64,000 nt of DNA from a virus, in the IMG/VR virus record IMGVR_UViG_3300017917_001336, positions 1-64,000 of that record; one strand, given 5' to 3'. The position numbers and the translations under genes were made by a program. Positions 1 to 64,000 of this stretch are shown in pieces. The notes under the pieces were generated by a model. That model saw nothing but the letters and a program-made list of their open reading frames with translations. It was not told the origin of the DNA and made no database searches. Within the stretch, counting starts at the first letter, position 1. Every line of letters begins with the position of its first letter.

Positions 1-30
1 TAAGCAAACTCCAATAACAAGGAGAATCAC

Positions 31-1128
31 ATGTTGGATGCACTAAAAACGTTATTTGAAAACAATGTGATTTCTGAAGAGATCAAAGAGTCTATTGAGG
101 CAGCGTTCGCAGCTAAGATCAACGAAGCTAAAGAACAAGCTACTCAACAATTACGCGAAGAGTTTGCTCAAAAATATGAGCACGACAAGCAAACAATGAT
201 TGAAGCTGTTGACCGTATGGTTACTGATCAATTATCAACTGAGCTTGTTGAATTTGCCGACGATCGTAAGCAACTATCCGAAATGAAAGTCAAGTATGCT
301 AAGAAGATGCAAGCAGATAGCAAAATGATGAAGGAATTCGTTTCTCGTCAACTAGCTGCCGAAGTCAAAGAGCTACATGAAGATCAAGTAGTTATGGCTG
401 ACAAGTTTGGTAAATTAGAACAATTCGTAGTAGAGGCTCTGGCTCAAGAAATTACAGAGTTTTACAAAGATAAACAAGACTTGGCTGAAACCAAGGTACG
501 TTTAGTCCGTGAAGGACGTGAACAACTCAAGCAAGTAAAGGCACAGTTTGTACAACGTGCTGCTAAGATGGTTGAAGGTGTAGTTAACCAGAATCTACGT
601 TCTGAATTAACTTCATTGAAAGAAGACATTGAAGCTGCTCGTCGCGCAGATTTTGGCCGCAAGTTATTTGAAGCTTTTGCTTCAGAGTACCAATCAAGTT
701 ACTTGAATGAGAGATCAGAAACTGCAAAATTACTCAAGGTCATAGACATGAAGGAATTAGCTGTACAAGAGGCTGCACAAGCCGCTGAAGCAGCAAAAGC
801 TCTAGTAGAAAGTAAAGAAGCAGAAATTGCGACTTTGAAAGAAGCGCAAGAACGTAAAGAAATCATGAGTGAGTTACTTGCTCCGTTAAACTCGGAACAA
901 CGTGAAATCATGGGTGAGTTAATGGAGAGTGTGAAAACTTCAAAGCTAAATGAAAGTTTTGAAAAGTATCTCCCAGCTGTAATCGCTGGCAAAGCTCCGC
1001 AGAAGAAACAGGCACTTGTAGAGGCTAAAGAAATTACCGGAAATAAAGAAATTTCCAACAGCAATCGTAGCAGCGAGAACGACAATAACATTATTGACAT
1101 TCGTCGCCTTGCTGGACTAAAAATTTAA
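31..1128 (+). CDS. 22: Prohead core scaffolding protein (T4 gp22-like)
   Basis: A 365-residue protein that is almost entirely charged, Glu/Lys/Gln/Ala-rich helix with very little Gly or Pro over the first 290 residues, as expected of a coiled-coil scaffold. It lies directly upstream of the major capsid gene with a 12 nt gap, the same order as T4 genes 22-23. In T4, gp22 forms the inner core of the prohead and is cut into small peptides by the gp21 protease during maturation. Several L-x-E tripeptides that could be such cleavage sites are visible. The start has a strong ribosome binding site, GGAG at 21-24. The call rests on composition and synteny more than on a diagnostic motif. Confidence 0.86.
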   Translation: MLDALKTLFENNVISEEIKESIEAAFAAKINEAKEQATQQLREEFAQKYEHDKQTMIEAVDRMVTDQLSTELVEFADDRKQLSEMKVKYAKKMQADSKMMKEFVSRQLAAEVKELHEDQVVMADKFGKLEQFVVEALAQEITEFYKDKQDLAETKVRLVREGREQLKQVKAQFVQRAAKMVEGVVNQNLRSELTSLKEDIEAARRADFGRKLFEAFASEYQSSYLNERSETAKLLKVIDMKELAVQEAAQAAEAAKALVESKEAEIATLKEAQERKEIMSELLAPLNSEQREIMGELMESVKTSKLNESFEKYLPAVIAGKAPQKKQALVEAKEITGNKEISNSNRSSENDNNIIDIRRLAGLKI

Positions 1129-1140
1129 GGAGAAATTTAA

Positions 1141-2301
1141 ATGTCAGAACTACTAAATGGCCGTTGGGCAGAGACTAAAGAAGCTCTTTTAGAAGGCCTA
1201 CAAGGCACTAAAAAATCTGTAATGGGCGTTACATTAGAAAACACACGTAAGTATCTAATGGAATCACCAACAGCAGGTGCCACTTCTGCCGGCAACGTCG
1301 CAACATTAAACCGCGTGATTCTTCCAGTAATCCGTCGTGTTATGCCAACAGTTATCGCTAACGAGTTGGTAGGTGTACAACCAATGACTGGTCCAGTGGG
1401 TCAGATCCATACTCTACGTGTTCGTTACGCTGATAGCGGAACTGGCGTAGTAGCTGGTGAAGAGGCACTAAGCCCATTCAAGATCGCTGAAGCTTATTCA
1501 GGTAATGATTCAGCTACAGCAAAAGCAGCTTCTACAGCAACTCTTGAAGGTGCTGCTGGTAAGCGTATGTCAATTCAAATCTTGAAACAAACTGTCGAGG
1601 CTAAAACTCGTAAGTTAAGCGCAAGATGGACATTCGAAGCCGCTCAAGACGCACAAGCTCAGCAAGGTATTGATATCGAAGCTGAAGTTATGGCTGCTTT
1701 AGCACAAGAAATCACAGCTGAAATTGACCAAGAAATTCTAGCTTCTTTAGCTAGTTTAGCTGGTACAGCAGTTGAAAGCTATGACCAAAACGCAGTTAGC
1801 GGTACAGCTACATTCGTTGGTGATGAACACGCAGCTCTTGCAGTTCAAATCAACCGTGTTGCTAACTTGATCGCTCAGCGTACACGTCGTGGTGCAGGTA
1901 ACTGGGCAGTTGTTTCGCCATTCGCGTTAACAATTCTTCAGTCTGCAACAACTTCAGCTTTTGCACGTACTACAGAAGGTACATTTGAAGCACCTACAAA
2001 CACCAAGTTTGTTGGTACATTAAACAACGCAATGAAAGTTTACGTTAACACATACGCAACTGACAGCACAGACGTGTTGATTGGTTACAAAGGTGCTAGC
2101 GAATCTGACGCTGCAGCATTCTATTGCCCATACATTCCATTGATGAGCAGTGGTGTTGTGTTAGATCCATCAACTTTCGAACCAGTCGTATCATTCATGA
2201 CACGTTATGGTTATGTTGAGTTGAGCAATACTGCTTCTTCTCTAGGTAACGCAGCTGACTACCTAGGTCGTGTAAGCATTAGCAACGTTTCTTTCAAGTA
2301 A
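1141..2301 (+). CDS. 23: Major capsid protein (T4 gp23-like)
   Basis: A 386-residue HK97-fold capsid protein that builds the hexamers of the head. The N-terminal third has the T4-type gp23 pattern: a charged N-terminal segment, then a run around residues 55-80 containing LNRVILPVIRRVMP and the phrase VGVQPMTGPVGQI. The size fits marine T4-like gp23 proteins, which are shorter than the 521 residues of T4. Residues 39-41 (LME) match the L/I-x-E gp21 protease consensus, so the mature chain probably starts at Ser42; this is an inference. It follows gp22, has AAGGAG 8 nt before the ATG, and is followed by a hairpin terminator. Expected to be the most abundant virion protein. Confidence 0.95.
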   Translation: MSELLNGRWAETKEALLEGLQGTKKSVMGVTLENTRKYLMESPTAGATSAGNVATLNRVILPVIRRVMPTVIANELVGVQPMTGPVGQIHTLRVRYADSGTGVVAGEEALSPFKIAEAYSGNDSATAKAASTATLEGAAGKRMSIQILKQTVEAKTRKLSARWTFEAAQDAQAQQGIDIEAEVMAALAQEITAEIDQEILASLASLAGTAVESYDQNAVSGTATFVGDEHAALAVQINRVANLIAQRTRRGAGNWAVVSPFALTILQSATTSAFARTTEGTFEAPTNTKFVGTLNNAMKVYVNTYATDSTDVLIGYKGASESDAAAFYCPYIPLMSSGVVLDPSTFEPVVSFMTRYGYVELSNTASSLGNAADYLGRVSISNVSFK

Positions 2302-2326
2302 TTCGTTACTTAAAGTTAACCAAATT

Positions 2327-2351
2327 AAAGGGCTCTTTGGAGCCCTTTCTC
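2327..2351 (+). terminator. Intrinsic terminator after the capsid gene
   Basis: A 9 bp perfect stem, AAAGGGCTC / GAGCCCTTT, closes a 4 nt loop and is followed by a T-rich stretch (TTTCTCTT). It lies 25 nt after the gp23 stop and just before a late promoter, so it separates the capsid unit from the following unit. Confidence 0.85.
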
Positions 2352-2358
2352 TTGAATG

Positions 2359-2366
2359 GCTAAATA
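2359..2366 (+). promoter_or_regulatory. T4-type late promoter (GCTAAATA)
   Basis: GCTAAATAC is a close relative of the T4 late -10 consensus TATAAATA, which is read by the phage sigma factor gp55. It sits in the intergenic space between the gp23 terminator and the next gene, 77 nt before that ATG. The same 8-mer recurs before other units in this window. Its leader contains two small hairpins (2377-2388 and 2394-2408). Confidence 0.72.
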
Positions 2367-2443
2367 CAATGTCATGCTCAATAATGAGTTTATGCAGAAT
2401 CCCTCTGCGTATGACCTAGAACGTCACTTTAAGGAGAAAACAA

Positions 2444-3451
2444 ATGGGACGTCCATTAAACAAAAAATATTTTGGTAACCGTAATATCGGTTCATCAAGC
2501 ACAACTGCCGATAATGGTATCGGCGGTGAAGGTCTAGCAAGTATTAGCAATCCAGCTGGCGGAGTTGGTAGTTTTGTTGTTAGCAACACATATAAAAACT
2601 TTCCACTATTAAACATTGGCGCTCCTAATTTACCAGGCGGCGTACAAGCTACTGCTGATGTTGTATTTGAAATTGATACAGTAACATACGCATCAGGCGG
2701 GCAAACAAACGCCGATTACGTAGCAGGTCTTTCAACTAGCATCACTGGATTAGGTGGTGGCGCAGTTGTTCGCATTGTTGAAACAGCTAGCAAAGTTACA
2801 TCAGTTGACTTAGTTGGTGGCGATCGTGGCGAGTTCCGTCGCGGTGATGCATTTGACGGTACTGGTATTACAACATTCCAAGTTTTACAAGCACCGAATC
2901 CTGGTACAGATTTACAAATTAACATTACATTCCGTGTTAAGAGTATTACTATTGTTGAAAAAGGATCTGGATACACAACAGCTCCTGCTTTATCATGGAG
3001 TGGTCACACATTTACCGGACAAACAAGTCCAAGTTTAAATGCTGTAACTCTAACTACTGATAGCGGCTCAGCAGGTAGTTCAACAAATCAAGAAAACGCT
3101 ATCATTTGTACAGCATTTATTCCAGCAGCTAATGGCGGAACACAAGCATTAACAGGCGATATTGTTAAGCAAACTAACGATCGTCGTTACAAAGTTAAAA
3201 CATCAGAAGGCACAGGTATTTGCCAATTGGTCACTGATGGTGTTGCTAACGCTGCAGGTGAAATTTCTATCAAAGCTACTGACAGCGATGGCGGAAACTA
3301 TCTAGTTGCTAAGTTAACAAGTCGTAAAGCAGTATTAGTTCCATCGGCATTAGGTGGCTCAGCTGGTACACAATTTGCTAGCGGTACAAGTGTTCCTTGG
3401 ACATTTGGTTCAGCAGTTGAAGATTACAGCGTAACTATTGAAAACGCTTAA
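2444..3451 (+). CDS. Virion structural protein of the MGRPLNKKYFG type
   Basis: A 335-residue protein that begins MGRPLNKKYFGNRNIG, an N-terminus I recognise from structural proteins of marine T4-like phages. The first 60 residues are Gly/Ser-rich. Residues from about 60 are beta-rich and contain a phrase of the type GSGYTTAP (near residue 180) that also occurs in the giant fibres of this window. It has its own late promoter and a strong AAGGAG site 7 nt before the start. Position after gp23 suggests a high-copy head or neck surface protein, but this is inference. No catalytic motif is seen. Confidence 0.75.
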   Translation: MGRPLNKKYFGNRNIGSSSTTADNGIGGEGLASISNPAGGVGSFVVSNTYKNFPLLNIGAPNLPGGVQATADVVFEIDTVTYASGGQTNADYVAGLSTSITGLGGGAVVRIVETASKVTSVDLVGGDRGEFRRGDAFDGTGITTFQVLQAPNPGTDLQINITFRVKSITIVEKGSGYTTAPALSWSGHTFTGQTSPSLNAVTLTTDSGSAGSSTNQENAIICTAFIPAANGGTQALTGDIVKQTNDRRYKVKTSEGTGICQLVTDGVANAAGEISIKATDSDGGNYLVAKLTSRKAVLVPSALGGSAGTQFASGTSVPWTFGSAVEDYSVTIENA

Positions 3452-3459
3452 TTAATATA

Positions 3460-3475
3460 GGGGACTTCGGTCCCC
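3460..3475 (+). terminator. UUCG stem-loop in the gap after the structural gene
   Basis: A perfect 6 bp stem GGGGAC / GTCCCC closes a TTCG tetraloop, one of the most stable RNA loops known. It falls 9 nt after a stop codon and 15 nt before the next start. The downstream tract is not T-rich (TCTAAGG), so it may be a weak terminator or a 3'-end or processing element that protects the upstream mRNA. Confidence 0.6.
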
Positions 3476-3489
3476 TCTAAGGATAACAC

Positions 3490-4425
3490 ATGTCAAAGAT
3501 AGTAAAAGTTAGCGAAAGTGATTACAGATTAATTGTTAAACCAACTGGCACAATTACCTTAGATACAGGAGTTGAAGTTGGTACAGTTCGCATCACTGGC
3601 AATTTAGTAGTCGAAGGAACACAAACTACCGTTAACACAACTAACTTAGACATTGAAGATAATATTGTTCGTTTAAATAAAAACGAAACAGGAGCTGGAA
3701 TATCATTAGGCTTCTCAGGTTTAGAAATTGAACGTGGCACGCAAGCTAACGCTCAACTAGTGTATAAAGAAAGCACCGATAAATGGATTTTTCAGTACGA
3801 TGACAACAATTTAACTGGTATTACAGTTGGATCAGTTGGTACAAATCCAGGCAGTAATTTGTTGCTAGATATGCAAAACGGTAGCGGTACTGTTAGAATT
3901 ACTAACTCAACTAACTACGAATCTCGTGTAACAAACGATAACGACATTCCAACTAAAAAGTATTTAGACAATTATGTGTCTGCAGGCTTAGTAGTAACTG
4001 GGCAAGCTGACGTTGACAGAATTTATAAGGGTGCAGGCTTCCCAGTATCCATCCAAACTGAAATTATTGCAGATTTAAGTAAGTTACAATTTTTAATAAG
4101 ATCAGGCGGAACGTTAAATCAACGAGCACAAATAACTAGTATTGGTTTAGATGTTGACGAAGTTAACTTATATGGTAATACTGTTCAAAGTACAAGTATT
4201 GCTAATAACTTAAGACTATACGCAACAAATACTCACATTGAAGTTGATGGAGTTTTAAACTTAAAAAATCAAGGTTCTGCACCAACAGGTACCGGCGGTA
4301 CAAACAGAGTGTACTCGCAATCAACCATGGGTCCTGGTAAGAGCGGATTATTTTTTGTAAATAGCACACTATCAGATGAGCTGGTAGCTAAAAATAGAGC
4401 ATTACTGTTTAGTATGTTATTTTAA
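3490..4425 (+). CDS. Fibre-like virion structural protein
   Basis: A 311-residue protein with a short N-terminal region, then a beta-rich segment (about residues 28-80) with the sequence GNLVVEGTQTTVNTTNLDIE. A closely related segment occurs in the 53.6 kb fibre gene (GNLQVDGTTTTINSTTLIV). These Asn/Thr/Gly-rich strand repeats are typical of trimeric phage fibre shafts. The phrase IPTKKYLDNYV near residue 157 resembles the PTxxAI/KxY segment near the C-termini of the giant fibres here. It is likely a fibre or collar component; the attachment site is unknown. Starts 10 nt after AAGGAT. Confidence 0.7.
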   Translation: MSKIVKVSESDYRLIVKPTGTITLDTGVEVGTVRITGNLVVEGTQTTVNTTNLDIEDNIVRLNKNETGAGISLGFSGLEIERGTQANAQLVYKESTDKWIFQYDDNNLTGITVGSVGTNPGSNLLLDMQNGSGTVRITNSTNYESRVTNDNDIPTKKYLDNYVSAGLVVTGQADVDRIYKGAGFPVSIQTEIIADLSKLQFLIRSGGTLNQRAQITSIGLDVDEVNLYGNTVQSTSIANNLRLYATNTHIEVDGVLNLKNQGSAPTGTGGTNRVYSQSTMGPGKSGLFFVNSTLSDELVAKNRALLFSMLF

Positions 4426-4434
4426 GGATAGAAT

Positions 4435-4782
4435 ATGGCAATAGCAAATTATGAAGTAACTACAACAGCAGCTGCAGCATACACAAGCAGTGGTGCAAAA
4501 GCAATCACAAGCATTATTGTTTGTAACAAAGCAATATATAACCCAAGCAACCCTACAGCAGGATTAACTAATTTATATTTGTATGCTGTTCCAGCTGCAG
4601 ATGTTGCGGGCGGCGTATTAGACAAACATTTAATTGTTAACGGTTTACCTATTCCAGCAGGAGAAACAGTAAGTCTTGATCAAGAAAAGTTAGTGTTAGA
4701 CAACGGAGATGCACTTTTTGCTAAATCAGAAAATGCGCTAACTGCAAATTTAGTAATGACTGTAAGTACATTGGCTGTGTAA
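4435..4782 (+). CDS. Small virion-associated protein, unknown function
   Basis: A 115-residue protein, N-terminally Ala/Thr-rich and beta-strand-like throughout, with no Cys motif, no signal peptide and no enzyme motif. It resembles in size and texture the small structural proteins at 14066 and 34254 (each about 115 residues, beginning with short Thr-rich strands and containing an xVxxGExLxL-type phrase). These may be one family of small beta-sandwich joining proteins that pair with the neighbouring fibre genes. That relationship is inferred from pattern only. Starts 9 nt after the previous stop, with AAGGAT upstream. Confidence 0.6.
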   Translation: MAIANYEVTTTAAAAYTSSGAKAITSIIVCNKAIYNPSNPTAGLTNLYLYAVPAADVAGGVLDKHLIVNGLPIPAGETVSLDQEKLVLDNGDALFAKSENALTANLVMTVSTLAV

Positions 4783-4783
4783 T

Positions 4784-5326
4784 ATGAGATATTTAAGACA
4801 ACAAAACATCAATCGTAGAGCACCATACGATCAACGTTTGTATGTTGATATGACAAACAGTATTGTCATGACTACAACAAACAATATGTTAATGCCTGTT
4901 GGAACAACTGTTCAACGTCCGGTTAGTCCTGTTGACGGAATGATTCGTTACAACTCAGATATTACAACAGGCGGTGAAGTTGAAGTGTTTCAAAACGGGA
5001 TATGGCGCAGCTTACGATTTAAAGAATCAACACAAATTACAAAACAATCATTTACCGGTGACGGAGTAACTAGTGTCTTTGGGCCGTTAAGCCCACAACC
5101 TCCAACAGTAATACAAAGTGGAGCTACTTGGTCTGGAGACAATTTAATAGTTATTGTTGGCGGCGTTTATCAAGTTTATAATACAAACTACTTAATTGAG
5201 CAAGGTACAGCACTAGGCGCACCATACGATACCGGGCCAGATGCGTCAAAATTCTACATCCATTTTACATCAGCATCCCCAGGAGGCACAACCCCAATAA
5301 CTATTTTAAGCGGGTTTGATCAGTAA
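4784..5326 (+). CDS. Short fibre-like structural protein with PVxGMIRYN module
   Basis: A 180-residue protein whose residues 40-72 contain QRPVSPVDGMIRYNSD, then an EVFQNGIWRSL segment. This QRP-x-P-x-GMIRYN ... W module recurs at several sites in the window (C-terminal parts of the genes at 5341 and 9246, N-terminus of the gene at 41889) and is widespread in marine phage fibres. The remainder is a beta-rich domain (residues 80-180) with the phrase SFTGDGVTSVFGP. Its ATG lies 1 nt after the upstream stop, so translation is probably coupled. No receptor or partner can be named. Confidence 0.65.
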   Translation: MRYLRQQNINRRAPYDQRLYVDMTNSIVMTTTNNMLMPVGTTVQRPVSPVDGMIRYNSDITTGGEVEVFQNGIWRSLRFKESTQITKQSFTGDGVTSVFGPLSPQPPTVIQSGATWSGDNLIVIVGGVYQVYNTNYLIEQGTALGAPYDTGPDASKFYIHFTSASPGGTTPITILSGFDQ

Positions 5327-5340
5327 TATCAGGAGGCAGT

Positions 5341-8300
5341 ATGCCAGTACCTTTAGAAAACGCAGTAGCATTAGGTAGAATTGGCGGTCCTCTTCTTGCT
5401 GAAAATTTAATTAGAAAAAATACTGGGCTAGGTGAAGAAAACCTAGCATTTCACAATACTAGTGACACTGATAACATTTTATATCTTAATGTTATAGATG
5501 GCAAGATTGGTATAAACACAGATAATCCACAAGCTGAGTTAGAAGTTGCATCAAGCATACGTTCAACAGACTATCTAACATCATCGGCATCCATTGCAAA
5601 GTTTTCTATTAGTACCAATAGAATTATAAATCCGTTTGCGGGTGTTAATGGAAAAATATTCATTTCTCCTAATCAATTATTAGATCCTACAATTCAGGGT
5701 CCTCGCTTTGAAACATTGAATTTAGGTTTAGACGATAAGTTAATTGAAAATTTTACTCTCAATAGTGACATTAATTTAAACCCAAACGGTACAGGCCAAG
5801 TTTATATTACAACGTCTGAGCTAGTAGTAAACGGTGATTTAACAGTAACAGGCAAGGCAACATGGGATGGTAACTTAGTTACTATTGGTAATAGCGATTC
5901 AGACAATGTTGTGTTTAACGCTGATGTTAACAGTAACATTATTCCCGATGACAATGAAACGTGGACTTTAGGTTCTGCACAACAAAGTTGGAATAATTTA
6001 TATGTTAAGAATCTTATTGCAAACGACATAACTGCAAACAGTTCTTATATTGCAAACAGCATTGATCTTTTACTTGAACAAGGTAAAACTATATACGTTT
6101 CTGTAAACGGTAGTGATACTTCTGCAGGAACACATGAACACGGTACATATCGTACAATTAAACATGCACTAAGTCAAGCAACATCTGGAGACTCTGTAGT
6201 TATATTTCCAGGAGTATATGAAGAAGAATTTCCGTTAACTGTTCTATCCGGCGTTAGTGTTAACGGCGCAGGCATTAGATCAGTAACTGTTGTACCAACA
6301 TTGGCAACTAACACAAATAATGCATTTTTGCTTAACGGTGATACAACTGTTAGCAATTTAACAGTTAAAGATTTTTATCAGGGATATGCGTTTAGTTTTG
6401 TTACAAGTTTTACAGTACTAAACAGAAGCCCATATGTTCAAAACATTACAGTTATAACTTCAGGACCAAATGCAGGTAACGGTGCATTTATTGATGGTAG
6501 TTTAGCAAACAATTCTAGTAAAGAAGCAAGTATGTTGTTTCATAGTGTAACTATGATTATACCCGATGCAATTGGTATACATGCAACAAATGGTGCTCGA
6601 GTTGAATGGTTAAATTCATTTACCTACTATGCTAATAAGGGAATTTACCTAACACAAGGAAGTTCAGGCTTTGCAGGTTTAGGTTTAAAATTTGGTGCTG
6701 AATTACGCAGTATTGGATCTGCAAACGTATATGGTGTATACGGTGCAGTTGCAGACGGTGCTAGCACACTAGCTTACTTAATTGGACACAATTTTGCATA
6801 CATTGGTACTGGCCTTGACTCAACTAATGATCCTAAACTAGTAATACAAGCAAATGAAGTAGTAGAACAAAACAACGGTCATATCTATTATGAAAGTGTC
6901 GATCACCGTGGCGATATGCGTATTGGTGACATATTTTATATTAATCAAGAAACAGGCGCCGTAGTTTTTGATGCACAAGCTATTAACTTTTCTGCAGGCG
7001 GGTACATTGCACTAGAGAGTCCGACTAGCTCAGTGTATATAGACGCAACACAAGTTAACGTTGGAAATATCAATATACACGATAACAATATTGATAGTTT
7101 AATTGGTCCAGTTAATTTTGCCGCATCGTCTGGAAAAATATATCTTAATACTGATATAACAGTTACTGGTAACTTAGATATAACTGGATCTATTACAGTT
7201 AGCGGAAATGTTTTCTTAGGTGACAATTCGTTAGATACTATCCAAATATTTCCAAAAATTAGTCAAAACTTAGAACCAGACGTTACAAACACATATTCTT
7301 TAGGGTTAGGGGGAGTAACACCAAAAACTTGGCGTACTTTATACCTAGCGGATAGTTTAAATGTTGATAACGTTCTAGAACTAAAAAATAACACCATTTC
7401 AACTCTTACAACAAACACTAATTTAGAATTAAAAGCTGCTGGCACAGGTATTATTAATGTCACTACAACTGATGTAGAAATTACTAATAATTTAACTGTT
7501 AATGGCCTAGCTGAAGATTCTAATTTTGCAGATATTGGAATTACTGGATTATTAGATATAACAGGAGCGTGGGGTCAAACAGGCAATGCGCTCCGTGACG
7601 GATATACAGATATTTCAGGATGGTTAAAAGTTAATGGGCCAAATGTTGTACAATTTGAAGACATACAAATATCTAATAATACTATTACAACTACAGTTGG
7701 GAATAATGATTTAGAACTTTCTGCAAGCGGGTTAGGTATTGTTAAAACTATCCTGAGCGACGTAGAAATTACTAATAATTTAGATGTTTACGGTGACGGA
7801 TTTTTTAATTCTTTAGAAATATTAAACGGCATTCAAGTAACAGATGTTAATATTGACGACATTTATATTGTTGGCAATTCTATTACTACTACTGTACTTG
7901 ATGAAGATTTAATATTGTCAGCGAACGGCACCGGAGTTATAAAAGTAACAAATACTGACGTAGATATTCCAAATAACTTAACAATAGGAAACAATCTAAC
8001 AGTTAACGGTGATTCGTCATTCCAATTTTTAGAAATTGATGGCACAACTACGCTAGTTGGTAATGTTGATCAAACTGGTAATATGTATGTTACTGGAAAT
8101 TACCAAGGCGGCAATATTGTTGTGTTGCCTCCTAGCTGGGCAGAATCAGCACAAATAAAATTACAAGGTAGTTCAATTAGTGTAAAGCCAACTAATACTG
8201 ATTTAGAATTACTTGCTAACGGAACTGGTGGTGTTATTTTTGATAGACAGCTTAAAATTACCGCCAACAAAATCAGCAATATTTTTGATGTCAATGACAT

Positions 8301-9108
8301 TACATTATCGTTTAATAACATTTTAACAACTGAAGACGGACAAATTTTAATACTTGAAGACGAAACTGATTCATTGCTTGCAGATACTAAAATTGACGGC
8401 GACTTGTCAATTATATTTGAGCCAAACGGGATAGGTAATGTAATTATTAATTCAACTAAGGCGCTAGCAATAGCAGTTGGTACTGCTGTACTAGAAAGAG
8501 TTGGTGAAATTAGACAAAATACTGATGGGGTTTACGAAGGATACTCAAATAACAGTAATGTTAGTTTTACTGGAATTTATGACACAGATCATAACACTTA
8601 CATAACAGCAGAACTAACACCTGGTGCAAACGATAACACTATAAGAATGTTTGTAAACAACAGTTTAAAATCTTACATTGATACAAATAAACTTTACAAT
8701 AATGTTTTACACGTTGATAGTGTTAGCATTACAAATAATACTATTACTAATTTAAACAACGCTAACGATTTAAGATTTGTAACATCGGGTACTGGTGTAA
8801 CTAGTTTTAACGGAGTATATTTTAAAGATAACAGCATTAGTAATTCTCTTAATACTGCCCTAACTATCACAAGTACAGGAACTGGTTATGTTAAATTTGC
8901 TGGTACTAACGGAGTTGTAATTCCTGTAGGTGCAGATGTTGACAGACGCCTTGTTCCAGAAATTGGTGAAACCAGGTACAATACAGATAGAGACTATGTT
9001 GAGATTTTTGACGGTACATCATGGTTACCTGTAAACGGTGGCGGCAACGCAGCAACCGAAGAAGAGATCCAAGCAGAAACCAACCTTTGGGCGTTCATCT
9101 TAGGGTAA
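5341..9108 (+). CDS. Long tail-fibre-like protein with beta-helix domain
   Basis: 1255 residues. The N-terminus (LGRIGGPLLAENLIR, then LNVIDGKIGI) is shared with the next large gene and is probably the virion anchor. Residues about 250-540 form a pectate-lyase-like right-handed beta-helix, opening with YVSVNGSDTSAGTHEHGTY and containing ARVEWLNSFTYYANKG near 420. Residues 545-1040 are shaft repeats of the type TNTDLELxAxGTG ... ITNNLTV, at least five copies. The C-terminal 200 residues carry an ITAELTPGANDN segment and an ETRYNTDRDYVEIFDGTSW module. Beta-helix domains of this kind in phage fibres bind or cut surface polysaccharide; no catalytic residues could be assigned. AGGAGG lies just before the start. 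Confidence 0.8.
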   Translation: MPVPLENAVALGRIGGPLLAENLIRKNTGLGEENLAFHNTSDTDNILYLNVIDGKIGINTDNPQAELEVASSIRSTDYLTSSASIAKFSISTNRIINPFAGVNGKIFISPNQLLDPTIQGPRFETLNLGLDDKLIENFTLNSDINLNPNGTGQVYITTSELVVNGDLTVTGKATWDGNLVTIGNSDSDNVVFNADVNSNIIPDDNETWTLGSAQQSWNNLYVKNLIANDITANSSYIANSIDLLLEQGKTIYVSVNGSDTSAGTHEHGTYRTIKHALSQATSGDSVVIFPGVYEEEFPLTVLSGVSVNGAGIRSVTVVPTLATNTNNAFLLNGDTTVSNLTVKDFYQGYAFSFVTSFTVLNRSPYVQNITVITSGPNAGNGAFIDGSLANNSSKEASMLFHSVTMIIPDAIGIHATNGARVEWLNSFTYYANKGIYLTQGSSGFAGLGLKFGAELRSIGSANVYGVYGAVADGASTLAYLIGHNFAYIGTGLDSTNDPKLVIQANEVVEQNNGHIYYESVDHRGDMRIGDIFYINQETGAVVFDAQAINFSAGGYIALESPTSSVYIDATQVNVGNINIHDNNIDSLIGPVNFAASSGKIYLNTDITVTGNLDITGSITVSGNVFLGDNSLDTIQIFPKISQNLEPDVTNTYSLGLGGVTPKTWRTLYLADSLNVDNVLELKNNTISTLTTNTNLELKAAGTGIINVTTTDVEITNNLTVNGLAEDSNFADIGITGLLDITGAWGQTGNALRDGYTDISGWLKVNGPNVVQFEDIQISNNTITTTVGNNDLELSASGLGIVKTILSDVEITNNLDVYGDGFFNSLEILNGIQVTDVNIDDIYIVGNSITTTVLDEDLILSANGTGVIKVTNTDVDIPNNLTIGNNLTVNGDSSFQFLEIDGTTTLVGNVDQTGNMYVTGNYQGGNIVVLPPSWAESAQIKLQGSSISVKPTNTDLELLANGTGGVIFDRQLKITANKISNIFDVNDITLSFNNILTTEDGQILILEDETDSLLADTKIDGDLSIIFEPNGIGNVIINSTKALAIAVGTAVLERVGEIRQNTDGVYEGYSNNSNVSFTGIYDTDHNTYITAELTPGANDNTIRMFVNNSLKSYIDTNKLYNNVLHVDSVSITNNTITNLNNANDLRFVTSGTGVTSFNGVYFKDNSISNSLNTALTITSTGTGYVKFAGTNGVVIPVGADVDRRLVPEIGETRYNTDRDYVEIFDGTSWLPVNGGGNAATEEEIQAETNLWAFILG

Positions 9109-9120
9109 AAATCCAAATCA

Positions 9121-9128
9121 GCTAAATA
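9121..9128 (+). promoter_or_regulatory. T4-type late promoter (GCTAAATA)
   Basis: GCTAAATACT is identical in its core to the site at 2359. It lies 12 nt after the stop of the upstream fibre gene and 118 nt before the next ATG. Initiation would be expected near 9135, which puts the whole structured segment at 9143-9231 inside the 5' leader. Confidence 0.7.
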
Positions 9129-9142
9129 CTATTACTGTAAAG

Positions 9143-9231
9143 ACCCGACCAAGGTTTTTACGATATTAACCTGTGGTAAACCAGCATAGAGCCGAAAGGC
9201 TGAAAATTTGGTTAACGGTGAAACACCGGGT
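9143..9231 (+). promoter_or_regulatory. Compact structured 5' leader RNA
   Basis: The leader between the late promoter and the 1604-residue fibre gene has several nested complementary segments. TTAACC (9166-9171) pairs with GGTTAA (9210-9215), enclosing TGG-TAAA-CCA (9174-9183) and AGCC-GAAA-GGCT (9190-9201), the latter with a GNRA tetraloop. CGGTG-AAA-CACCG (9216-9228) follows directly, stacking on the first helix. ACCCG (9143-9147) can pair with CGGGT (9227-9231) as an alternative outer helix. No known riboswitch or ribozyme class was recognised. Pairing was done by eye. Confidence 0.5.
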
Positions 9232-9245
9232 ATTGAGGAGAGCTG

Positions 9246-12200
9246 ATGGCTGTTGGTCGTATTACCGGTCCGCTCTTGAAAGCGAATTTGCTCCGCCACG
9301 GGGTAAATCTGGCTTTTGAGACCGACTTACTTTATCTAGATGTTATTAACGGCAAAGTCGGCATTAAGACTATACCGGATCCTCAATACGATTTAGATGT
9401 CAATGGATTAGTAAAATCTACAACATTAGATGTTACTACCCAAGCAGACATTGCAACTTTTACAATAAACACCAATACAATTTCAAGCTCCGACAGCACT
9501 ATTAATTTAGAGCCAAGCGGAGTTAATCCAGTAGTTTATCAAGGTAAACTTGTTACTGGCGATTTGCAAATTTCCACAAATACAATTGAAGTTACAGCAA
9601 CCAATAGTGACCTAAATATTGATACTTTAGGAACTGGTAAAGTAAATGTTAATTCTAACATGTATGTTAACGGTGACTTACATGTTACTGGCAACTTACA
9701 AGTTGACGGAGATGCTAGTGGCACAATTACTATTGGCGATGCTAACACAGACAACGTAGAATTTAAAGCAGATGTTAATAGTAACTTAGTACCAGAAGTT
9801 TGGAAATTAGGTGACGCCGGTATTGGGTTAAACTTGCCAGGAGATCCTAAGTGGGATTTAGGAAGTACAACTCAACGATGGTTAAATGCTTATGCTAAAG
9901 ATGTAACTGTTGATAGTGTAACATCTTCTAGTTTAGTAGTCAACGGCATTGATTTAGTACTTCCACAAGGAAATACAATTTATGTAGCAACAAACGGAAA
10001 CGATACTAATGCTGGTAATCACGAACACGCACCGTTTGCTACTGTTAAATATGCCTTGGGTGTAGCTACTTCTGGCACAACTGTATTCATTTATCCAGGT
10101 ACATATACAGAAATATTTCCTCTAACTGTTCCTGCAGGCGTATCAGTTAGAGGGTCTGGAATAAGATCTGTTAAGATTGTTCCAACTACTGAGACAAGAT
10201 ATAACGATGCGTTCTTGCTTACTGGGCAAACAACTATTGAAGATTTAACCGTAGCTGATTTTTTCAGCGGCGGAAATTACTTTACAGTTACAGCCGCAAG
10301 TGCCGGATCAACAACAGTTAATGTTGGCACAGCACCATTTGCCCACACTTATGTAAGTGGCGGAACAGTAACAATTGGTGCAACAGTTTATAACATTACT
10401 AATGCAGTTTACACATATACAACTGGTGTGTTAGTTTTAACTCATACTGGCGGAACAGCAACACCTGGAGATAGTGTATTTGTTTCTGACTTAACATTTA
10501 GTTGTGCAGGCCCAGTAGGTTCAAGCACTAGAATATTTCCAGATAACGGATATGCATTCCGTTTTGCAGAAGGATTCACCGTTTCATCACGCAGTCCATA
10601 TGTAAGAAATTGTACAGTTCTTACAAAAGGTAGTGTAACAAGTCCATCAGATCCGTTAGGTTTTGATGCACATGATGCTGGCCGCGGAGCATACCTTGAT
10701 GGAGCATACGCAAGTATCACTTCAAACGAAGCAGGCATGTTATTCCATTCTGCAACATTTATTACACCTGGAGTTGATACTATTACAACTAAAAACGGAG
10801 TTCGTGTTGAGTGGTTAAATTCATTTACATATTATGCTAATAAAGGTTTTAATTTAATTTCTAGTAATTATGGTTTATCACAACAAGGTAAGACTCGTTT
10901 AAGAATTGACAACCGTGCAGGGACTTGGACCACAGGCAATACAGTAACGTACTATGACACAGACGGCACAACTGTTTTAGCATCTGGTGTTATTTCTAAT
11001 GTTGATGGAAATTATATTAACTTAACAGGAAAGTGTGTAGGGTTTGAAACTATTACTGATCGTGTTGGCAAAACTGTTTATGCTCAAGGTAATGCAAAAC
11101 TAGCAACAGCACAGAAAAAGTTTGGTACTGCAAGTCTTGTACTAGACGGAACAGGCGATTATGCTTCAATTACAAGCCAACCGGATTTTGAATTCGGTAC
11201 TGGAGATTTTTGTTTAGAAGCTTACATTTATCCAACAACTAGCGGAGCATATAGAACAATATTTGATATGCGTACGGCTGCTACAGACGTTGCTATATTT
11301 TTAGGACTTACTAGCGGTAATGCTTTATATTGTTTTATAAACGGTTCTATTGTAATGACTGGCGGCACAGGTGCAACATTAAATGCTTGGTCACATGTTG
11401 CAATAGCAAGATCAGGAACTAGTTTAAAAATGTTTTTAAACGGAGTTCAACAAGGATCGACTTATACAGATACAAACAACTATTCTGCTAAACCTTTAAG
11501 AATTGGAGCAGACTGGCAAGCACTATACGGTTTAACTGGATACGTTGATGATGTTCGTGTGAGCAAAGGTGTTCCTCGATATACAGGAACATTTACAGCA
11601 CCGGCTAGCGCACTAAGCGGAGATTTATCAACTGTATTATTATTGCATTTTAACGGTGCTAATAATTCAACTACTTTCTTAGACGACGGTGTTACACTAC
11701 AAGATTTAAGAACAAGTGCAGGCGGTACTGCAACACTAATTAATTTTGCCGACTACTCGGACTTTGGTGCAGAAGTTCGCTCAATTGGTTCAGCATGTGT
11801 TTACGGAAATTATGGATTCTATGGCGATGGAGATGGAATCATCGCATATCTAATTTCACAAAACTTTGCGTATGTTGGTGCAGGCAAATTATCAACAAAC
11901 GATCCTAATGACAGAATTGCAGCTAATGAAGTTGTAAAATTAAATCGTGCAAAAATTTATTATACAAGCGTTGATAATGAAGGTAACTTTAGTGTTGGCG
12001 ATGCGTTTTTTGTAAATCAAAAAACTGGCGATGTGTTATTCAACGGCCAATCACTATCAATTACTGCACCAAGCGGTGTTACATTTACAGACGGTGTTAA
12101 CACTACAACAATATTGCCAACAAACATTGATACAGGAAACATTCGTATTAGTGGTAACACTATTGAAAGTTTAACTGGTGATGTTAACGTAGTTGCTGCA

Positions 12201-14060
12201 AGCGGAGCAATTAATTTACAAAATAACACATATATCACTGGCGACTTAGATGTTACAGGCGATATTAATTTAGGCGGCAACATTACAATTGGTAATGAAA
12301 GTACCGATACTATCACATTTGTTGCGGGAATTACTAGCAATTTAGTTCCATCAAATCCAGCATCATATGACCTTGGTACAGATGCACTACGTTGGAACAA
12401 TGCATTTTTAAGCCGCGTAGAAATTGACGGGCTTGTAATTGATAACAATTCTATTAGCACAACTGTAGGAAATGATGACCTAACACTAACTGCTAACGGT
12501 ACTGGAAAAATTCTAATACCAAATAATAATGTTCAAATTGATCAAGCTCTTACAGTTAACGGAAGTACTACGCTTAAAGGAACTACAGTCAACGGTGATA
12601 TAACCCAAACTGGAGATGTTACACAGACTGGCGATTATACACAAACAGGTAATACTGAAATTACAGGAACATTAACAGTTGGATCTTATGCTCAGTTTGA
12701 AGAAATTAAAATTGATTTAAACACTATTAGCACAACTACTTCTGGAACAGATTTAGTATTAGAAGCAGCAGGTACTGGTAAGATTTCAATTCCATCAGAC
12801 GATGTATATCTAGGACAAGATTTAACTGTAAACGGTGCAACTACTATAGATAATGCCACTGTTACAAATAATTTAACAGTTGGCTCGTTAACTACTGGTG
12901 ATATTTCTATTGAAAATAATTCTATTACTACTACAGTAACTAATAGTAATTTAGAATTATCAGCTAACGGTACAGGCATTGTTTCAATACCAACAAATAA
13001 TGTTGAAATTGATCAAAGTTTAACAGTAACTCAAGATTTAACAGTAACTACTGGTACAACTTATCTTAAAGATGCAAGCATCACCGGAGACATTACACAA
13101 ACTGGTGATATTAATCAAACCGGTGATTTTACAACAAGCGGAACTGTTGAGGTCACTGGTAATATAACTGCAACTAATTCTTTACAAGTAGCCGACATAT
13201 TAATATCCGGCCACACTATTGAAAGCACAGCAACTAATACAGATTTAGCATTGTTACCAAATGGTACTGGTGATATTGTTTTTGAAAATATTCGTGTTAC
13301 TGATAATACATTTAGAAGTACGTTAACTAACCAAGATATTATTCTTGAACCAAACGGTGTTGGTAGTGTCTTAATTCAAAGCGATCAAAGTTTAATTATT
13401 CCTGTAGGAACAACAGCAGAGCGTCCAGGCACACCAGTTAACGGAATGATTCGTTACAACACAGATTTATCTCGCTATGAAGGTTACTACGCAACTTATA
13501 ACAAATGGTTACAACTAAGCGGCGTTATTGATGAAGACGGCAATACTTATATTACAGCAGAATTAACTCCGGGGGCAAATGATAATGTTATTCGATTTGT
13601 TGTTAACAATAATTTGTTAGCATACATCGATTCAACAAAATTATGGGCAGACAGATTTGAAACTAATAATATTGCAGTTTATGACGATCAGATCACAACT
13701 GTAGCAAGTAATACAGATATTAATCTAACTACAGCCGGCACTGGTGGTGTTAAGATTGGTAATTTACGTATTAGAAACAACACTATTACTAATACAGCAA
13801 CAAATGCCGTAACTGAATTTAGTGAAGTAGGATCTGGATACGTTAAAATTTCAGGAACTAACGGAGTAGTAATACCATCTGGCGACTTATCAAACTTACC
13901 AGTATCTCCAGAGTTAGGTATGATTAGATTTAATACATTCTATTCTTATGTAGAAGTATGGAACGGAACACAATGGGTTAACTCCGCAGGTACAAACAGC
14001 GGTGTTACATTAAATCAAGCAACAGATATTGGTATTGTATCAGCATTACTATTTGGATAA
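9246..14060 (+). CDS. Long tail-fibre-like protein with beta-helix and inserted LamG domain
   Basis: 1604 residues, paralogous to the upstream 1255-residue fibre over the N-terminus (VGRITGPLLKANLLRHG, LDVINGKVGI), the beta-helix (from about 245, YVATNGNDTNAGNHEHAPF) and the shaft and C-terminus (TPGANDNVIRFVVNN; GMIRYNTDLSRYEGYY). Two insertions set it apart: about 100 residues at 340-438, and a complete LamG/concanavalin-like jelly-roll at about 615-806, recognised from GTASLVLDGTGDYASI, WSHVAIARSG and GYVDDVRVSKGVPRYTG. LamG folds usually bind carbohydrate. Shaft repeats (TQTGD, TNSNLELSANGTG) fill 980-1390. GGAG lies 6 nt before the ATG. Likely a receptor-binding fibre. Confidence 0.8.
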   Translation: MAVGRITGPLLKANLLRHGVNLAFETDLLYLDVINGKVGIKTIPDPQYDLDVNGLVKSTTLDVTTQADIATFTINTNTISSSDSTINLEPSGVNPVVYQGKLVTGDLQISTNTIEVTATNSDLNIDTLGTGKVNVNSNMYVNGDLHVTGNLQVDGDASGTITIGDANTDNVEFKADVNSNLVPEVWKLGDAGIGLNLPGDPKWDLGSTTQRWLNAYAKDVTVDSVTSSSLVVNGIDLVLPQGNTIYVATNGNDTNAGNHEHAPFATVKYALGVATSGTTVFIYPGTYTEIFPLTVPAGVSVRGSGIRSVKIVPTTETRYNDAFLLTGQTTIEDLTVADFFSGGNYFTVTAASAGSTTVNVGTAPFAHTYVSGGTVTIGATVYNITNAVYTYTTGVLVLTHTGGTATPGDSVFVSDLTFSCAGPVGSSTRIFPDNGYAFRFAEGFTVSSRSPYVRNCTVLTKGSVTSPSDPLGFDAHDAGRGAYLDGAYASITSNEAGMLFHSATFITPGVDTITTKNGVRVEWLNSFTYYANKGFNLISSNYGLSQQGKTRLRIDNRAGTWTTGNTVTYYDTDGTTVLASGVISNVDGNYINLTGKCVGFETITDRVGKTVYAQGNAKLATAQKKFGTASLVLDGTGDYASITSQPDFEFGTGDFCLEAYIYPTTSGAYRTIFDMRTAATDVAIFLGLTSGNALYCFINGSIVMTGGTGATLNAWSHVAIARSGTSLKMFLNGVQQGSTYTDTNNYSAKPLRIGADWQALYGLTGYVDDVRVSKGVPRYTGTFTAPASALSGDLSTVLLLHFNGANNSTTFLDDGVTLQDLRTSAGGTATLINFADYSDFGAEVRSIGSACVYGNYGFYGDGDGIIAYLISQNFAYVGAGKLSTNDPNDRIAANEVVKLNRAKIYYTSVDNEGNFSVGDAFFVNQKTGDVLFNGQSLSITAPSGVTFTDGVNTTTILPTNIDTGNIRISGNTIESLTGDVNVVAASGAINLQNNTYITGDLDVTGDINLGGNITIGNESTDTITFVAGITSNLVPSNPASYDLGTDALRWNNAFLSRVEIDGLVIDNNSISTTVGNDDLTLTANGTGKILIPNNNVQIDQALTVNGSTTLKGTTVNGDITQTGDVTQTGDYTQTGNTEITGTLTVGSYAQFEEIKIDLNTISTTTSGTDLVLEAAGTGKISIPSDDVYLGQDLTVNGATTIDNATVTNNLTVGSLTTGDISIENNSITTTVTNSNLELSANGTGIVSIPTNNVEIDQSLTVTQDLTVTTGTTYLKDASITGDITQTGDINQTGDFTTSGTVEVTGNITATNSLQVADILISGHTIESTATNTDLALLPNGTGDIVFENIRVTDNTFRSTLTNQDIILEPNGVGSVLIQSDQSLIIPVGTTAERPGTPVNGMIRYNTDLSRYEGYYATYNKWLQLSGVIDEDGNTYITAELTPGANDNVIRFVVNNNLLAYIDSTKLWADRFETNNIAVYDDQITTVASNTDINLTTAGTGGVKIGNLRIRNNTITNTATNAVTEFSEVGSGYVKISGTNGVVIPSGDLSNLPVSPELGMIRFNTFYSYVEVWNGTQWVNSAGTNSGVTLNQATDIGIVSALLFG

Positions 14061-14065
14061 TAATT

Positions 14066-14407
14066 ATGGCAACATTTTTTAGAAATAAACTAGAATCAGA
14101 AATTGGAACAAGCGAAACTGAAGTTATTAGTGTAGACACAAACTCTCGAGTAACTGTTATTGGTATGAGCTTAACAAATTTAACAGGCGGTATTGTGTTA
14201 GCAACAATTAGAATTGAAAACACAGTAGCTAGTGCACCAAACGACAGCGCATATTACGTTAAAGATGTAGTAGTACCCCCTAATCAAAGTTTAAGAGTAA
14301 TTAATGGCGGCGAAAAATTAGTTTTAGCTGGCGATATGAAAGTATACGTACAATCAAACACAGCAAGTAGTTTAGATTTCATTGCAAGTTACGTAGAAAT
14401 TATCTAA
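14066..14407 (+). CDS. Small virion structural protein
   Basis: A 113-residue beta-rich protein with a short basic N-terminus (MATFFRNKLESEIG) and a C-terminal half reading VVVPPNQSLRVINGGEKL, a pattern I associate with small structural proteins next to fibre genes in marine T4-like phages. It starts 5 nt after the stop of the 1604-residue fibre gene and is followed 10 nt later by another small gene. It shares general layout with the proteins at 4435 and 34254. The exact role is unknown; a joining or capping subunit for the neighbouring fibre is plausible. Confidence 0.62.
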   Translation: MATFFRNKLESEIGTSETEVISVDTNSRVTVIGMSLTNLTGGIVLATIRIENTVASAPNDSAYYVKDVVVPPNQSLRVINGGEKLVLAGDMKVYVQSNTASSLDFIASYVEII

Positions 14408-14417
14408 GGATTAAATT

Positions 14418-14804
14418 ATGACATACTATATTGGAAATGAAGTTAATTTAAACGACATATTAGGTGAAGGAAATCCTAGATTTTTCTATGCACTTCGTCG
14501 CCAAGATGAAGGTAATGCTGACGGAACATTATACTTTACAAAAATTGATCAACTTTCGAGTACTGACACTATTACCTTAAATGTTCCAGGTTCTACAGAT
14601 AATAACTTTGAAACTTTTGAATATGGTATTGATTTCTTTGATGGGCGATTGGCTCAAGATCATAGTAGACCATATCCTAACTTAGCATTTGACCAATATC
14701 GATGGGATGGTAAGAATTGTTATTACTATATAAATGCTAATGGTGAGTTAGTTGTAAGAATTAATCAAGTATATGCTTATTCACAAGATCAAATTGTTAG
14801 TTAA
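14418..14804 (+). CDS. Hypothetical small structural protein
   Basis: A 128-residue acidic, aromatic-rich protein (many Tyr, Phe, Asp, Asn), with segments LGEGNPRFFYALRRQDEG near residue 15 and DQYRWDGKNCYYYINANGEL near 92. Not recognised as an enzyme. Its position between two fibre genes in a continuous plus-strand unit, with AAGGATT before the start, suggests a virion component or fibre accessory protein. No repeat or membrane segment is seen. Confidence 0.58.
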   Translation: MTYYIGNEVNLNDILGEGNPRFFYALRRQDEGNADGTLYFTKIDQLSSTDTITLNVPGSTDNNFETFEYGIDFFDGRLAQDHSRPYPNLAFDQYRWDGKNCYYYINANGELVVRINQVYAYSQDQIVS

Positions 14805-14824
14805 TAAAGACAAGGAAAATACAA

Positions 14825-17800
14825 ATGGCAGCAGAATTTAAAATTGGTAGATTACGATATAACTGGGCAGGCACATGGACAACTGCCACAGAATACGGTC
14901 GAGACGACGTAATCCTTAATGACGGAAAAGCATATTTTTGTTTAATTCCACATACTGCAAGCGCAAACTTTTACACAGATTTGTATGCTACATTTCCTAA
15001 ATGGAAGCAAATGCTTGACGGAAAAACATGGGCAGGCCCATGGGAAACCTCTCATTCATATGGTGTAGGACACATTGTTGTATTTGGCGGAAACGCATAC
15101 ACTTCAATCGTTGCCCATACTAGTACAACCTTTGCCGCAGATGCTGCTAATTGGGAAGTCTATACAGAATCAAATAAATGGAATCCAGTTTGGCAAGCCA
15201 ATACAGCGTACGGATTAAATGATATTGTTCGCTGGGGCGGAATTGTTTATAAGTGTATTGCAAATCACACAAGCGCAGCATCAACTACGTTAGGTCTCGA
15301 AGCTAATCAAGCTAGTTGGGAAGTCTATTATTCTGGAATTGATTTTAAAGGTGATTGGACATCCAGCCAACGATACAAATTAAACGATATAGTTAAATTA
15401 AACGGAAGTCTTTACAGATGTACACAGTATCACACTTCTTCAAGCACATTTGCTGACAATAATTTTGTTGTTTGGGTCCCAGGGCAGTTGGCCAACATAA
15501 TGTGGTCGTCAGCAACAACTTACCAAATAGGTGATGCAGTTATATATGGTGGCGATGCTTATATCAGCAAGACTTCCAATAATTCAAATAATTTTCCAGA
15601 TACTGACATTATAAACTGGGGTCCTTTTAATATTGGTTATACTGTTAGAAATAACTGGTCATCAACTACTCCGTATGCACCAGGTGATTTAGTTTCTAGA
15701 AATGGAGTTCTGTACGAAGCAGTAGCAAGAAGTACAGGACAAGATCCAAATACTAGTACAACAAATACTACATATATTTCAGCCGGAAGTTCCGGTAATA
15801 CAATTACAGTATTGTCGGGAGCTGGCATAGTTTCTGGTATGACTGTTTCTGGAACAGGGATATCCAACGGACAACGTGTTTCAACAGTAACAACTACATC
15901 AGCATCAGTTACTACAGCAACAATCAGCGGGCCTCCTGCAATAACTGTAAGTTCCTTTACATCTAAAACAGGTTCAGGACCGTATCTTGTTACTTTTGCT
16001 ATCCCATCACAATCTATTGCTCCGCCTATTAACACTAACTATGTAGTAGCAGGTAATAGTAACAATAGTTATAATGGAACTTATACCTGTACTGCTAGTA
16101 CCACAACAAGTATTACACTAAGTTATGTAACAGATCCAGGTGTATACGGATCTGGAACTACAACTCTTACAGCGCAAGCTGGTACAACTCTTACACTTAC
16201 TGGTACTGTAACTGGTACATTTGCCCCCGGCATGTTGCTTAATGGTTCTGGAATCCCTAACGGTGTATATATCGTATCTGGTGCTGGAACTTCTTGGGAA
16301 ATTAGTTCACCGTTATCTGTTACTTCTATTGTTATTAGCGGAACATTAACATCAATTGTGCTAACTAGTCCGCCAAATAGTACAGTTCCAGACAACACAA
16401 CTTTTAATTTCTTAGGTATAAATTCAGCATATTGGTCTGTTTTAATTTCTGGCAAGAAATGGTGTAACAGATGGGTACAAGGAACCTTATATTCTGTAGG
16501 CGATGTAGTTGCTTACAGTAACGGTGTATATGTTTGTGTTAATCAACATCAAGACCCTAGTACTCCATCTGCAACATTCCAGCCCGGAAACAGCACTTCC
16601 GGCAATTGGATATTATTAATTTCATCAGATTTAAACAATGCACTAAACAGCCAAGGTGACTTAAGAACATTTGCAAATAATAAACCAAGTGCAGTAGCAA
16701 TAGGAACCGACACATATCTTTTAAGTGTAAATAGCGATATTCCAAACTGGAGAAAAATAAACGTAGTTCCAGCAGTTTATTATGTTGATGCATACTCGGG
16801 TATCGATACCCCAGGATATGGAATTACATGGGACCAACCATGGCGCTCAATCAAATATGCATGTGATACTATTAGTACTGGTTTTTATTTTCCTAATGCA
16901 GTAACTTTACTAAAAGCAAATAAAGCATACGTTATTGCAGAAATGTATCAATGGATGTTGTACCAAATGGCCAATAACATTGCTCCATTTAGTTCTGATA
17001 GTTTATGGAATCCAACTAAAGCACAGCGCGATGCATCATTAATTTTTGATGCGATCGTCTACGATTTAAAGAGAGGCGGTAATAGTCAGTCGGTAAATGC
17101 TGCGCTATCATTCTTTTATTACGGAAGTCAAACTCAACTAGTCAATAGCATTGTAAAATCAACTTTGCCTTACTATGTTCCTGCCTTAAATTATCTAGTT
17201 ACTTTAATGCAGAGTGTAGTTGCAAATACTAACTTAGTAAATTATCAGTTATTAAATAATGTTCCATTAGTAAGCCGTGTTAATCAAGTTGTTATTAACA
17301 GTTTAGTTGCAGAATCTGGTATCAACACAAACATTTCAAGTTTAATGTCCATTATTACAACTGCATTAACAAATGAAAACACATACCTTGTCCCAACTGC
17401 TAATACTGGAATTCAAGCATCTATCTACGTAAAAACAGGAACTTATAACGAATTATTACCAATTAGCGTTCCAGAGAATGTATCAATCATTGGAGACGAA
17501 TTGCGTAGTGCAGTTGTGCAACCATCAATAAGCAAAACTTTTTATTGCACACAAACTATTGCACCTAATAGTAATCAAATTACTACTAATACTATGGTAG
17601 TTAACAGTACTGTTGGTTTAGTTGATCAAATGCGTTTGCAATTTATTAGTCCGTTTATCAATAATGCCCCTACAACTTTTGGCGGTGTCACATCTGGAAA
17701 AACATACTATGTTGATGGAAGTTCTATAACTAGCACTAGTTTAAGAATTAAAGATGGTCCAACATTTGATTTTACTGGAACCACTACCCTTGGCAGTAAT

Positions 17801-20800
17801 ATCTTAACAAACGTTTCAAACATAACTAATTTGTCCGTGGGCATGAAAATTACAGGAAACGGAATTCCTGCAGATACCTACGTTTACTCTTTTAGTCAAG
17901 CAGTTAACAGTATTTCTTCAGTTACTATGTGTAGCGGCTATCCGCTTGCAACTAATTATGTGTTTGTAGAGTCAAATGCTACTGTCACAGGAATTTTACA
18001 AACATTTACAGCTAGCGGAAATTATGTAGAATTTACTAACGGTTCGGGCAACATGACTGTATATGCCGGCGATTGCTTGAAAGATATGTTCTACGTTAGA
18101 AACGGCGTTACTATAAGAAATCTATCATTATTTGGATTAAAAGGAACGCTAACCGCCGCCAATCAATACTTAACTTGCCGCCCAACAGGTGGTGCATATA
18201 CTAGTTTAGATCCAGGTACCGGTCCTAACGATACTAGTGTATGGATTATTAAACGAAGCCCTTATGTACAAAACGTTACAACGTTTGGTGACGGTTGCGT
18301 TGGTATGAAAGTTGACGGATATCTGCACAATGGAGGCAGCAAATCAATGGTTACTAACGACTATACTCAAGTTGTTAGTGACGGTATTGGTGTTTGGATT
18401 AAAGGTCCGGGCTCTATTGCAGAATGTATTTCTGTATTCTGTTACTATGGATATGCTGGATACTTTGCCGAAGACGGTGGGCGTATTCGCGCAGCTAACG
18501 GAAACAGTTCTTATGGAACTTTTGGTGTAGTAAGTGAGGGATATGACAATACAGAAGTTCCACTAACAGGAACAATTAATAACCAATCACAACAAGTTCA
18601 AGCAAGTGTCACTAGTGCGTTTGGTACTGTTGACCAATTGTTAAAATTAAATTATAGTAATGCTGGTTCTCAATATTACTACCCCGTAACAAATATGTTA
18701 AAAAGAAGTAATGACTTTTTAACAACTTGGACTAATGACGGATTTATTTCTTTCATTAAAAATAATACTGCCCCAACAGGATACACCGAAGCATGGTTAT
18801 TAACAGGATCATCAAATACTCCTGGGTCAGGTTGGATTCAGCAAAGTATTAATATAAATCCATCCGGGGCTACTTACACTAACGTAGGTGGAACCACACA
18901 AGATGGCGCTCCTGGTAACAGCGCAACATTTGACATTACAGTAACATCTACAACTTATGTTGTTACAGTTAATACTCCAGGTACTTTATACCAAACCGGT
19001 AATAATATTGTAATTAAAGGTTCAGTATTAGGTGGCCTTGATACTGTAAACGATTTAACTATTGTTGTAGGAAACTTAGCCGGAACAGGTATTTCAACTA
19101 TTGCATCAACATCGGGTACTATTCCAGCTGGTAGTAATCAAAACTACACTTTAAGTATGTATGTGTATGATACAGGAACGTCAGCTACACTCGATATCCA
19201 GGCAGTATTTTCTGGAACAACTACAGTAACTAGCGGTATAAGTTATAATATTGCAAGTAAAACAGTTACTCCGTACAGCGGAACAAGTTTAACAAATAGT
19301 GCTAACGGCGGAACACTACCAGTTAACTTCAAAGCTCAAAAAACTTTAGTTGCAGGATGGTACAGAGTTTGGTTCTCAGTTAACGACAGTACCGGAGTTA
19401 ACAACACATTAACTTTTAAATTCTTCCCGCAAGGAGCAAATGCGCCTGTATCAAACACATATTCAATTGTTTATGGTGCTCAAGTTGAAATATCAGATAC
19501 AGACTATACCCCTAAATTCTATTTAGAAACAACAACTAATCAATTTACAGCTTATGCAAACTATCAAGTTGTTGGTGCAGGTGCCGGAGCATCATTATCT
19601 GGAGATGAGATAAGAAGCCAATCTGTGTTTAATGCTCGTGTTACTACTGATAGTAATGGATTTACTGGCGGTGCAGGTTATGGAAATAGTGCTAACACAG
19701 CAGCTGACGGTAACACATATTCTATTAGACTTGCTGCTACTGACCAAGGAATTTATAATTACTTAGGTATGCGTGCCTTTATTAGTGCAGGTACAGGTGC
19801 AGGACAATATGGATTTGTAACATATTATAATAACAGCTCTGGAGTTGACGCTAACGGTATAACATCAAAGACTGCACTAATAGCAAAAGAAACTATTGAC
19901 CCAGTGAACGTAGTTTCAACAACTTATAATGCAACTCCAGCTAATAATCTTATAACTCTATCTTCTGGTTCGGACACTAGCCAATGGTATGTAAATCAAG
20001 CAGTTCAATTTGTTCCAACATATTATACAACAACAGTTACATCAACATCAACTGATACGGTTGTAGCAACTAGTTCTATTGGAGGTACAACAAATACTAT
20101 CAGTATACCAACTGCTAGCCTTGCTTTAAATATGCCTGTAACATTTGGCACAGGGGATTTAAATCTTAGCCCAGGCTTCCAATACTATATTACACAAATT
20201 GACTATGATAACGATACTATTCAGATAGCAACTAGTATTTCAGGTACCGCAATTCAACTTACAACAGTTGCATCAACATCTCAAACAATGACATTTCCTA
20301 GATATTCAGGATATATTAAAGCACCAACTACTAACATGGTGCCAAATATTAACATTCAATTCACCGGTGTAAGCCTTGGCGGAGTAGCATTGGGTACAAC
20401 ATACTACATTAACGATATTGTAGATGCAAATAATTTTACAATATCTACTAATAGAGTATCATTGACTTCTACATCTTCTGTTGGAGGTTCTACAAATACT
20501 GTTGCAGCTAACACCGTATCATTAGTTCCTTGTAATCCTGTAGTATTTTCTGGAACAATATTTGATGCTGCAATTAGCCCAGGTGTAACATATTATATTA
20601 GTAATATTGTAGATGCCGGAAATTTTAATATTACAACTGAAATTATTAGAGTAGACGTTACTTCAACTACTTTTGGTACAAACTTAGTAGAAGTATCAGA
20701 TACAACAGGTTTTGTAATTGGTCAGCCTATTATCTTTAGCGGTATTGCCTCAGGCACTACATTTGGTAATATTCAACCTGAAACAACTTATTATATTTTA

Positions 20801-23800
20801 ACAATTAATACAGTTAATAATACAATTACAATCAGTACAGATAAAATTAATACGTTTGTGTTGACCACTCGAGCTGGGTTAGTGCAAGCAAGAACTTGTC
20901 CAGAACCTCTTTCATTGGGCGGTGGTACTGGTTCAATGACAGTAACATCTACTGGTACTAAACTAGTTGTTACAAATAGTGTTGGCAATATTAGTACTAT
21001 GAATGGAACATTCTCTACAAGTTTGTATGGCGGATTAAATTCATATACTCTTTATTATATCACAGCGATCACCGAAGGAACTAATCCAACGCTATCTGTG
21101 AGTACAACACAAGCTGGCACACCAATTACTCTTACAACTGGAGTAGGTAATATGCAAATGGTAGCTAGCGGATGGGATCATATCAATCCTGGTACCGTAA
21201 TTGTTGCTCCTGATTCTACTAGTTCGTACTTTATTGAACCAAAAGTAACATTTACCAGCCCTGCAAATGGCCAAGCGGTTGGAACTGTTGCAACAGCATT
21301 AACTGGCGGCGCAACATTTACAAGCATAGCTTCAGGAAATAACGCATGGATAGCATTACCAACTAGTGGTTCAACTGGAGCAACATCAACTGACGGAAGC
21401 TCTTGGTCAGCAATAACATTGCCATCAACAATAACTTCATGGAGTGATGTTGCCTACGGAAATAACTATTGGATAGCTGTAGGAAAAACAAGTGCTGGAG
21501 CATCAACAGCAGCCTATTCTAACTCTAATGGTTTAGGTTGGAAGACAGTTACATTGCCATCAACATCGAACTATAACAAAATTGTTTACGGAAACGGAAC
21601 ATTTGTTATGATCAGTTCAGACAGTCATCGTGCAGCATATTCAACTAACAATGGTCTAACTTGGACACAAAGTTACTTACCAAGCAGCACGGCTGTTACA
21701 GTATCGGGTGATGCAAAAATAAGTTCATCTCAGTCTAAATTTGGTATTTCAAGTCTTGCATTAGACGGCACTGGCGACTATATCACTGTTGCATCGGATA
21801 GTAAATTTGCATATGGCAACGAAGATTTTACTATTGAGTTCTTTGTTTATCCAAATTCTTTAACAGGAACTCAAGCATTGTTTGATCAACGATCTGTTGC
21901 AAATGACGCAGCTGTATATCTTGATCTTACAAGCGGAGGTGCTGTAAGACTATTTGTAAACAATTCATATCAAATTACAGCAGGCACAACTATTAGTGCA
22001 GGAGCATGGAGTCATATCGCTCTTTCAAGAGTTAATGGTACTACTACTATGTACATTAACGGTACTGCTCAGTCTACAACGTACACTGACGCTAATGCGT
22101 ATGCTGCTAGACCAATAGTTATCGGCTCAAATATCTCAACTAATAGTTTCTTCAACGGTTATATTGACGAAGTTCGAGTAAGTAGAGGAATTGGTCGATA
22201 TACTGGAGCCTTTACACCTACAACAGTAGAGTTCACGTCAGATTCAAACACAATGTTATTAATGCACTTTAACGGTTTGAACAACTCTACAAACATTGCT
22301 AGCACAATTGGAACGTGGGTTTCAATTGCGTACGGCAATGGAGTCTTTGTAGCAATTAATAGTAATGGACAAACAGGATGGAGTGTTGACGGGATTACAT
22401 GGAACTCTTCAACTGCTCCTACAAGTAATACAACATTAAGCGGCGTAACTATTCTTGGTGGTGGTGGAACCTTTAGTTGCACTACAACTACTACACAATT
22501 AGTAGTTGGACAGAGTGTTGTAATTACTGGCCTTAATTCTGGTACAGGGTCTGTTAAAAACGGAATATACTATATAAGTTCAACTAATGGAAAATCAACA
22601 TTTACACTATCGGCCAACTTAGCAAACGCATTAGCAGGAACAAATCCGATCTCAACTAGCGCCGGTACTCCTGTTGGACTTACCTTTGCAGTTGGCGGTC
22701 CTGCATATACTGGTATTGCTTATGGCAACAACAAGTTTGTAGCTGTACAATCTGGTTATGGACTAAAGGCTGGAATTAGTTTTGATGGGGTCAACTGGAT
22801 ACAATCACTAACATATATGACTGCAACATCAGTTAATTATGGTCAAGGTGTGTTCTTAGCATTAAACTCTTCTAGCACAACAGCATATTCAAGTGAACAT
22901 GGATTATCTTGGAGAACTCGAACATTAACTTATGGTAGTATCAACTCATGCGAGTTTGGATTTAATGCATCTAATGTAGGATGTTTTGTAACATTAACTG
23001 GTTCAGGCATATCAACAGGAAATGCAACATTAATTAATGAAGGATGCAGAGCACAAGGAAGACCAACTCTAAATTCTGGAGTTATTAATGCAGTTACTTT
23101 ATGGGAATCTGGATCTAACTATACTTCTACACCGACTGTAGTATTTACAGACTATAATGTGTCGGTGACAGCAACAGTTACACCTCGTATTAGTAACGGT
23201 ACATTGTCTAATCCAACGTTTATTAATCGAGGAACAGGTTATAACACAACTTCTACAGTAGTCTCAGTTAATGGCGACGGCTTTGCGGACACTTTCCAAA
23301 CTGGATTGACTATTATCGTTAACAATCTAGCAAGTGTTCCAATTGTAGGAAGTAATATGCAGATAGAAGGCAATAGTCAAGTGTATAAAGTTACTAGTGC
23401 ATCAGCTGTGTTTGGAACTACTGCTCCATTTATTCAGGCTAACATACAGTTGTCACCAGAAATGACAAATGCGCTAAGTCCTGAACATAATACAGCAGTA
23501 TCATTCCGTCAGTTATACAGTCAATGCCGTTTAACAAATCATGACTTCTTACTAATTGGTACTGGAAACAAAGCTCAGACAAATTATCCGTTTACTGATA
23601 CTGAAACAGCAAAGATTCAGAACCAAGCGGTTGAAACAAATCAAGGTCACGTTTTCTATACAAGTACTGACGAAAACGGTAACTTTAGCGTTGGCGGATT
23701 ATTTGGGGTTCAGCAAGCAACTGGTACGGTTACTCTAAGCGCAACACAGTTTGGTCTAACAGGTCTACAAACGTTGAGTTTAGGCGGTATTGCTGTTGGT

Positions 23801-24127
23801 AGTTCAAGCGTTGTAGTAAATCAGTTTAGCACAGATCCAACATTCTCTGGTAACTCAGATACAATTATACCAACACAACGAGCAATTAGATCATACTTGA
23901 CTGGACGTTTAAGCCAGGGCGGCGCCAATACATATACAGGAAACTTTATTGCAGGTACAGTATCAGTTGGTGGTCCTAACTTTATTAAATCAACCGTTAC
24001 TAACGGACAAGTTGGTTCGGCAATTCAAATGAAAAATAAAGTGTATTTTGTAGGAAACGGTGTAGACGGAGGAATTCCTGCGTTTAATATGTTTATGAAA
24101 CACGCTACCAAACGCGGAAATGCATAA
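14825..24127 (+). CDS. Giant modular tail-fibre/adhesin protein (3100 aa)
   Basis: Modules in order: seven CBM5/12-like units of the pattern W-x(6)-Y-x(2)-x-D-x-V-x(3)-G-x(2)-Y-x-C in residues 1-310, with the last displaced to about 545-580 by an inserted Gly/Thr-rich stretch. A beta-helix from about 652 (YYVDAYSGIDTPGYGITWDQ) runs to about 1280 and includes IRAANGNSSYGTFG. A set of YYI and SGT-type beta modules occupies 1650-2130. An Asp-box propeller with YGNGxFV blades (Asp-box STNNGLTW) spans about 2165-2700 and is split by a LamG domain at about 2293-2486. A conserved C-terminus from about 2890 contains NHDFLLIGTG and STDENGNFSVGGLFGVQQ. Probably a receptor-binding fibre. AAGGAAAA precedes the start. 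Confidence 0.8.
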   Translation: MAAEFKIGRLRYNWAGTWTTATEYGRDDVILNDGKAYFCLIPHTASANFYTDLYATFPKWKQMLDGKTWAGPWETSHSYGVGHIVVFGGNAYTSIVAHTSTTFAADAANWEVYTESNKWNPVWQANTAYGLNDIVRWGGIVYKCIANHTSAASTTLGLEANQASWEVYYSGIDFKGDWTSSQRYKLNDIVKLNGSLYRCTQYHTSSSTFADNNFVVWVPGQLANIMWSSATTYQIGDAVIYGGDAYISKTSNNSNNFPDTDIINWGPFNIGYTVRNNWSSTTPYAPGDLVSRNGVLYEAVARSTGQDPNTSTTNTTYISAGSSGNTITVLSGAGIVSGMTVSGTGISNGQRVSTVTTTSASVTTATISGPPAITVSSFTSKTGSGPYLVTFAIPSQSIAPPINTNYVVAGNSNNSYNGTYTCTASTTTSITLSYVTDPGVYGSGTTTLTAQAGTTLTLTGTVTGTFAPGMLLNGSGIPNGVYIVSGAGTSWEISSPLSVTSIVISGTLTSIVLTSPPNSTVPDNTTFNFLGINSAYWSVLISGKKWCNRWVQGTLYSVGDVVAYSNGVYVCVNQHQDPSTPSATFQPGNSTSGNWILLISSDLNNALNSQGDLRTFANNKPSAVAIGTDTYLLSVNSDIPNWRKINVVPAVYYVDAYSGIDTPGYGITWDQPWRSIKYACDTISTGFYFPNAVTLLKANKAYVIAEMYQWMLYQMANNIAPFSSDSLWNPTKAQRDASLIFDAIVYDLKRGGNSQSVNAALSFFYYGSQTQLVNSIVKSTLPYYVPALNYLVTLMQSVVANTNLVNYQLLNNVPLVSRVNQVVINSLVAESGINTNISSLMSIITTALTNENTYLVPTANTGIQASIYVKTGTYNELLPISVPENVSIIGDELRSAVVQPSISKTFYCTQTIAPNSNQITTNTMVVNSTVGLVDQMRLQFISPFINNAPTTFGGVTSGKTYYVDGSSITSTSLRIKDGPTFDFTGTTTLGSNILTNVSNITNLSVGMKITGNGIPADTYVYSFSQAVNSISSVTMCSGYPLATNYVFVESNATVTGILQTFTASGNYVEFTNGSGNMTVYAGDCLKDMFYVRNGVTIRNLSLFGLKGTLTAANQYLTCRPTGGAYTSLDPGTGPNDTSVWIIKRSPYVQNVTTFGDGCVGMKVDGYLHNGGSKSMVTNDYTQVVSDGIGVWIKGPGSIAECISVFCYYGYAGYFAEDGGRIRAANGNSSYGTFGVVSEGYDNTEVPLTGTINNQSQQVQASVTSAFGTVDQLLKLNYSNAGSQYYYPVTNMLKRSNDFLTTWTNDGFISFIKNNTAPTGYTEAWLLTGSSNTPGSGWIQQSININPSGATYTNVGGTTQDGAPGNSATFDITVTSTTYVVTVNTPGTLYQTGNNIVIKGSVLGGLDTVNDLTIVVGNLAGTGISTIASTSGTIPAGSNQNYTLSMYVYDTGTSATLDIQAVFSGTTTVTSGISYNIASKTVTPYSGTSLTNSANGGTLPVNFKAQKTLVAGWYRVWFSVNDSTGVNNTLTFKFFPQGANAPVSNTYSIVYGAQVEISDTDYTPKFYLETTTNQFTAYANYQVVGAGAGASLSGDEIRSQSVFNARVTTDSNGFTGGAGYGNSANTAADGNTYSIRLAATDQGIYNYLGMRAFISAGTGAGQYGFVTYYNNSSGVDANGITSKTALIAKETIDPVNVVSTTYNATPANNLITLSSGSDTSQWYVNQAVQFVPTYYTTTVTSTSTDTVVATSSIGGTTNTISIPTASLALNMPVTFGTGDLNLSPGFQYYITQIDYDNDTIQIATSISGTAIQLTTVASTSQTMTFPRYSGYIKAPTTNMVPNINIQFTGVSLGGVALGTTYYINDIVDANNFTISTNRVSLTSTSSVGGSTNTVAANTVSLVPCNPVVFSGTIFDAAISPGVTYYISNIVDAGNFNITTEIIRVDVTSTTFGTNLVEVSDTTGFVIGQPIIFSGIASGTTFGNIQPETTYYILTINTVNNTITISTDKINTFVLTTRAGLVQARTCPEPLSLGGGTGSMTVTSTGTKLVVTNSVGNISTMNGTFSTSLYGGLNSYTLYYITAITEGTNPTLSVSTTQAGTPITLTTGVGNMQMVASGWDHINPGTVIVAPDSTSSYFIEPKVTFTSPANGQAVGTVATALTGGATFTSIASGNNAWIALPTSGSTGATSTDGSSWSAITLPSTITSWSDVAYGNNYWIAVGKTSAGASTAAYSNSNGLGWKTVTLPSTSNYNKIVYGNGTFVMISSDSHRAAYSTNNGLTWTQSYLPSSTAVTVSGDAKISSSQSKFGISSLALDGTGDYITVASDSKFAYGNEDFTIEFFVYPNSLTGTQALFDQRSVANDAAVYLDLTSGGAVRLFVNNSYQITAGTTISAGAWSHIALSRVNGTTTMYINGTAQSTTYTDANAYAARPIVIGSNISTNSFFNGYIDEVRVSRGIGRYTGAFTPTTVEFTSDSNTMLLMHFNGLNNSTNIASTIGTWVSIAYGNGVFVAINSNGQTGWSVDGITWNSSTAPTSNTTLSGVTILGGGGTFSCTTTTTQLVVGQSVVITGLNSGTGSVKNGIYYISSTNGKSTFTLSANLANALAGTNPISTSAGTPVGLTFAVGGPAYTGIAYGNNKFVAVQSGYGLKAGISFDGVNWIQSLTYMTATSVNYGQGVFLALNSSSTTAYSSEHGLSWRTRTLTYGSINSCEFGFNASNVGCFVTLTGSGISTGNATLINEGCRAQGRPTLNSGVINAVTLWESGSNYTSTPTVVFTDYNVSVTATVTPRISNGTLSNPTFINRGTGYNTTSTVVSVNGDGFADTFQTGLTIIVNNLASVPIVGSNMQIEGNSQVYKVTSASAVFGTTAPFIQANIQLSPEMTNALSPEHNTAVSFRQLYSQCRLTNHDFLLIGTGNKAQTNYPFTDTETAKIQNQAVETNQGHVFYTSTDENGNFSVGGLFGVQQATGTVTLSATQFGLTGLQTLSLGGIAVGSSSVVVNQFSTDPTFSGNSDTIIPTQRAIRSYLTGRLSQGGANTYTGNFIAGTVSVGGPNFIKSTVTNGQVGSAIQMKNKVYFVGNGVDGGIPAFNMFMKHATKRGNA

Positions 24128-24138
24128 AAATATAGAAA

Positions 24139-24146
24139 GATAAATA
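24139..24146 (+). promoter_or_regulatory. T4-type late promoter (GATAAATA)
   Basis: GATAAATACT differs from the T4 late consensus TATAAATA at one position and lies in the 39 nt gap between the two giant fibre genes. Initiation would fall near 24153, leaving a very short leader with AGAGGATG before the ATG at 24167. Confidence 0.72.
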
Positions 24147-24166
24147 CTATCAGAGGATGATATAAA

Positions 24167-27100
24167 ATGGCAGAATTTAAACTAGGTAGAATTAAGTTTG
24201 TTTACAAAGGGTCTTGGGCCAACGGAACAAGTTATGTAGTCGATGACGTAGTAACCAATGGCGGCAAAACATACATTTGTGTAATTGCTCACACCGCAAG
24301 TCCTTTGTTTGCTACAGATCTAGCAGGCGGCGTAGGAATTACAAAATGGAATCTTATCGCAGACGGCCAATCATGGAAAGGTAACTGGGTTGCATCCACA
24401 TACTATAATTTAGGAGATTTAGTATTATGGGGCGGCATAGTTTACATTTGTAAAACAGCCCATACTAGTGCTACCTATACAACACCAACATATTTAGGTT
24501 TAGAAAACGATCAAGCTAAATGGGACGCATTTGCTGCAAACTTTAAATGGATGGGTGCTTGGACAAATAGTACACGATATAAAGTTAGAGATTTAGTGTT
24601 CTACGGTGGCACTACCTATGTATGTAATACCGCACATATTTCTGCCTCAACTGATAGCTCTGGTTTAGAAGCCGACATAAGCAAATGGGATACATTTAAT
24701 CAAGGTATTACTTTTTTAGGTGAATGGAGTGGAAGCTCAGTAAGATATAAAGTTAATGATGTTGTAAAATTTGGTGCAGACCTTTGGATCTGTACTACAT
24801 ATCACACTTCAAGCGGGTCAAGCATTGATACAAACAATTTCTCTGTGTTTGTAAACGGATTCCAGTTTGAAGGCTCATGGAGTGCATCTAACGAATACCA
24901 AAAGGGTGACGTAGTAACATACGGTGGTTACACTTATACCGCTCTTCTAAATAATGGAAGTGCTAGCCCTAAAGTTCCTTCACAAGAACCAACATATTGG
25001 AAAGTATTCACCTCTGGTCTAGTATATTCTGGAGAATGGGATACTGGAACATCATACAAAATTGGTAATGTAGTAACACTTGGCGGCTATACTTACGTTG
25101 CAACAGCAGATAATTCTGCATCAAAACCACCAAGCGCAAATTGGGGACAACTAAGTTCTGGAATTCGTTGGGCAGCAGCTCCAAATACAACCTATTCTAA
25201 TGTTTCAAGCACAAATTTAAGTGCAACTGGTAGTGGTAATCCTACATTTAATGTAACTCGTTCTGGAACTAATTATTCCGTTGTTATTGGTAATTCTGCA
25301 GGTACAGGATATACCGTTAACGATACCTTAAAGATTTTAGGTAGTAATGTTGGTGGCGCAAGTCCGGGCAATGATTTAATTGTTAAGGTAGCTACAATAA
25401 CCGGCGGTGGCGGCACAGGACCTATTGGTACTGTGACAATTTTCTCAGGTTATGCCGCAACATGGAAAACTGGAATCACTTATGTAGCAGGAGATGCCGT
25501 TTATTACGGAAACAGCAGTTACATTTGTATCAGTGCTCACATTGGATCAGTAGGCGTTAACGATCCTATTACAGATACCGGTGTATACTGGAATATTTTA
25601 GCTAGCGGTGCAGATAGCGGTGCCCTAACTACCCAAGGCGATATGGTTTATTATGGCGCCAACGGTCCAACTCGACTACCAATTGGTACAGATGGTCAAG
25701 TTTTAAGAGTTGATGTAGATAAACCAAGCTGGTCTTACTATGGCGAATTGCAAAACATTGTTTATGTTGCACCAAGCGGAGCCGACGTGTTTGGTAATGG
25801 CCAAGGTTTAACCTTAGACAAGCCATGGAAAACTTTAGGATATGCTTGCAAACAAGTTGAAGACGGTTACTTAAATAGAAACGCTGGAAAAATATTACAA
25901 GTTAACAAACAGTTTATGATGAAAGAAGTTAATAACTTCATCATAACACAATATTCATTTAATGTTACAGGAACTAGCTCTTCTGGCAATACATTTATTG
26001 TTGGCGGATCAAGTTCAACTAGCCAGACAACAACTGCTAATATGTATTATGGTATGCCTATAACATTTAGCGCGGCAACTGGTGGAGTAACAGTTGGAAC
26101 AACTTACTATGTTAATACAATTCCATCAAGCACAACATTTACTGTAAGTGCAAGTTATCAGAGCGGTATTATTCAAACAATATCAGCAAATAGTGCCACA
26201 ACATCTACAGCATCATTTGCTTACACACAAAGTAAAGCAGAACGTGATACAGGAACTGTAATTGATGGTATAACATTTGACTTAACACACGGTGGAAATT
26301 TATACACTATCACTGCTACACAAGCATATTTTAGCACATTAACATCTTATGTGTCAACCGGTACAAGACAACAAGCTCCAGTATTTGCAGCTAGTTTAAG
26401 TTATTTGAAAGATACGCTGTTTCCAGCTGTAATGACAAACTCTGCACCAGCTAATAATTATCAAACAATACAAGGCATTAGCTTAGGTAACAGAGCAATT
26501 CAAAATATAACAAGTGTTACATCGGTATCAGTCGAAACTGGCGCATTGTCTTCAGTTCAAACATTGTTAGCTGTAATTACAAATGCACTAGCATCAGGAA
26601 CATACGGTAATGCTCCTCAACTTAATAGACCAAACACAACAATTTATCTAAAAACAGGTACTTATAGTGAATACGGTCCAATCGTAGTGCCTCAAGATAC
26701 TGCGGTAGTCGGCGACGAATTACGTAGTACCATTGTACAAGTTGCTCCAGCAGCAACGTACTTAGGTACTGATAAACCAAAAACTGTCACTGCATTAAAA
26801 AGAATTCAATCAGTATTGTCTGATATTGTAGCAAACAATACAGTTACGCCTACTACTACTGGAACAACATTCCCTAATACACAAACACAAGTAACAGCTT
26901 TGCCGGCTGGTGATACTGGAAATGCTTCCGCTGCAAATCTTGTAGTTAATAATACAAAAATTATTCAAGATATGTTTGAAGGCGGCACCGTTATTACAGG
27001 TCCTACCAATTCAAACTATCCTACAGGTAATGCTTATGCACCAGCAATTAGCATGCCAACAGTTACAGGATACAATACATCATATCTAGCTAACTATGGC

Positions 27101-30100
27101 GACGGTGTTACTCTTATTCAGAATAATTATCAATTTATTAAAGATGAAATTGTTAGTTTCTTAAACACTGATCCTAACTTAACTGGATCTGCACAATGGG
27201 TCAACTACAGCGCAACTTATAAAGCAGAAACTTTAAGAGATTTAACATTTATTTTAGATTCTATTTGCTACGATATGACATATGGATGTAATACACAATC
27301 TGTAATCATTGGTAGTTCATTTTATAGTCTAAACACACCGCAATTATTTGCACCATACTTACTTGGTGTTACAGAAGCATTAAGTAGATTATCAACAATC
27401 ATTGGACAAATTGTACAAAAAACTTCTGTAACTGCTAGTTCAGGCAATACTACAACACAGTATACAACTGGTACAGCCGGATCGTCAGCAGCTGCAGCAT
27501 TTGCACAAGCTCGTGTAGCTGATATTTTATATTGGATTAACAATGGAGTTGCTGATACATCTAGCGCAACATTCAGTGGTTCAATTAGTTCAACTACATT
27601 AACTGTAAGTTCTGTATCAGGAACAATTAAGATTGGCCAACTAGTTACAGGTGGTACTGTTGCTGCAGGCACTTACATCACCGGCGGTTCTGGTACAAGT
27701 TGGACTGTTAGTGTAAGTCAAACAGCAACCGCTACCGGTTCTACACTAAACATTACACCTATAGTATCTGGTTCTTACGCATTAGCAACTACAGCTAACA
27801 AGGCATCGTTTGATGCTGTTCAAGCTCGTAGATCAGAAATTGCAGCCGATGCAACATCATGGGTAACCAAGTTCTTCCAAAATGAAAGTCCAAACTTAAC
27901 TCTTACAACAAGAGATGCTGGCTATGTTGCCGATGCGCTTAGTTATGATTTATTGTTTGGAGGAAACTTCTATAGTATTCAAACAGGAAGATCTTACAAT
28001 AGATTAGTTACATCTGTGGCAGCATTACAAGCTAACCTTGCCGATTCAACCGTTGGATCAATTGGTTTTATTGGAGAACGTGTTAAGATTATTGCATCAA
28101 ACGGTGCAGTTGCACAAACATCGACCGTCATTGATGAAATGGTTGCACAAATTTATGGACAACCAACTACAAACGCTACATTTAATGGAACTATAACAGG
28201 TACACAACTAGTAGTTAACGGTTCAGTCACTGGAACTATTGCAGTTGGTATGCAACTATCTGGAACTGGTATTGCTTCAGGAACAACTATTGTTTCTGGT
28301 TCTGGTTCTAACTGGTTATTAAATTACAATCAGTCAGTTAGCTCAACTACTACAACAATTTTTAATGTAGCAACAACAGTTACATTGAACGGTCAAACAT
28401 ATTCAAATATTTTAACAGCAGGCACAACTACAGGATTTGTTCCTGGACTTGTGGTTACTATCACTGGTACTGCTATTAGCAATTTAACTGCTGGAACATA
28501 TTATATTAAACAAGTTTTAAGTTCAACTCAGTTTACAGTTAGCCAAACATATTTAGGTTCAACTTTTGCTATAAACAGTAATGCTACTGGAGCTATGACT
28601 GCTGTTGTTTATGGAATTTACGGTGGCCTAGCGTTAACTACAGATATTGTAGCATCTGGCACAGCAATTCCTGTAACAGTTGCAACTACTAGTACAAATT
28701 TAATTACAGTAGATAGCAATGCTGGAATGTACGTTGACATGCCAATTACATTTACAAGTTTACCTGCTAATATTACAACAACTGCTACAACAATTTCAAG
28801 TAATAGTATTACACTAGGTGCTACTGTAAGTTCGTTAGGCATTGTTGTTGGACAAAAAGTTTGGTTTACAGGCTTTACACCTCAAGGTTCAGGCACCACT
28901 AACAACATTATTGAAAACAAAGTTTACTATGTAAAGACAGCCACTTCTAGTCAAATTACAATTAGTGCTACTTTAAACGGTACAGCATTGACATTAGCTA
29001 ATGCTACTGGTCTTACACTGACTGCTACATTTAATGCCGCAGGCGGATTAGTAAATGGTGCTCAATATTGGATTAACTCAGTAACAGCTGGAACATATCC
29101 TGCAGCAGGCACAACAATTACTGTAACCGAATCATACAAGAGCGGTGTAGCATTTGCTATCACTAATACAGTTTCAGGAATGACAGCAACATGTCAAGTT
29201 GGAATGGAAACAAACCAAGGTATTAACCAAAAAATTACTAACGGTACTATTGGGCCTTGGAATAACCCAACTGGAAATTACAAATCAGCAAGTGGTTACA
29301 ATAATACTTTAAGCACAATTAAAGGTGCAGAAGTTATTCGTGCTAATAGAGATTTCCTAGCAAACGAAGCAGTTGCGTATGTTCTTTCACAGTTTACAGC
29401 AACAGTGACAGCAACAGCACTAAACGGTACAGTTACATGTAGCGGTGCCCATAATTTAACTGTTGGAGATCCGGTTGTATTCAGCGGAACAATATTTGAT
29501 ACAAGTATAAGTGCAGGAACAGTTTATTGGGTTCTAACAACTCCAACAACTTCTACATTTACAATGACCATTACCCAACCAGGTAAAGGCACTCAATCTA
29601 CAAAAGTTCTAACAAACAGCTCAGGATCAATGACTGTAAGTTATTATATTATAACTGATAAAGCAGTACGTGATGCACAAAACCACATTGATGGTTTGAT
29701 TTACGATTTAACAGTTACTGGTAACTATAAGTCTACTCGTTCTGCACAGTTATACCTATCTGCTCAAGCAGGTTCAACAGCAAATAACTTGTTCCACTTA
29801 AGAAACGGCACAGGTTTACGCAACATGACATTAAATGGTCTAACAGGTTCCTTAACATTACCTAATAGCTTAGGAACACGTAGACCTACAGCAGGTTCAT
29901 ATTCAAGTTTAGATCCAGGATTTGGTCCAACAGACTCAAATGTATGGATTAGTGTGCGCTCACCCTATGCACAAAACTTAACACTATTTGGTAGTGGTTG
30001 TACAGGTATGAAGATTGATGCCGCTCTGCACTTTGGTGGTAATAAATCTATTGTTGCTAACGACTATACAACAATTATTTCAGATGGTATTGGTGTATGG

Positions 30101-33100
30101 TGTACCGGTTCCAATTCATTAACAGAACTTGTTTCTGTGTTTGCTTATTATTCATACGCTGGATACTTAGCAGAATACGGTGGACGTATCCGCGCTACAA
30201 ACGGTAACAGTTCATACGGTTCTTATGGAGTTATTGCAGAAGGTATTGATAGTTATGAAACACCAGTTTATGGAAGATTAAACAACCGTGCTAATCAAAC
30301 ATACGTAACAAACGTAGTAACTGACGGCACAGATGAGATTTATCGCATTGAATTTGCAAATGCTGGATCAGCATACACTAATGCTATTCCAACAGTAAAC
30401 GGTGCAGGTTATAACATTGTTACAATACAAGACGAATTTAGAGATTCTTCTGTATTTGAAACTCGTTTAATTGACCTTAATAATGGCCAAGGTGTTGGCG
30501 GTAGTAACTATTTAACTGCTGCTAACGTTGCACAAACAGGTGCAGTTGGTTCTATCACTATTGCAAACTCAGATACACAGTTAAGTTCTGCTTATGTTGG
30601 CATGAGAATTCAACTTACCGCAGGTACTGGCGTTGGTCAATATGCAAATATTTTAGGATATAGCCAGGGTTCAAAAGTTGCAAACATTTATCGTTCAAAT
30701 TTTGCACCATTAACTATTACAACTAATACAACAACACAATTTACAGTTGCAAGTACTGGCACTATGTATGTTGGTCAACCAATTTATTTAGGTGCTAACA
30801 TTGCTGGACTTACTACAGGAACTGTTTATTATGTCAGTTCTCAAAGTTTTACCAGCACACAGTTTAGACTTTCAACTACATTAGCAAACGCTACAGCAGG
30901 CACTAGCATTACACTTTCTGCTACTAGCGCAACACCTGCAGTAATGGCAAGTTCTATTATTGTTGGAACTACTTTAACTGTAGGAACATTAAGTTCTGGA
31001 ACAATTTATCCAGGTATGTTGTTAACAGGCGGATCTGTATTACCAAATACATATATTTCTGCTAACATCAGCGGTAGTGGTAGCGGTTCTACATGGACCG
31101 TTAGCGTAAGTCAAAACTTATCAAGCACAACATTAACCGGTACAATTAGTGTACCAGTTTATGAAGCAGGCTGGGATCATGTTGTTCCTGGAACTGTAAT
31201 CAATAATATACTTGATGCTACCTCGGCATACATCATTGAACCAGCATTGTCTTATACTGCTCCAGGTTGGACAAGCACAGGAATTACAATGACTGCGGCT
31301 GCTTCTACAAATTGGGCTGGATTAGCATACGGTAACGGTACATTTGTAGCAACATCAAATGCAACTGGTATTCGTTCAACTGCTACTACAACAGATGGAA
31401 CTACATGGGCTGCAGGCGGTAACTTACCAGTTGACGCAAGCTCATCGTGGGGGCATGTTGTTTATGGTGGCGGACAAGGTGCTACTGCTACAGCAGTAGT
31501 TGGAGGTATTGGTGGTTCTGGTGCTATATTACAAGCAAATCTTGGCAGTGGAAACACCTCAGGACAAATTGTAAGCATTACTGTAGTAAACGGTGGATAT
31601 AATTACACAACACCGCCAACTATTGTTATATCAGATTCAACTGGTGCTGGCGCAACAGCTACTTGCCGTGTGTTAAACGGTATTATACAAGCAGTTGATA
31701 TGGTTATTACTGGTAGTCTATATACTGCACCTACAGTTTATGTTGTAACTAGCAGTTTATCAAGCATCACAGCAAATACTTGGGGTGCAGGATATTATAC
31801 AGCACCAATAATTACTGTAGCTGCTCCGTTTACTGCTACAGGTTGGTCAAGCGGTGGTTCAGCAACTGCCGGTACATACTACTCTGCTGTTGATACAACA
31901 GTATCTCCAAACGTAACTAACTACTATCTTGCAGGTGGCAGTGGTACATTTAGTGCAACCAAACCAACATTTACTAATGCAGTTTATGGAAAATCTGGTT
32001 ACGGTGCAACAGGAGTTGGAGCGTCTGGAACATACGGCGTTACTTTAACTTATGTTGGAACACTAGCAGTAGCAAGTGCAAACACAAACACCAATGCTGC
32101 AGGTTATGGTGTAATTAGTTACACCGTTTCTCAAACAGGTTATGGTTACGCAACTACACCAGCTGTTACAATTACAGATCCTAACGCAGCGTTTGTTGCA
32201 ATATCTGAAGCTACAACATCTGCGGCGTATAGCACAGATAAAGGTGCAACTTGGACAGCTACAGGTGGCAATACTGGAAAAACTAACTTAAAATCTCTTG
32301 CATACGGTAATAACTTATATATTGCAGTCGGCGGAACAAGTTCTGCTGTAGCAGTATCATTAAGCGGATCACCAACTAATACATGGTCAGATCAATCTAC
32401 AAATATTACTACAAATGCATCTGGTTATGCAACTGTTACATATGGTGCAGGTGTATTCTGTGCATTAGGTGGAACTGTTAGTTCGTTTACAGCAGCTGAT
32501 CCAACTAAATGGTATACTGGTGCAAGCATTCCAAGTAAAACTTGGGTCAGTGCCGCATACGGCAACGGTAAGTTTGTTGGTTTAGCAAGTGACGGTACAA
32601 TTATTGTTACAACAAACTGGCAGTCAAATAACTGGACAACAGGCCCATTTGCAGCAAATAATACTTGGGTAACAATTAGCAATAATCCGTTATTAGCTAG
32701 TGGTATTACTACTTGGAGAAGAATTAGATACGGACAAGGTTTATTTGTCGCTGTAGCAACCTCAAGCCAGGCCGTAGCAACTAGCTGGGACGGTTTAAAC
32801 TGGACATTCTACTCAACAGGAATGCCAAGTTCTAGCAACTGGTACGGTTTAGCATTTGGTAATCCGCAAAATGCTACACTAGGCGCAGTTCCTACTTGGG
32901 TGAGTGTTTCAAATACTAGCGGAAAAGTAGCTACAACGATTGCTACTGGTGCAAGACCTTTAGGTCGTGCTAAAGTTGTCAACAATCAAATTTCTGAAAT
33001 TAGAATGATTGAGCCCGGTAGCGGATTCCCACGTGGTAATGTTACAGCTACTTCAAATACAAGTACAGGTACAATTACTGTTGATAGTACAATTAACCTA

Positions 33101-34231
33101 GTAGCTAATCAACCAGTTGTATTCAATGGAACAAGCGCAGGCGGAATTACTACTGGAACATACTACTATGTTAAAGGTAATCCAACAAGTACAACATTCC
33201 AGATATCTGCTACAGCAGGCGGATCAGTAATAGCATTAACAAATGCGTCAATATCTGGCATGACTTATTTTGCAGGTCCAATTATTACGCAAACTGACCC
33301 TAACAAGGTTAACACCGCTCCAATTGTACCGCGTATTGGTAACGGAGCATTAGGTAACCCAAGTTTTGGTCATCGAGGTACTGCTAACTCAACTGCTACC
33401 GCCAGCTACTCAGGTGACGGTTATGCTGATTTATATCAAACAGGAACTTATGTCAACGTTAGCGGACTATATCAAATTCCAACAGCAGGTTGTAACGTGG
33501 TATTCAGTAGCATTACTGGCACAAGTCGTTGGTATAAACTTGTTAGTGTAACTAACGTACTTGGAGTTCCTGGTAACTATACAGCTACATTCCAGATCAA
33601 TCCAGGTCTAACAACATTGTTAGCACCAGCACATAACGATTTGATCACAACAAACTTACAATATAGTAATGTTCGTTTAACTGGACATGACTTCTTGTAT
33701 GTTGGTACTGGTGGATTTACAGCAACTAACTATCCGTATGTAGATGCTACTAAAGCAGTAACAGCATACCAGCAAGTAACTACAGCCGGCGGTCGCGTGT
33801 TCTTTACAAGTACTGACCAAGACGGTAACTTTAACGTTGGTAATTTGTTTGGAGTTCAACAGTCAACTGGTACTGCTACATTGAACGCTAGTGCGTTTAA
33901 CTTATCAGGATTGCAGTCTCTAACACTTGGATCAGTTAGCCTTGGTGTTGGATCAGCTACAATTTACCAATTTAGTACAGATCCGTACTTTACAGCTAAC
34001 AGCGATGGTGTTGTACCTACGCAAAGAGCTATCAAGGCATACATAACCGCACAAATTGGTGGTGGTCAAAGCTCACTAAACGTAAATACAATCACATCTG
34101 GTCAAATCTACATAGCTGGAAATCAGATAAGTAATACAAACAACGTCCAAATTTACGTAGCAAGTAAAATGTTATTTACAGGCGGAGTGGATGGAGCACC
34201 TGTTGCTCTTGCATTCTTTGGACAGCGATAA
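24167..34231 (+). CDS. Giant modular tail-fibre/adhesin protein (3354 aa)
   Basis: The largest gene of the window, paralogous in layout to the preceding giant. Residues 1-470 hold seven CBM5/12-like units (for example GNWVASTYYNLGDLVLWGG). The beta-helix opens at about 531 (YVAPSGADVFGNGQ), continues with a TIYLKTGTYSEYGPIVVP segment near 824, then resumes only at about 1930 (RSPYAQNLTLFGSGCTGMK). About 1000 inserted residues lie between, built from repeated SGT and YYV beta modules. An Asp-box propeller (STDKGATW; blades YGNGTFV, YGNNLYI, YGAGVFC, YGNGKFV, YGQGLFV) covers about 2380-2900. The C-terminus from about 3170 has GHDFLYVGTG and STDQDGNFNVGNLFGVQQ. There is no LamG here. Function as adhesin is inferred. 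Confidence 0.8.
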   Translation: MAEFKLGRIKFVYKGSWANGTSYVVDDVVTNGGKTYICVIAHTASPLFATDLAGGVGITKWNLIADGQSWKGNWVASTYYNLGDLVLWGGIVYICKTAHTSATYTTPTYLGLENDQAKWDAFAANFKWMGAWTNSTRYKVRDLVFYGGTTYVCNTAHISASTDSSGLEADISKWDTFNQGITFLGEWSGSSVRYKVNDVVKFGADLWICTTYHTSSGSSIDTNNFSVFVNGFQFEGSWSASNEYQKGDVVTYGGYTYTALLNNGSASPKVPSQEPTYWKVFTSGLVYSGEWDTGTSYKIGNVVTLGGYTYVATADNSASKPPSANWGQLSSGIRWAAAPNTTYSNVSSTNLSATGSGNPTFNVTRSGTNYSVVIGNSAGTGYTVNDTLKILGSNVGGASPGNDLIVKVATITGGGGTGPIGTVTIFSGYAATWKTGITYVAGDAVYYGNSSYICISAHIGSVGVNDPITDTGVYWNILASGADSGALTTQGDMVYYGANGPTRLPIGTDGQVLRVDVDKPSWSYYGELQNIVYVAPSGADVFGNGQGLTLDKPWKTLGYACKQVEDGYLNRNAGKILQVNKQFMMKEVNNFIITQYSFNVTGTSSSGNTFIVGGSSSTSQTTTANMYYGMPITFSAATGGVTVGTTYYVNTIPSSTTFTVSASYQSGIIQTISANSATTSTASFAYTQSKAERDTGTVIDGITFDLTHGGNLYTITATQAYFSTLTSYVSTGTRQQAPVFAASLSYLKDTLFPAVMTNSAPANNYQTIQGISLGNRAIQNITSVTSVSVETGALSSVQTLLAVITNALASGTYGNAPQLNRPNTTIYLKTGTYSEYGPIVVPQDTAVVGDELRSTIVQVAPAATYLGTDKPKTVTALKRIQSVLSDIVANNTVTPTTTGTTFPNTQTQVTALPAGDTGNASAANLVVNNTKIIQDMFEGGTVITGPTNSNYPTGNAYAPAISMPTVTGYNTSYLANYGDGVTLIQNNYQFIKDEIVSFLNTDPNLTGSAQWVNYSATYKAETLRDLTFILDSICYDMTYGCNTQSVIIGSSFYSLNTPQLFAPYLLGVTEALSRLSTIIGQIVQKTSVTASSGNTTTQYTTGTAGSSAAAAFAQARVADILYWINNGVADTSSATFSGSISSTTLTVSSVSGTIKIGQLVTGGTVAAGTYITGGSGTSWTVSVSQTATATGSTLNITPIVSGSYALATTANKASFDAVQARRSEIAADATSWVTKFFQNESPNLTLTTRDAGYVADALSYDLLFGGNFYSIQTGRSYNRLVTSVAALQANLADSTVGSIGFIGERVKIIASNGAVAQTSTVIDEMVAQIYGQPTTNATFNGTITGTQLVVNGSVTGTIAVGMQLSGTGIASGTTIVSGSGSNWLLNYNQSVSSTTTTIFNVATTVTLNGQTYSNILTAGTTTGFVPGLVVTITGTAISNLTAGTYYIKQVLSSTQFTVSQTYLGSTFAINSNATGAMTAVVYGIYGGLALTTDIVASGTAIPVTVATTSTNLITVDSNAGMYVDMPITFTSLPANITTTATTISSNSITLGATVSSLGIVVGQKVWFTGFTPQGSGTTNNIIENKVYYVKTATSSQITISATLNGTALTLANATGLTLTATFNAAGGLVNGAQYWINSVTAGTYPAAGTTITVTESYKSGVAFAITNTVSGMTATCQVGMETNQGINQKITNGTIGPWNNPTGNYKSASGYNNTLSTIKGAEVIRANRDFLANEAVAYVLSQFTATVTATALNGTVTCSGAHNLTVGDPVVFSGTIFDTSISAGTVYWVLTTPTTSTFTMTITQPGKGTQSTKVLTNSSGSMTVSYYIITDKAVRDAQNHIDGLIYDLTVTGNYKSTRSAQLYLSAQAGSTANNLFHLRNGTGLRNMTLNGLTGSLTLPNSLGTRRPTAGSYSSLDPGFGPTDSNVWISVRSPYAQNLTLFGSGCTGMKIDAALHFGGNKSIVANDYTTIISDGIGVWCTGSNSLTELVSVFAYYSYAGYLAEYGGRIRATNGNSSYGSYGVIAEGIDSYETPVYGRLNNRANQTYVTNVVTDGTDEIYRIEFANAGSAYTNAIPTVNGAGYNIVTIQDEFRDSSVFETRLIDLNNGQGVGGSNYLTAANVAQTGAVGSITIANSDTQLSSAYVGMRIQLTAGTGVGQYANILGYSQGSKVANIYRSNFAPLTITTNTTTQFTVASTGTMYVGQPIYLGANIAGLTTGTVYYVSSQSFTSTQFRLSTTLANATAGTSITLSATSATPAVMASSIIVGTTLTVGTLSSGTIYPGMLLTGGSVLPNTYISANISGSGSGSTWTVSVSQNLSSTTLTGTISVPVYEAGWDHVVPGTVINNILDATSAYIIEPALSYTAPGWTSTGITMTAAASTNWAGLAYGNGTFVATSNATGIRSTATTTDGTTWAAGGNLPVDASSSWGHVVYGGGQGATATAVVGGIGGSGAILQANLGSGNTSGQIVSITVVNGGYNYTTPPTIVISDSTGAGATATCRVLNGIIQAVDMVITGSLYTAPTVYVVTSSLSSITANTWGAGYYTAPIITVAAPFTATGWSSGGSATAGTYYSAVDTTVSPNVTNYYLAGGSGTFSATKPTFTNAVYGKSGYGATGVGASGTYGVTLTYVGTLAVASANTNTNAAGYGVISYTVSQTGYGYATTPAVTITDPNAAFVAISEATTSAAYSTDKGATWTATGGNTGKTNLKSLAYGNNLYIAVGGTSSAVAVSLSGSPTNTWSDQSTNITTNASGYATVTYGAGVFCALGGTVSSFTAADPTKWYTGASIPSKTWVSAAYGNGKFVGLASDGTIIVTTNWQSNNWTTGPFAANNTWVTISNNPLLASGITTWRRIRYGQGLFVAVATSSQAVATSWDGLNWTFYSTGMPSSSNWYGLAFGNPQNATLGAVPTWVSVSNTSGKVATTIATGARPLGRAKVVNNQISEIRMIEPGSGFPRGNVTATSNTSTGTITVDSTINLVANQPVVFNGTSAGGITTGTYYYVKGNPTSTTFQISATAGGSVIALTNASISGMTYFAGPIITQTDPNKVNTAPIVPRIGNGALGNPSFGHRGTANSTATASYSGDGYADLYQTGTYVNVSGLYQIPTAGCNVVFSSITGTSRWYKLVSVTNVLGVPGNYTATFQINPGLTTLLAPAHNDLITTNLQYSNVRLTGHDFLYVGTGGFTATNYPYVDATKAVTAYQQVTTAGGRVFFTSTDQDGNFNVGNLFGVQQSTGTATLNASAFNLSGLQSLTLGSVSLGVGSATIYQFSTDPYFTANSDGVVPTQRAIKAYITAQIGGGQSSLNVNTITSGQIYIAGNQISNTNNVQIYVASKMLFTGGVDGAPVALAFFGQR

Positions 34232-34253
34232 TAAACAATTTGGAGAAACATAA

Positions 34254-34607
34254 ATGGCAACAGGAATTTTATACACAGGTACACCGGCAGCAACAACAGC
34301 AACTACTGCCTATACTGTACCAACAACAACTTATAGTGTTGTTAACGTCAGTTTTACTAACACCGGTACCACATCTGCAACTATTCGTTTGTATATTGGT
34401 TCTAGTTTAGGATCCGCTGGTAGCCCAACCGGATCGTTAGTTAACAGTGAAGCTATTGAATACGATACTGTAATTGCTCCTAAAGGAGTATTTGAACGAA
34501 CAGGTCTAGTGTTAAGTAGTGTTACTGGAGCAAAATATATTACAGTATGGGCTTCAACTGCTAACGTGAACGTAAACATCTACGGTATCGAGACATCAAC
34601 AGTATAA
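34254..34607 (+). CDS. Small virion structural protein
   Basis: A 117-residue Thr/Ala-rich beta protein lacking Cys. It begins MATGILYTGTPAATTATTAY and has a central segment EYDTVIAPKGVFERTGLVLS, a layout like a small beta-sandwich joining protein. A similar VxPNQxLxxxGG-type segment is in the 14066 protein. It lies between the 3354-residue fibre and a short S74 fibre, with GGAG 9 nt before its start. The most likely role is a virion component or fibre adaptor. No direct evidence of function is visible. Confidence 0.6.
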   Translation: MATGILYTGTPAATTATTAYTVPTTTYSVVNVSFTNTGTTSATIRLYIGSSLGSAGSPTGSLVNSEAIEYDTVIAPKGVFERTGLVLSSVTGAKYITVWASTANVNVNIYGIETSTV

Positions 34608-34627
34608 TATAAAAGAGAGATAATAAT

Positions 34628-35770
34628 ATGGCACGTTATAATACGGTAATCCCAACAGCGACTGCGTCTGCTACAGCATCAATTGCATCTCCAGGTGCTG
34701 GTGCATTTACAAAACTTACAGGTACTAGCTATACTGTAACAATTGGAGATCCTGTACTATTTGCCGGTCAATCTCAAGTATTCTATAATGCTGCCAGCGG
34801 AACAATTACATTAACATTTACTAGTACTGGTGCAGGAACATTTATTGGCCCAGGCGGAAGCACTACAACAAGTCAAACAATTGGTAGTGGATCAACATTA
34901 ACAATTTATTCTGATGGTACTAACTGGGTATTAATGGGTTCAGGTGGCGGTCCTGTAACAGCAACAACAGGTTCATTTAGCGGCGACATAACACTTACTG
35001 GCGCAACACCTACAGTTAACTTTAACAATACTAATCCAACTATTGCTACAAACAGTTCAGGAAGTACAGCTACAGTTTTTAACACTAACGTTACTACGCT
35101 TAACATTGGCGGTGCAGCCACTACTATTGCAATGGGTGTAAATGCTGGTACAACTACATTAAAAGGTAAGCTATCGCTTGCTGGCTCAGGTAGTGGTACT
35201 GTTTCATTCCAGGCAGCAGCCGCGGCAGGTTCAGTAACTTATACATTACCGAGTGCCGATGCAGCTGCGTCTGGTTATGCACTAGTATCAAACGGTAGTG
35301 GTACATTAAGTTGGGCACAAACAGGTGCATCAGTAACTGACGACAGTTCATCAACAACTTTATATCCATTGTTGTTTAATGCTACTAGCGGAAATGCAAC
35401 AACTATCAGAGTATCAAGTACAAAATTATCGTTTAATGCTTCGACTGGTACAATGACAGCAACGGCATTGACTGCAACAACTATTACTGAAACTTCTAGT
35501 ATAGCACTAAAAGAAAATTTAAATCCAATTACTGGTGCACTTGATAAAGTTTTACAACTAGCAGCATATACATATGATCGTAAAGATGGATCTAGTAAAA
35601 ACGAAGCTGGTTTAATTGCTGAAGATGTAAACGAAATTATTCCAAACTTAGTTACATTAGATAAAGATGGCAAGCCTTACGGTATTCAATATACGAAACT
35701 TACAGCTTATCTTGTTGAAGCAGTTAAATCACTAAAGGAAGAGATTGATAGATTAAAAGGTAATAAGTAA
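34628..35770 (+). CDS. Short tail fibre with C-terminal S74 intramolecular chaperone
   Basis: 380 residues: a Gly/Ser/Thr-rich N-terminal domain (1-110, with SDGTNWVLMGSGGG), a shaft (115-285) with TYTLPSADAAASGYALVSN, and a C-terminal S74 chaperone (about 288-380). S74 domains help fibre trimers fold and then cut themselves off. The expected Ser/Lys pair with five-residue spacing is Ser290 and Lys295 (SSIALK); conserved AGLIAEDVNEIIP and the final heptad-like helix VEAVKSLKEEIDRLK are present. The usual Asp after the catalytic Ser is replaced by Ser. Shaft and chaperone are homologous to the end of the gene at 53601. It ends in TAATG overlapping the next start. Confidence 0.82.
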   Translation: MARYNTVIPTATASATASIASPGAGAFTKLTGTSYTVTIGDPVLFAGQSQVFYNAASGTITLTFTSTGAGTFIGPGGSTTTSQTIGSGSTLTIYSDGTNWVLMGSGGGPVTATTGSFSGDITLTGATPTVNFNNTNPTIATNSSGSTATVFNTNVTTLNIGGAATTIAMGVNAGTTTLKGKLSLAGSGSGTVSFQAAAAAGSVTYTLPSADAAASGYALVSNGSGTLSWAQTGASVTDDSSSTTLYPLLFNATSGNATTIRVSSTKLSFNASTGTMTATALTATTITETSSIALKENLNPITGALDKVLQLAAYTYDRKDGSSKNEAGLIAEDVNEIIPNLVTLDKDGKPYGIQYTKLTAYLVEAVKSLKEEIDRLKGNK

Positions 35771-37596
35771 TGGCAACGTTAAAAAATACCACAATTAGTG
35801 ATACTGGAACTTTAAAATTATCAACAGGTACGCAAGCACAGCGTCCAGCGATTGTTTCAAAAGTACAATCATTTTCAAGCCCTGGTACATGGACTGCACC
35901 TACTGGAGTAACTAGCGTTGAAGTGTTAGTTGTTGCCGGTGGTGGTGGTACTGGTTGGGACGTTGGTGGCGGAGGTGGCGGAGGTGGCGTACTATATGCT
36001 GCTAGTTTTCCAGTCACACCAGGAACACCATATCCAGTAGGCGTAGGTTCAGGTGGTGCTTCTGCATCAACTCCCGGAGCTAAAGGATCTAACGGAGGCA
36101 ACTCAAACTTTTCAACATTAACTGCTGTCGGCGGTGGTGGAGGAGGAGCATATCCCGGTAACGGTGCAGGTCTTCCCGGCGGATCTGGTGGTGGTGGAGG
36201 AGACCAATTTGCTTCGGGCGGTTCTGGAACACAATCTCCAAGCGGCCCAGCTACTGGATACGGATTTCCTGGAGGTGGTAGTGGACAAGCATGGGTAGGT
36301 GGTGGTGGCGGTGGCGCTGGCGGCGCTGGCCAAGGTGGCGGAGGAATTTTGCGCTATCAAGATTCAAGAGAAAGCAACTTATCAGGCGGCGACGGTTCTA
36401 TTGCATTGCCTGGAGGATGGACTGGTTACCCGGGATCAGGCGGCTTTTATGAAGGAACAGCAGCTTTAGGTGGGCCAGGATTAACATTTACAATTACTGG
36501 AACAGCAATTACATATTCAGGCGGCGGCCACGGGCAATCTGACGGTGGATTTATTCAACCAACAAACCCTAATCCAGGGTGGGGTGCAAACGGTTCTGGT
36601 GAAGGCGGCTCGTATTATCCCGGAAGTCCCGGTGTAGTTGTTTTAAGATATAGAGTTCCAACTGATACAGAAACTAGTGGATATGCTAGATTTAACACAA
36701 ATAGTAATAGTTTAGAAATGGACGGTGGTAGCGGTTTTTCATCGTTACAAGATGCAGCAGATTCACGCATTGTTAAATTTACCGAAGTTGGTAGTTGGAC
36801 TTGGACTGTTCCTGCAAACGTTTATAGCGTCAGAGTACTAGTAGTTGCTGGCGGTGGTGGCGGATGTGAACGTCACGGTGGTGGTGGAGGTGGAGGCGGT
36901 ATGCTTGAGCATTTTGGCTATCCAGTTACACCAGGCGCAAGTATCCCAGTAGTAGTTGGCGCAGGCGGTAAAGGTTTAGCTAAACCATCAGGAAATCCAC
37001 ACGGAAATCCAGGCTATCAAGGTTATCCAAGTAGTTTTGGAGATATTATTACTTATGGCGGTGGCGGTGGATTCAGTGACGGAAGTGTCCAAGGCGATCC
37101 AAGAGCCACTGGTGGCGGAGTCCAGCTCGCTGGCGGATCAGGTGGCGGCGGAAGCCATAACCCTGGTAACGTGTCTGGCGTAGGCATCTTAGGACAAGGA
37201 TTTCCAGGCGGTGGCGCATCTAGTTCGCAGACAAGCCGTGGCGGTACAGGCCCATATCCTGGTACAGGTAACCCACATGCAGGCGGTGGTGGCGGTGGCG
37301 CAGGTGGCGCAGGCGAACCATCGAGAAGCAACAGTGAAGCAGGTAATGGTGGCCCAGGACGAATGAGCGATATTACTGGACAACAAGTTTGGTACGCAGG
37401 CGGCGGCGGCGGATCTTGCCATAATAACACTACTCAAGGCGGTAAAGGTGGTATTGGTGGTGGTGGCGATGGTGGCGGCCCTGGATATCATCAACCGGGT
37501 GTTGACGGTCTTGGTGGTGGTGGCGGTGCAGCTAATAATGATCCAGCTCCTGTAGGTGGATATGGTGGCTCCGGAATTGTTATTATTCGTTATTAA
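35770..37596 (+). CDS. Glycine-rich adhesin-like tail protein (two Gly-rich domains)
   Basis: 608 residues. The N-terminal 25 residues (MATLKNTTISDTG, then TQAQRP) are shared with the genes at 40047 and 41889 and probably anchor the protein. Two Gly-rich domains follow, each opening with W-T-x-P-x-x-V-x-S-V-x-VLVVAGGGG (about 37-60 and 346-365) and closing with VVVLRY or IVIIRY. The poly-Gly tracts interspersed with Pro, Ala and aromatic residues resemble the polyglycine-II sandwich adhesins at fibre tips of some T4-like phages (gp38 type). That is established for those phages and inferred here. The start overlaps the upstream stop by 1 nt. GGT/GGC codons make this region visibly GC-richer than its neighbours. 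Confidence 0.78.
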   Translation: MATLKNTTISDTGTLKLSTGTQAQRPAIVSKVQSFSSPGTWTAPTGVTSVEVLVVAGGGGTGWDVGGGGGGGGVLYAASFPVTPGTPYPVGVGSGGASASTPGAKGSNGGNSNFSTLTAVGGGGGGAYPGNGAGLPGGSGGGGGDQFASGGSGTQSPSGPATGYGFPGGGSGQAWVGGGGGGAGGAGQGGGGILRYQDSRESNLSGGDGSIALPGGWTGYPGSGGFYEGTAALGGPGLTFTITGTAITYSGGGHGQSDGGFIQPTNPNPGWGANGSGEGGSYYPGSPGVVVLRYRVPTDTETSGYARFNTNSNSLEMDGGSGFSSLQDAADSRIVKFTEVGSWTWTVPANVYSVRVLVVAGGGGGCERHGGGGGGGGMLEHFGYPVTPGASIPVVVGAGGKGLAKPSGNPHGNPGYQGYPSSFGDIITYGGGGGFSDGSVQGDPRATGGGVQLAGGSGGGGSHNPGNVSGVGILGQGFPGGGASSSQTSRGGTGPYPGTGNPHAGGGGGGAGGAGEPSRSNSEAGNGGPGRMSDITGQQVWYAGGGGGSCHNNTTQGGKGGIGGGGDGGGPGYHQPGVDGLGGGGGAANNDPAPVGGYGGSGIVIIRY

Positions 37597-37604
37597 GGAT
37601 TTTT

Positions 37605-37904
37605 ATGGCAGAGCTAGAAAATAATCAACAAGAACAAACAGTAGTTAGTGTTCCCACTCTTCCTACAAAAGAAGAATTATTAGAAAAATGGGATTCTTCT
37701 TGGGGAGTTTATATATGGTACGGATCAATTCCAGAATTTTTGTTAAAATGGGGATTGTTAGGAAACCATGAAATTAGAGAACACACAGAATATGAGTATA
37801 TTGACACCGATCAAGATGGCACATATGAAGTAATGTTTACTACTAAGAATGTAGAGTTTAGTACAGATGAAGAATTTTCATCAAAAATTAAACAAGTTCG
37901 ATAA
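37605..37904 (+). CDS. Small acidic protein, unknown function
   Basis: 99 residues, acidic, with a Gln/Glu-rich N-terminus and a central aromatic stretch (SSWGVYIWYGSIPEFLLKWG at residues 31-50) followed by a Glu/Asp-rich C-terminus. No family recognised. It starts 9 nt after the Gly-rich adhesin gene with AAGGAT upstream, and is the last gene before a bidirectional terminator, so it is probably co-transcribed with the adhesin. A small fibre-assembly or adhesin-associated protein is possible, but nothing in the sequence proves it. Confidence 0.55.
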   Translation: MAELENNQQEQTVVSVPTLPTKEELLEKWDSSWGVYIWYGSIPEFLLKWGLLGNHEIREHTEYEYIDTDQDGTYEVMFTTKNVEFSTDEEFSSKIKQVR

Positions 37905-37917
37905 AATTACTACTAAT

Positions 37918-37944
37918 AAAAAAGCACCCTTAGGGTGCTTTTTT
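37918..37944. terminator. Bidirectional intrinsic terminator
   Basis: A perfect 12 bp inverted repeat, AAAAAAGCACCC / GGGTGCTTTTTT with a TTA loop, lies between converging transcription units: the plus-strand adhesin unit and the minus-strand halogenase operon. The A and T runs give a U-tract on either strand. The halogenase stop codon (37943-37945) is inside the T run. Confidence 0.92.
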
Positions 37945-39409
37945 ATTTTGTGTCTCTTATTACTGAAAGCATCATTTTGTGAGATATTTCTTTAGTTTCT
38001 TTTAAGAAATTTATCTCATGTGCTACAAGGTTATCAGCATGTTCTCTAATTAATGAATGTAACATCTGATACTCTTTCTTAATAGATTCTTGATCAAATA
38101 ATCCAAGCCCCTGCATTACTACAATAAAATTAGCTTCTGTAAATAATGCATATTGAGAAACATTATAAAAGTCTTCTTTGATTGGCAACTTATATCTCCA
38201 CTGCTCTAAATTAGATTTTAGGCTATCTGGAAGTTCAAGATTTTGTATATCTTTCCAAAACTGACTGTTATCTTTTTTAACAACGTAATGTAGCGCAATG
38301 AAATCTCTAATATTTTCCATAATGCTGGTTATTGATCTATTATAACTTTCAATTGTTTTTTCATCATAGTTTGCTAGTCTATGCATTAAAATAAATGCCT
38401 GTTGAATAGACGTGCCAATACTAGTTGCTTCTAGTGGCTCTACAAAACTTCCGCTAAGGCCGATTGCAACACAATTTTTAATCCATGCACGATCTAATGC
38501 ACCCGGATCAAATTTAAATTCTTTACCAATTTCAATCTCATGTCCTAGGTATTTTTCTGCTTCTGCCTTAGCTTGATCCTGCGTAATATAATCGCTGTCA
38601 TAGATATAACCATTTCCACCACGACCCCAAACAGGTATTCTAAACATCCAACCGTAATCCATTGCTTTTGCTAAAGTCCACATATTATAGTTTTCTGTAT
38701 CCGGTGTTGGAAATGCTATAGCAGCCTTCATTTTTAAATACTTTCCGTAACTTATCCACTTTGCTCCTAACTTAGACATTAGAATACGTTTAAATCCGGT
38801 ACTATCGATGTAAAAATCATAGTTGTAATCTTGTTTGTTTCCTTTAAGAGTACCAATACTACCATCTTCAGCTAAAGTAACATCAATAATTTCGTCATCG
38901 ATAAAATTAATCCCCAAAGATTTACCAGTTTTAGTTAAAAATTCATTTAATTTATGTGTGTTAAAATGATACTGACTAGCAGGTGATTCTTTTGGATTAT
39001 TTAAAAACCATGTATTAACTTGACTTCTCCAATATCGTTCACTTGACATTGCTGTAGCTGGTTCGCCTTCAGCAATTAATTTGCCGTACACATATCTATA
39101 TTGACTGGCTCGACCGTCGTAAGGGACTTGTACGCTGTGCATATAAGGATCAGGAGTCCAATCTCTAAACATAATACCTACTTTGTATGTAGCATCGCAT
39201 TCTTTGATTAATGTGTATTGGTCAATTTCTAAAAAATCCATAAACTCTTTCCAGTGTTCAGTACTTCCTTCACCGACACCAACTATCCCAATAGCTTTAG
39301 AACATATTAAATCAATATGTAAATCTGGGAGACGTTTTTTTAAAACTAATGCAGCTACTAGTCCAGCGGTACCGCCGCCGACTACTGCTAATCTATTAAC
39401 ATGTTTCAT
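37943..39409 (-). CDS. Flavin-dependent (tryptophan-type) halogenase
   Basis: 488 residues, the usual length for FAD-dependent tryptophan halogenases. The N-terminal dinucleotide fold is VVGGGTAG (residues 9-16). Lys76 in CDATYKVGI matches the lysine that guides hypohalous acid in PrnA and RebH. GWMFRIP at 253-259 is in the place of the W-x-W-x-I-P halogenase motif; both Trp positions are altered but the IP is kept. Glu327 in EPLEATSIG matches the conserved catalytic glutamate. Such enzymes use reduced FAD, oxygen and halide to chlorinate or brominate an indole or related ring. It overlaps the upstream oxygenase gene by ATGA, forming a two-gene minus-strand operon inside a plus-strand adhesin cluster. 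The substrate is unknown, and no flavin reductase is nearby. Confidence 0.85.
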   Translation of the reverse strand: MKHVNRLAVVGGGTAGLVAALVLKKRLPDLHIDLICSKAIGIVGVGEGSTEHWKEFMDFLEIDQYTLIKECDATYKVGIMFRDWTPDPYMHSVQVPYDGRASQYRYVYGKLIAEGEPATAMSSERYWRSQVNTWFLNNPKESPASQYHFNTHKLNEFLTKTGKSLGINFIDDEIIDVTLAEDGSIGTLKGNKQDYNYDFYIDSTGFKRILMSKLGAKWISYGKYLKMKAAIAFPTPDTENYNMWTLAKAMDYGWMFRIPVWGRGGNGYIYDSDYITQDQAKAEAEKYLGHEIEIGKEFKFDPGALDRAWIKNCVAIGLSGSFVEPLEATSIGTSIQQAFILMHRLANYDEKTIESYNRSITSIMENIRDFIALHYVVKKDNSQFWKDIQNLELPDSLKSNLEQWRYKLPIKEDFYNVSQYALFTEANFIVVMQGLGLFDQESIKKEYQMLHSLIREHADNLVAHEINFLKETKEISHKMMLSVIRDTK

Positions 39410-39981
39410 ACGAAATTATACCATCCTGTAATTATATATTTTTCTTCAGTTGGACTAATTACACCTCTATGTGTATGTGTCCAGTCTGCAGGCCAAATTA
39501 ATGTTTTTCCTTGCTCAGCTGTTGTAATCAAATTTTGATGGAAAAATTCAGTTCCTCCACCATTACTTACTGTGTTTAAGTACGTCATAAAAACTAAATG
39601 CCTTGTACTGTTTATAGGATCGGGCGATCCTCTTTCAGTATGATATGCAACATATCCTTCACCTGGTTTATAATGCTGTATTTTCACTCGTTCTCTAATA
39701 GTAAATGGACTATAAGAATTGCAATATGGATATTGCTGTATATAAGTTTCTAATACTTGTTGCAATTCATACAAATAATTTGATAGCGCAGGATCTAAGA
39801 TATCATACCTACATTCTGTGCTAGATTTTTCTAAAGAATTTACAAGACCATCGACTTTACCTTGCCAAATAGTTCCTGCACGTTTTGAAGGATCATTTTT
39901 AAATAATTCTATTAAATCTTCGCAAGTTTGGGGAGAAACAACCCCTTGTCCTATAAACGTATTCATACATTTAGTTAGCAC
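39406..39981 (-). CDS. Prolyl-4-hydroxylase-like 2OG-Fe(II) oxygenase
   Basis: 191 residues with a complete double-stranded beta-helix iron site: His114-Thr-Glu116 (YHTERG), distal His171 (WTHTHRG) and Lys181, the 2-oxoglutarate-binding lysine expected of P4H-type enzymes (EEKYIITGW). An acidic Glu replaces the more common Asp in the HxD pair. Hydroxylation of a proline or another side chain is the family expectation. The open frame begins with GTG at 39981; an alternative ATG lies at 39966. It is translationally coupled to the halogenase (4 nt overlap), and both lie between Gly/Pro-rich adhesin genes. Those adhesins are attractive but unproven substrates. Confidence 0.82.
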   Translation of the reverse strand: MLTKCMNTFIGQGVVSPQTCEDLIELFKNDPSKRAGTIWQGKVDGLVNSLEKSSTECRYDILDPALSNYLYELQQVLETYIQQYPYCNSYSPFTIRERVKIQHYKPGEGYVAYHTERGSPDPINSTRHLVFMTYLNTVSNGGGTEFFHQNLITTAEQGKTLIWPADWTHTHRGVISPTEEKYIITGWYNFV

Positions 39982-40002
39982 TTTTTAACTTTCTTGCTTT
40001 AA

Positions 40003-40010
40003 TATTTGGC
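40003..40010 (-). promoter_or_regulatory. Possible minus-strand late promoter (GCCAAATA)
   Basis: Read on the minus strand, this octamer is GCCAAATA, one change from the GCTAAATA late boxes of this window. Initiation would fall near 39997, 16 nt before the GTG start of the oxygenase-halogenase operon. It overlaps the plus-strand box at 40009 in a near-palindrome. Confidence 0.4.
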
Positions 40011-40016
40011 TAAATA
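40009..40016 (+). promoter_or_regulatory. T4-type late promoter (GCTAAATA)
   Basis: GCTAAATAAT matches the late box seen at 2359 and 9121. It lies 31 nt before the ATG of the second Gly-rich adhesin, in the divergent intergenic region after the minus-strand oxygenase gene. Confidence 0.68.
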
Positions 40017-40046
40017 ATAGAAATAATCGTAAAGAGATTAGAATTC

Positions 40047-41873
40047 ATGGCTACACTAAAGAATACAACTATTAATGATACAGGGTTTATACAATTACCC
40101 AAAGGAACAACAGCCCAGCGCGGCATTTACACCTTTACGGGCCCAGGATCATGGACTGCACCAGCGGGTGTAACTAGTGTTTCAGTACTAGTAGTAGGCG
40201 GCGGAGGCGCTGGTGGACAAGATACCGCCGGTGGAGGAGGTGGAGGAGGCGTTGTTTTCCACAATAGCTTTCCAGTTACACCAGGCACATCTTATCCTAT
40301 TACAGTTGGCGCAGGCGGAGTTCGTCCTGACGGCGGCCCAACAGGAGCAAGAGGAAATAATGGAAGTCCTTCAACATTTAGTACACTAACAGCACTAGGT
40401 GGCGGTGGTGGAACAGGTAGTGCATCGGGCGGTCTAGCTGCTCAACCAGGTGGTTCGGGTGGTGGAGGCGGAAACGGCTTGGCCGCTGGATCTGCAACAC
40501 AACCAGGTCAATCAAATCCAGGCGCAACAGTAAATGCTGGTTTTGCCGGAGAAGCAGCTGCATCAGGCTATGGCGCAGGTGGCGGCGGAGCAGGTGAAGC
40601 TGGCGGTACAAAAGGTATTATGCGAGGCGGTGACGGCTTAAGATTTTTTGGCCAATACTGGGGCGGCGGTGGCGGCGGTACAATAAATGGCGCAGGCGGC
40701 CTTGGCGGAGCGGGTGGTGGCGGTTTTAACCTACCAGGTACTAGCTTCCAAGGTCCAAGAAATAACGGATTAGCAAACACCGGCGGCGGTGGTTCTGCAC
40801 ATTATGGATCATGGAATGGAGCAGGTAATGGTGGTTCTGGTATTGTTATTGTTTGTACAGACCAGGTAGGTAGTGTACGATATAATACAGATAACAATTT
40901 AGTTGAATATTTTGACGGAACAGAGTGGCAAAACTTTAAGTGTAGAGGCACCGGCGGATCTATACAAACTATCACAATCCACTCATTTAAAACAGTAGGA
41001 AGTCATTCATTTACAGCACCTCCAGGTGTTGACCGTGTATGGGCACTAGTTGTCGCTGGTGGTGGAGGTGGAGGCACACGTAATTCCGGTGGTGGAGGTG
41101 GAGGCACTGACGGCGGTTCAGGTGGCGGTGCTGGAGGAATGTTAGAAGGAACATATCCAGTTACACCAGGAACAACTTATTCAATTACAGTTGGTGCTGG
41201 CGGTGCTGGTGGCGGTCGAGCTGGTTCACCTAACCCAGGAGGTCAAAGTCCAGGCGCAAAAGGCGGAGATTCTGTATTTGCAACAGCAACAGCCATTGGC
41301 GGCGGATTTGGTGGCTGTGGCCCAGGCGGGAATCCCGGAGGCCCAGGCGGCAGTTCAGGTGGTGCAGGTGGCGGCGGCGGATCAGCAACATCAACTCCTG
41401 GTGCTGCACAAACTCCAAGCGGTGGCCTAACAGGATACGGAAACGCTGGCGCAGGCAATCCTCAAGTTGCTCCATATACAGGTTCAGGTGGTGGCGGTGC
41501 TGGCTCAGGCGGAACAGCTGGCGGTTCTCAAAACAAAGGTTGGGGCGGATACGGAAGATTAAGTTATATTACAGGTACTGCTGTATTGTACGCTGCAGGC
41601 GGTGGTGGTGGTGGTTCTGGACCTACTTTCTCGTGGGGTGGCACAGGCGGTGCTCAAATGCGTGGTGGTCATAACACTACAGCCGGCGGCATTGGCGGAG
41701 CAGGTGGCGGAACTATGCAAAGTTATATTAGAACAGGTTATAACGAAGCTGACGGAGATAACGGAGCAACAAACACAGGTTCAGGCGGTGGTGGTGGTGC
41801 AGGAAATCCTTGGTCTACTCCAGGCGGCTATGGTGGAGCAGGCGGCCCAGGAATTGTAATCATTCGCTACTAA
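40047..41873 (+). CDS. Glycine-rich adhesin-like tail protein (two Gly-rich domains)
   Basis: 608 residues, exactly as long as its paralogue at 35770. It begins MATLKNTTINDTGFIQLPKG and then carries two Gly-rich domains, the first opening with WTAPAGVTSVSVLVVGGGG (about 35-54), the second with FTAPPGVDRVWALVVAGGGG (about 327-346). Between them is the fibre module GSVRYNTDNNLVEYFDGTEW near 277-296. The second domain ends in the shared IVIIRY. Several Pro-Gly-rich stretches such as GPGGNPGGPGGSSGG look collagen-like or polyglycine-II-like. It has its own late promoter. A weak GAGATTAG lies before the start. Likely a host-recognition tip protein. Confidence 0.76.
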   Translation: MATLKNTTINDTGFIQLPKGTTAQRGIYTFTGPGSWTAPAGVTSVSVLVVGGGGAGGQDTAGGGGGGGVVFHNSFPVTPGTSYPITVGAGGVRPDGGPTGARGNNGSPSTFSTLTALGGGGGTGSASGGLAAQPGGSGGGGGNGLAAGSATQPGQSNPGATVNAGFAGEAAASGYGAGGGGAGEAGGTKGIMRGGDGLRFFGQYWGGGGGGTINGAGGLGGAGGGGFNLPGTSFQGPRNNGLANTGGGGSAHYGSWNGAGNGGSGIVIVCTDQVGSVRYNTDNNLVEYFDGTEWQNFKCRGTGGSIQTITIHSFKTVGSHSFTAPPGVDRVWALVVAGGGGGGTRNSGGGGGGTDGGSGGGAGGMLEGTYPVTPGTTYSITVGAGGAGGGRAGSPNPGGQSPGAKGGDSVFATATAIGGGFGGCGPGGNPGGPGGSSGGAGGGGGSATSTPGAAQTPSGGLTGYGNAGAGNPQVAPYTGSGGGGAGSGGTAGGSQNKGWGGYGRLSYITGTAVLYAAGGGGGGSGPTFSWGGTGGAQMRGGHNTTAGGIGGAGGGTMQSYIRTGYNEADGDNGATNTGSGGGGGAGNPWSTPGGYGGAGGPGIVIIRY

Positions 41874-41888
41874 TAGGATAAACACAGT

Positions 41889-42944
41889 ATGGCAACTTTA
41901 AAAAATTCGATAATTAGCGACACAGGTTTTTTTGATTTACCTGGAGGTACAACAGCTCAACGTCCGGCTAGCCCAGTATCGGGAATGCTTCGTTTTAACA
42001 CAGATTTAAATTGTGCAGAATTTTACAACGGAACAACCTGGGTTCAAATTGAAAATCAAACAGTTAACTCAACGGGTGAAATTACTAAAACAGTACTACA
42101 CGTTTTTAATCAAGTAGGCAGTTATACATTTACACCACCAGTTGGTGTTGATGTAGTTCAAGTATTAGTAGTTGCTGGCGGTGGCGGCGGTGGTTCACGT
42201 AACGGTGGCGCAAACGGTGGCGGTACTGACGGGGGTGCAGGCGGCGGCGCTGGCGGCTTTGTTGAAGTAGGTTACTATCCAGTAACAGGCGGAGTAGGTA
42301 TTCCTGTTGTTGTGGGTCGAGGTGGCGTTGGCGGTTCTAGACCAGCTGTACCGGGACAAAGCCCAGGCGAAAACGGAACAAACTCATCATTTGGAGCACT
42401 AATTGCAATCGGTGGTGGAGGCGGAGGATGCGGGCCAGGCGGCCCAGCTGCTGACGGAAAACCGGGCGGTTCAGGTGGCGGACGTGGAGGCGGCGGCTCT
42501 CCAAATACCGGCGTTACCGGAACAGGTACACAAAAATCACAACCAACTGCATCAGGCGGCGGCACACGTGGCTGGGGATACCCAGGCGGTTATAATCCAA
42601 ACGTGTCCAACTATTCTGGTGCTGGTGGTGGCGGTGCCGGTGGCGCAGGATATGACGGTGGTTCTAGTAGAACAGCACCAGGCGGCCAAGGACGTATGAG
42701 TATGATTACTGGATATCAAGTTTGGTATGCAGGTGGTGGCGGCGGAGCCAGTGGATCAAGTGCTAGCCACGCAGGTCAAGGTGGTCTTGGCGGCGGCGGC
42801 CGCGGAAACGGATATAGTGCCAGCGGAGATCCGGGCGGATTTGCATCTGGCGGTGGTGGTGGTGGCGGATCTGGAGGTAACTCTGGTGACGGCGCAGGCT
42901 ACGGCGGCGATGGCGGTCCAGGAATTGTTATTGTTAGATATTAA
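41889..42944 (+). CDS. Glycine-rich adhesin-like tail protein (single Gly-rich domain)
   Basis: 351 residues, third member of the Gly-rich set. The N-terminus MATLKNSIISDTGFFDLPGG is shared, followed by the module QRPASPVSGMLRFNTDLN ... EFYNGTTW (about 26-55), then one Gly-rich domain that opens with FTPPVGVDVVQVLVVAGGGG (about 83-102) and ends GPGIVIVRY. It looks like a one-domain version of the two 608-residue paralogues. It follows the second paralogue by 15 nt with AGGATAA upstream. Role as adhesin is inferred from composition and layout. Confidence 0.74.
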   Translation: MATLKNSIISDTGFFDLPGGTTAQRPASPVSGMLRFNTDLNCAEFYNGTTWVQIENQTVNSTGEITKTVLHVFNQVGSYTFTPPVGVDVVQVLVVAGGGGGGSRNGGANGGGTDGGAGGGAGGFVEVGYYPVTGGVGIPVVVGRGGVGGSRPAVPGQSPGENGTNSSFGALIAIGGGGGGCGPGGPAADGKPGGSGGGRGGGGSPNTGVTGTGTQKSQPTASGGGTRGWGYPGGYNPNVSNYSGAGGGGAGGAGYDGGSSRTAPGGQGRMSMITGYQVWYAGGGGGASGSSASHAGQGGLGGGGRGNGYSASGDPGGFASGGGGGGGSGGNSGDGAGYGGDGGPGIVIVRY

Positions 42945-42953
42945 GGAATTGAA

Positions 42954-43160
42954 ATGTTACCGTTAACAACAGAAGATGCAGCTCAACTAAATCTACATTA
43001 TCAAGGATATACTATTGATTCTAGTAAAGGTCCTCATTTAGCTACAAACGAACTAGTAGCTAAATGCCACACAGAAAAATTACCTAGCGGAAATGTTGCA
43101 CATTTGTACTATGATCTAGCAGCTGATCATGTATATGTGTATGACGTTACACCAGGTTAA
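42954..43160 (+). CDS. Small hypothetical protein
   Basis: 68 residues, no recognised family. It starts 9 nt after the last Gly-rich adhesin with AAGGAATTG upstream and is probably part of that unit. The C-terminal half contains alternating strands (GNVAHLYYDLAADHVYVYDV). Its TAA stop overlaps the TAA stop of the converging minus-strand oxygenase through a shared TTAA, so the two genes abut without any intergenic DNA. Confidence 0.5.
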   Translation: MLPLTTEDAAQLNLHYQGYTIDSSKGPHLATNELVAKCHTEKLPSGNVAHLYYDLAADHVYVYDVTPG

Positions 43161-43801
43161 CTGTAACCATACAGTTCAAACTGTCTTTCAGAACTTAACT
43201 TTCTAGTATTTGAATTTAAACCTAACATTGGCCGAGTGTCGTATTTTAATTCAGCTCTCGGCCCGTTTGCACGAACATAGAACATAAATGCGTTAATTTG
43301 TTCTCGCCCGTGGTATGGGGTTCTCCAGTGAGGAAGCTCATGTCCTCTGTACATAATAGCATCTCCTGGTTCTTGAACTATTTCCATAACAGTTTTATCT
43401 TTGTCTTCCATGTATAATGGCCAAGGTGTTGTAGTTTCGTCCACTTCTATACACAACGACACACTAAATTCTGATGCAGATCTATCAATGTGTCTTAACA
43501 TCTCTGCACCATTTGAATATATTCTAGCATATGAATATGTAGGAAATACAGGCTCCTTAAGATAATTTTCTACAACTGATTTAATTAAACTATCTGAAAG
43601 AGCTTCAAAACATAATGGACTGTACCATGAAAAACTACGATTTACCATTTCGTCATGCCACGGAAACTCATTTTCAGTAGTAGGTCTTTGAACAGCATAC
43701 GCAAGCTCTCTAGCTAATTTAAATTCTCTTGCTAAAATTTTACACGCATCTTTATGTACAGCATTTTTTAAAATAGCGTACCCATCTTTTTCAAAACTCA
43801 T
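43157..43801 (-). CDS. 2OG-Fe(II) oxygenase
   Basis: 214 residues with a full facial triad: His104-Ile-Asp106 (MLRHIDRS), distal His158 (ELPHWR), and Arg166 as the likely 2-oxoglutarate-binding residue. The pattern PTYSYARIY ... EPGDAIMYRGHELPHWR is shared with the protein at 47034, so the two are paralogues about 4 kb apart on opposite strands. This type is common in marine T4-like phages and its substrate has not been settled to my knowledge. It overlaps the carbamoyltransferase stop by ATGA and is translated after it, so the two probably act in one pathway. Confidence 0.8.
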   Translation of the reverse strand: MSFEKDGYAILKNAVHKDACKILAREFKLARELAYAVQRPTTENEFPWHDEMVNRSFSWYSPLCFEALSDSLIKSVVENYLKEPVFPTYSYARIYSNGAEMLRHIDRSASEFSVSLCIEVDETTTPWPLYMEDKDKTVMEIVQEPGDAIMYRGHELPHWRTPYHGREQINAFMFYVRANGPRAELKYDTRPMLGLNSNTRKLSSERQFELYGYS

Positions 43802-45501
43802 AGAGAATCCTTTTTTATTAATAGATTAAATTCTGGCAAATACAAATAATTAATTTCAGATCTGCGAATAGTACCTAGCGCATCATCGATAGTTTCTACT
43901 ATACAATCACCAGCTAAATTAAAACTAGTATTGAACAGTATAGGCACGCCTGTTAGTTTATAAAACTCATTAATTAAGTTGTAAAAATGTTTATTATCAT
44001 CATGTTTTAAAGTTTGTACTCGACAAGTGCCATCAACATGTGTTATAGCTGGTATTTCTGATTGTTTATTTTTATGAACATTAACAGCAAACATCATGTA
44101 AGGACTTTCATGCAACCCCCTTAAGTCAAACCAATCATTTGCATATTCATGCAATACAGTACCAGCAAATGGCCTAAACCATTCTCTTTGTTTAACAGTA
44201 TTAACATGATCCTTTCCCACTGGATCTCTAGGATCATATAGGATGCTACGATTTCCTAATGCTCTAGGGCCAGCCTCGCTTCTTCCTTGATACATTGCTA
44301 CAATATTTTTATTAGCAATGATTGTTGCTACATCACTCGGCGTAACAACTGTATAAGTTTCCTTAACCAATTTAGAAATTATATCATTGACAGAATAACT
44401 ATACTCTAATCCATAGTATAATGATTTTTGAGGACGCTTTGTAGTATCTTTTGTTTTTTCGTGCCAGATTAACTTAGCCGCTCCAATGCTAGTGCCGGCA
44501 TCTGATGAAATTGGTTCAACATATATTTTTATGTCTGGCGGCAGTTCATTTAAAAATTCATAGTTAGCTACACAATTTAAAAAGTAACCACCAGATAAAC
44601 ATACATTCTTACACCCAGTAAGTTTTACCATTTTGAGGATATATGACTTAATTTCGTTTTGAGTTTGAGTTTGCAAACTGTAAGCAAAATCAGCTTGTGT
44701 TTGAAAATCTGCATTTATTAAGTGCGGAGCTAACTTTGTATTAACTTCGACTGTTCTTAAATCGTTTTGTTTAGGTTTAAATAACTCTGTATTCACAAAA
44801 CCTTGTTTAATAATAGCCGGATTCCGATCATCGTTCCTTCCATAGGAACTCATACCCATAACTTTACCAGCATCTAACTCGTGAAATCCAAATTGTTTTG
44901 ATGTCTTTTGAAACGCCAATGCTTCACTGATTGCATTTGTAATTTTAACATTATCGTCAACTATAACGTTAGCTTCAAACGGCACTGACACTACTTTATC
45001 AAGTTGAACAAAATTAGCAGGATAATTAGCAATAAAAGTTGTACTAGATTCTCTACCGTACGAACCTTGCAAAAATCTTTGGTCATTTATGTAGTAATCA
45101 CTGCCCATTCCGTCTTTAATAATACAAAGAGCTTGGTCAAATCCTGAATTATAAAATGCACACGCAGCATGTAACTTGTGATGATGTGCCCATAGGTCAT
45201 AAAAATTATAATCTTTATTATAGAAATCTTTGTTTAATCTTGATATAAAGGTTGTATAGACATTGTCTGTAGTAAAATTTTCTACAGGAACTGTTGGCCC
45301 AACACCAGCTACACAAATATCGTTAACATGATCTACATAGTCGGGTAATTTTGCCAGTGTTTGAAACACATACGCATCGTATTTTATGTTAGACAACCGT
45401 TCGTTTTCTAAATGGAATACCATCTCGCCATTTTTTAAAACGGTTACAGCAGAATTGTGTACTCTGCTTATTCCTACAGTAATGTGGTCGTGTTTGCTCA
45501 T
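43798..45501 (-). CDS. Carbamoyltransferase (NodU/TobZ/HypF-C family)
   Basis: 567 residues, the standard size for O-carbamoyltransferases that move a carbamoyl group from carbamoyl phosphate, through carbamoyl-AMP, to a hydroxyl. The N-terminal Kae1-like ATPase-fold domain has the metal-site run HHHKLH (106-111), GKVMGMSSYG (212-221) and LSGGYFLNCVAN (302-313). The C-terminal YrdC-like domain has GRSEAGPRALGNRSI (406-420) and REWFRPFA (439-446). It is translated ahead of a 2OG oxygenase with a 4 nt overlap; an oxygenase could create the hydroxyl that is then carbamoylated. Phage members of this family have been reported to carbamoylate 5-hydroxymethylcytosine in DNA, from memory; small-molecule or glycan acceptors are alternatives. 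Confidence 0.9.
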   Translation of the reverse strand: MSKHDHITVGISRVHNSAVTVLKNGEMVFHLENERLSNIKYDAYVFQTLAKLPDYVDHVNDICVAGVGPTVPVENFTTDNVYTTFISRLNKDFYNKDYNFYDLWAHHHKLHAACAFYNSGFDQALCIIKDGMGSDYYINDQRFLQGSYGRESSTTFIANYPANFVQLDKVVSVPFEANVIVDDNVKITNAISEALAFQKTSKQFGFHELDAGKVMGMSSYGRNDDRNPAIIKQGFVNTELFKPKQNDLRTVEVNTKLAPHLINADFQTQADFAYSLQTQTQNEIKSYILKMVKLTGCKNVCLSGGYFLNCVANYEFLNELPPDIKIYVEPISSDAGTSIGAAKLIWHEKTKDTTKRPQKSLYYGLEYSYSVNDIISKLVKETYTVVTPSDVATIIANKNIVAMYQGRSEAGPRALGNRSILYDPRDPVGKDHVNTVKQREWFRPFAGTVLHEYANDWFDLRGLHESPYMMFAVNVHKNKQSEIPAITHVDGTCRVQTLKHDDNKHFYNLINEFYKLTGVPILFNTSFNLAGDCIVETIDDALGTIRRSEINYLYLPEFNLLIKKDSL

Positions 45502-45547
45502 GATTAACTAGTTATCTTCAAAACTTTCAAGCCCTAAAATATTGTAC

Positions 45548-45555
45548 TATAAATA
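45548..45555 (+). promoter_or_regulatory. T4-type late promoter (TATAAATA)
   Basis: A perfect match to the T4 late consensus, followed by C. It lies between the divergent carbamoyltransferase and oxygenase genes. Initiation near 45561 would leave a leader of about 20 nt with AAAGAG before the ATG at 45581. Confidence 0.82.
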
Positions 45556-45580
45556 CTTGCCACCGTAAAGAGAAATGACT

Positions 45581-46237
45581 ATGTTCACTAATATTGAAAA
45601 ATCGCCCGAAAACTCAAATTTTGCATCAAAAGATTTAATTGATAAAACAATAGAGTCAAAAGACCAACAGCGTGTTGATCTTTATCAACCAAAAGCACCT
45701 GAAGGGTTGTTATCTATTGCTACCGCTACATTATTCAATAATGAAGAATGTAAAAAAATTATTGATAGTTGCATTGGCGAGCTTTGGACACCAGTTAAAG
45801 TGTACGGATCTGGAAACATACATCGAGCATCAATGCAACGATTAAGAGGAAATTTATCAGAGCATCCTTTAAATTTATTTCGAGAGGCAATTGTATCTGC
45901 TAACGCAGAAATATACAACTTTAGTCTTGTAGGCATGATTGACTTAGATTATCCTCAAGTAGCTCGATATAGTAAAGGTGATTTCTATGATCTTCATACT
46001 GAAATTAATCCTATGACTCTAACAAGAAAACTTTCGTTTCTTGTTATGTTAAACGATCCATCAGAGTACGAGGGCGGTGAAATTGAATTTTTAAATACAG
46101 AATTAAAACACGAAGAAACTTCACAAGTTGGTACTATGCTTATCTTTCCTAGTTTTTTAACTTATAGAATTAAGCCTGTAAAGAAAGGAAGTAGATATGT
46201 AGTTACTGGAAGCATTCATGGAGATTCGTTTAAATGA
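45581..46237 (+). CDS. 2OG-Fe(II) oxygenase-like protein with altered distal ligand
   Basis: 218 residues from the ATG at 45581, chosen because AAAGAG lies 8 nt before it; an in-frame ATG at 45575 is only 2 nt from that site. The fold pattern matches its downstream neighbour: His139-Thr-Glu141 (YDLHTE), the GGEIEF turn, and GSRYVV carrying the 2OG-binding Arg205. The distal iron ligand is not His: where the neighbour has FPSHVYHQVTPV, this protein has FPSFLTYRIKPV, placing Tyr195 at the His position. It may be a pseudo-enzyme, a partner subunit, or use Tyr or another residue. It overlaps the next gene by ATGA. Confidence 0.75.
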   Translation: MFTNIEKSPENSNFASKDLIDKTIESKDQQRVDLYQPKAPEGLLSIATATLFNNEECKKIIDSCIGELWTPVKVYGSGNIHRASMQRLRGNLSEHPLNLFREAIVSANAEIYNFSLVGMIDLDYPQVARYSKGDFYDLHTEINPMTLTRKLSFLVMLNDPSEYEGGEIEFLNTELKHEETSQVGTMLIFPSFLTYRIKPVKKGSRYVVTGSIHGDSFK

Positions 46238-47037
46238 TATTAGAAAATAATTATTTTTGGTTTAAATCTGCATTAAGTCCCGAGGTATGTAATAAAATTA
46301 TCGACTTGGGAGAAGAAAAACTAGCAGAATTAGAGCGACAGTTTGGTGAAAGAGCTACGGAAGCTACTACATTTGATCACAAACAAAAGAATGGGTCTAT
46401 CGGTGATGAGCCTGCTGGTAAATTATCTGCAGGTGCATTATCAAGAGAAGGTAGATTAAAAAAAGGTATTAAAGAAGAAGATGTTTACATTCGTGATACA
46501 AAAGTATCGTGGTTAGACGATCGCTGGATTTACGACTTAATACATCCGTACATCCACGAAGCAAATTATCGAGCAGGTTGGAATTTTGAATGGGATTGGT
46601 CAGAATCCTGTCAATTTACAAAGTATGGTATCGATCAGTTTTATGGTTGGCATACTGACTCTGGTTGGGAACCTTATACACGATTTGACCCCGAAGTTGA
46701 CGAAATTGTTAGATATGCCGACGGCACTCCTATGTTAGATGCTTTTAACAACGTCATACCAAAAAATAGACATAAGATTACAGATGAAAATAAAATTGGG
46801 AAGATTAGAAAAATTAGTGTTACTATTAATTTGACCGACCCAAAAAACTATGACGGCGGAAACTTAAAATTTGATTTTGGACCACACGCTGAAAAAAGAT
46901 TTCATACATGTACTGAAATTAGACCAAAGGGTAGTATAATTGTTTTTCCGTCACATGTATATCATCAAGTAACCCCAGTAACTAGAGGTACACGATACAG
47001 TCTAGTTTTATGGAATTTAGGAAAGCCATTCAGATGA
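46234..47037 (+). CDS. 2OG-Fe(II) oxygenase (PKHD/P4H-like)
   Basis: 267 residues with all expected residues: His140-Thr-Asp142 (YGWHTDSG), distal His244 (SHVYHQVTPV) and Arg254 (RGTRYSLVLW) for 2-oxoglutarate. The GGNLKFDF and GSIIVFPS segments are typical of the prolyl/lysyl-hydroxylase branch. An Asp/Glu-rich insert lies between the HxD and the core strands (about 150-190). Proteins of this form are very common in cyanophage-like genomes. It is coupled at both ends by ATGA overlaps with flanking oxygenase genes, so the run is one operon. Substrate unknown. Confidence 0.83.
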   Translation: MILENNYFWFKSALSPEVCNKIIDLGEEKLAELERQFGERATEATTFDHKQKNGSIGDEPAGKLSAGALSREGRLKKGIKEEDVYIRDTKVSWLDDRWIYDLIHPYIHEANYRAGWNFEWDWSESCQFTKYGIDQFYGWHTDSGWEPYTRFDPEVDEIVRYADGTPMLDAFNNVIPKNRHKITDENKIGKIRKISVTINLTDPKNYDGGNLKFDFGPHAEKRFHTCTEIRPKGSIIVFPSHVYHQVTPVTRGTRYSLVLWNLGKPFR

Positions 47038-47693
47038 GCAACGCAGAATATTTTAAAGAACATCATTATACAGTTATTAAAGGTATTATACCTCAAGAAA
47101 TTTGTAACGTAGCTACTAAGTATGCGTTATTAAAAATGGAAACTGAGTTTAATCCTGAAGATGTAAGAACTGGACAAATTCCAGGAACACATTCTATCTA
47201 CAGCGATACACTAATGGAAACATTAATGCATTTTATGTTGCCACACATGGAAGCAGCAACAGGATTAGAATTATGTCCAACATATACTTACTACAGAGTT
47301 TACAAAGCAGGTGATGAATTGCTTAGACATAAAGATAGAGAAAGTTGTGAGATATCAACAACTGTATGTTTTGGATTTAATTATCTAAGTGATGATTCCA
47401 ACTATCGTTGGCCTATATTTGTAGACGAAAAATCTGTTTCTGTTTCTACTAAAAACGGATTTGTATCAGCAAACAATCCAGGAGTTTCAGTTAGCATGGA
47501 ACCTGGAGATGCTGTTGTATATCGAGGTTGCGAAGTAGAGCATTGGCGAGAAAAATTTGATGTAAAAGAAGGTAGTTATCACGTACAAGCATTCTTACAT
47601 TATATTGATAAGAATGGTCCGTACTATCCTGAATTTGCGTTTGACGGTCGCAAAGGCATTGGATATAAAAAAGATTACACTTACACAAAATAA
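47034..47693 (+). CDS. 2OG-Fe(II) oxygenase
   Basis: 219 residues. The ATG at 47034 is chosen over an upstream in-frame ATG at 47010 because it gives the ATGA coupling used by its neighbours and has AGGAAAG about 8 nt upstream. His99-Lys-Asp101 (LLRHKDRE) and distal His170 (EVEHWRE) give the iron site. The blocks PTYTYYRVYKAGDELLRH and EPGDAVVYRGCEVEHWRE are shared with the minus-strand oxygenase at 43157. The sequence between the metal ligands is longer here, with a Ser/Val-rich loop near 130-150. Its stop overlaps the next start by 1 nt. Confidence 0.8.
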   Translation: MSNAEYFKEHHYTVIKGIIPQEICNVATKYALLKMETEFNPEDVRTGQIPGTHSIYSDTLMETLMHFMLPHMEAATGLELCPTYTYYRVYKAGDELLRHKDRESCEISTTVCFGFNYLSDDSNYRWPIFVDEKSVSVSTKNGFVSANNPGVSVSMEPGDAVVYRGCEVEHWREKFDVKEGSYHVQAFLHYIDKNGPYYPEFAFDGRKGIGYKKDYTYTK

Positions 47694-48361
47694 TGGCACA
47701 TTTGTACACTGATTTTATTTTTTGTAAAAATAATTTTTTTAAAAATCCAAAACGTGTATTGGAGTTTGCTAACTCTTTAGATTTTTCATTTAAAAATAGT
47801 GCGTTCCCTGGAACAAGGACAGAAAACTTAGCATTATCTAAAGATCCGGTTTCTAAAGAATTTGCACAATTTTTTGCAAGAAAACTTGTAAATGAAGTTT
47901 ATACTAACATTATTGACTTAGATATTGATATTCGTTTTCACAAGTACCCTAATTTACATGAAGATGCTGAATTAGACATTGGATGGGTACATCAAGATGA
48001 TAATGAATTATTAGCAGGTCTTGTTTATCTAAATGAAGATGTGGATAATTTTGATTCAGGCACATCGTTTTACAGTTCCCCTAATAACTTTGATTATCCA
48101 GGACAAATTAGATTAGATTTTAATTCTAATAACGCTGACATCAATTTAGAAAATTATAAAACTTGCTTGAAAAACCATACAGGACAATTTAAAGAAAATG
48201 CAAGAGTAGGTAATTTATATAATCGATTAATAACATATGATTCAAATGTTTTCCATAGACCCAATTCTTATAATACAGGCGACGGAAACAATAGACTCAT
48301 ATTAATTTTTGTAGTATCAAACTACTCATATAGAAATCGTGAATATGAGATTCACGAGTGA
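47693..48361 (+). CDS. 2OG-oxygenase-like protein (DUF6445-like)
   Basis: 222 residues with an HxD-like pair His100-Gln-Asp102 (GWVHQDDN), a downstream GTSFY turn, and a distal His188 (NVFHRPNSY) followed by Arg201 (NNRLILIFVV). The spacing and strand order fit the double-stranded beta-helix fold, although the motif context differs from the P4H group and is nearer to DUF6445-type proteins. It is the fourth consecutive gene of this fold in the operon and overlaps its neighbour by TAATG. Activity is inferred from the motifs only. Substrate unknown. Confidence 0.68.
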   Translation: MAHLYTDFIFCKNNFFKNPKRVLEFANSLDFSFKNSAFPGTRTENLALSKDPVSKEFAQFFARKLVNEVYTNIIDLDIDIRFHKYPNLHEDAELDIGWVHQDDNELLAGLVYLNEDVDNFDSGTSFYSSPNNFDYPGQIRLDFNSNNADINLENYKTCLKNHTGQFKENARVGNLYNRLITYDSNVFHRPNSYNTGDGNNRLILIFVVSNYSYRNREYEIHE

Positions 48362-48391
48362 TAAGTAAACTTAAAACATTAGGAGATATAA

Positions 48392-48724
48392 ATGTCAGAA
48401 AGACCACAAGTTGAACCGTTTTTTGATTACGGATCAGTAAACGACACACACAAAGAAGCTGCTAAAGCATGTGCTGTAATCTGTGAAGAATGCGGAATTC
48501 CAGAAATTGGCCAAATCATCAAACAGAGATTTGCAATTGAAGAACCTCCAACATACGATTTACATGCATCAGAATTTTATAAAGTTGCAACAGAAAATAA
48601 AATTTCTGTAACAGCTGGCGGTTATATTATGGAAAACGGTATGAAATATCCGTACTGTAATGTTTCAGCTGATATTAGAACATTAGAAAAGTTTTTAGAA
48701 ACTTTAAGATCTCAAAAAGATTAA
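48392..48724 (+). CDS. Hypothetical protein, 110 aa
   Basis: A soluble 110-residue protein with a strong AGGAG 7 nt before its start and no recognised family. It contains a Cys-x-x-Cys-like pair in VICEECGIPEIG near residue 30 and a helical C-terminus. Gene order places it at the end of the plus-strand oxygenase run, 30 nt after it, but it may be expressed separately. Its stop overlaps that of the converging Nudix gene through a shared TTAA. Confidence 0.55.
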   Translation: MSERPQVEPFFDYGSVNDTHKEAAKACAVICEECGIPEIGQIIKQRFAIEEPPTYDLHASEFYKVATENKISVTAGGYIMENGMKYPYCNVSADIRTLEKFLETLRSQKD

Positions 48725-49170
48725 ATTAAATCTACAATATCAAATACAGTTTGTAGTTTAGTTCTAATTGCTTTATTTGAGAAACTATTTCGAAGCCCCT
48801 GATGTAGGGGCTTCGGTGCATAATCAATAGTAGCCCACACCCACCCCATATGTTCTTCACTTAGTGTAGGAATAAATTCGTCTTCTATGACGCACAGATA
48901 AGTGTGAAAATTAAAAACTTTGTCGTTACTAACAAATGTTTCTAGCGGAATAGTTTTGATAATATTTGGTACTTTGCCAATTTCTTCAGTAACTTCTCTT
49001 TGAAGTCCTTGCCACGGATTTTCATTTTGTAAATTAGTACCGCCAACAAGCCCCCAAGTCCCGGTGTGTTTTCCATGAGCTTTTTGTAGTAGTAAAATTC
49101 TTCGTGTAGATTTAGCGTAGAACAATGCTCCGCTACAAACTATACGATCTTTTACAACTCCAGTCTCCAT
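48721..49170 (-). CDS. Nudix hydrolase
   Basis: 149 residues with a complete Nudix box at residues 44-66: Gly44, five residues, Glu50, seven residues, then REVTEEIGK (58-66). Nudix enzymes cleave nucleoside diphosphates linked to another moiety, for example modified dNTPs, NADH, ADP-ribose or mRNA caps. The box alone does not decide which. The start lies inside the 3' end of gp15 by 19 nt and has AGG 4 nt upstream, so it is the third gene of the gp14-gp15 minus-strand unit. Its placement next to oxygenases could mean cleaning of oxidised or modified nucleotides, a speculation. Confidence 0.87.
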   Translation of the reverse strand: METGVVKDRIVCSGALFYAKSTRRILLLQKAHGKHTGTWGLVGGTNLQNENPWQGLQREVTEEIGKVPNIIKTIPLETFVSNDKVFNFHTYLCVIEDEFIPTLSEEHMGWVWATIDYAPKPLHQGLRNSFSNKAIRTKLQTVFDIVDLI

Positions 49171-50579
49171 GTACCTGCCTTATACTCACCTTCAAACGAT
49201 TTGGCCCACATTACGTTATTCCATACGTATTGTATTCCTGTGTATATATTCGTTTGATAAATGATCTGATCAGGTTCTTGAGCATTGAACACAATTTGCC
49301 AATCAGTACCATCGTATTCAATTATGTCGTTAGCATAGGCAACAAAATCACCCCACGCATCGGTGTCTTTAGTTATGTCATCAACTATTAAGAATCGATC
49401 TCCGGCAGTTTCTCCAGTCATACCGTTACCAGGATACACCTTAGTTGGATCTATGATAGCATCAAAAGTTCCTAAACTTCTACCACCGTTAGCATTTCTG
49501 TCACCTGGACTTGGCAAATCGTCGTCCCAGTGACCAGTATCTGTGTCCCAATTAACTGTTAAGACAGTAGGGTCTAATGGACTAATTGCAACAGTACCTA
49601 TAATTTCAGTACCGTTAGGTTGTGTTAAATGTAATGTGCTAGATCCGGCAGTAAATTTACCAGGGTACTTATCTATAACTTCTTGCCAGTTTAACGGAGT
49701 ACCGTATCTTGTAGGTATATCTAAAGTTGGTTCTCTTGGAGATAACACAGCATCAAGAGGTAAAAGTGTAACTTGACTATTGTACACTTCAATATTATAA
49801 TCAGTAATACTTACTACTTCTCTAGCTAGTAGAGTAGACATACTAATATCTGGTGTAACTAATGGTTGTCCTAAACCGTCAATATAGGTGCTGTCTGATT
49901 GCGAGCCTTGATATAGACTAGCAATAACTTTAGTAATAACGCCAAGGTGTTTAACTTTAACAGGAGGACTTATCCATATAGGCGTTTCTAAAGTTAACGT
50001 AGCAATATCAATAGGACTTTCAGTGCCCATAGGAACACTTCTGCTAGTCCATATGATGTTACTTAAATTTAAAACACTAAGACTAGTCCAGTCAATGTAG
50101 TTGTCTGTTGTTTGTAGTTCAAGACTAGGGTTAAACAATACTAAAATTTGTTCAAGTATTTGTAGTTTCTGTTCTGTGTTTGCCGACCATATATCACATT
50201 TTAAAGTTAACTTAAACGGAGTTGGCATCAAACGTTCTACAGTATAATTGCGTCCCTGGCCTGTAGTATAAACAGGATCGTTAGGATCAGCATCATTAAT
50301 TTCTCTTTCTCTGATATGAACCTTACCAACAAAGGTTGAATCACCAAGTCTGCTGTGATCAATATCTAATGCAGCAATATAAACAGCAATGCGAGGTACA
50401 GAATTAACTTTGTTTTCACTGTTACCTCGGATTATAGATGCTGCTTGTCTGTCCTGATCACCGTACATAACAGGTATACGCACAAGGGTGCCATCACCGT
50501 ACTTGACAGTAAAATTACTTAAAACTCTAATTGTTTGGGCAAGATATCTTCTAATCTGCCCGTCATAAAACCATTGCAT
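49152..50579 (-). CDS. 15: Tail sheath stabiliser and completion protein (T4 gp15-like)
   Basis: 475 residues. The first 230 residues match the T4 gp15 pattern: FYDGQIRRYLAQ, VRIPVMYGDQ, and the segment KLTLKCDIWSANTEQKLQIL leading to EQILVLFNPSLELQTTDN, then TLTLETPIWISPP. In T4, gp15 hexamers cap the tail and join it to the head. It is adjacent to gp14, as in T4, and overlaps it by TAATG. T4 gp15 is 272 residues, so the C-terminal 240 residues here are an extension that contains ITDYNIEVYNSQV and DRFLIVDDITKD. Confidence 0.85.
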   Translation of the reverse strand: MQWFYDGQIRRYLAQTIRVLSNFTVKYGDGTLVRIPVMYGDQDRQAASIIRGNSENKVNSVPRIAVYIAALDIDHSRLGDSTFVGKVHIREREINDADPNDPVYTTGQGRNYTVERLMPTPFKLTLKCDIWSANTEQKLQILEQILVLFNPSLELQTTDNYIDWTSLSVLNLSNIIWTSRSVPMGTESPIDIATLTLETPIWISPPVKVKHLGVITKVIASLYQGSQSDSTYIDGLGQPLVTPDISMSTLLAREVVSITDYNIEVYNSQVTLLPLDAVLSPREPTLDIPTRYGTPLNWQEVIDKYPGKFTAGSSTLHLTQPNGTEIIGTVAISPLDPTVLTVNWDTDTGHWDDDLPSPGDRNANGGRSLGTFDAIIDPTKVYPGNGMTGETAGDRFLIVDDITKDTDAWGDFVAYANDIIEYDGTDWQIVFNAQEPDQIIYQTNIYTGIQYVWNNVMWAKSFEGEYKAGTWRLEL

Positions 50580-52066
50580 TATATATCCGCCTTTAATCTT
50601 GCTTTAGGTCTAAGAACATTAGACAAGCTCTGACGTTGTTCTTCTTTGTTGTTACACAAGCTCAATTTCCATAATCCGTCTTCTGGTAATTTTTCTTGAA
50701 CAGAATTAACTATTGGTAATGTGATTAAAACTTTACCACTAACATTTGTTATGATTCCTGGATGATCAGCTGTTGCATAAACAATTTCTAAGTTATCTAA
50801 TTTAAACACAACATAGGTAGATGTTACATAGTTAATATTTGTTGGAATAACGTAGTTGTAGTTTGCAGGCACAGGAACAGTATCTGGCGGCAATTTAATA
50901 AAATCAACACCAACTGCTTGATTGTATATTGCCGCACTATTGTTAATAAAGCTAGTTTTAAGAGTTTGTCTAGTTTCACTATTTGGTGCAGGTTTCCCGT
51001 CAGTTGGAGTATTTGTCATAGTCATACGGACTGCATCCTCAACTTTTACCCATCTAGTGCTACTAAATCTAAATAATCTGTTAGGTAAGAAATCAGTACG
51101 TAAGAAATAATCGCCATCAACAGCGTTATTTGGAAATTGTATTCCATGGCCAAATTCGGCGTACCCGTTATCTGGAATACCGTCACCAACTAAGTATCCA
51201 GTATAACTTGTTCTTAAAGGACGTTTGTTACTTTCTAAAGCAGTAATTGAAGTAATACTAGCATCTAAATCATTAACATTGTCTGCTGTATTTAGAATAG
51301 TCTTACCTTTTTCGTCAACTGCTAATGTATAAAATTGTTCTGTTTGGTATCCGCTTAACGGAGCATCTTTTTCAGCTTCACCAATTGTAGCATCGTTAAT
51401 TAATAATTCTGTATTGTGAGTGCTTAACAAGTCGCGTAATGTTGTACCATCCTCAATAGGATCACCATTAGCATCTAATACAGCTTTACCAAGAATGTCA
51501 GCAAACTGCTGGTTATCAGTAATCTTTTTAAGTTTTAATCTATATAAGTGCGGATACCATGTAGCACTAAATCCTTCACTAGCACGGCCTACATCTTCAA
51601 TAACATAGTATCGAGGTAATCCTATTTCAATAACTTTTCCTGTAATCGGGCTAATGCTGTCAATTGCAAAGTTATCACGCAAGTGTGGTAATTCTAGTAC
51701 ATCACCGATTATAGGTTTACGTCCTATAAATTTAATAAAATCGTTAATATGCACAGTCATAAAAACTGTGTCATTGTCGATAAACAATCCAAACTGACTT
51801 AGGTTAAAGTCAATGTTTTGTACGTTGTAAATTCCGCGGATTCTGTAGATTTCTTCATCATACTTTCTGTCGCGATTTTCTAAAAACATCAAATCTTGTA
51901 TTTGTGTAAAATCTTTAAAATCTTCAGGGTTTCCAGTAGCATTAGTTCCTATGTACTTGTGCAAATACACGTCTGTACCGCCAACCTGAAACATCTCAGA
52001 TATCTGGCGATCTATGAAGGAATAATCCTGGCTTTTTTCTGGGCGGTATAATGATAATCGTGGCAT
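50579..52066 (-). CDS. 14: Neck protein (T4 gp14-like)
   Basis: 495 residues from the ATG at 52066 (MPRLSLYRPEKSQDYSF). The frame is open 25 codons further, but an upstream start would lie over the late promoter at 52072-52079, so the internal ATG is chosen. The pattern around ISEMFQVGGTDVYLHKYIG (about 20-40), VHINDFIKFIGRKPIIGDVL and the order before gp15 identify it as gp14, one of the two proteins that finish the neck after DNA packaging. T4 gp14 is 256 residues, so this one has a long C-terminal extension, as gp15 does. It is divergent from gp13, unlike T4 where 13-14-15 run together. Confidence 0.83.
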   Translation of the reverse strand: MPRLSLYRPEKSQDYSFIDRQISEMFQVGGTDVYLHKYIGTNATGNPEDFKDFTQIQDLMFLENRDRKYDEEIYRIRGIYNVQNIDFNLSQFGLFIDNDTVFMTVHINDFIKFIGRKPIIGDVLELPHLRDNFAIDSISPITGKVIEIGLPRYYVIEDVGRASEGFSATWYPHLYRLKLKKITDNQQFADILGKAVLDANGDPIEDGTTLRDLLSTHNTELLINDATIGEAEKDAPLSGYQTEQFYTLAVDEKGKTILNTADNVNDLDASITSITALESNKRPLRTSYTGYLVGDGIPDNGYAEFGHGIQFPNNAVDGDYFLRTDFLPNRLFRFSSTRWVKVEDAVRMTMTNTPTDGKPAPNSETRQTLKTSFINNSAAIYNQAVGVDFIKLPPDTVPVPANYNYVIPTNINYVTSTYVVFKLDNLEIVYATADHPGIITNVSGKVLITLPIVNSVQEKLPEDGLWKLSLCNNKEEQRQSLSNVLRPKARLKADI

Positions 52067-52071
52067 AATGA

Positions 52072-52079
52072 TATTTATC
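52072..52079 (-). promoter_or_regulatory. T4-type late promoter, minus strand (GATAAATA)
   Basis: Minus-strand GATAAATATC for the gp14-gp15-Nudix unit. Together with the plus-strand box at 52084-52091 it forms a pair of back-to-back late promoters only 4 nt apart. Initiation would be near 52066, so the gp14 mRNA would be leaderless or nearly so if the promoter is used. Confidence 0.68.
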
Positions 52080-52083
52080 GTAA

Positions 52084-52091
52084 GATAAATA
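52084..52091 (+). promoter_or_regulatory. T4-type late promoter, plus strand (GATAAATA)
   Basis: GATAAATATG on the plus strand for gp13 and the fibre genes after it. Initiation near 52098 would exclude the ATG at 52091 as a start and leave GGAG (52097-52100) with the ATG at 52109, which supports the shorter gp13 start. Confidence 0.72.
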
Positions 52092-52108
52092 TGAGTGGAG
52101 AACAAAAA

Positions 52109-52900
52109 ATGGCAGATAACTACCCGCAGGATCCAGGGCAATCAGATAGTTTAAGAGAAAGAAACGCAGTTTTTGACTACGTTAAGACTATGCTGGGCGA
52201 CGGCATGGTTGAAGTAGAGCTAGATCCCGTACATTACGAAACTGCTCTAGATCGTGCTTTAAACAGATTTAGACAAAGAAGTAGTAACTCTGTTGAAGAA
52301 AGTTACATGTTCTTAGAATTAATTCAAGACGTTAACGAATATCGTTTACCTAATGAAGTTGTAACAGTACAATCGTTATTTCGTAGAAGCATTGGTAGCA
52401 GAAGTGGTTTAGGTGCAGGCGGAACATTGTTCGAGCCATTCAACTTGGCGTACACAAACACTTACTTACTAAGCGGAACTATGATGGGTGGTTTAGCAAC
52501 ATACGAGCTATTTGCTGGCTATCAAAAATTAGTAGGCCGTATGTTTGGTAGTTTCATGGAGTTTAAGTGGAACCCAACAAACCATATTTTAACAATTTTA
52601 CAAAGACCATTTGCTCAAGGCGAACAAATTTTAATTCGTTGCCACAATCATCGTCCTGACTTTGTTTTATTACAAGACATTTATGCAAAGCAATGGTTAA
52701 GAGATTATACACTAGCAACTGCTAAAGTTATGTTAGGTGAAGCTCGTAGTAAGTTTGGTAGTATTGCAGGCCCAGGCTCACCTATTACATTAAATGGTAC
52801 AGCATTACTTACTGCTGGTAAAGAAGAACTTAAAGAATTAGATAAAGAATTAGAAACGTTAGTTAGTGGCGGAACACCAATGACGTTTATTATAGGATAA
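52109..52900 (+). CDS. 13: Neck protein (T4 gp13-like)
   Basis: 263 residues from the ATG at 52109. This start is preferred over the in-frame ATG at 52091, because that codon overlaps the late promoter and the GGAG site is 8 nt before 52109. The sequence begins MADNYPQDPGQ, similar to the YNPQNP opening of T4 gp13, continues with VEVELDPVHYETALDRALNR (residues about 29-48), and ends in a helix and PMTFIIG, like the PLPILVG end of T4 gp13. T4 gp13 is 309 residues. gp13 and gp14 together complete the head-to-tail neck. Confidence 0.86.
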   Translation: MADNYPQDPGQSDSLRERNAVFDYVKTMLGDGMVEVELDPVHYETALDRALNRFRQRSSNSVEESYMFLELIQDVNEYRLPNEVVTVQSLFRRSIGSRSGLGAGGTLFEPFNLAYTNTYLLSGTMMGGLATYELFAGYQKLVGRMFGSFMEFKWNPTNHILTILQRPFAQGEQILIRCHNHRPDFVLLQDIYAKQWLRDYTLATAKVMLGEARSKFGSIAGPGSPITLNGTALLTAGKEELKELDKELETLVSGGTPMTFIIG

Positions 52901-52904
52901 TTAA

Positions 52905-53588
52905 ATGCCAATTAAGGTCACGCAATTACCATCGTTAGCTGTAGTAGACGGAACAGTTGTTGTACCGGTAGTTGACGTCTCTGGTACTCCTATAAGTAAA
53001 AAAACAACAGTATCAGCATTTACAAATTACATACTTTCTGGTAATGCGGCTACTGCTACAAAATTTCAAACTGCACGTAATATTAACGGGGTTGCGTTTG
53101 ACGGAACTGCTGATATTACTATTACTACATCAGTTCCAGATGCTAGCACAACTACTAAAGGTTTAGTCTTAATTCCAGCAGTTGGTACTAGTGGTATTAC
53201 AAACTCTAGTGGAACAATTGGATTAGCAACTTCATCTTCAACACAATTAGGCGGAGTAATTATACCGGTAGTAGGTACTAGTGGTATTACAAACTCTAGT
53301 GGAACAATTGGGCTAGCAGTTGCTACTGATAGTCAAATTGGTGGCGTTAAAATTGGCCCAGGTATTAACGTCTCTATGGACGGAACTATTACAGGTCCAG
53401 TTAGAAAATTTCACGGATTCAGTGTTGATTCAGAAGGTAATTTAATATACTCTACAACACAGGATACTACTATTTCCCTGCAAGATCAATACGGCGAGGA
53501 CCTATATGAGGACACAGATATAGGAACAAATGAATATTCATATTCACTAGACAATGATGGTAACTTAATAGTTACTTACAATATTTAA
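52905..53588 (+). CDS. Fibre-like structural protein with 30-residue repeats
   Basis: 227 residues. The N-terminus (MPIKVTQLPSLAVVDGTVVV) begins 4 nt after the gp13 stop. Residues 55-72 read TARNINGVAFDGTADITI, a common phage fibre motif. Two 30-residue repeats follow (near 90-150), each containing VGTSGITNSSGTIGLA and encoded by a 90 bp near-perfect tandem DNA repeat. The C-terminus is acidic with LQDQYGEDLYEDTDIG. In T4 the whisker gene wac lies next to gp13, so an attachment at the neck is possible for this and the next gene; that is inference from position only. Confidence 0.65.
   Translation: MPIKVTQLPSLAVVDGTVVVPVVDVSGTPISKKTTVSAFTNYILSGNAATATKFQTARNINGVAFDGTADITITTSVPDASTTTKGLVLIPAVGTSGITNSSGTIGLATSSSTQLGGVIIPVVGTSGITNSSGTIGLAVATDSQIGGVKIGPGINVSMDGTITGPVRKFHGFSVDSEGNLIYSTTQDTTISLQDQYGEDLYEDTDIGTNEYSYSLDNDGNLIVTYNI
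53184..53311 (+). repeat. Tandem 90 bp repeat in the fibre gene
   Basis: A 38 nt segment at 53184-53221 is repeated exactly at 53274-53311, with a 90 bp period that keeps the reading frame and encodes 30 residues per unit. Such repeats change copy number easily by slippage or recombination. Confidence 0.85.
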
Positions 53589-53600
53589 ACGGAATAAAAA

Positions 53601-56600
53601 ATGGCAATCACATCGATTAACTTAGGTAAAATTAAATTTAACTGGAAAGGTGCTTGGGCACTTGGTGTACCCTACGTCAAAGACGATGTGGTTCGCTATA
53701 GCGGTTCAAGTTATGTCTGTGTTACAGGACACACAAGTGCAACTAGTTGGGCTACAAATTCAAGCAAGTTTGAGTTAATGGCTGAAGGCACAACACCCAC
53801 TACTACACAAGGTGATTTAATTGTTCGCGGAGCAACGCAAGACGAAAGATTAGGCGTAGGAGATCCTGGCCAAGTGTTAACAATCGTTAGTGGTGTGCCA
53901 GCATGGGCTGACAACGGTGTTAATGATAAAATTTATTATGTTAGTCCAAGCGGTGATGATGCTAACAGCGGTTTAAGTTGGGGTACGGCATTTGCTACTA
54001 TTAAACATGCATGTGCTCAAGCAGTTGGACCTGCAACTGTTTACGTTGCATCAGGACAATATGCAGAACAATTACCTATTATTGTTCCTAGTTTTGTTGC
54101 TGTTGTTGGAGATAACCAACGTACAACAATCGTTGGACCAGCACCCGGCTATGAACAACAAACTATGTGGAAGTTAGGTGATGGTGCATTACTTAATAAA
54201 ATGTGTTTTATTGGTTTAACTGGATTTGTCCCGTATGCACCAGACGATACAAATATTGAATTAGCAACAATTGGTGGTGTGTATATCGCATTTGACCCAT
54301 TAGTTCCTATTGCTACAAAATCTCCATACGTTATTGAATGTAGTGCTAAATCTAGCGGCGGTGTTGGAGCATTAGTTGACGGTAGTGTACACCTTACAGG
54401 TATTAAATCTATGGTATTCCATGGATATACTGTTATCATGGACAATGGTGTTGGTTTCTGGGTTAAAGATAACGGCAAGTCAGAAATTGTATCATGCTTT
54501 ACATATTACTGTCACATGGGATATGTTACTACAGGCGGCGGTAAAATACGTGCCTTAAACGGTAACAACTCTTATGGTACTTACGGTTCTTTATCAAAAG
54601 GCTATAATTTAGGAGAAGCCACAGTTAACGGAACTATTTATGGTAACATGTTAACATGGCAAAACGGTACGCTTGCTGGAGGTAGTTTTAGTGACGGAGA
54701 AACTATTACCGGCGGCACCAGCGGAGCAACGGGTGTTGTACAAAATGTACAACCAGGTACAAGTAGAATTTATTACAAATCTTCCAATGCATTTACATTC
54801 CAAGCCGGTGAAACTATTAGCAATGGCTCTGGAGTAAGTGCTACTATTGCTACAGGTGGTGTAACTGGGCAAACTGGTGTTATATTAGTTGTTACTGGTT
54901 TAAGTTCTGAACCTAAACCAGGCGGAAGTATTGAAATAACCGGTGACACATATACGTATGTTATACAAAGTTCTAGCGGTTGGTCAAATTCTGGAAGTAA
55001 AGTTGTCATTGTACTAGCAGGCGAGAAATCTGCAATATCGACTGACGGAACTTCAATGAAGATTCGTTATGATTATTCTCAAGTTCGACTAACTGGACAT
55101 GATTTTTTAAATATTGGAACTGGCGGAGTTGTTACAACAAATTACCCAGGTGTTCCAGTGCAAGCCCCAACACAAGGTAACGAAGTTATTGAACAATTTC
55201 CAGGGCGTGTGTTTTATGTTTCTACAGACCAAGACGGTAACTTCCGTGTTGGTGAATATTTTAAAGTTGACCAAGCTACTGGTCGTGCAACACTTAACGC
55301 TAGTGCGTTTGACTTGTCAGGTTTAACCAGCTTAAGATTAGGTTCTATTGGTGCTCAGCTCGGTGAACAAATTAACGAATTTTCAAGCGATACTACATTA
55401 AGCGGTAATAGTAATTTAGCTGTACCAACTGAAAAAGCAATCCGTACATACTTTGGACAAATAGCAACTAATGTTGCACCTTCAATTAGCAACAGTCTAA
55501 CACTTGGTACATCTAGTTACTTGTGGGATAAAGTTTATGCTAATAAATTAATTGGGCCATCAACACTAACACTTGATCCTGCCGCCGAAGGCGACAATAC
55601 TGGTACTGTTGTTATTAAGGGTAATTTACAAGTTGACGGAACAACTACAACAATAAATTCAACAACATTAATTGTTGATGACAAAAATATTGTTTTAGCA
55701 GACGGTGCTACTCTTGATAGTCAAGCAGATGGTGCAGGTATTAGTGTATCAGGAGCAACAACAAAAACATTTAATTGGGTCGATGCTACCGACGCATGGA
55801 CTTCAAGCGAGCATTTAGATCTTGCTAGTGGAAAAAGTTATTACATTAACGGAACAGCCGTAGTAAATGCAACAAGTTTAGGAAGTGGGGTTGTAAGTTC
55901 AAGTTTAACTAGTGTTGGAACTTTAAGTAGTTTAACAGTTAGTGGAACAATTAATGCTAACGGTACAACAGGTATTGTAACATCACAAACAGGAACAGTA
56001 CCTCTATTCAATACAAATGCTACAGGACTAAACATTGGTGGTGCAGCCACTGCTATCTCTATTGGTGCAGGAACTGGTACAACAACAATTAATAATCCTA
56101 CAGTAACATTAGGTGCTGCTACTACTGTTAACGTAAACGGAGCAAGCCCAACGATTGCTACATCAAGCACCGGTACTGTAACATTATTCAATACAAACGC
56201 AACTACAGTAAATGCATTCGGTGCTGCATCAACTATTGCAATTGGTGCAACTGGCGGCACACTTACAGTTAATAATACAACTGTAACATTTGGATCTGCA
56301 ACTACATTTAATATTAACGGTGCAAGCCCAACCGTTGCTACATCAAGTACAGGTACTGCAAGTGTATTCAATACAAATGCACTAACTGGAAATCTATTTG
56401 GGGCAGCAACTACAATTAATGCAGGTGCTCAAAATTCAAGCAGTACTTTTAACATTTACAATAAACTTTCTATTAGAGGTTCAACAAGCGGGTCAGTAAC
56501 ATTCCAAGCACCTGCAACTGCAGGATCAGTGACTTACACATTGCCAAGTGCTGATGCAGCAGTATCGGGATATGCACTAGTATCAAATGGTGCCGGTACA

Positions 56601-57296
56601 TTGAGTTGGGCTGCAGCTGGAGCAACTATTGCAGATGACACTAGCACAACTGCACTATATCCAGTATTCAGTACTGCAACAAGCGGTTCACTAACATCAG
56701 CTAAAGTATCAAGCACTAAGTTTTCATTTAATGCAAGTACTGGTAAAGGAACTATTACAGCACTTATTGTTGGTGATAACACTACATCATCTGGAGCACT
56801 AGTTGTAGGTAGTGCAAACTCATATGCTGGTGGTTTAGTGTTAGGTAAACCTAGTACATACAGTGGATATATCTCAGCAACTGATAACTTATATGTTCGT
56901 CCGTATGCATCGGGCGGCGCAGGCAGCGGTAACATGGTTGTTGAAAATGCGTCTGGTACTGCACAATTTACAATGAATTGCAGTACTGGTGCATTTACTG
57001 CCGCTGGAACACTTACATCAAACTCAGATGCAAGATTAAAAACTAACGTTGAAACTATTACAAGTGCTCTTAATAAAGTATTATCACTTCGCGGAGTAAT
57101 GTATGATCGTATTTCATCAGGTAAACGAGAAGTTGGTATGATTGCTCAAGAAGTTGAAGAAATTATTCCAGAACTAGTAGTAACTGACGAAAACGGAATT
57201 AAATCACTTGCGTATGCTAATACTGTTGCAATGTTAGTTGAAGCAATTAAAGAACAACAAACTCAAATCGATGAATTAAAGAAGAAATTAGCATAA
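53601..57296 (+). CDS. Fibre with CBM5/12-like module, beta-helix and S74 chaperone
   Basis: 1231 residues. An N-terminal CBM5/12-like unit (NWKGAWALGVPYVKDDVVRY) comes first. The beta-helix opens near residue 112 (YVSPSGDDANSGLSWG) and includes IRALNGNNSYGTYG near 315. A lectin-like segment follows, then the shared GHDFLNIGTG and STDQDGNFRVGEYFKVDQ near 495-550. A shaft of TSSTGTxxxFNTNA-type repeats runs through 680-960. The S74 chaperone occupies about 1140-1231, with Ser1142 and Lys1147 (SDARLK) as the self-cleavage pair, then EVGMIAQEVEEIIPEL and a final helix. It is a shorter version of the giant fibres with one CBM unit and no propeller. It overlaps the next start by 1 nt. Confidence 0.82.
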   Translation: MAITSINLGKIKFNWKGAWALGVPYVKDDVVRYSGSSYVCVTGHTSATSWATNSSKFELMAEGTTPTTTQGDLIVRGATQDERLGVGDPGQVLTIVSGVPAWADNGVNDKIYYVSPSGDDANSGLSWGTAFATIKHACAQAVGPATVYVASGQYAEQLPIIVPSFVAVVGDNQRTTIVGPAPGYEQQTMWKLGDGALLNKMCFIGLTGFVPYAPDDTNIELATIGGVYIAFDPLVPIATKSPYVIECSAKSSGGVGALVDGSVHLTGIKSMVFHGYTVIMDNGVGFWVKDNGKSEIVSCFTYYCHMGYVTTGGGKIRALNGNNSYGTYGSLSKGYNLGEATVNGTIYGNMLTWQNGTLAGGSFSDGETITGGTSGATGVVQNVQPGTSRIYYKSSNAFTFQAGETISNGSGVSATIATGGVTGQTGVILVVTGLSSEPKPGGSIEITGDTYTYVIQSSSGWSNSGSKVVIVLAGEKSAISTDGTSMKIRYDYSQVRLTGHDFLNIGTGGVVTTNYPGVPVQAPTQGNEVIEQFPGRVFYVSTDQDGNFRVGEYFKVDQATGRATLNASAFDLSGLTSLRLGSIGAQLGEQINEFSSDTTLSGNSNLAVPTEKAIRTYFGQIATNVAPSISNSLTLGTSSYLWDKVYANKLIGPSTLTLDPAAEGDNTGTVVIKGNLQVDGTTTTINSTTLIVDDKNIVLADGATLDSQADGAGISVSGATTKTFNWVDATDAWTSSEHLDLASGKSYYINGTAVVNATSLGSGVVSSSLTSVGTLSSLTVSGTINANGTTGIVTSQTGTVPLFNTNATGLNIGGAATAISIGAGTGTTTINNPTVTLGAATTVNVNGASPTIATSSTGTVTLFNTNATTVNAFGAASTIAIGATGGTLTVNNTTVTFGSATTFNINGASPTVATSSTGTASVFNTNALTGNLFGAATTINAGAQNSSSTFNIYNKLSIRGSTSGSVTFQAPATAGSVTYTLPSADAAVSGYALVSNGAGTLSWAAAGATIADDTSTTALYPVFSTATSGSLTSAKVSSTKFSFNASTGKGTITALIVGDNTTSSGALVVGSANSYAGGLVLGKPSTYSGYISATDNLYVRPYASGGAGSGNMVVENASGTAQFTMNCSTGAFTAAGTLTSNSDARLKTNVETITSALNKVLSLRGVMYDRISSGKREVGMIAQEVEEIIPELVVTDENGIKSLAYANTVAMLVEAIKEQQTQIDELKKKLA

Positions 57297-58588
57297 TGGC
57301 AATTACACTAAACAATGATACGTTAACTGCAACTGCTCCCAGTGATACTACTATAGGGCTGACTGCAGGAAACCCTGCAGAAAGTGCAACACAAATACTT
57401 GCAGTTGCGCCAGCATCGGCTAACGGTCTTTATTGGATACAACCTAGAGGATCAGGTGTTTCTGCACAACAAATTTATTGTGATATGACTGGCGGAGGTT
57501 GGATGTTAGTAGCATCAAATAACGCTAGCGATACAACAATACCTGGCGGCACTAGTAGGAATAGTGCTAGCTATCAACTTGATAGAACTGGAGCTTTAGG
57601 AACAGCATCACCTAATAGCGATTATATTATAGGGTCAATGATTAATAATCTTGCATACGATCAAGTTAAGGTAGTTGCATTTGGAAGAGGATCATTAAAC
57701 GGATCAACTACTTGGTCAAGTCTTGGGACTTACATTACTGCAACTTGGTCATTAAATTCTAAGGGTTCTGATCGATTAACAGAAATTGTTCCTAGAGCAA
57801 ATGTCACAATTGGCGGGAATTCATCGTTAAGTTCAAGTGCGGCCTATTTTATTTTAGACGGAGTCAAGATTGACTTTGTTGCAAACGGTTCGTATGATGC
57901 AAACTCTAATCAAAGTACAATCGGCGGTGTTGGTGTTACTGCAAGCAATGGCGACCCAGTTGGCGGAACTTATTTAGGTCACGGGTCAACCGAAGGTAGT
58001 TACGAAGGCTGGTATGATTCTGGCAACTCTGTTACAGATTGCCAAGGATATACCACTTGGGTTAAAGACAGCACAGATTATTCTAATTCAATTATTATTC
58101 CAGGGGCATATACTGTATCTGGAGGTGCTATTACAGCACCAGGTAGAATTGTAAACATTACACGCTGGCAAAATTCTACAAGAACAGCTATTAGTGCTGC
58201 AACAAGTTATACAATATGGAGTCCAGGTAACGTAAACAAATTAATTGCTAATAGCAAATTAATAATTATGGGGCAAATGCCATTTAAACAGGCAGTTGAT
58301 GGAGAAGTTGGCGCTTGGTGGCAAATAGGATCAAGTGGTATACGTAGAGATGGAATTGTTCATACTGGTAGTGCATACGGTACTAACGATGTTGGTATGA
58401 AATATGCTTGGCATATTAAATGTTCTTATACAACTAGTGCAACTGGTAACTTAGCTGTAAGTATTGGATGGACTACAGCGAACAGTAGTTCTAAATCTCC
58501 AGGTAATATATGGAATCCAAATGCATCAGATGACGGTAGAAGCCAACAACATACAAGTGATTTAATGATAATTGAAGTAGCAACCTAA
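57296..58588 (+). CDS. Adhesin-like protein with fibrinogen-like domain
   Basis: 430 residues. Residues 37-73 contain the fibrinogen C-terminal signature pattern: GLYWIQPRG, QQIYCDMTGGGWMLVA, with Cys62, and a later Cys near 248 (TDCQGYTTW) that could complete a disulphide. Residues 283-430 form a domain shared with the next two genes, with AWWQIGSSGIRRDGI and SATGNLAVSIGW. Fibrinogen-like domains bind acetylated sugars and other ligands in animals and some bacteria and are unusual in phage fibres. The start overlaps the stop of the S74 fibre by 1 nt. A role in host binding is inferred. Confidence 0.74.
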   Translation: MAITLNNDTLTATAPSDTTIGLTAGNPAESATQILAVAPASANGLYWIQPRGSGVSAQQIYCDMTGGGWMLVASNNASDTTIPGGTSRNSASYQLDRTGALGTASPNSDYIIGSMINNLAYDQVKVVAFGRGSLNGSTTWSSLGTYITATWSLNSKGSDRLTEIVPRANVTIGGNSSLSSSAAYFILDGVKIDFVANGSYDANSNQSTIGGVGVTASNGDPVGGTYLGHGSTEGSYEGWYDSGNSVTDCQGYTTWVKDSTDYSNSIIIPGAYTVSGGAITAPGRIVNITRWQNSTRTAISAATSYTIWSPGNVNKLIANSKLIIMGQMPFKQAVDGEVGAWWQIGSSGIRRDGIVHTGSAYGTNDVGMKYAWHIKCSYTTSATGNLAVSIGWTTANSSSKSPGNIWNPNASDDGRSQQHTSDLMIIEVAT

Positions 58589-58597
58589 GGACTCATA

Positions 58598-59161
58598 ATG
58601 GCATTAATTTTAAACGGAAGTAATAATTCAATATATCCTGATTCTGGAACAACAATAAGTATTGGGTCTGGAACAAATATAATTTCATCAGCATATGATG
58701 CTATTCCGTATGATCGAGGAGAAGTCATTGATGTTACTCATGTGCAATACAGTACTCGATTAGCATTATCAAACTCTACCTCTGTTACAATATGGACAGG
58801 ATCAATGACAAAACGAATTGCTAATTCAACTTTACACATTGTCGGTCAGTTACCCCATAGTTACGGTAACAGTTATAACATGGGTTATTGGTGGCAAATA
58901 GGTTCAAGCGGTTTACGTCGAGATGGGATATTCCAAAAACACTGGCACAGCGATTCCGGCCATAGTAACAGCGTAAAATTATTATGGTCTATTAATAGTT
59001 CATTTGCTACAACCGCTACTGGAAGTTTAAGTGTAAGTGTAGGTTGGGCCAGTTTAAATAACGGGGCAGATTCACCCGGCAATACAAATCCAAATTCATC
59101 AGACGATGCCGCAGGCGGCCAAACGTCATCGGATTTACTTATTTTTGAGGTAGTAAACTAA
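58598..59161 (+). CDS. Short adhesin-like paralogue (second of three)
   Basis: 187 residues: a 40-residue Asn/Ser/Thr-rich lead, then the domain shared with its neighbours (about 41-187), with GYWWQIGSSGLRRDGIFQ and ATGSLSVSVGW. It lacks the fibrinogen-like part of the gene before it. The central 51 nt are identical to the following gene. Its stop overlaps the next start by 1 nt. Likely a fibre or tip protein; the partners and receptor are unknown. Confidence 0.68.
   Translation: MALILNGSNNSIYPDSGTTISIGSGTNIISSAYDAIPYDRGEVIDVTHVQYSTRLALSNSTSVTIWTGSMTKRIANSTLHIVGQLPHSYGNSYNMGYWWQIGSSGLRRDGIFQKHWHSDSGHSNSVKLLWSINSSFATTATGSLSVSVGWASLNNGADSPGNTNPNSSDDAAGGQTSSDLLIFEVVN
58886..58936 (+). repeat. 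51 bp exact repeat, copy 1
   Basis: Identical to 59440-59490 in the adjacent paralogue while sequence on both sides has diverged. It encodes the conserved core of the shared domain (WWQIGSSGLRRDGIF). Confidence 0.88.
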
Positions 59162-59718
59162 TGGCTATAACAATTAACAATAATACTATTAGTAGTAACA
59201 ACGGAACTATAACTATCCCATCAGGTAAAAAATTATATTCTCCGGGCACTAATAAATTATACACTACTGGCAAAATAATAAATGTAACACAATTTACTAA
59301 CAGTAGTAGATCTGCTTTAAGTGCTTCAACAAGCACTACCTTATGGAGTGCAGGAAATGTTGTTAAAAAAACATCTAGTAGTAAATTAATTATCGTTGGT
59401 CAGTTATGTTTTGGAGACGGTGAATCATACAATATGGGATATTGGTGGCAAATAGGTTCAAGCGGTTTACGTCGAGATGGGATATTCCAAGATCATTATC
59501 CTTCAGACAGTTATTCTACAGCAACTATTAAATTAGGTTGGTACATTAACGGCGAATATTCTACTAGCGCCACGGGAAACTTAGCAGTGAGTCTTGGTTG
59601 GGCTGCTATAGACGGTAGTTCTAATACGCCAGGTTTAGTATGGAATCCAAATACAAGTGACGATGGTAGAAGCCAACAACATACAAGTGATTTAAAAATA
59701 TACGAGGTATTGACATGA
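59161..59718 (+). CDS. Short adhesin-like paralogue (third of three)
   Basis: 185 residues with the same shared domain at about 36-185: GYWWQIGSSGLRRDGIFQ, SATGNLAVSLGW, and an ending (TSDDGRSQQHTSDLKIYEV) that matches the 57296 gene far better than the 58598 gene. The first 35 residues are Asn/Thr-rich. It therefore looks mosaic: the middle is like the second paralogue and the end is like the first. Its TGA stop overlaps the next ATG (ATGA). Confidence 0.68.
   Translation: MAITINNNTISSNNGTITIPSGKKLYSPGTNKLYTTGKIINVTQFTNSSRSALSASTSTTLWSAGNVVKKTSSSKLIIVGQLCFGDGESYNMGYWWQIGSSGLRRDGIFQDHYPSDSYSTATIKLGWYINGEYSTSATGNLAVSLGWAAIDGSSNTPGLVWNPNTSDDGRSQQHTSDLKIYEVLT
59440..59490 (+). repeat. 51 bp exact repeat, copy 2
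   Basis: Second copy of the 58886-58936 repeat. A separate 31 nt identity links 58535-58565 with 59665-59695, the 3' ends of the first and third paralogues. Confidence 0.88.
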
Positions 59719-60062
59719 TTTTTAACAAAGAAGGTAAAAAGATTTATGAAATAGCAGACGCTCTGCGTATTATGGAACCAACTGCACAATGGCGAGTAGT
59801 TGGCGACCCCATGGATTTTAATAATATACAATGGGAGTCTGAAGACATAACGCAACCATCAAACTCAGCAATATCAGCTAAACTAGCCGAAATGCAGTCG
59901 GCATACGATGCTATAGAGTACCAAAGACAGCGTCAACCAGAATACCCAAGTTTAGCAGAATTAGCTGATGCAATATATTGGCAAAGTCAAGGTGATAACA
60001 CTAAAATGGATGCTTATGTTGCAAAGGTGCAAGCAGTAAAAGAAAAGTTTCCAAAGCCATGA
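59715..60062 (+). CDS. Fibre assembly or tail chaperone-like protein (XkdW-type end)
   Basis: 115 residues. The C-terminal half (YPSLAELADAIYWQSQGDNT, then YVAKVQAVKEKFPKP) matches a helical segment I recognise at the end of many phage tail-fibre and tail-assembly proteins, usually RxxEYPxxxDxxDAxY followed by KxxAVKxKYP. The N-terminal part is short and mixed. It is coupled by ATGA to the last adhesin and so may help fold or attach it, in the way gp38-type or Tfa proteins do; that is inference. Confidence 0.62.
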   Translation: MIFNKEGKKIYEIADALRIMEPTAQWRVVGDPMDFNNIQWESEDITQPSNSAISAKLAEMQSAYDAIEYQRQRQPEYPSLAELADAIYWQSQGDNTKMDAYVAKVQAVKEKFPKP

Positions 60063-60072
60063 TTACAAAGTC

Positions 60073-60741
60073 ATGCAAGTAGGTAAGATAACTATTTGCA
60101 TGACACAATTAACATCTAAAGATCCGTGGACACCGTTAATATGGCACACTCACTTTGACGGTTTAGACTGGCAAACAATTGAACCAAAATGCAAATGGTT
60201 ATTATCTCAAATAAAAAGTAATAGCTACCTTGAAAAAGACGGCGGAACAAGCTCTGTTACGCTACAATCTAAAGAAGAAACTCAACCGCATACCTGGAAA
60301 GAATTTCAAAAATTACAAGAATTCTTAAATCCAGTAATCTCTGAAGTAATTAAACAGTTTCGCTTAATGGAACAACCGTACCAAGTTTCTAACAGTTGGA
60401 TAAACTGTCATCCTCCCGGAGCTTGGACAGCCGAGCATTGCCACAGAGGAATACAAATAGCAATGGCAATTTATTTGCGTGTTCCAGAAAACAGTGGAAG
60501 AATACTATTTCGAGATCCGTTAGAGTATCACTGGGCAGGAGATCCTAGCGACACACGAGGAGAAGCTGACGGAAACTGGTATCCGGTTGATGTTAAATCT
60601 GGAGACGTATTATTATTTCCGGGTTGGTTAAATCATAAGACAGAAGTAAATCAAAGCAACGAAGATAGGTATGTACTAACAATTAACCTAATGGGCCAAG
60701 TACCAATGCGCTCTCTAGTGCAAATGGGTGTATTTGGTTAA
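60073..60741 (+). CDS. 2OG-Fe(II) oxygenase (TIGR02466-like, HxH variant)
   Basis: 222 residues. The iron site reads His122-Cys-His124 (AEHCHRGIQIA), followed by YLRVPENSGRILFRDP, a distal His188 (GWLNHKTEV) and Arg199 (DRYVLTINL). The HxH pair in place of HxD is usual for the TIGR02466 branch. It is the seventh oxygenase-fold gene of the window and sits alone between fibre genes and the dNMP kinase. The start at 60073 follows the previous stop by 10 nt without an obvious binding site; the ATG at 60100 is an alternative with AGGTAAG upstream. Confidence 0.76.
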   Translation: MQVGKITICMTQLTSKDPWTPLIWHTHFDGLDWQTIEPKCKWLLSQIKSNSYLEKDGGTSSVTLQSKEETQPHTWKEFQKLQEFLNPVISEVIKQFRLMEQPYQVSNSWINCHPPGAWTAEHCHRGIQIAMAIYLRVPENSGRILFRDPLEYHWAGDPSDTRGEADGNWYPVDVKSGDVLLFPGWLNHKTEVNQSNEDRYVLTINLMGQVPMRSLVQMGVFG

Positions 60742-60763
60742 TTAAATATTGCGTTTTCAAAAA

Positions 60764-60776
60764 AAGTGTTATAAAC
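60764..60776 (+). promoter_or_regulatory. Possible host-type promoter with extended -10
   Basis: TGTTATAAA in the gap before the dNMP kinase gives an extended -10 (TG-T-TATAAA), with TTGCGT 15 nt upstream as a poor -35. This would suit an early or middle gene embedded in a late region. Weak evidence. Confidence 0.4.
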
Positions 60777-60800
60777 TAACAACTCAACTAGGAGATTCTT

Positions 60801-61499
60801 ATGATCATTGGAATATGTGGCTTTATTGGTTCGGGCAAAGATACTATTGCTGACTACTTGACTAACTACCACGGATTCCGACGAGAATCATTTGCTAATT
60901 CCTTAAAAGATGCAGTTTCACAAGTTTTTGGGTGGGACCGCACACTACTTGAAGGGCGCACAAAACAAGCCCGCGAATGGCGTGAACAAGTAGATCCATG
61001 GTGGGCAGAACGCTTAAAAATGCCTAATTTAACTCCGCGTTTAATGCTACAATTATGGGGCACAGAAGTTTGCCGTAGAGGCTTCCACGATGATATTTGG
61101 ATTGCTAGTTTAGAAAACAAACTACGTACAAGTACTGATGATATTGTTATTTCAGACTGCCGTTTTCCTAATGAAATTAAATCAATACGTGATGCCGGGG
61201 GTATTATTGTTTGGGTTAAACGCGGAGAATTACCAGAATGGTACGATTGGGCACTAAGCGCAAACGCTGGCGAAGTACAGAACTTTACATGGGCAACTAG
61301 TAGATCAAAATTAGAACAAGCAGGAATTCATGCTAGTGAAACAGCTTGGGTAGGCACTAAGTTCGATGCAATTTTAGAAAATAATGGCAGTATAGATGAC
61401 TTATTTGCTAAAGTTAAAGATCTGGTGTTAAACCACCTTGACGCCAACGAATCCCCTCTTTATGCAGGACACGCTGACAATTTGCACACACAGTCTTAA
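60801..61499 (+). CDS. 1: Deoxynucleoside monophosphate kinase (T4 gp1-like)
   Basis: 232 residues, close to the 241 of T4 gp1. A P-loop, GFIGSGKDT (7-15), starts the fold. MLQLWGTEVCRRGF (about 82-95) and VISDCRFPNEIKSIRDAGG (about 116-134) are the gp1-type blocks. The T4 enzyme phosphorylates dTMP, dGMP and hydroxymethyl-dCMP for DNA synthesis; whether this one accepts a modified base is unknown. Strong TAGGAG 8 nt before the start. The last 28 codons overlap the HNH gene on the other strand. Confidence 0.87.
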   Translation: MIIGICGFIGSGKDTIADYLTNYHGFRRESFANSLKDAVSQVFGWDRTLLEGRTKQAREWREQVDPWWAERLKMPNLTPRLMLQLWGTEVCRRGFHDDIWIASLENKLRTSTDDIVISDCRFPNEIKSIRDAGGIIVWVKRGELPEWYDWALSANAGEVQNFTWATSRSKLEQAGIHASETAWVGTKFDAILENNGSIDDLFAKVKDLVLNHLDANESPLYAGHADNLHTQS

Positions 61500-61740
61500 G
61501 ATTTGTAGGACGGCAGTTATTTAAATCTCCGTCTACATGAAACACATTAAACACTTGTTGATAAGGGCTTTTAAATCCACATTTATCACAAGTGTTTTTT
61601 ATTTTATACCCTGACAGTTCCCAGCGTGGCAATTTAACACCCCTGCTACAAGGTCCGCATTTACTTCTATAAAATGCCTTGCCATCTTTGTAGTAGTTAA
61701 TGGCTACAGGGTGTTTTCCGCACGAACAAAGTGGTCTCAT
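61414..61740 (-). CDS. HNH endonuclease-like zinc protein
   Basis: 108 residues. Two Cys pairs, Cys51-x-x-Cys54 and Cys85-x-x-Cys88, bracket a beta-beta-alpha-like segment with His68-Val-Asp70 (FHVDGDLNN) and Asn80, then CANCQRVLHKEG, as in phage HNH proteins. An N-terminal Cys-rich segment (Cys5, Cys7, Cys28, Cys31) may bind a second zinc. I recognise the whole form from marine T4-like genomes, where it is free-standing and its job is unknown; homing or packaging-linked cleavage are possibilities. It converges on the dNMP kinase with an 86 nt antisense overlap. Confidence 0.78.
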   Translation of the reverse strand: MRPLCSCGKHPVAINYYKDGKAFYRSKCGPCSRGVKLPRWELSGYKIKNTCDKCGFKSPYQQVFNVFHVDGDLNNCRPTNLKTVCANCQRVLHKEGIRWRQGGLTPDL

Positions 61741-61804
61741 ATTTTATTTAAGCCTTTTTGGAACCTTTTTCAAGGTGTATTACACGCACAAATATCCAAA
61801 ATCC

Positions 61805-61812
61805 ACTAAATA
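61805..61812 (+). promoter_or_regulatory. T4-type late promoter (ACTAAATA)
   Basis: ACTAAATACA matches the late box used elsewhere in the window. It is 31 nt before the tail sheath start, with initiation expected near 61819 and GGAG at 61831-61834. Confidence 0.75.
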
Positions 61813-61842
61813 CATATAGAAAGTATTCACGGAGATCAGAAT

Positions 61843-64000
61843 ATGGCACAACTAAGTTCACCAGGCGTAAGCGTATCAGTTATAGACGAATCGTTCTATA
61901 CACCAGCCGCTCCCGGAACAGTCCCTTTAATCGTAGTTGCTTCTGAACAAGATAAAAGCAACGGTGCAGGTACAGGTACAGCACCAGGCACATTACAATC
62001 GAACGCAGGTAAAGTATATCTACTAACAAGTCAAAAAGACTTAGTAGATAACTTTGGTACCCCTGTATTTAAAACAGATGTAAGTAACAACCCAATTCAC
62101 GCTGGAGAACAAAACGAATATGGTCTTCAAGCAGCTTACAGCTTTTTAGGTGTTAGCAATCGTGCTTATGTAGTACGTGCTGATTTAGACCTAGGTCAAT
62201 TATCAGCAAGAGCAGAAGCTCCAGCAGGTGCACCTAACAATGGTCAATATTGGTTTGACACATCAACAACAAAATTTGGTTTATTCCAATGGAACGCAGC
62301 TGCAGCTACAGCAGGCGGTCAGTCATTTGGTAATAAAGTTCCAACAGTAATTACAAACTCAGCAAGCATTTCAGGTGGAGCACCGCTAACAAGCATTGGC
62401 TCAGTTGGTGACTACGCTGTAGTTGGTATTGATGGAACTTATACATTATGGTTTAAGAAAGCAAAAACTAACACAGCCGCAGGTACATGGGTACGTGTTG
62501 GTAGTACAGCATGGTCAGCAAGTTGGCCAGCAGCACAAGGTACTACTGCTAGCGGATCAGTTGGATTATCTGCAGGCGATACATTAACAATTACTGTTAA
62601 TTCTACACCACATGCGTTTACTGGTCATACATCATTAGCGACCCTTGTTGCAGATATTAACACAGCATTAGACGATAGCGACGGTGCAGGCACAGGCGAC
62701 TTAGACAACTCTGTTGATATGTTAGCTCTTGGTATCAGTGCAGCAGTTGTTAATGATCGTTTAGAAATTTATTCAACAGGCAACGAGTTTTCATTATCTG
62801 GAACAACTGTTGCTAAGGTTGGACTTACAGCAGGCACATATTATGCTCCAGTAGCACAAATTAGCCCGCACTATACTGTTCCAACATTTAAAGCAAGTGA
62901 AAACACAGGAACAGTTAACGGTTATCCAACTGGATCTATTTGGGTTAAAACAACAGAACCTAACTTAGGTGCAGCATGGAGAACTAAAGTTTACAGTTCA
63001 GTTAGCTCTTCATGGTCTAATGTAAGTGCTCCAATTTACAAAACAAGTGCTGCAGCACTTAAAGCACTTGATCCAAAAGGCGGCGGCATTAACTTAGCAC
63101 AAGGTGCGTTATATGTTAAGTCTAACGTAGAAGAAGCTGGCGATGGCAATATTGCTACAGCAGTTGATTTTAAAATTTATGCTAGAAGAACTAGCGGTGT
63201 AACATCAATTGTTTCTGGTACACCTAGTTTAACAAACGGTAGCTATACATTTAACATTGCTGAATCAGTTGCAGGTTCTGATGTTTTAACAAAAGACGCT
63301 GCTCCATCAACTCAAGAACTACAAGTTAGTTTCACAGTTAGTAGCAACACAGCTACAGCATTTGTTGCTGCATTAAACGCAGCACTAGTTGATGTATCAC
63401 ATAATGGTAATGCTTATACTAGTAGAGTAACAGCATCAGTTAATAGTGCAGGACAAGTTGTTATTACACATTTAGACGGTGGCGACATTTACTTCACAGA
63501 CGGTACAGGTTCTCCAATTGGTAATTTGTTTACCGCATACGATCCTGTTGATTCAACATCAACTGTAAATTTCTATGATGTAGTTGATGCATTAGGACAC
63601 GATTTTGTGGCTTCATTATGGTCACCATTTGCAGATATTACTCCAAGTTCATCTGCACCAACAACAACTGCTGCTGATAGCCAATTATGGTACAGCAGTA
63701 TTGTTGACGAAGTTGACATCATGGTACACGACGGATCAGCATGGGTAGGATACAAATCTTACTACCCTAGCACAAATCCAACAGGTCCAATTATTAGCGC
63801 AACTGCACCACTAACACAAACAGATGCAAGTCCATTAACAGATAACGATCTATGGATTGATACAAGTGATTTAGAAAATTATCCTAAGTTATACAAACGT
63901 CAAGGTTCAGGTGCTGGTGGTAAATGGATATTAGTTGACACAGCAGATGATACTACAACAGATGGCATTTTGTTTGCAGATGCTCGTTGGAGTACTTCCG
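61843..64000 (+). CDS. 18: Tail sheath protein (T4 gp18-like), 3' end outside the window
   Basis: An open frame of 719 codons runs off the window end without a stop. It begins MAQLSSPGVSVSVIDESFYT, the N-terminal pattern of T4-type sheath proteins, and continues with EYGLQAAYSFLGVSNRAYVVRADLDL near residues 93-120. Sheath subunits contract during infection. T4 gp18 is 659 residues, so this protein is longer even before its missing C-terminus. Residues about 200-500 hold inserted domains with DTLTITVNSTPHAFTGHTSL and repeated YWFDTSTTKFGLFQW or LWIDTSDLENYPKLYKR segments. It has its own late promoter and a good GGAG site 8 nt before the ATG. Confidence 0.92.
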   Translation, partial: MAQLSSPGVSVSVIDESFYTPAAPGTVPLIVVASEQDKSNGAGTGTAPGTLQSNAGKVYLLTSQKDLVDNFGTPVFKTDVSNNPIHAGEQNEYGLQAAYSFLGVSNRAYVVRADLDLGQLSARAEAPAGAPNNGQYWFDTSTTKFGLFQWNAAAATAGGQSFGNKVPTVITNSASISGGAPLTSIGSVGDYAVVGIDGTYTLWFKKAKTNTAAGTWVRVGSTAWSASWPAAQGTTASGSVGLSAGDTLTITVNSTPHAFTGHTSLATLVADINTALDDSDGAGTGDLDNSVDMLALGISAAVVNDRLEIYSTGNEFSLSGTTVAKVGLTAGTYYAPVAQISPHYTVPTFKASENTGTVNGYPTGSIWVKTTEPNLGAAWRTKVYSSVSSSWSNVSAPIYKTSAAALKALDPKGGGINLAQGALYVKSNVEEAGDGNIATAVDFKIYARRTSGVTSIVSGTPSLTNGSYTFNIAESVAGSDVLTKDAAPSTQELQVSFTVSSNTATAFVAALNAALVDVSHNGNAYTSRVTASVNSAGQVVITHLDGGDIYFTDGTGSPIGNLFTAYDPVDSTSTVNFYDVVDALGHDFVASLWSPFADITPSSSAPTTTAADSQLWYSSIVDEVDIMVHDGSAWVGYKSYYPSTNPTGPIISATAPLTQTDASPLTDNDLWIDTSDLENYPKLYKRQGSGAGGKWILVDTADDTTTDGILFADARWSTS

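Follow-up and report, generated by a model that had tools for sequence, protein, structure and literature searches.

Gly-rich tail-tip adhesins of a marine-type T4-like phage are paired with tailoring enzymes that may act on them

Marine T4-like phages widely carry genes for halogenases, carbamoyltransferases and 2-oxoglutarate (2OG) oxygenases; such genes are common in Kyanoviridae and have been filed as auxiliary metabolic genes, and no native substrate is known for the enzymes. What such enzymes act on is the question raised by the locus described here, in which they stand among genes of host recognition. The window, i.e. the whole stretch of 64,000 nt that was analysed (IMG/VR record IMGVR_UViG_3300017917_001336), derives from a marine-type virus of bacteria; the phage is T4-like and of Kyanoviridae type, and the locus is its tail-tip (host-recognition) module. 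The gene content, order and strands given by the first-pass annotation were confirmed, and family-profile matches bore out three Gly-rich tail-tip genes of family PF21722, a flavin-dependent halogenase (HAL), a NodU/TobZ-type carbamoyltransferase (CARB), six 2OG-oxygenase-like proteins (OX1 to OX6) and a Nudix hydrolase. A megablast search with this region found nothing matching among phage records.

The gene upstream of the first adhesin, GlyA, encodes a fibre protein that ends in a Peptidase_S74 intramolecular chaperone (34628..35770, plus strand; PF13884, 2.5e-11), and according to gene maps this pair is kept in loci L007, L027 and L039. The three adhesins, all on the plus strand and with a Gly content of 32-34%, comprise the two-domain GlyA (35770..37596; PF21722, 2.6e-33; phrog_2295, 5.7e-74; phrog_863, tail) and GlyB (40047..41873; PF21722, 6.5e-35) and the single-domain GlyC (41889..42944; PF21722 (Gly_rich_2), 4.2e-15). 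By Foldseek, the AF2 model of GlyC (pLDDT 77) matched the Bxb1 tail tip and the Pam3 fibre, with values of 2.9e-6 for 9d93 and 3.2e-6 for 7ypx and a TMq below 0.4, combining a Gly-rich domain with fold likeness to a solved phage tip. Distal loop ends of the Pam3 fibre have been proposed as receptor-binding sites (PMC9608196), and by homology loop 1 of the adhesins is predicted to be the distal receptor-binding tip. An adhesin search using the GlyC alignment returned weak matches only, owing to Gly-rich patterns.

GlyA adjoins the halogenase, with a 99-aa protein between them (37605..37904, plus strand) that had no match in family searches and has a 36% homologue in L007. HAL (37943..39409, minus strand; PF04820, 4.7e-94, 316 bits with a cut-off of 21) is predicted to be a flavin-dependent tryptophan-type halogenase. 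Its FAD motif GxGxxG reads GGGTAG, and K76 and E327, which we take to be the equivalents of the catalytic K79 and E346 of PrnA, are invariant in the alignment; the WxWxIP motif reads WMFRIP in the window clade and WMWRIP in other relatives. Among PDB entries, HAL is related to 6nsd (7e-63) and to VirX1 (6qgm, 1.1e-42). The start of OX1, a 2OG-Fe(II) oxygenase with the pattern HxE...H...K (39406..39981, minus strand; PF13640, 2.4e-08; phrog_61, 7.5e-37), overlaps the HAL unit. Loop 1 in the second domain of GlyA is CERHGGGG (36865-36888), and the RH loop turned up nowhere but in three closely related loci, those of the window, L007 and L011, each time beside the halogenase.

The second minus-strand unit, CARB-OX2, is convergent with GlyC. 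CARB (43798..45501; PF16861, 2.7e-61, and PF02543, 4e-21), with 7xb6, GdmN and TobZ as PDB relatives, is a predicted NodU/TobZ-type O-carbamoyltransferase. The metal-binding set of the family (H107, H111, D130 and D334, presumably corresponding to H114, H118, D137 and D338 of TobZ) is invariant in the alignment. Its operon partner OX2 (43157..43801; phrog_2954, 6.9e-51) is 2OG oxygenase-like and shares a conserved HxD...H with OX5. No relative of the CARB clade above 32% was found in clearly cellular contigs, and the window-type clade appears to be phage-specific; recent acquisition from a host was rejected, as the relatives exceeding 32% were confined to short MAG contigs of some 4 kb. The phage-specific clade, and the absence of any scaffold-making gene at 34-53 kb, speak against small-molecule tailoring or auxiliary metabolism, in which a halogenated, hydroxylated and carbamoylated metabolite would be made or host 2-oxoglutarate shifted. 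Metabolite tailoring is the reading given to the S-SSM6a cluster by Iyer et al. 2021 (PMC7824862), and 2OG modulation was proposed by Sullivan et al. 2010 (PMC3037559). For the present locus such a role would leave the enzyme-adhesin linkage and the loop barcode described below unexplained, and it seems decidedly unlikely.

The remaining oxygenases of the module are encoded in a row on the plus strand. OX3 (45575..46237; PF13640, 5.4e-12) is without the distal iron-binding His, with Tyr in the window and a Phe/Ser region in L007 at this place, and is possibly inactive. The Hx[DE]...H triad and a basic 2OG-binding residue were found in the alignments of OX1, OX2, OX4 and OX5 and, read by eye from the sequence, in OX6 (47693..48361; DUF6445, PF20043, 5e-9; phrog_1644, 'minor coat protein'), with the pattern HxD...H...R. 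The module core is formed by OX4 and OX5. In OX4 (46234..47037; PF13640, 7.7e-13) H140, D142, H244 and R254 are invariant, and its profile matched PKHD hydroxylases, e.g. PiuC (3e-8), and weakly P4H (0.019). In OX5 (47010..47693; phrog_2954) H107, D109 and H178 are invariant, and its AF2 model (pLDDT 86.9), for which rows from annotated records were left out of the alignment, has a DSBH 2OG-oxygenase fold with the Pseudomonas putida prolyl-4-hydroxylase 4j25 as best Foldseek match (E 4.2e-9). On the basis of this predicted structure, the 'ferrochelatase' label that phrog_2954 gives to OX2 and OX5 was dropped. A 2OG-FeII_Oxy_5 protein located beyond further fibre genes (60073..60741, plus strand; PF13759, 3.1e-15) is of the same family as the gene of about 234 aa which relatives carry between OX4 and OX5 (PF13759, 1.4e-13). 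Membership of the Nudix hydrolase (48721..49170, minus strand; PF00293, 9e-14) in the module is doubtful, since its gene adjoins gp15 not only here but also in relatives (L010-L012).

DNA base hypermodification was among the possible functions listed by the first-pass annotation, and 2OG oxygenases of the TET/JBP type do hydroxylate bases. This reading found no support: the match of the OX2/OX5 profile to a Tet-like dioxygenase was not significant (E 0.51), and no match to the thymidylate-synthase family (PF00303) was obtained in the 147,567-bp record. The closest structural neighbours of OX5 are prolyl hydroxylase and natural-product oxygenases, and the linkage is to tail tips, not to replication genes (gp41 control, 1/44), which makes a role in DNA modification highly improbable.

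The same annotation had reported T4-type late promoters before these units and had taken them as favouring action during virion assembly; for the most part this was not supported. The exact element TATAAATA occurs once in the window (45548..45555, plus strand), 27 nt before OX3, with 8.9 occurrences expected by chance. The relaxed form NATAAATA looks like a promoter motif genome-wide, as 16 of its 24 sites lie at most 60 nt upstream of an ORF; none was found before the HAL-OX1 unit, the CARB-OX2 unit, GlyA or GlyC, and GlyB is preceded by TAGAAATA only. As evidence for action during virion assembly the promoters are thus weak and limited to one unit.

Modification of virion adhesins is nevertheless the best supported reading, through gene pairing and a loop barcode that tracks CARB. 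Linkage was assessed as the presence of a Gly-rich ORF at most 3 kb from fully flanked anchor genes, with terminase and gp41 as controls. Such an ORF accompanied 19 of 30 CARB anchors (17 on the opposite strand, 13 within 300 bp), 6/8 OX4 anchors and 3/9 HAL anchors, compared with a single one of the 64 control anchors (Fisher 3e-11, 1e-6 and 5e-3 for CARB, OX4 and HAL, respectively). CARB is usually convergent with the Gly-rich gene, a pattern that is new here. Equally new is the block Gly-rich gene, OX4, OX5, which appears conserved across marine phages, the order Gly-rich gene, OX4, 2OG_Oxy_5, OX5 being kept in dozens of contigs. The link between halogenase and adhesin is weaker, given the 3/9 linkage and an RH loop confined to three closely related loci. 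The co-occurrence criterion set by the first-pass annotation for refuting its idea gave a mixed outcome: genomes with Gly-rich adhesins and no nearby enzymes (Melnitz, L343-L351) and genomes with halogenases or carbamoyltransferases and no Gly-rich neighbours (P-SSM2, L061-L091) both exist, and some 2OG oxygenases and halogenases of these families lie far from adhesins.

The pairing of CARB with the loop barcode is tighter than gene adjacency alone. The barcode, [ST]RN-x-G...G[ST]DG, is likewise a new finding; it is carried in loop 1 by GlyB (second domain, TRNSGGGGGGTDGG at 41076-41117) and GlyC (SRNGGANGGGTDGG at 42195-42236) and is absent from GlyA. A regular expression fixed on the first adhesin set, where it matched 18 of 25 CARB-near adhesins and 0 of 91 others, was then applied to new CARB loci and matched 9/22 versus 0/28. 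After clustering of adhesins at 80%, the barcode was present in 14 of the 22 clusters beside an opposite-strand CARB (at least 45%) and in 0/117 elsewhere. In a separate DNA-pattern scan independent of CARB, all contigs with the strict barcode carried CARB (27/27). For a later, wider Asn-containing form CARB was present in 36/38 contigs, as against 0-1 of 29 contigs without that form, and in the two exceptions the adhesins are cut at the contig end. Contrasts were also seen within single genomes, namely between GlyB/GlyC and GlyA of the window and between the paralogues of L376. The relaxed pattern G[TS]DGG...GAGG was refuted as CARB-exclusive, as OX4-linked adhesins in the DNA-pattern scan carry a short GTDGG loop without CARB; the Asn-containing insert is therefore the informative part, and that Thr by itself cannot be the acceptor.

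An alternative is hitch-hiking, in which the tail-fibre region would be a hotspot of exchange and enzymes would be swapped together with adhesin alleles without any functional link. The region is highly variable between relatives, the alleles are partly clade-structured, and even with the loop masked barcoded adhesins are more alike on average (57% vs 50% for GlyC, though 51% vs 55% for L051), so that part of the barcode signal is due to co-inheritance. However, the pairing persists across wide divergence in convergent loci, which are the majority, and in the co-directional loci L376, L377, L381 and L382, where the wider form occurs with a CARB of 41-45%, and apart from the two cut contigs no barcode contig without CARB was found. 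Hitch-hiking is hence a rather unlikely explanation, and the tip loop changing in step with the neighbouring enzyme suggests that the virus decorates its own host-gripping tips.

The main rival is alteration of a host surface molecule, by which the enzymes would modify the receptor bound by the adhesin and block re-adsorption of progeny to the infected cell or debris, or exclude competitors. Such editing predicts linkage and barcode co-variation equally well, because loop and enzyme would both be matched to one receptor. The hydroxyls that NodU/TobZ-type enzymes modify are those of sugars or natural products, and distant phage CARB homologues are found among sugar enzymes in HTVC008M and S-SSM7. 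However, the proteins at 34-53 kb included neither a glycosyltransferase nor a nucleotide-sugar enzyme, and the electron-rich aromatic that a flavin-dependent halogenase requires is uncommon in surface glycans. In a lytic phage the genes would have to be expressed early, whereas the sole recognisable promoter element is late-type. Receptor editing is considered unlikely, though it deserves serious weight.

On genomic grounds we regard the chances as about even that the cassettes modify their cognate adhesin tips, each Gly-rich adhesin travelling with a tailoring-enzyme cassette that most likely acts on it. Late in infection, 2OG oxygenases (the core OX4 and OX5, plus OX1, OX2 and OX6) would hydroxylate side chains of the distal adhesin loops. 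CARB and its partner OX2 would next O-carbamoylate a loop-1 hydroxyl of GlyB and GlyC, with the Ser/Thr of G[ST]DG, the Ser/Thr before RN or a hydroxylated Asn as candidate acceptors, and in GlyA an aromatic or similar residue would be halogenated by HAL with OX1. Virion tips would thereby acquire receptor-binding chemistry beyond the 20 amino acids. A more general form, in which adhesin-plus-enzyme cassettes are exchangeable and the tip-loop sequence specifies the acting enzyme, yielding hydroxylated, carbamoylated or halogenated tips by a RiPP-like tailoring logic on a structural viral protein, is put forward more tentatively, at somewhat below even chances. If adhesin decoration is true, it would directly answer the long-standing question of what phage halogenases and the many phage 2OG oxygenases do, and phage host recognition would use non-standard chemistry invisible to sequence-based host prediction. 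The loop barcode indicates which peptides should be searched for, and existing isolates suit testing, as the CARB and barcoded Gly-rich gene pair is present in S-CAM8, P-RSM4, MS29 and S-SSM5.

Contrary to the initial view that no described phage system has this combination, a halogenase/carbamoyltransferase/2OG cluster has been described in jumbo cyanophages, including S-SSM6a, by Iyer et al. 2021 (PMC7824862), who interpreted it as serving to tailor metabolites or the capsule; related enzyme sets are present in HTVC008M and S-SSM5. This cluster, that of S-SSM6a/S-SSM7, brings together carbamoyltransferases, an amino-acid-type halogenase and 2OG oxygenases, and in S-SSM7 it sits between tail-fibre genes and gp13. 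It differs by a heptose kinase, a phosphoheptose isomerase and an epimerase, none of which is encoded at 34-53 kb in the window, where the scanned proteins included no sugar-processing enzyme or HemK-like methylase of the S-SSM6a type; its CARB is of another clade (41%), with no Gly-rich (at least 20% Gly) adhesin alongside. Like HAL, the cyanophage enzyme VirX1 is a flavin-dependent halogenase encoded by a phage and belongs to PF04820, but it is distant from HAL, Trp 6-halogenase-type enzymes being nearer. VirX1 was reportedly found by Gkotsi et al. in 2019 to iodinate diverse substrates in vitro.

The tips of Pam3 gp24 and S16 gp38 share the stack of Gly-rich loops, whose variable distal ends have been proposed to bind the receptor (PMC9608196), but a literature search found no report of linked tailoring enzymes for them. 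In the cyanophages S-SSM5, S-CAM8, P-RSM4 and MS29, CARB (55%) is convergent with a barcoded Gly-rich gene and stands beside a phrog_2954 and a 2OG oxygenase gene; these cassettes are without halogenase and annotated as auxiliary genes only, the MS29 carbamoyltransferase as aspartate carbamoyltransferase PyrBI (PMC10436341). Modification of a phage's own virion protein by a phage enzyme has been suggested for mycobacteriophage glycosyltransferases (PMC11256854), in that case as glycosylation of capsid or tail proteins, whereas the cassettes described here would hydroxylate, carbamoylate or halogenate an adhesin loop.

The window, positions 1-64000 of a 147,567-bp IMG/VR virus record, carries head and tail genes of the T4 type (major head protein, baseplate wedge, gp13 and gp15). 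By gene content, the named phages closest to it are Kyanoviridae, e.g., Pelagibacter phage HTVC008M and marine cyanophages. Calling of ORFs and scans against protein families, the family annotation covering part of the genome, recovered in place all genes that the first-pass annotation had named as an enzyme system interleaved with Gly-rich adhesins. The adhesin cluster is immediately preceded by a pair of giant fibre-like ORFs rich in S/T, of 3100 aa (14825-24127, plus strand) and 3354 aa (24167-34231, plus strand). The phage gene at L095:7265-8464 (minus strand, genome about 129765-130964) encodes a PLP-dependent enzyme with the class I/II aminotransferase fold (PF00155, 4.7e-69), which may be of aminolevulinate-synthase/BioF type.

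Relatives were fetched for the flavin-dependent halogenase HAL, the NodU/TobZ-type carbamoyltransferase CARB and the 2OG-oxygenase-like protein OX4, with the terminase and gp41-type helicase of the same genome as controls. Eligible loci had at least 3 kb on both flanks and were taken one per 95% cluster, and ORFs of at least 200 aa with at least 20% Gly were counted as Gly-rich. A Gly-rich ORF was found within 3 kb of 19/30 CARB anchors, 6/8 OX4 anchors and 3/9 HAL anchors, the halogenase side of the adhesin-tailoring case being based on few loci, vs 0/20 for terminase and 1/44 for helicase; the p-values (Fisher vs pooled controls: 3e-11, 1e-6 and 5e-3, respectively) overstate the linkage, as they do for the loop motif described below, because the contigs are related. 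Under an earlier, looser eligibility, which also took in positive loci with short flanks, 31/33 OX4 loci had a Gly-rich ORF within 2 kb. A second carbamoyltransferase clade (L061-L091) belongs to an extensive enzyme cluster that lacks Gly-rich genes and is probably kin of the cluster that Iyer et al. described in jumbo cyanophages. A lone carbamoyltransferase N-domain (PF02543) without the C-terminal domain is encoded at L093:2324-3268 (plus strand, genome about 85824-86768), immediately 5' of the gene for the gp41-type DnaB helicase, and similar genes occupy the same place in many relatives.

Gene maps revealed a conserved order of Gly-rich gene, OX4, a 2OG-FeII_Oxy_5 protein of about 234 aa and the further oxygenase OX5; in the window the 2OG-FeII_Oxy_5 protein is encoded at 60073-60741, apart from OX4-OX5. 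HAL and CARB are accessory cassettes, mostly on the strand opposite to the adhesin. The closest relative (L007/L026) has the gene order of the window: S74 fibre, adhesin GlyA, HAL-OX1, adhesins GlyB and GlyC, CARB, OX3, OX4 and OX5. Tandem halogenase paralogues, two or three, occur in L008, L011 and L019.

Alignment of CARB-linked adhesins (A6) revealed an insert in the first glycine loop, here called the barcode; an example of loop 1 in the Gly-rich tip is TRNAGPNSGGTDGG. A regular expression fixed before counting, [TSN]R[NDH].G.{2,6}[GS][TS]DG, matched 18/25 distinct Gly-rich ORFs located no more than 2.5 kb from window-type CARB vs 0/91 others, and at new loci from a further CARB scan 9/22 CARB-near ORFs vs 0/28. 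After clustering of adhesins at 80% identity, the barcode was present in 14/22 clusters beside opposite-strand CARB and in 0/117 others, and the wider motif G[TS]DGG gave 24/33 vs 0/106 in the clustered set. As a reverse test, all viral contigs were scanned, blind to CARB, with a DNA pattern for GTDGG.G.GAGG. CARB was present in all contigs matching the fixed expression (27/27) and in 36/38 of those with a wider Asn-containing insert form defined post hoc; in the two exceptions, L417 and L441, the contig end falls inside the adhesin gene. Contigs without the Asn-containing insert had CARB in the locus in 0/29 cases and elsewhere on the record in 1/29 (an 88-kb record). The same scan found an OX4-linked adhesin family in which the GTDGG loop is short and CARB is absent, and G[TS]DGG was dropped as a CARB-exclusive motif.

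Within the window, the barcode is carried by GlyB and GlyC and is absent from GlyA, the neighbour of the halogenase. Four loci of different arrangement (L376, L377, L381 and L382) combine a CARB of 41-45% identity with the same loop type, and the adhesin/CARB pair is present in the cultured phages S-SSM5, S-CAM8, P-RSM4 and MS29. The MS29 paper gives its carbamoyltransferase as a PyrBI aspartate carbamoyltransferase, unlike the NodU/TobZ-type gene, 55% identical to CARB, at L464:4980-6611 (OQ504980.1). When the loop is left out of the comparison, adhesins carrying the barcode remain on average nearer each other than others (GlyC 57% vs 50%), L051 being a counter-example (51% to barcoded vs 55% to others). 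Since this closeness persists, we read the barcode signal as co-inheritance of loop type and enzyme across several backbones and two gene arrangements, and not as a correlation with full phylogenetic correction.

The GlyC model (pLDDT 77) matches the phage Bxb1 tail tip and the Pam3 fibre (E 3e-6, query-normalised TM-score <0.4). The Gly-rich domain of Pam3 is built of six loops; their glycine stem is conserved, and their distal ends, proposed as receptor-binding, are variable (PMC9608196). By homology, the barcode would occupy the distal tip of the first loop. That an enzyme family tracks one loop of a virion tip protein is most simply explained if it modifies that loop, and we give this adhesin reading about even chances. 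The main rival, in which these enzymes instead edit the receptor, predicts the same co-variation of loop and enzyme and is considered rather improbable. If the adhesin is the substrate, CARB, whose PDB relatives include TobZ and GdmN, would carbamoylate loop 1, where Ser/Thr and Asn are candidate acceptors; carbamoyl transfer to hydroxyls is the reaction of its family (TobZ, GdmN, NodU). The 2OG oxygenases of the cassette could add further hydroxyls, and HAL, which retains the Lys and Glu that are catalytic in active halogenases, is putatively active. The distal iron ligand is gone from OX3.

OX2 (43157-43801) and OX5 (47010-47693) have no Pfam match and belong to phrog_2954, labelled 'ferrochelatase' in the library. 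The predicted OX5 structure (pLDDT 86.9) has the DSBH 2OG oxygenase fold, and 2OG oxygenases head its PDB matches, the first being Pseudomonas putida prolyl-4-hydroxylase (4j25, E 4.2e-9; 4iw3), solved alone and with EF-Tu; the label is thus wrong for both proteins.

T4-type late promoters had been proposed before these units; a signal was detected at one unit and the others are without it. The window has fewer exact TATAAATA sites than expected (1 observed vs 8.9 expected), whereas NATAAATA is strongly placed upstream of ORFs (8-60 nt, 16/24 sites in the window and the rest of its genome record), hence the late-promoter consensus of this genome may differ from that of T4.

The halogenase, carbamoyltransferase and 2OG oxygenases are individually well known in this phage group. 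Among the genes that Sullivan et al. (2010) listed for cyanomyoviruses are prnA, a carbamoyltransferase and numerous 2OG oxygenases, for which they suggested 2OG modulation (PMC3037559). Iyer et al. (2021) described in S-SSM6a a 10-gene cluster with carbamoyltransferases, a halogenase and 2OGFeDOs, interpreted as decoration of a secondary metabolite or capsule (PMC7824862). The link of these enzymes to adhesins was found in no paper within the literature searched. The earlier statement that no described phage system has this combination is incorrect, because the published S-SSM6a cluster and related sets in S-SSM7 and HTVC008M precede it. S-SSM7 has the same gene set as S-SSM6a, with the cluster between tail-fibre genes and gp13-gp15, as in the window, and in HTVC008M the stretch from a Gly-rich gene to gp13 holds four 2OG oxygenases along with a phrog_2954 protein, while a halogenase-oxygenase pair is located between its terminase subunit genes.
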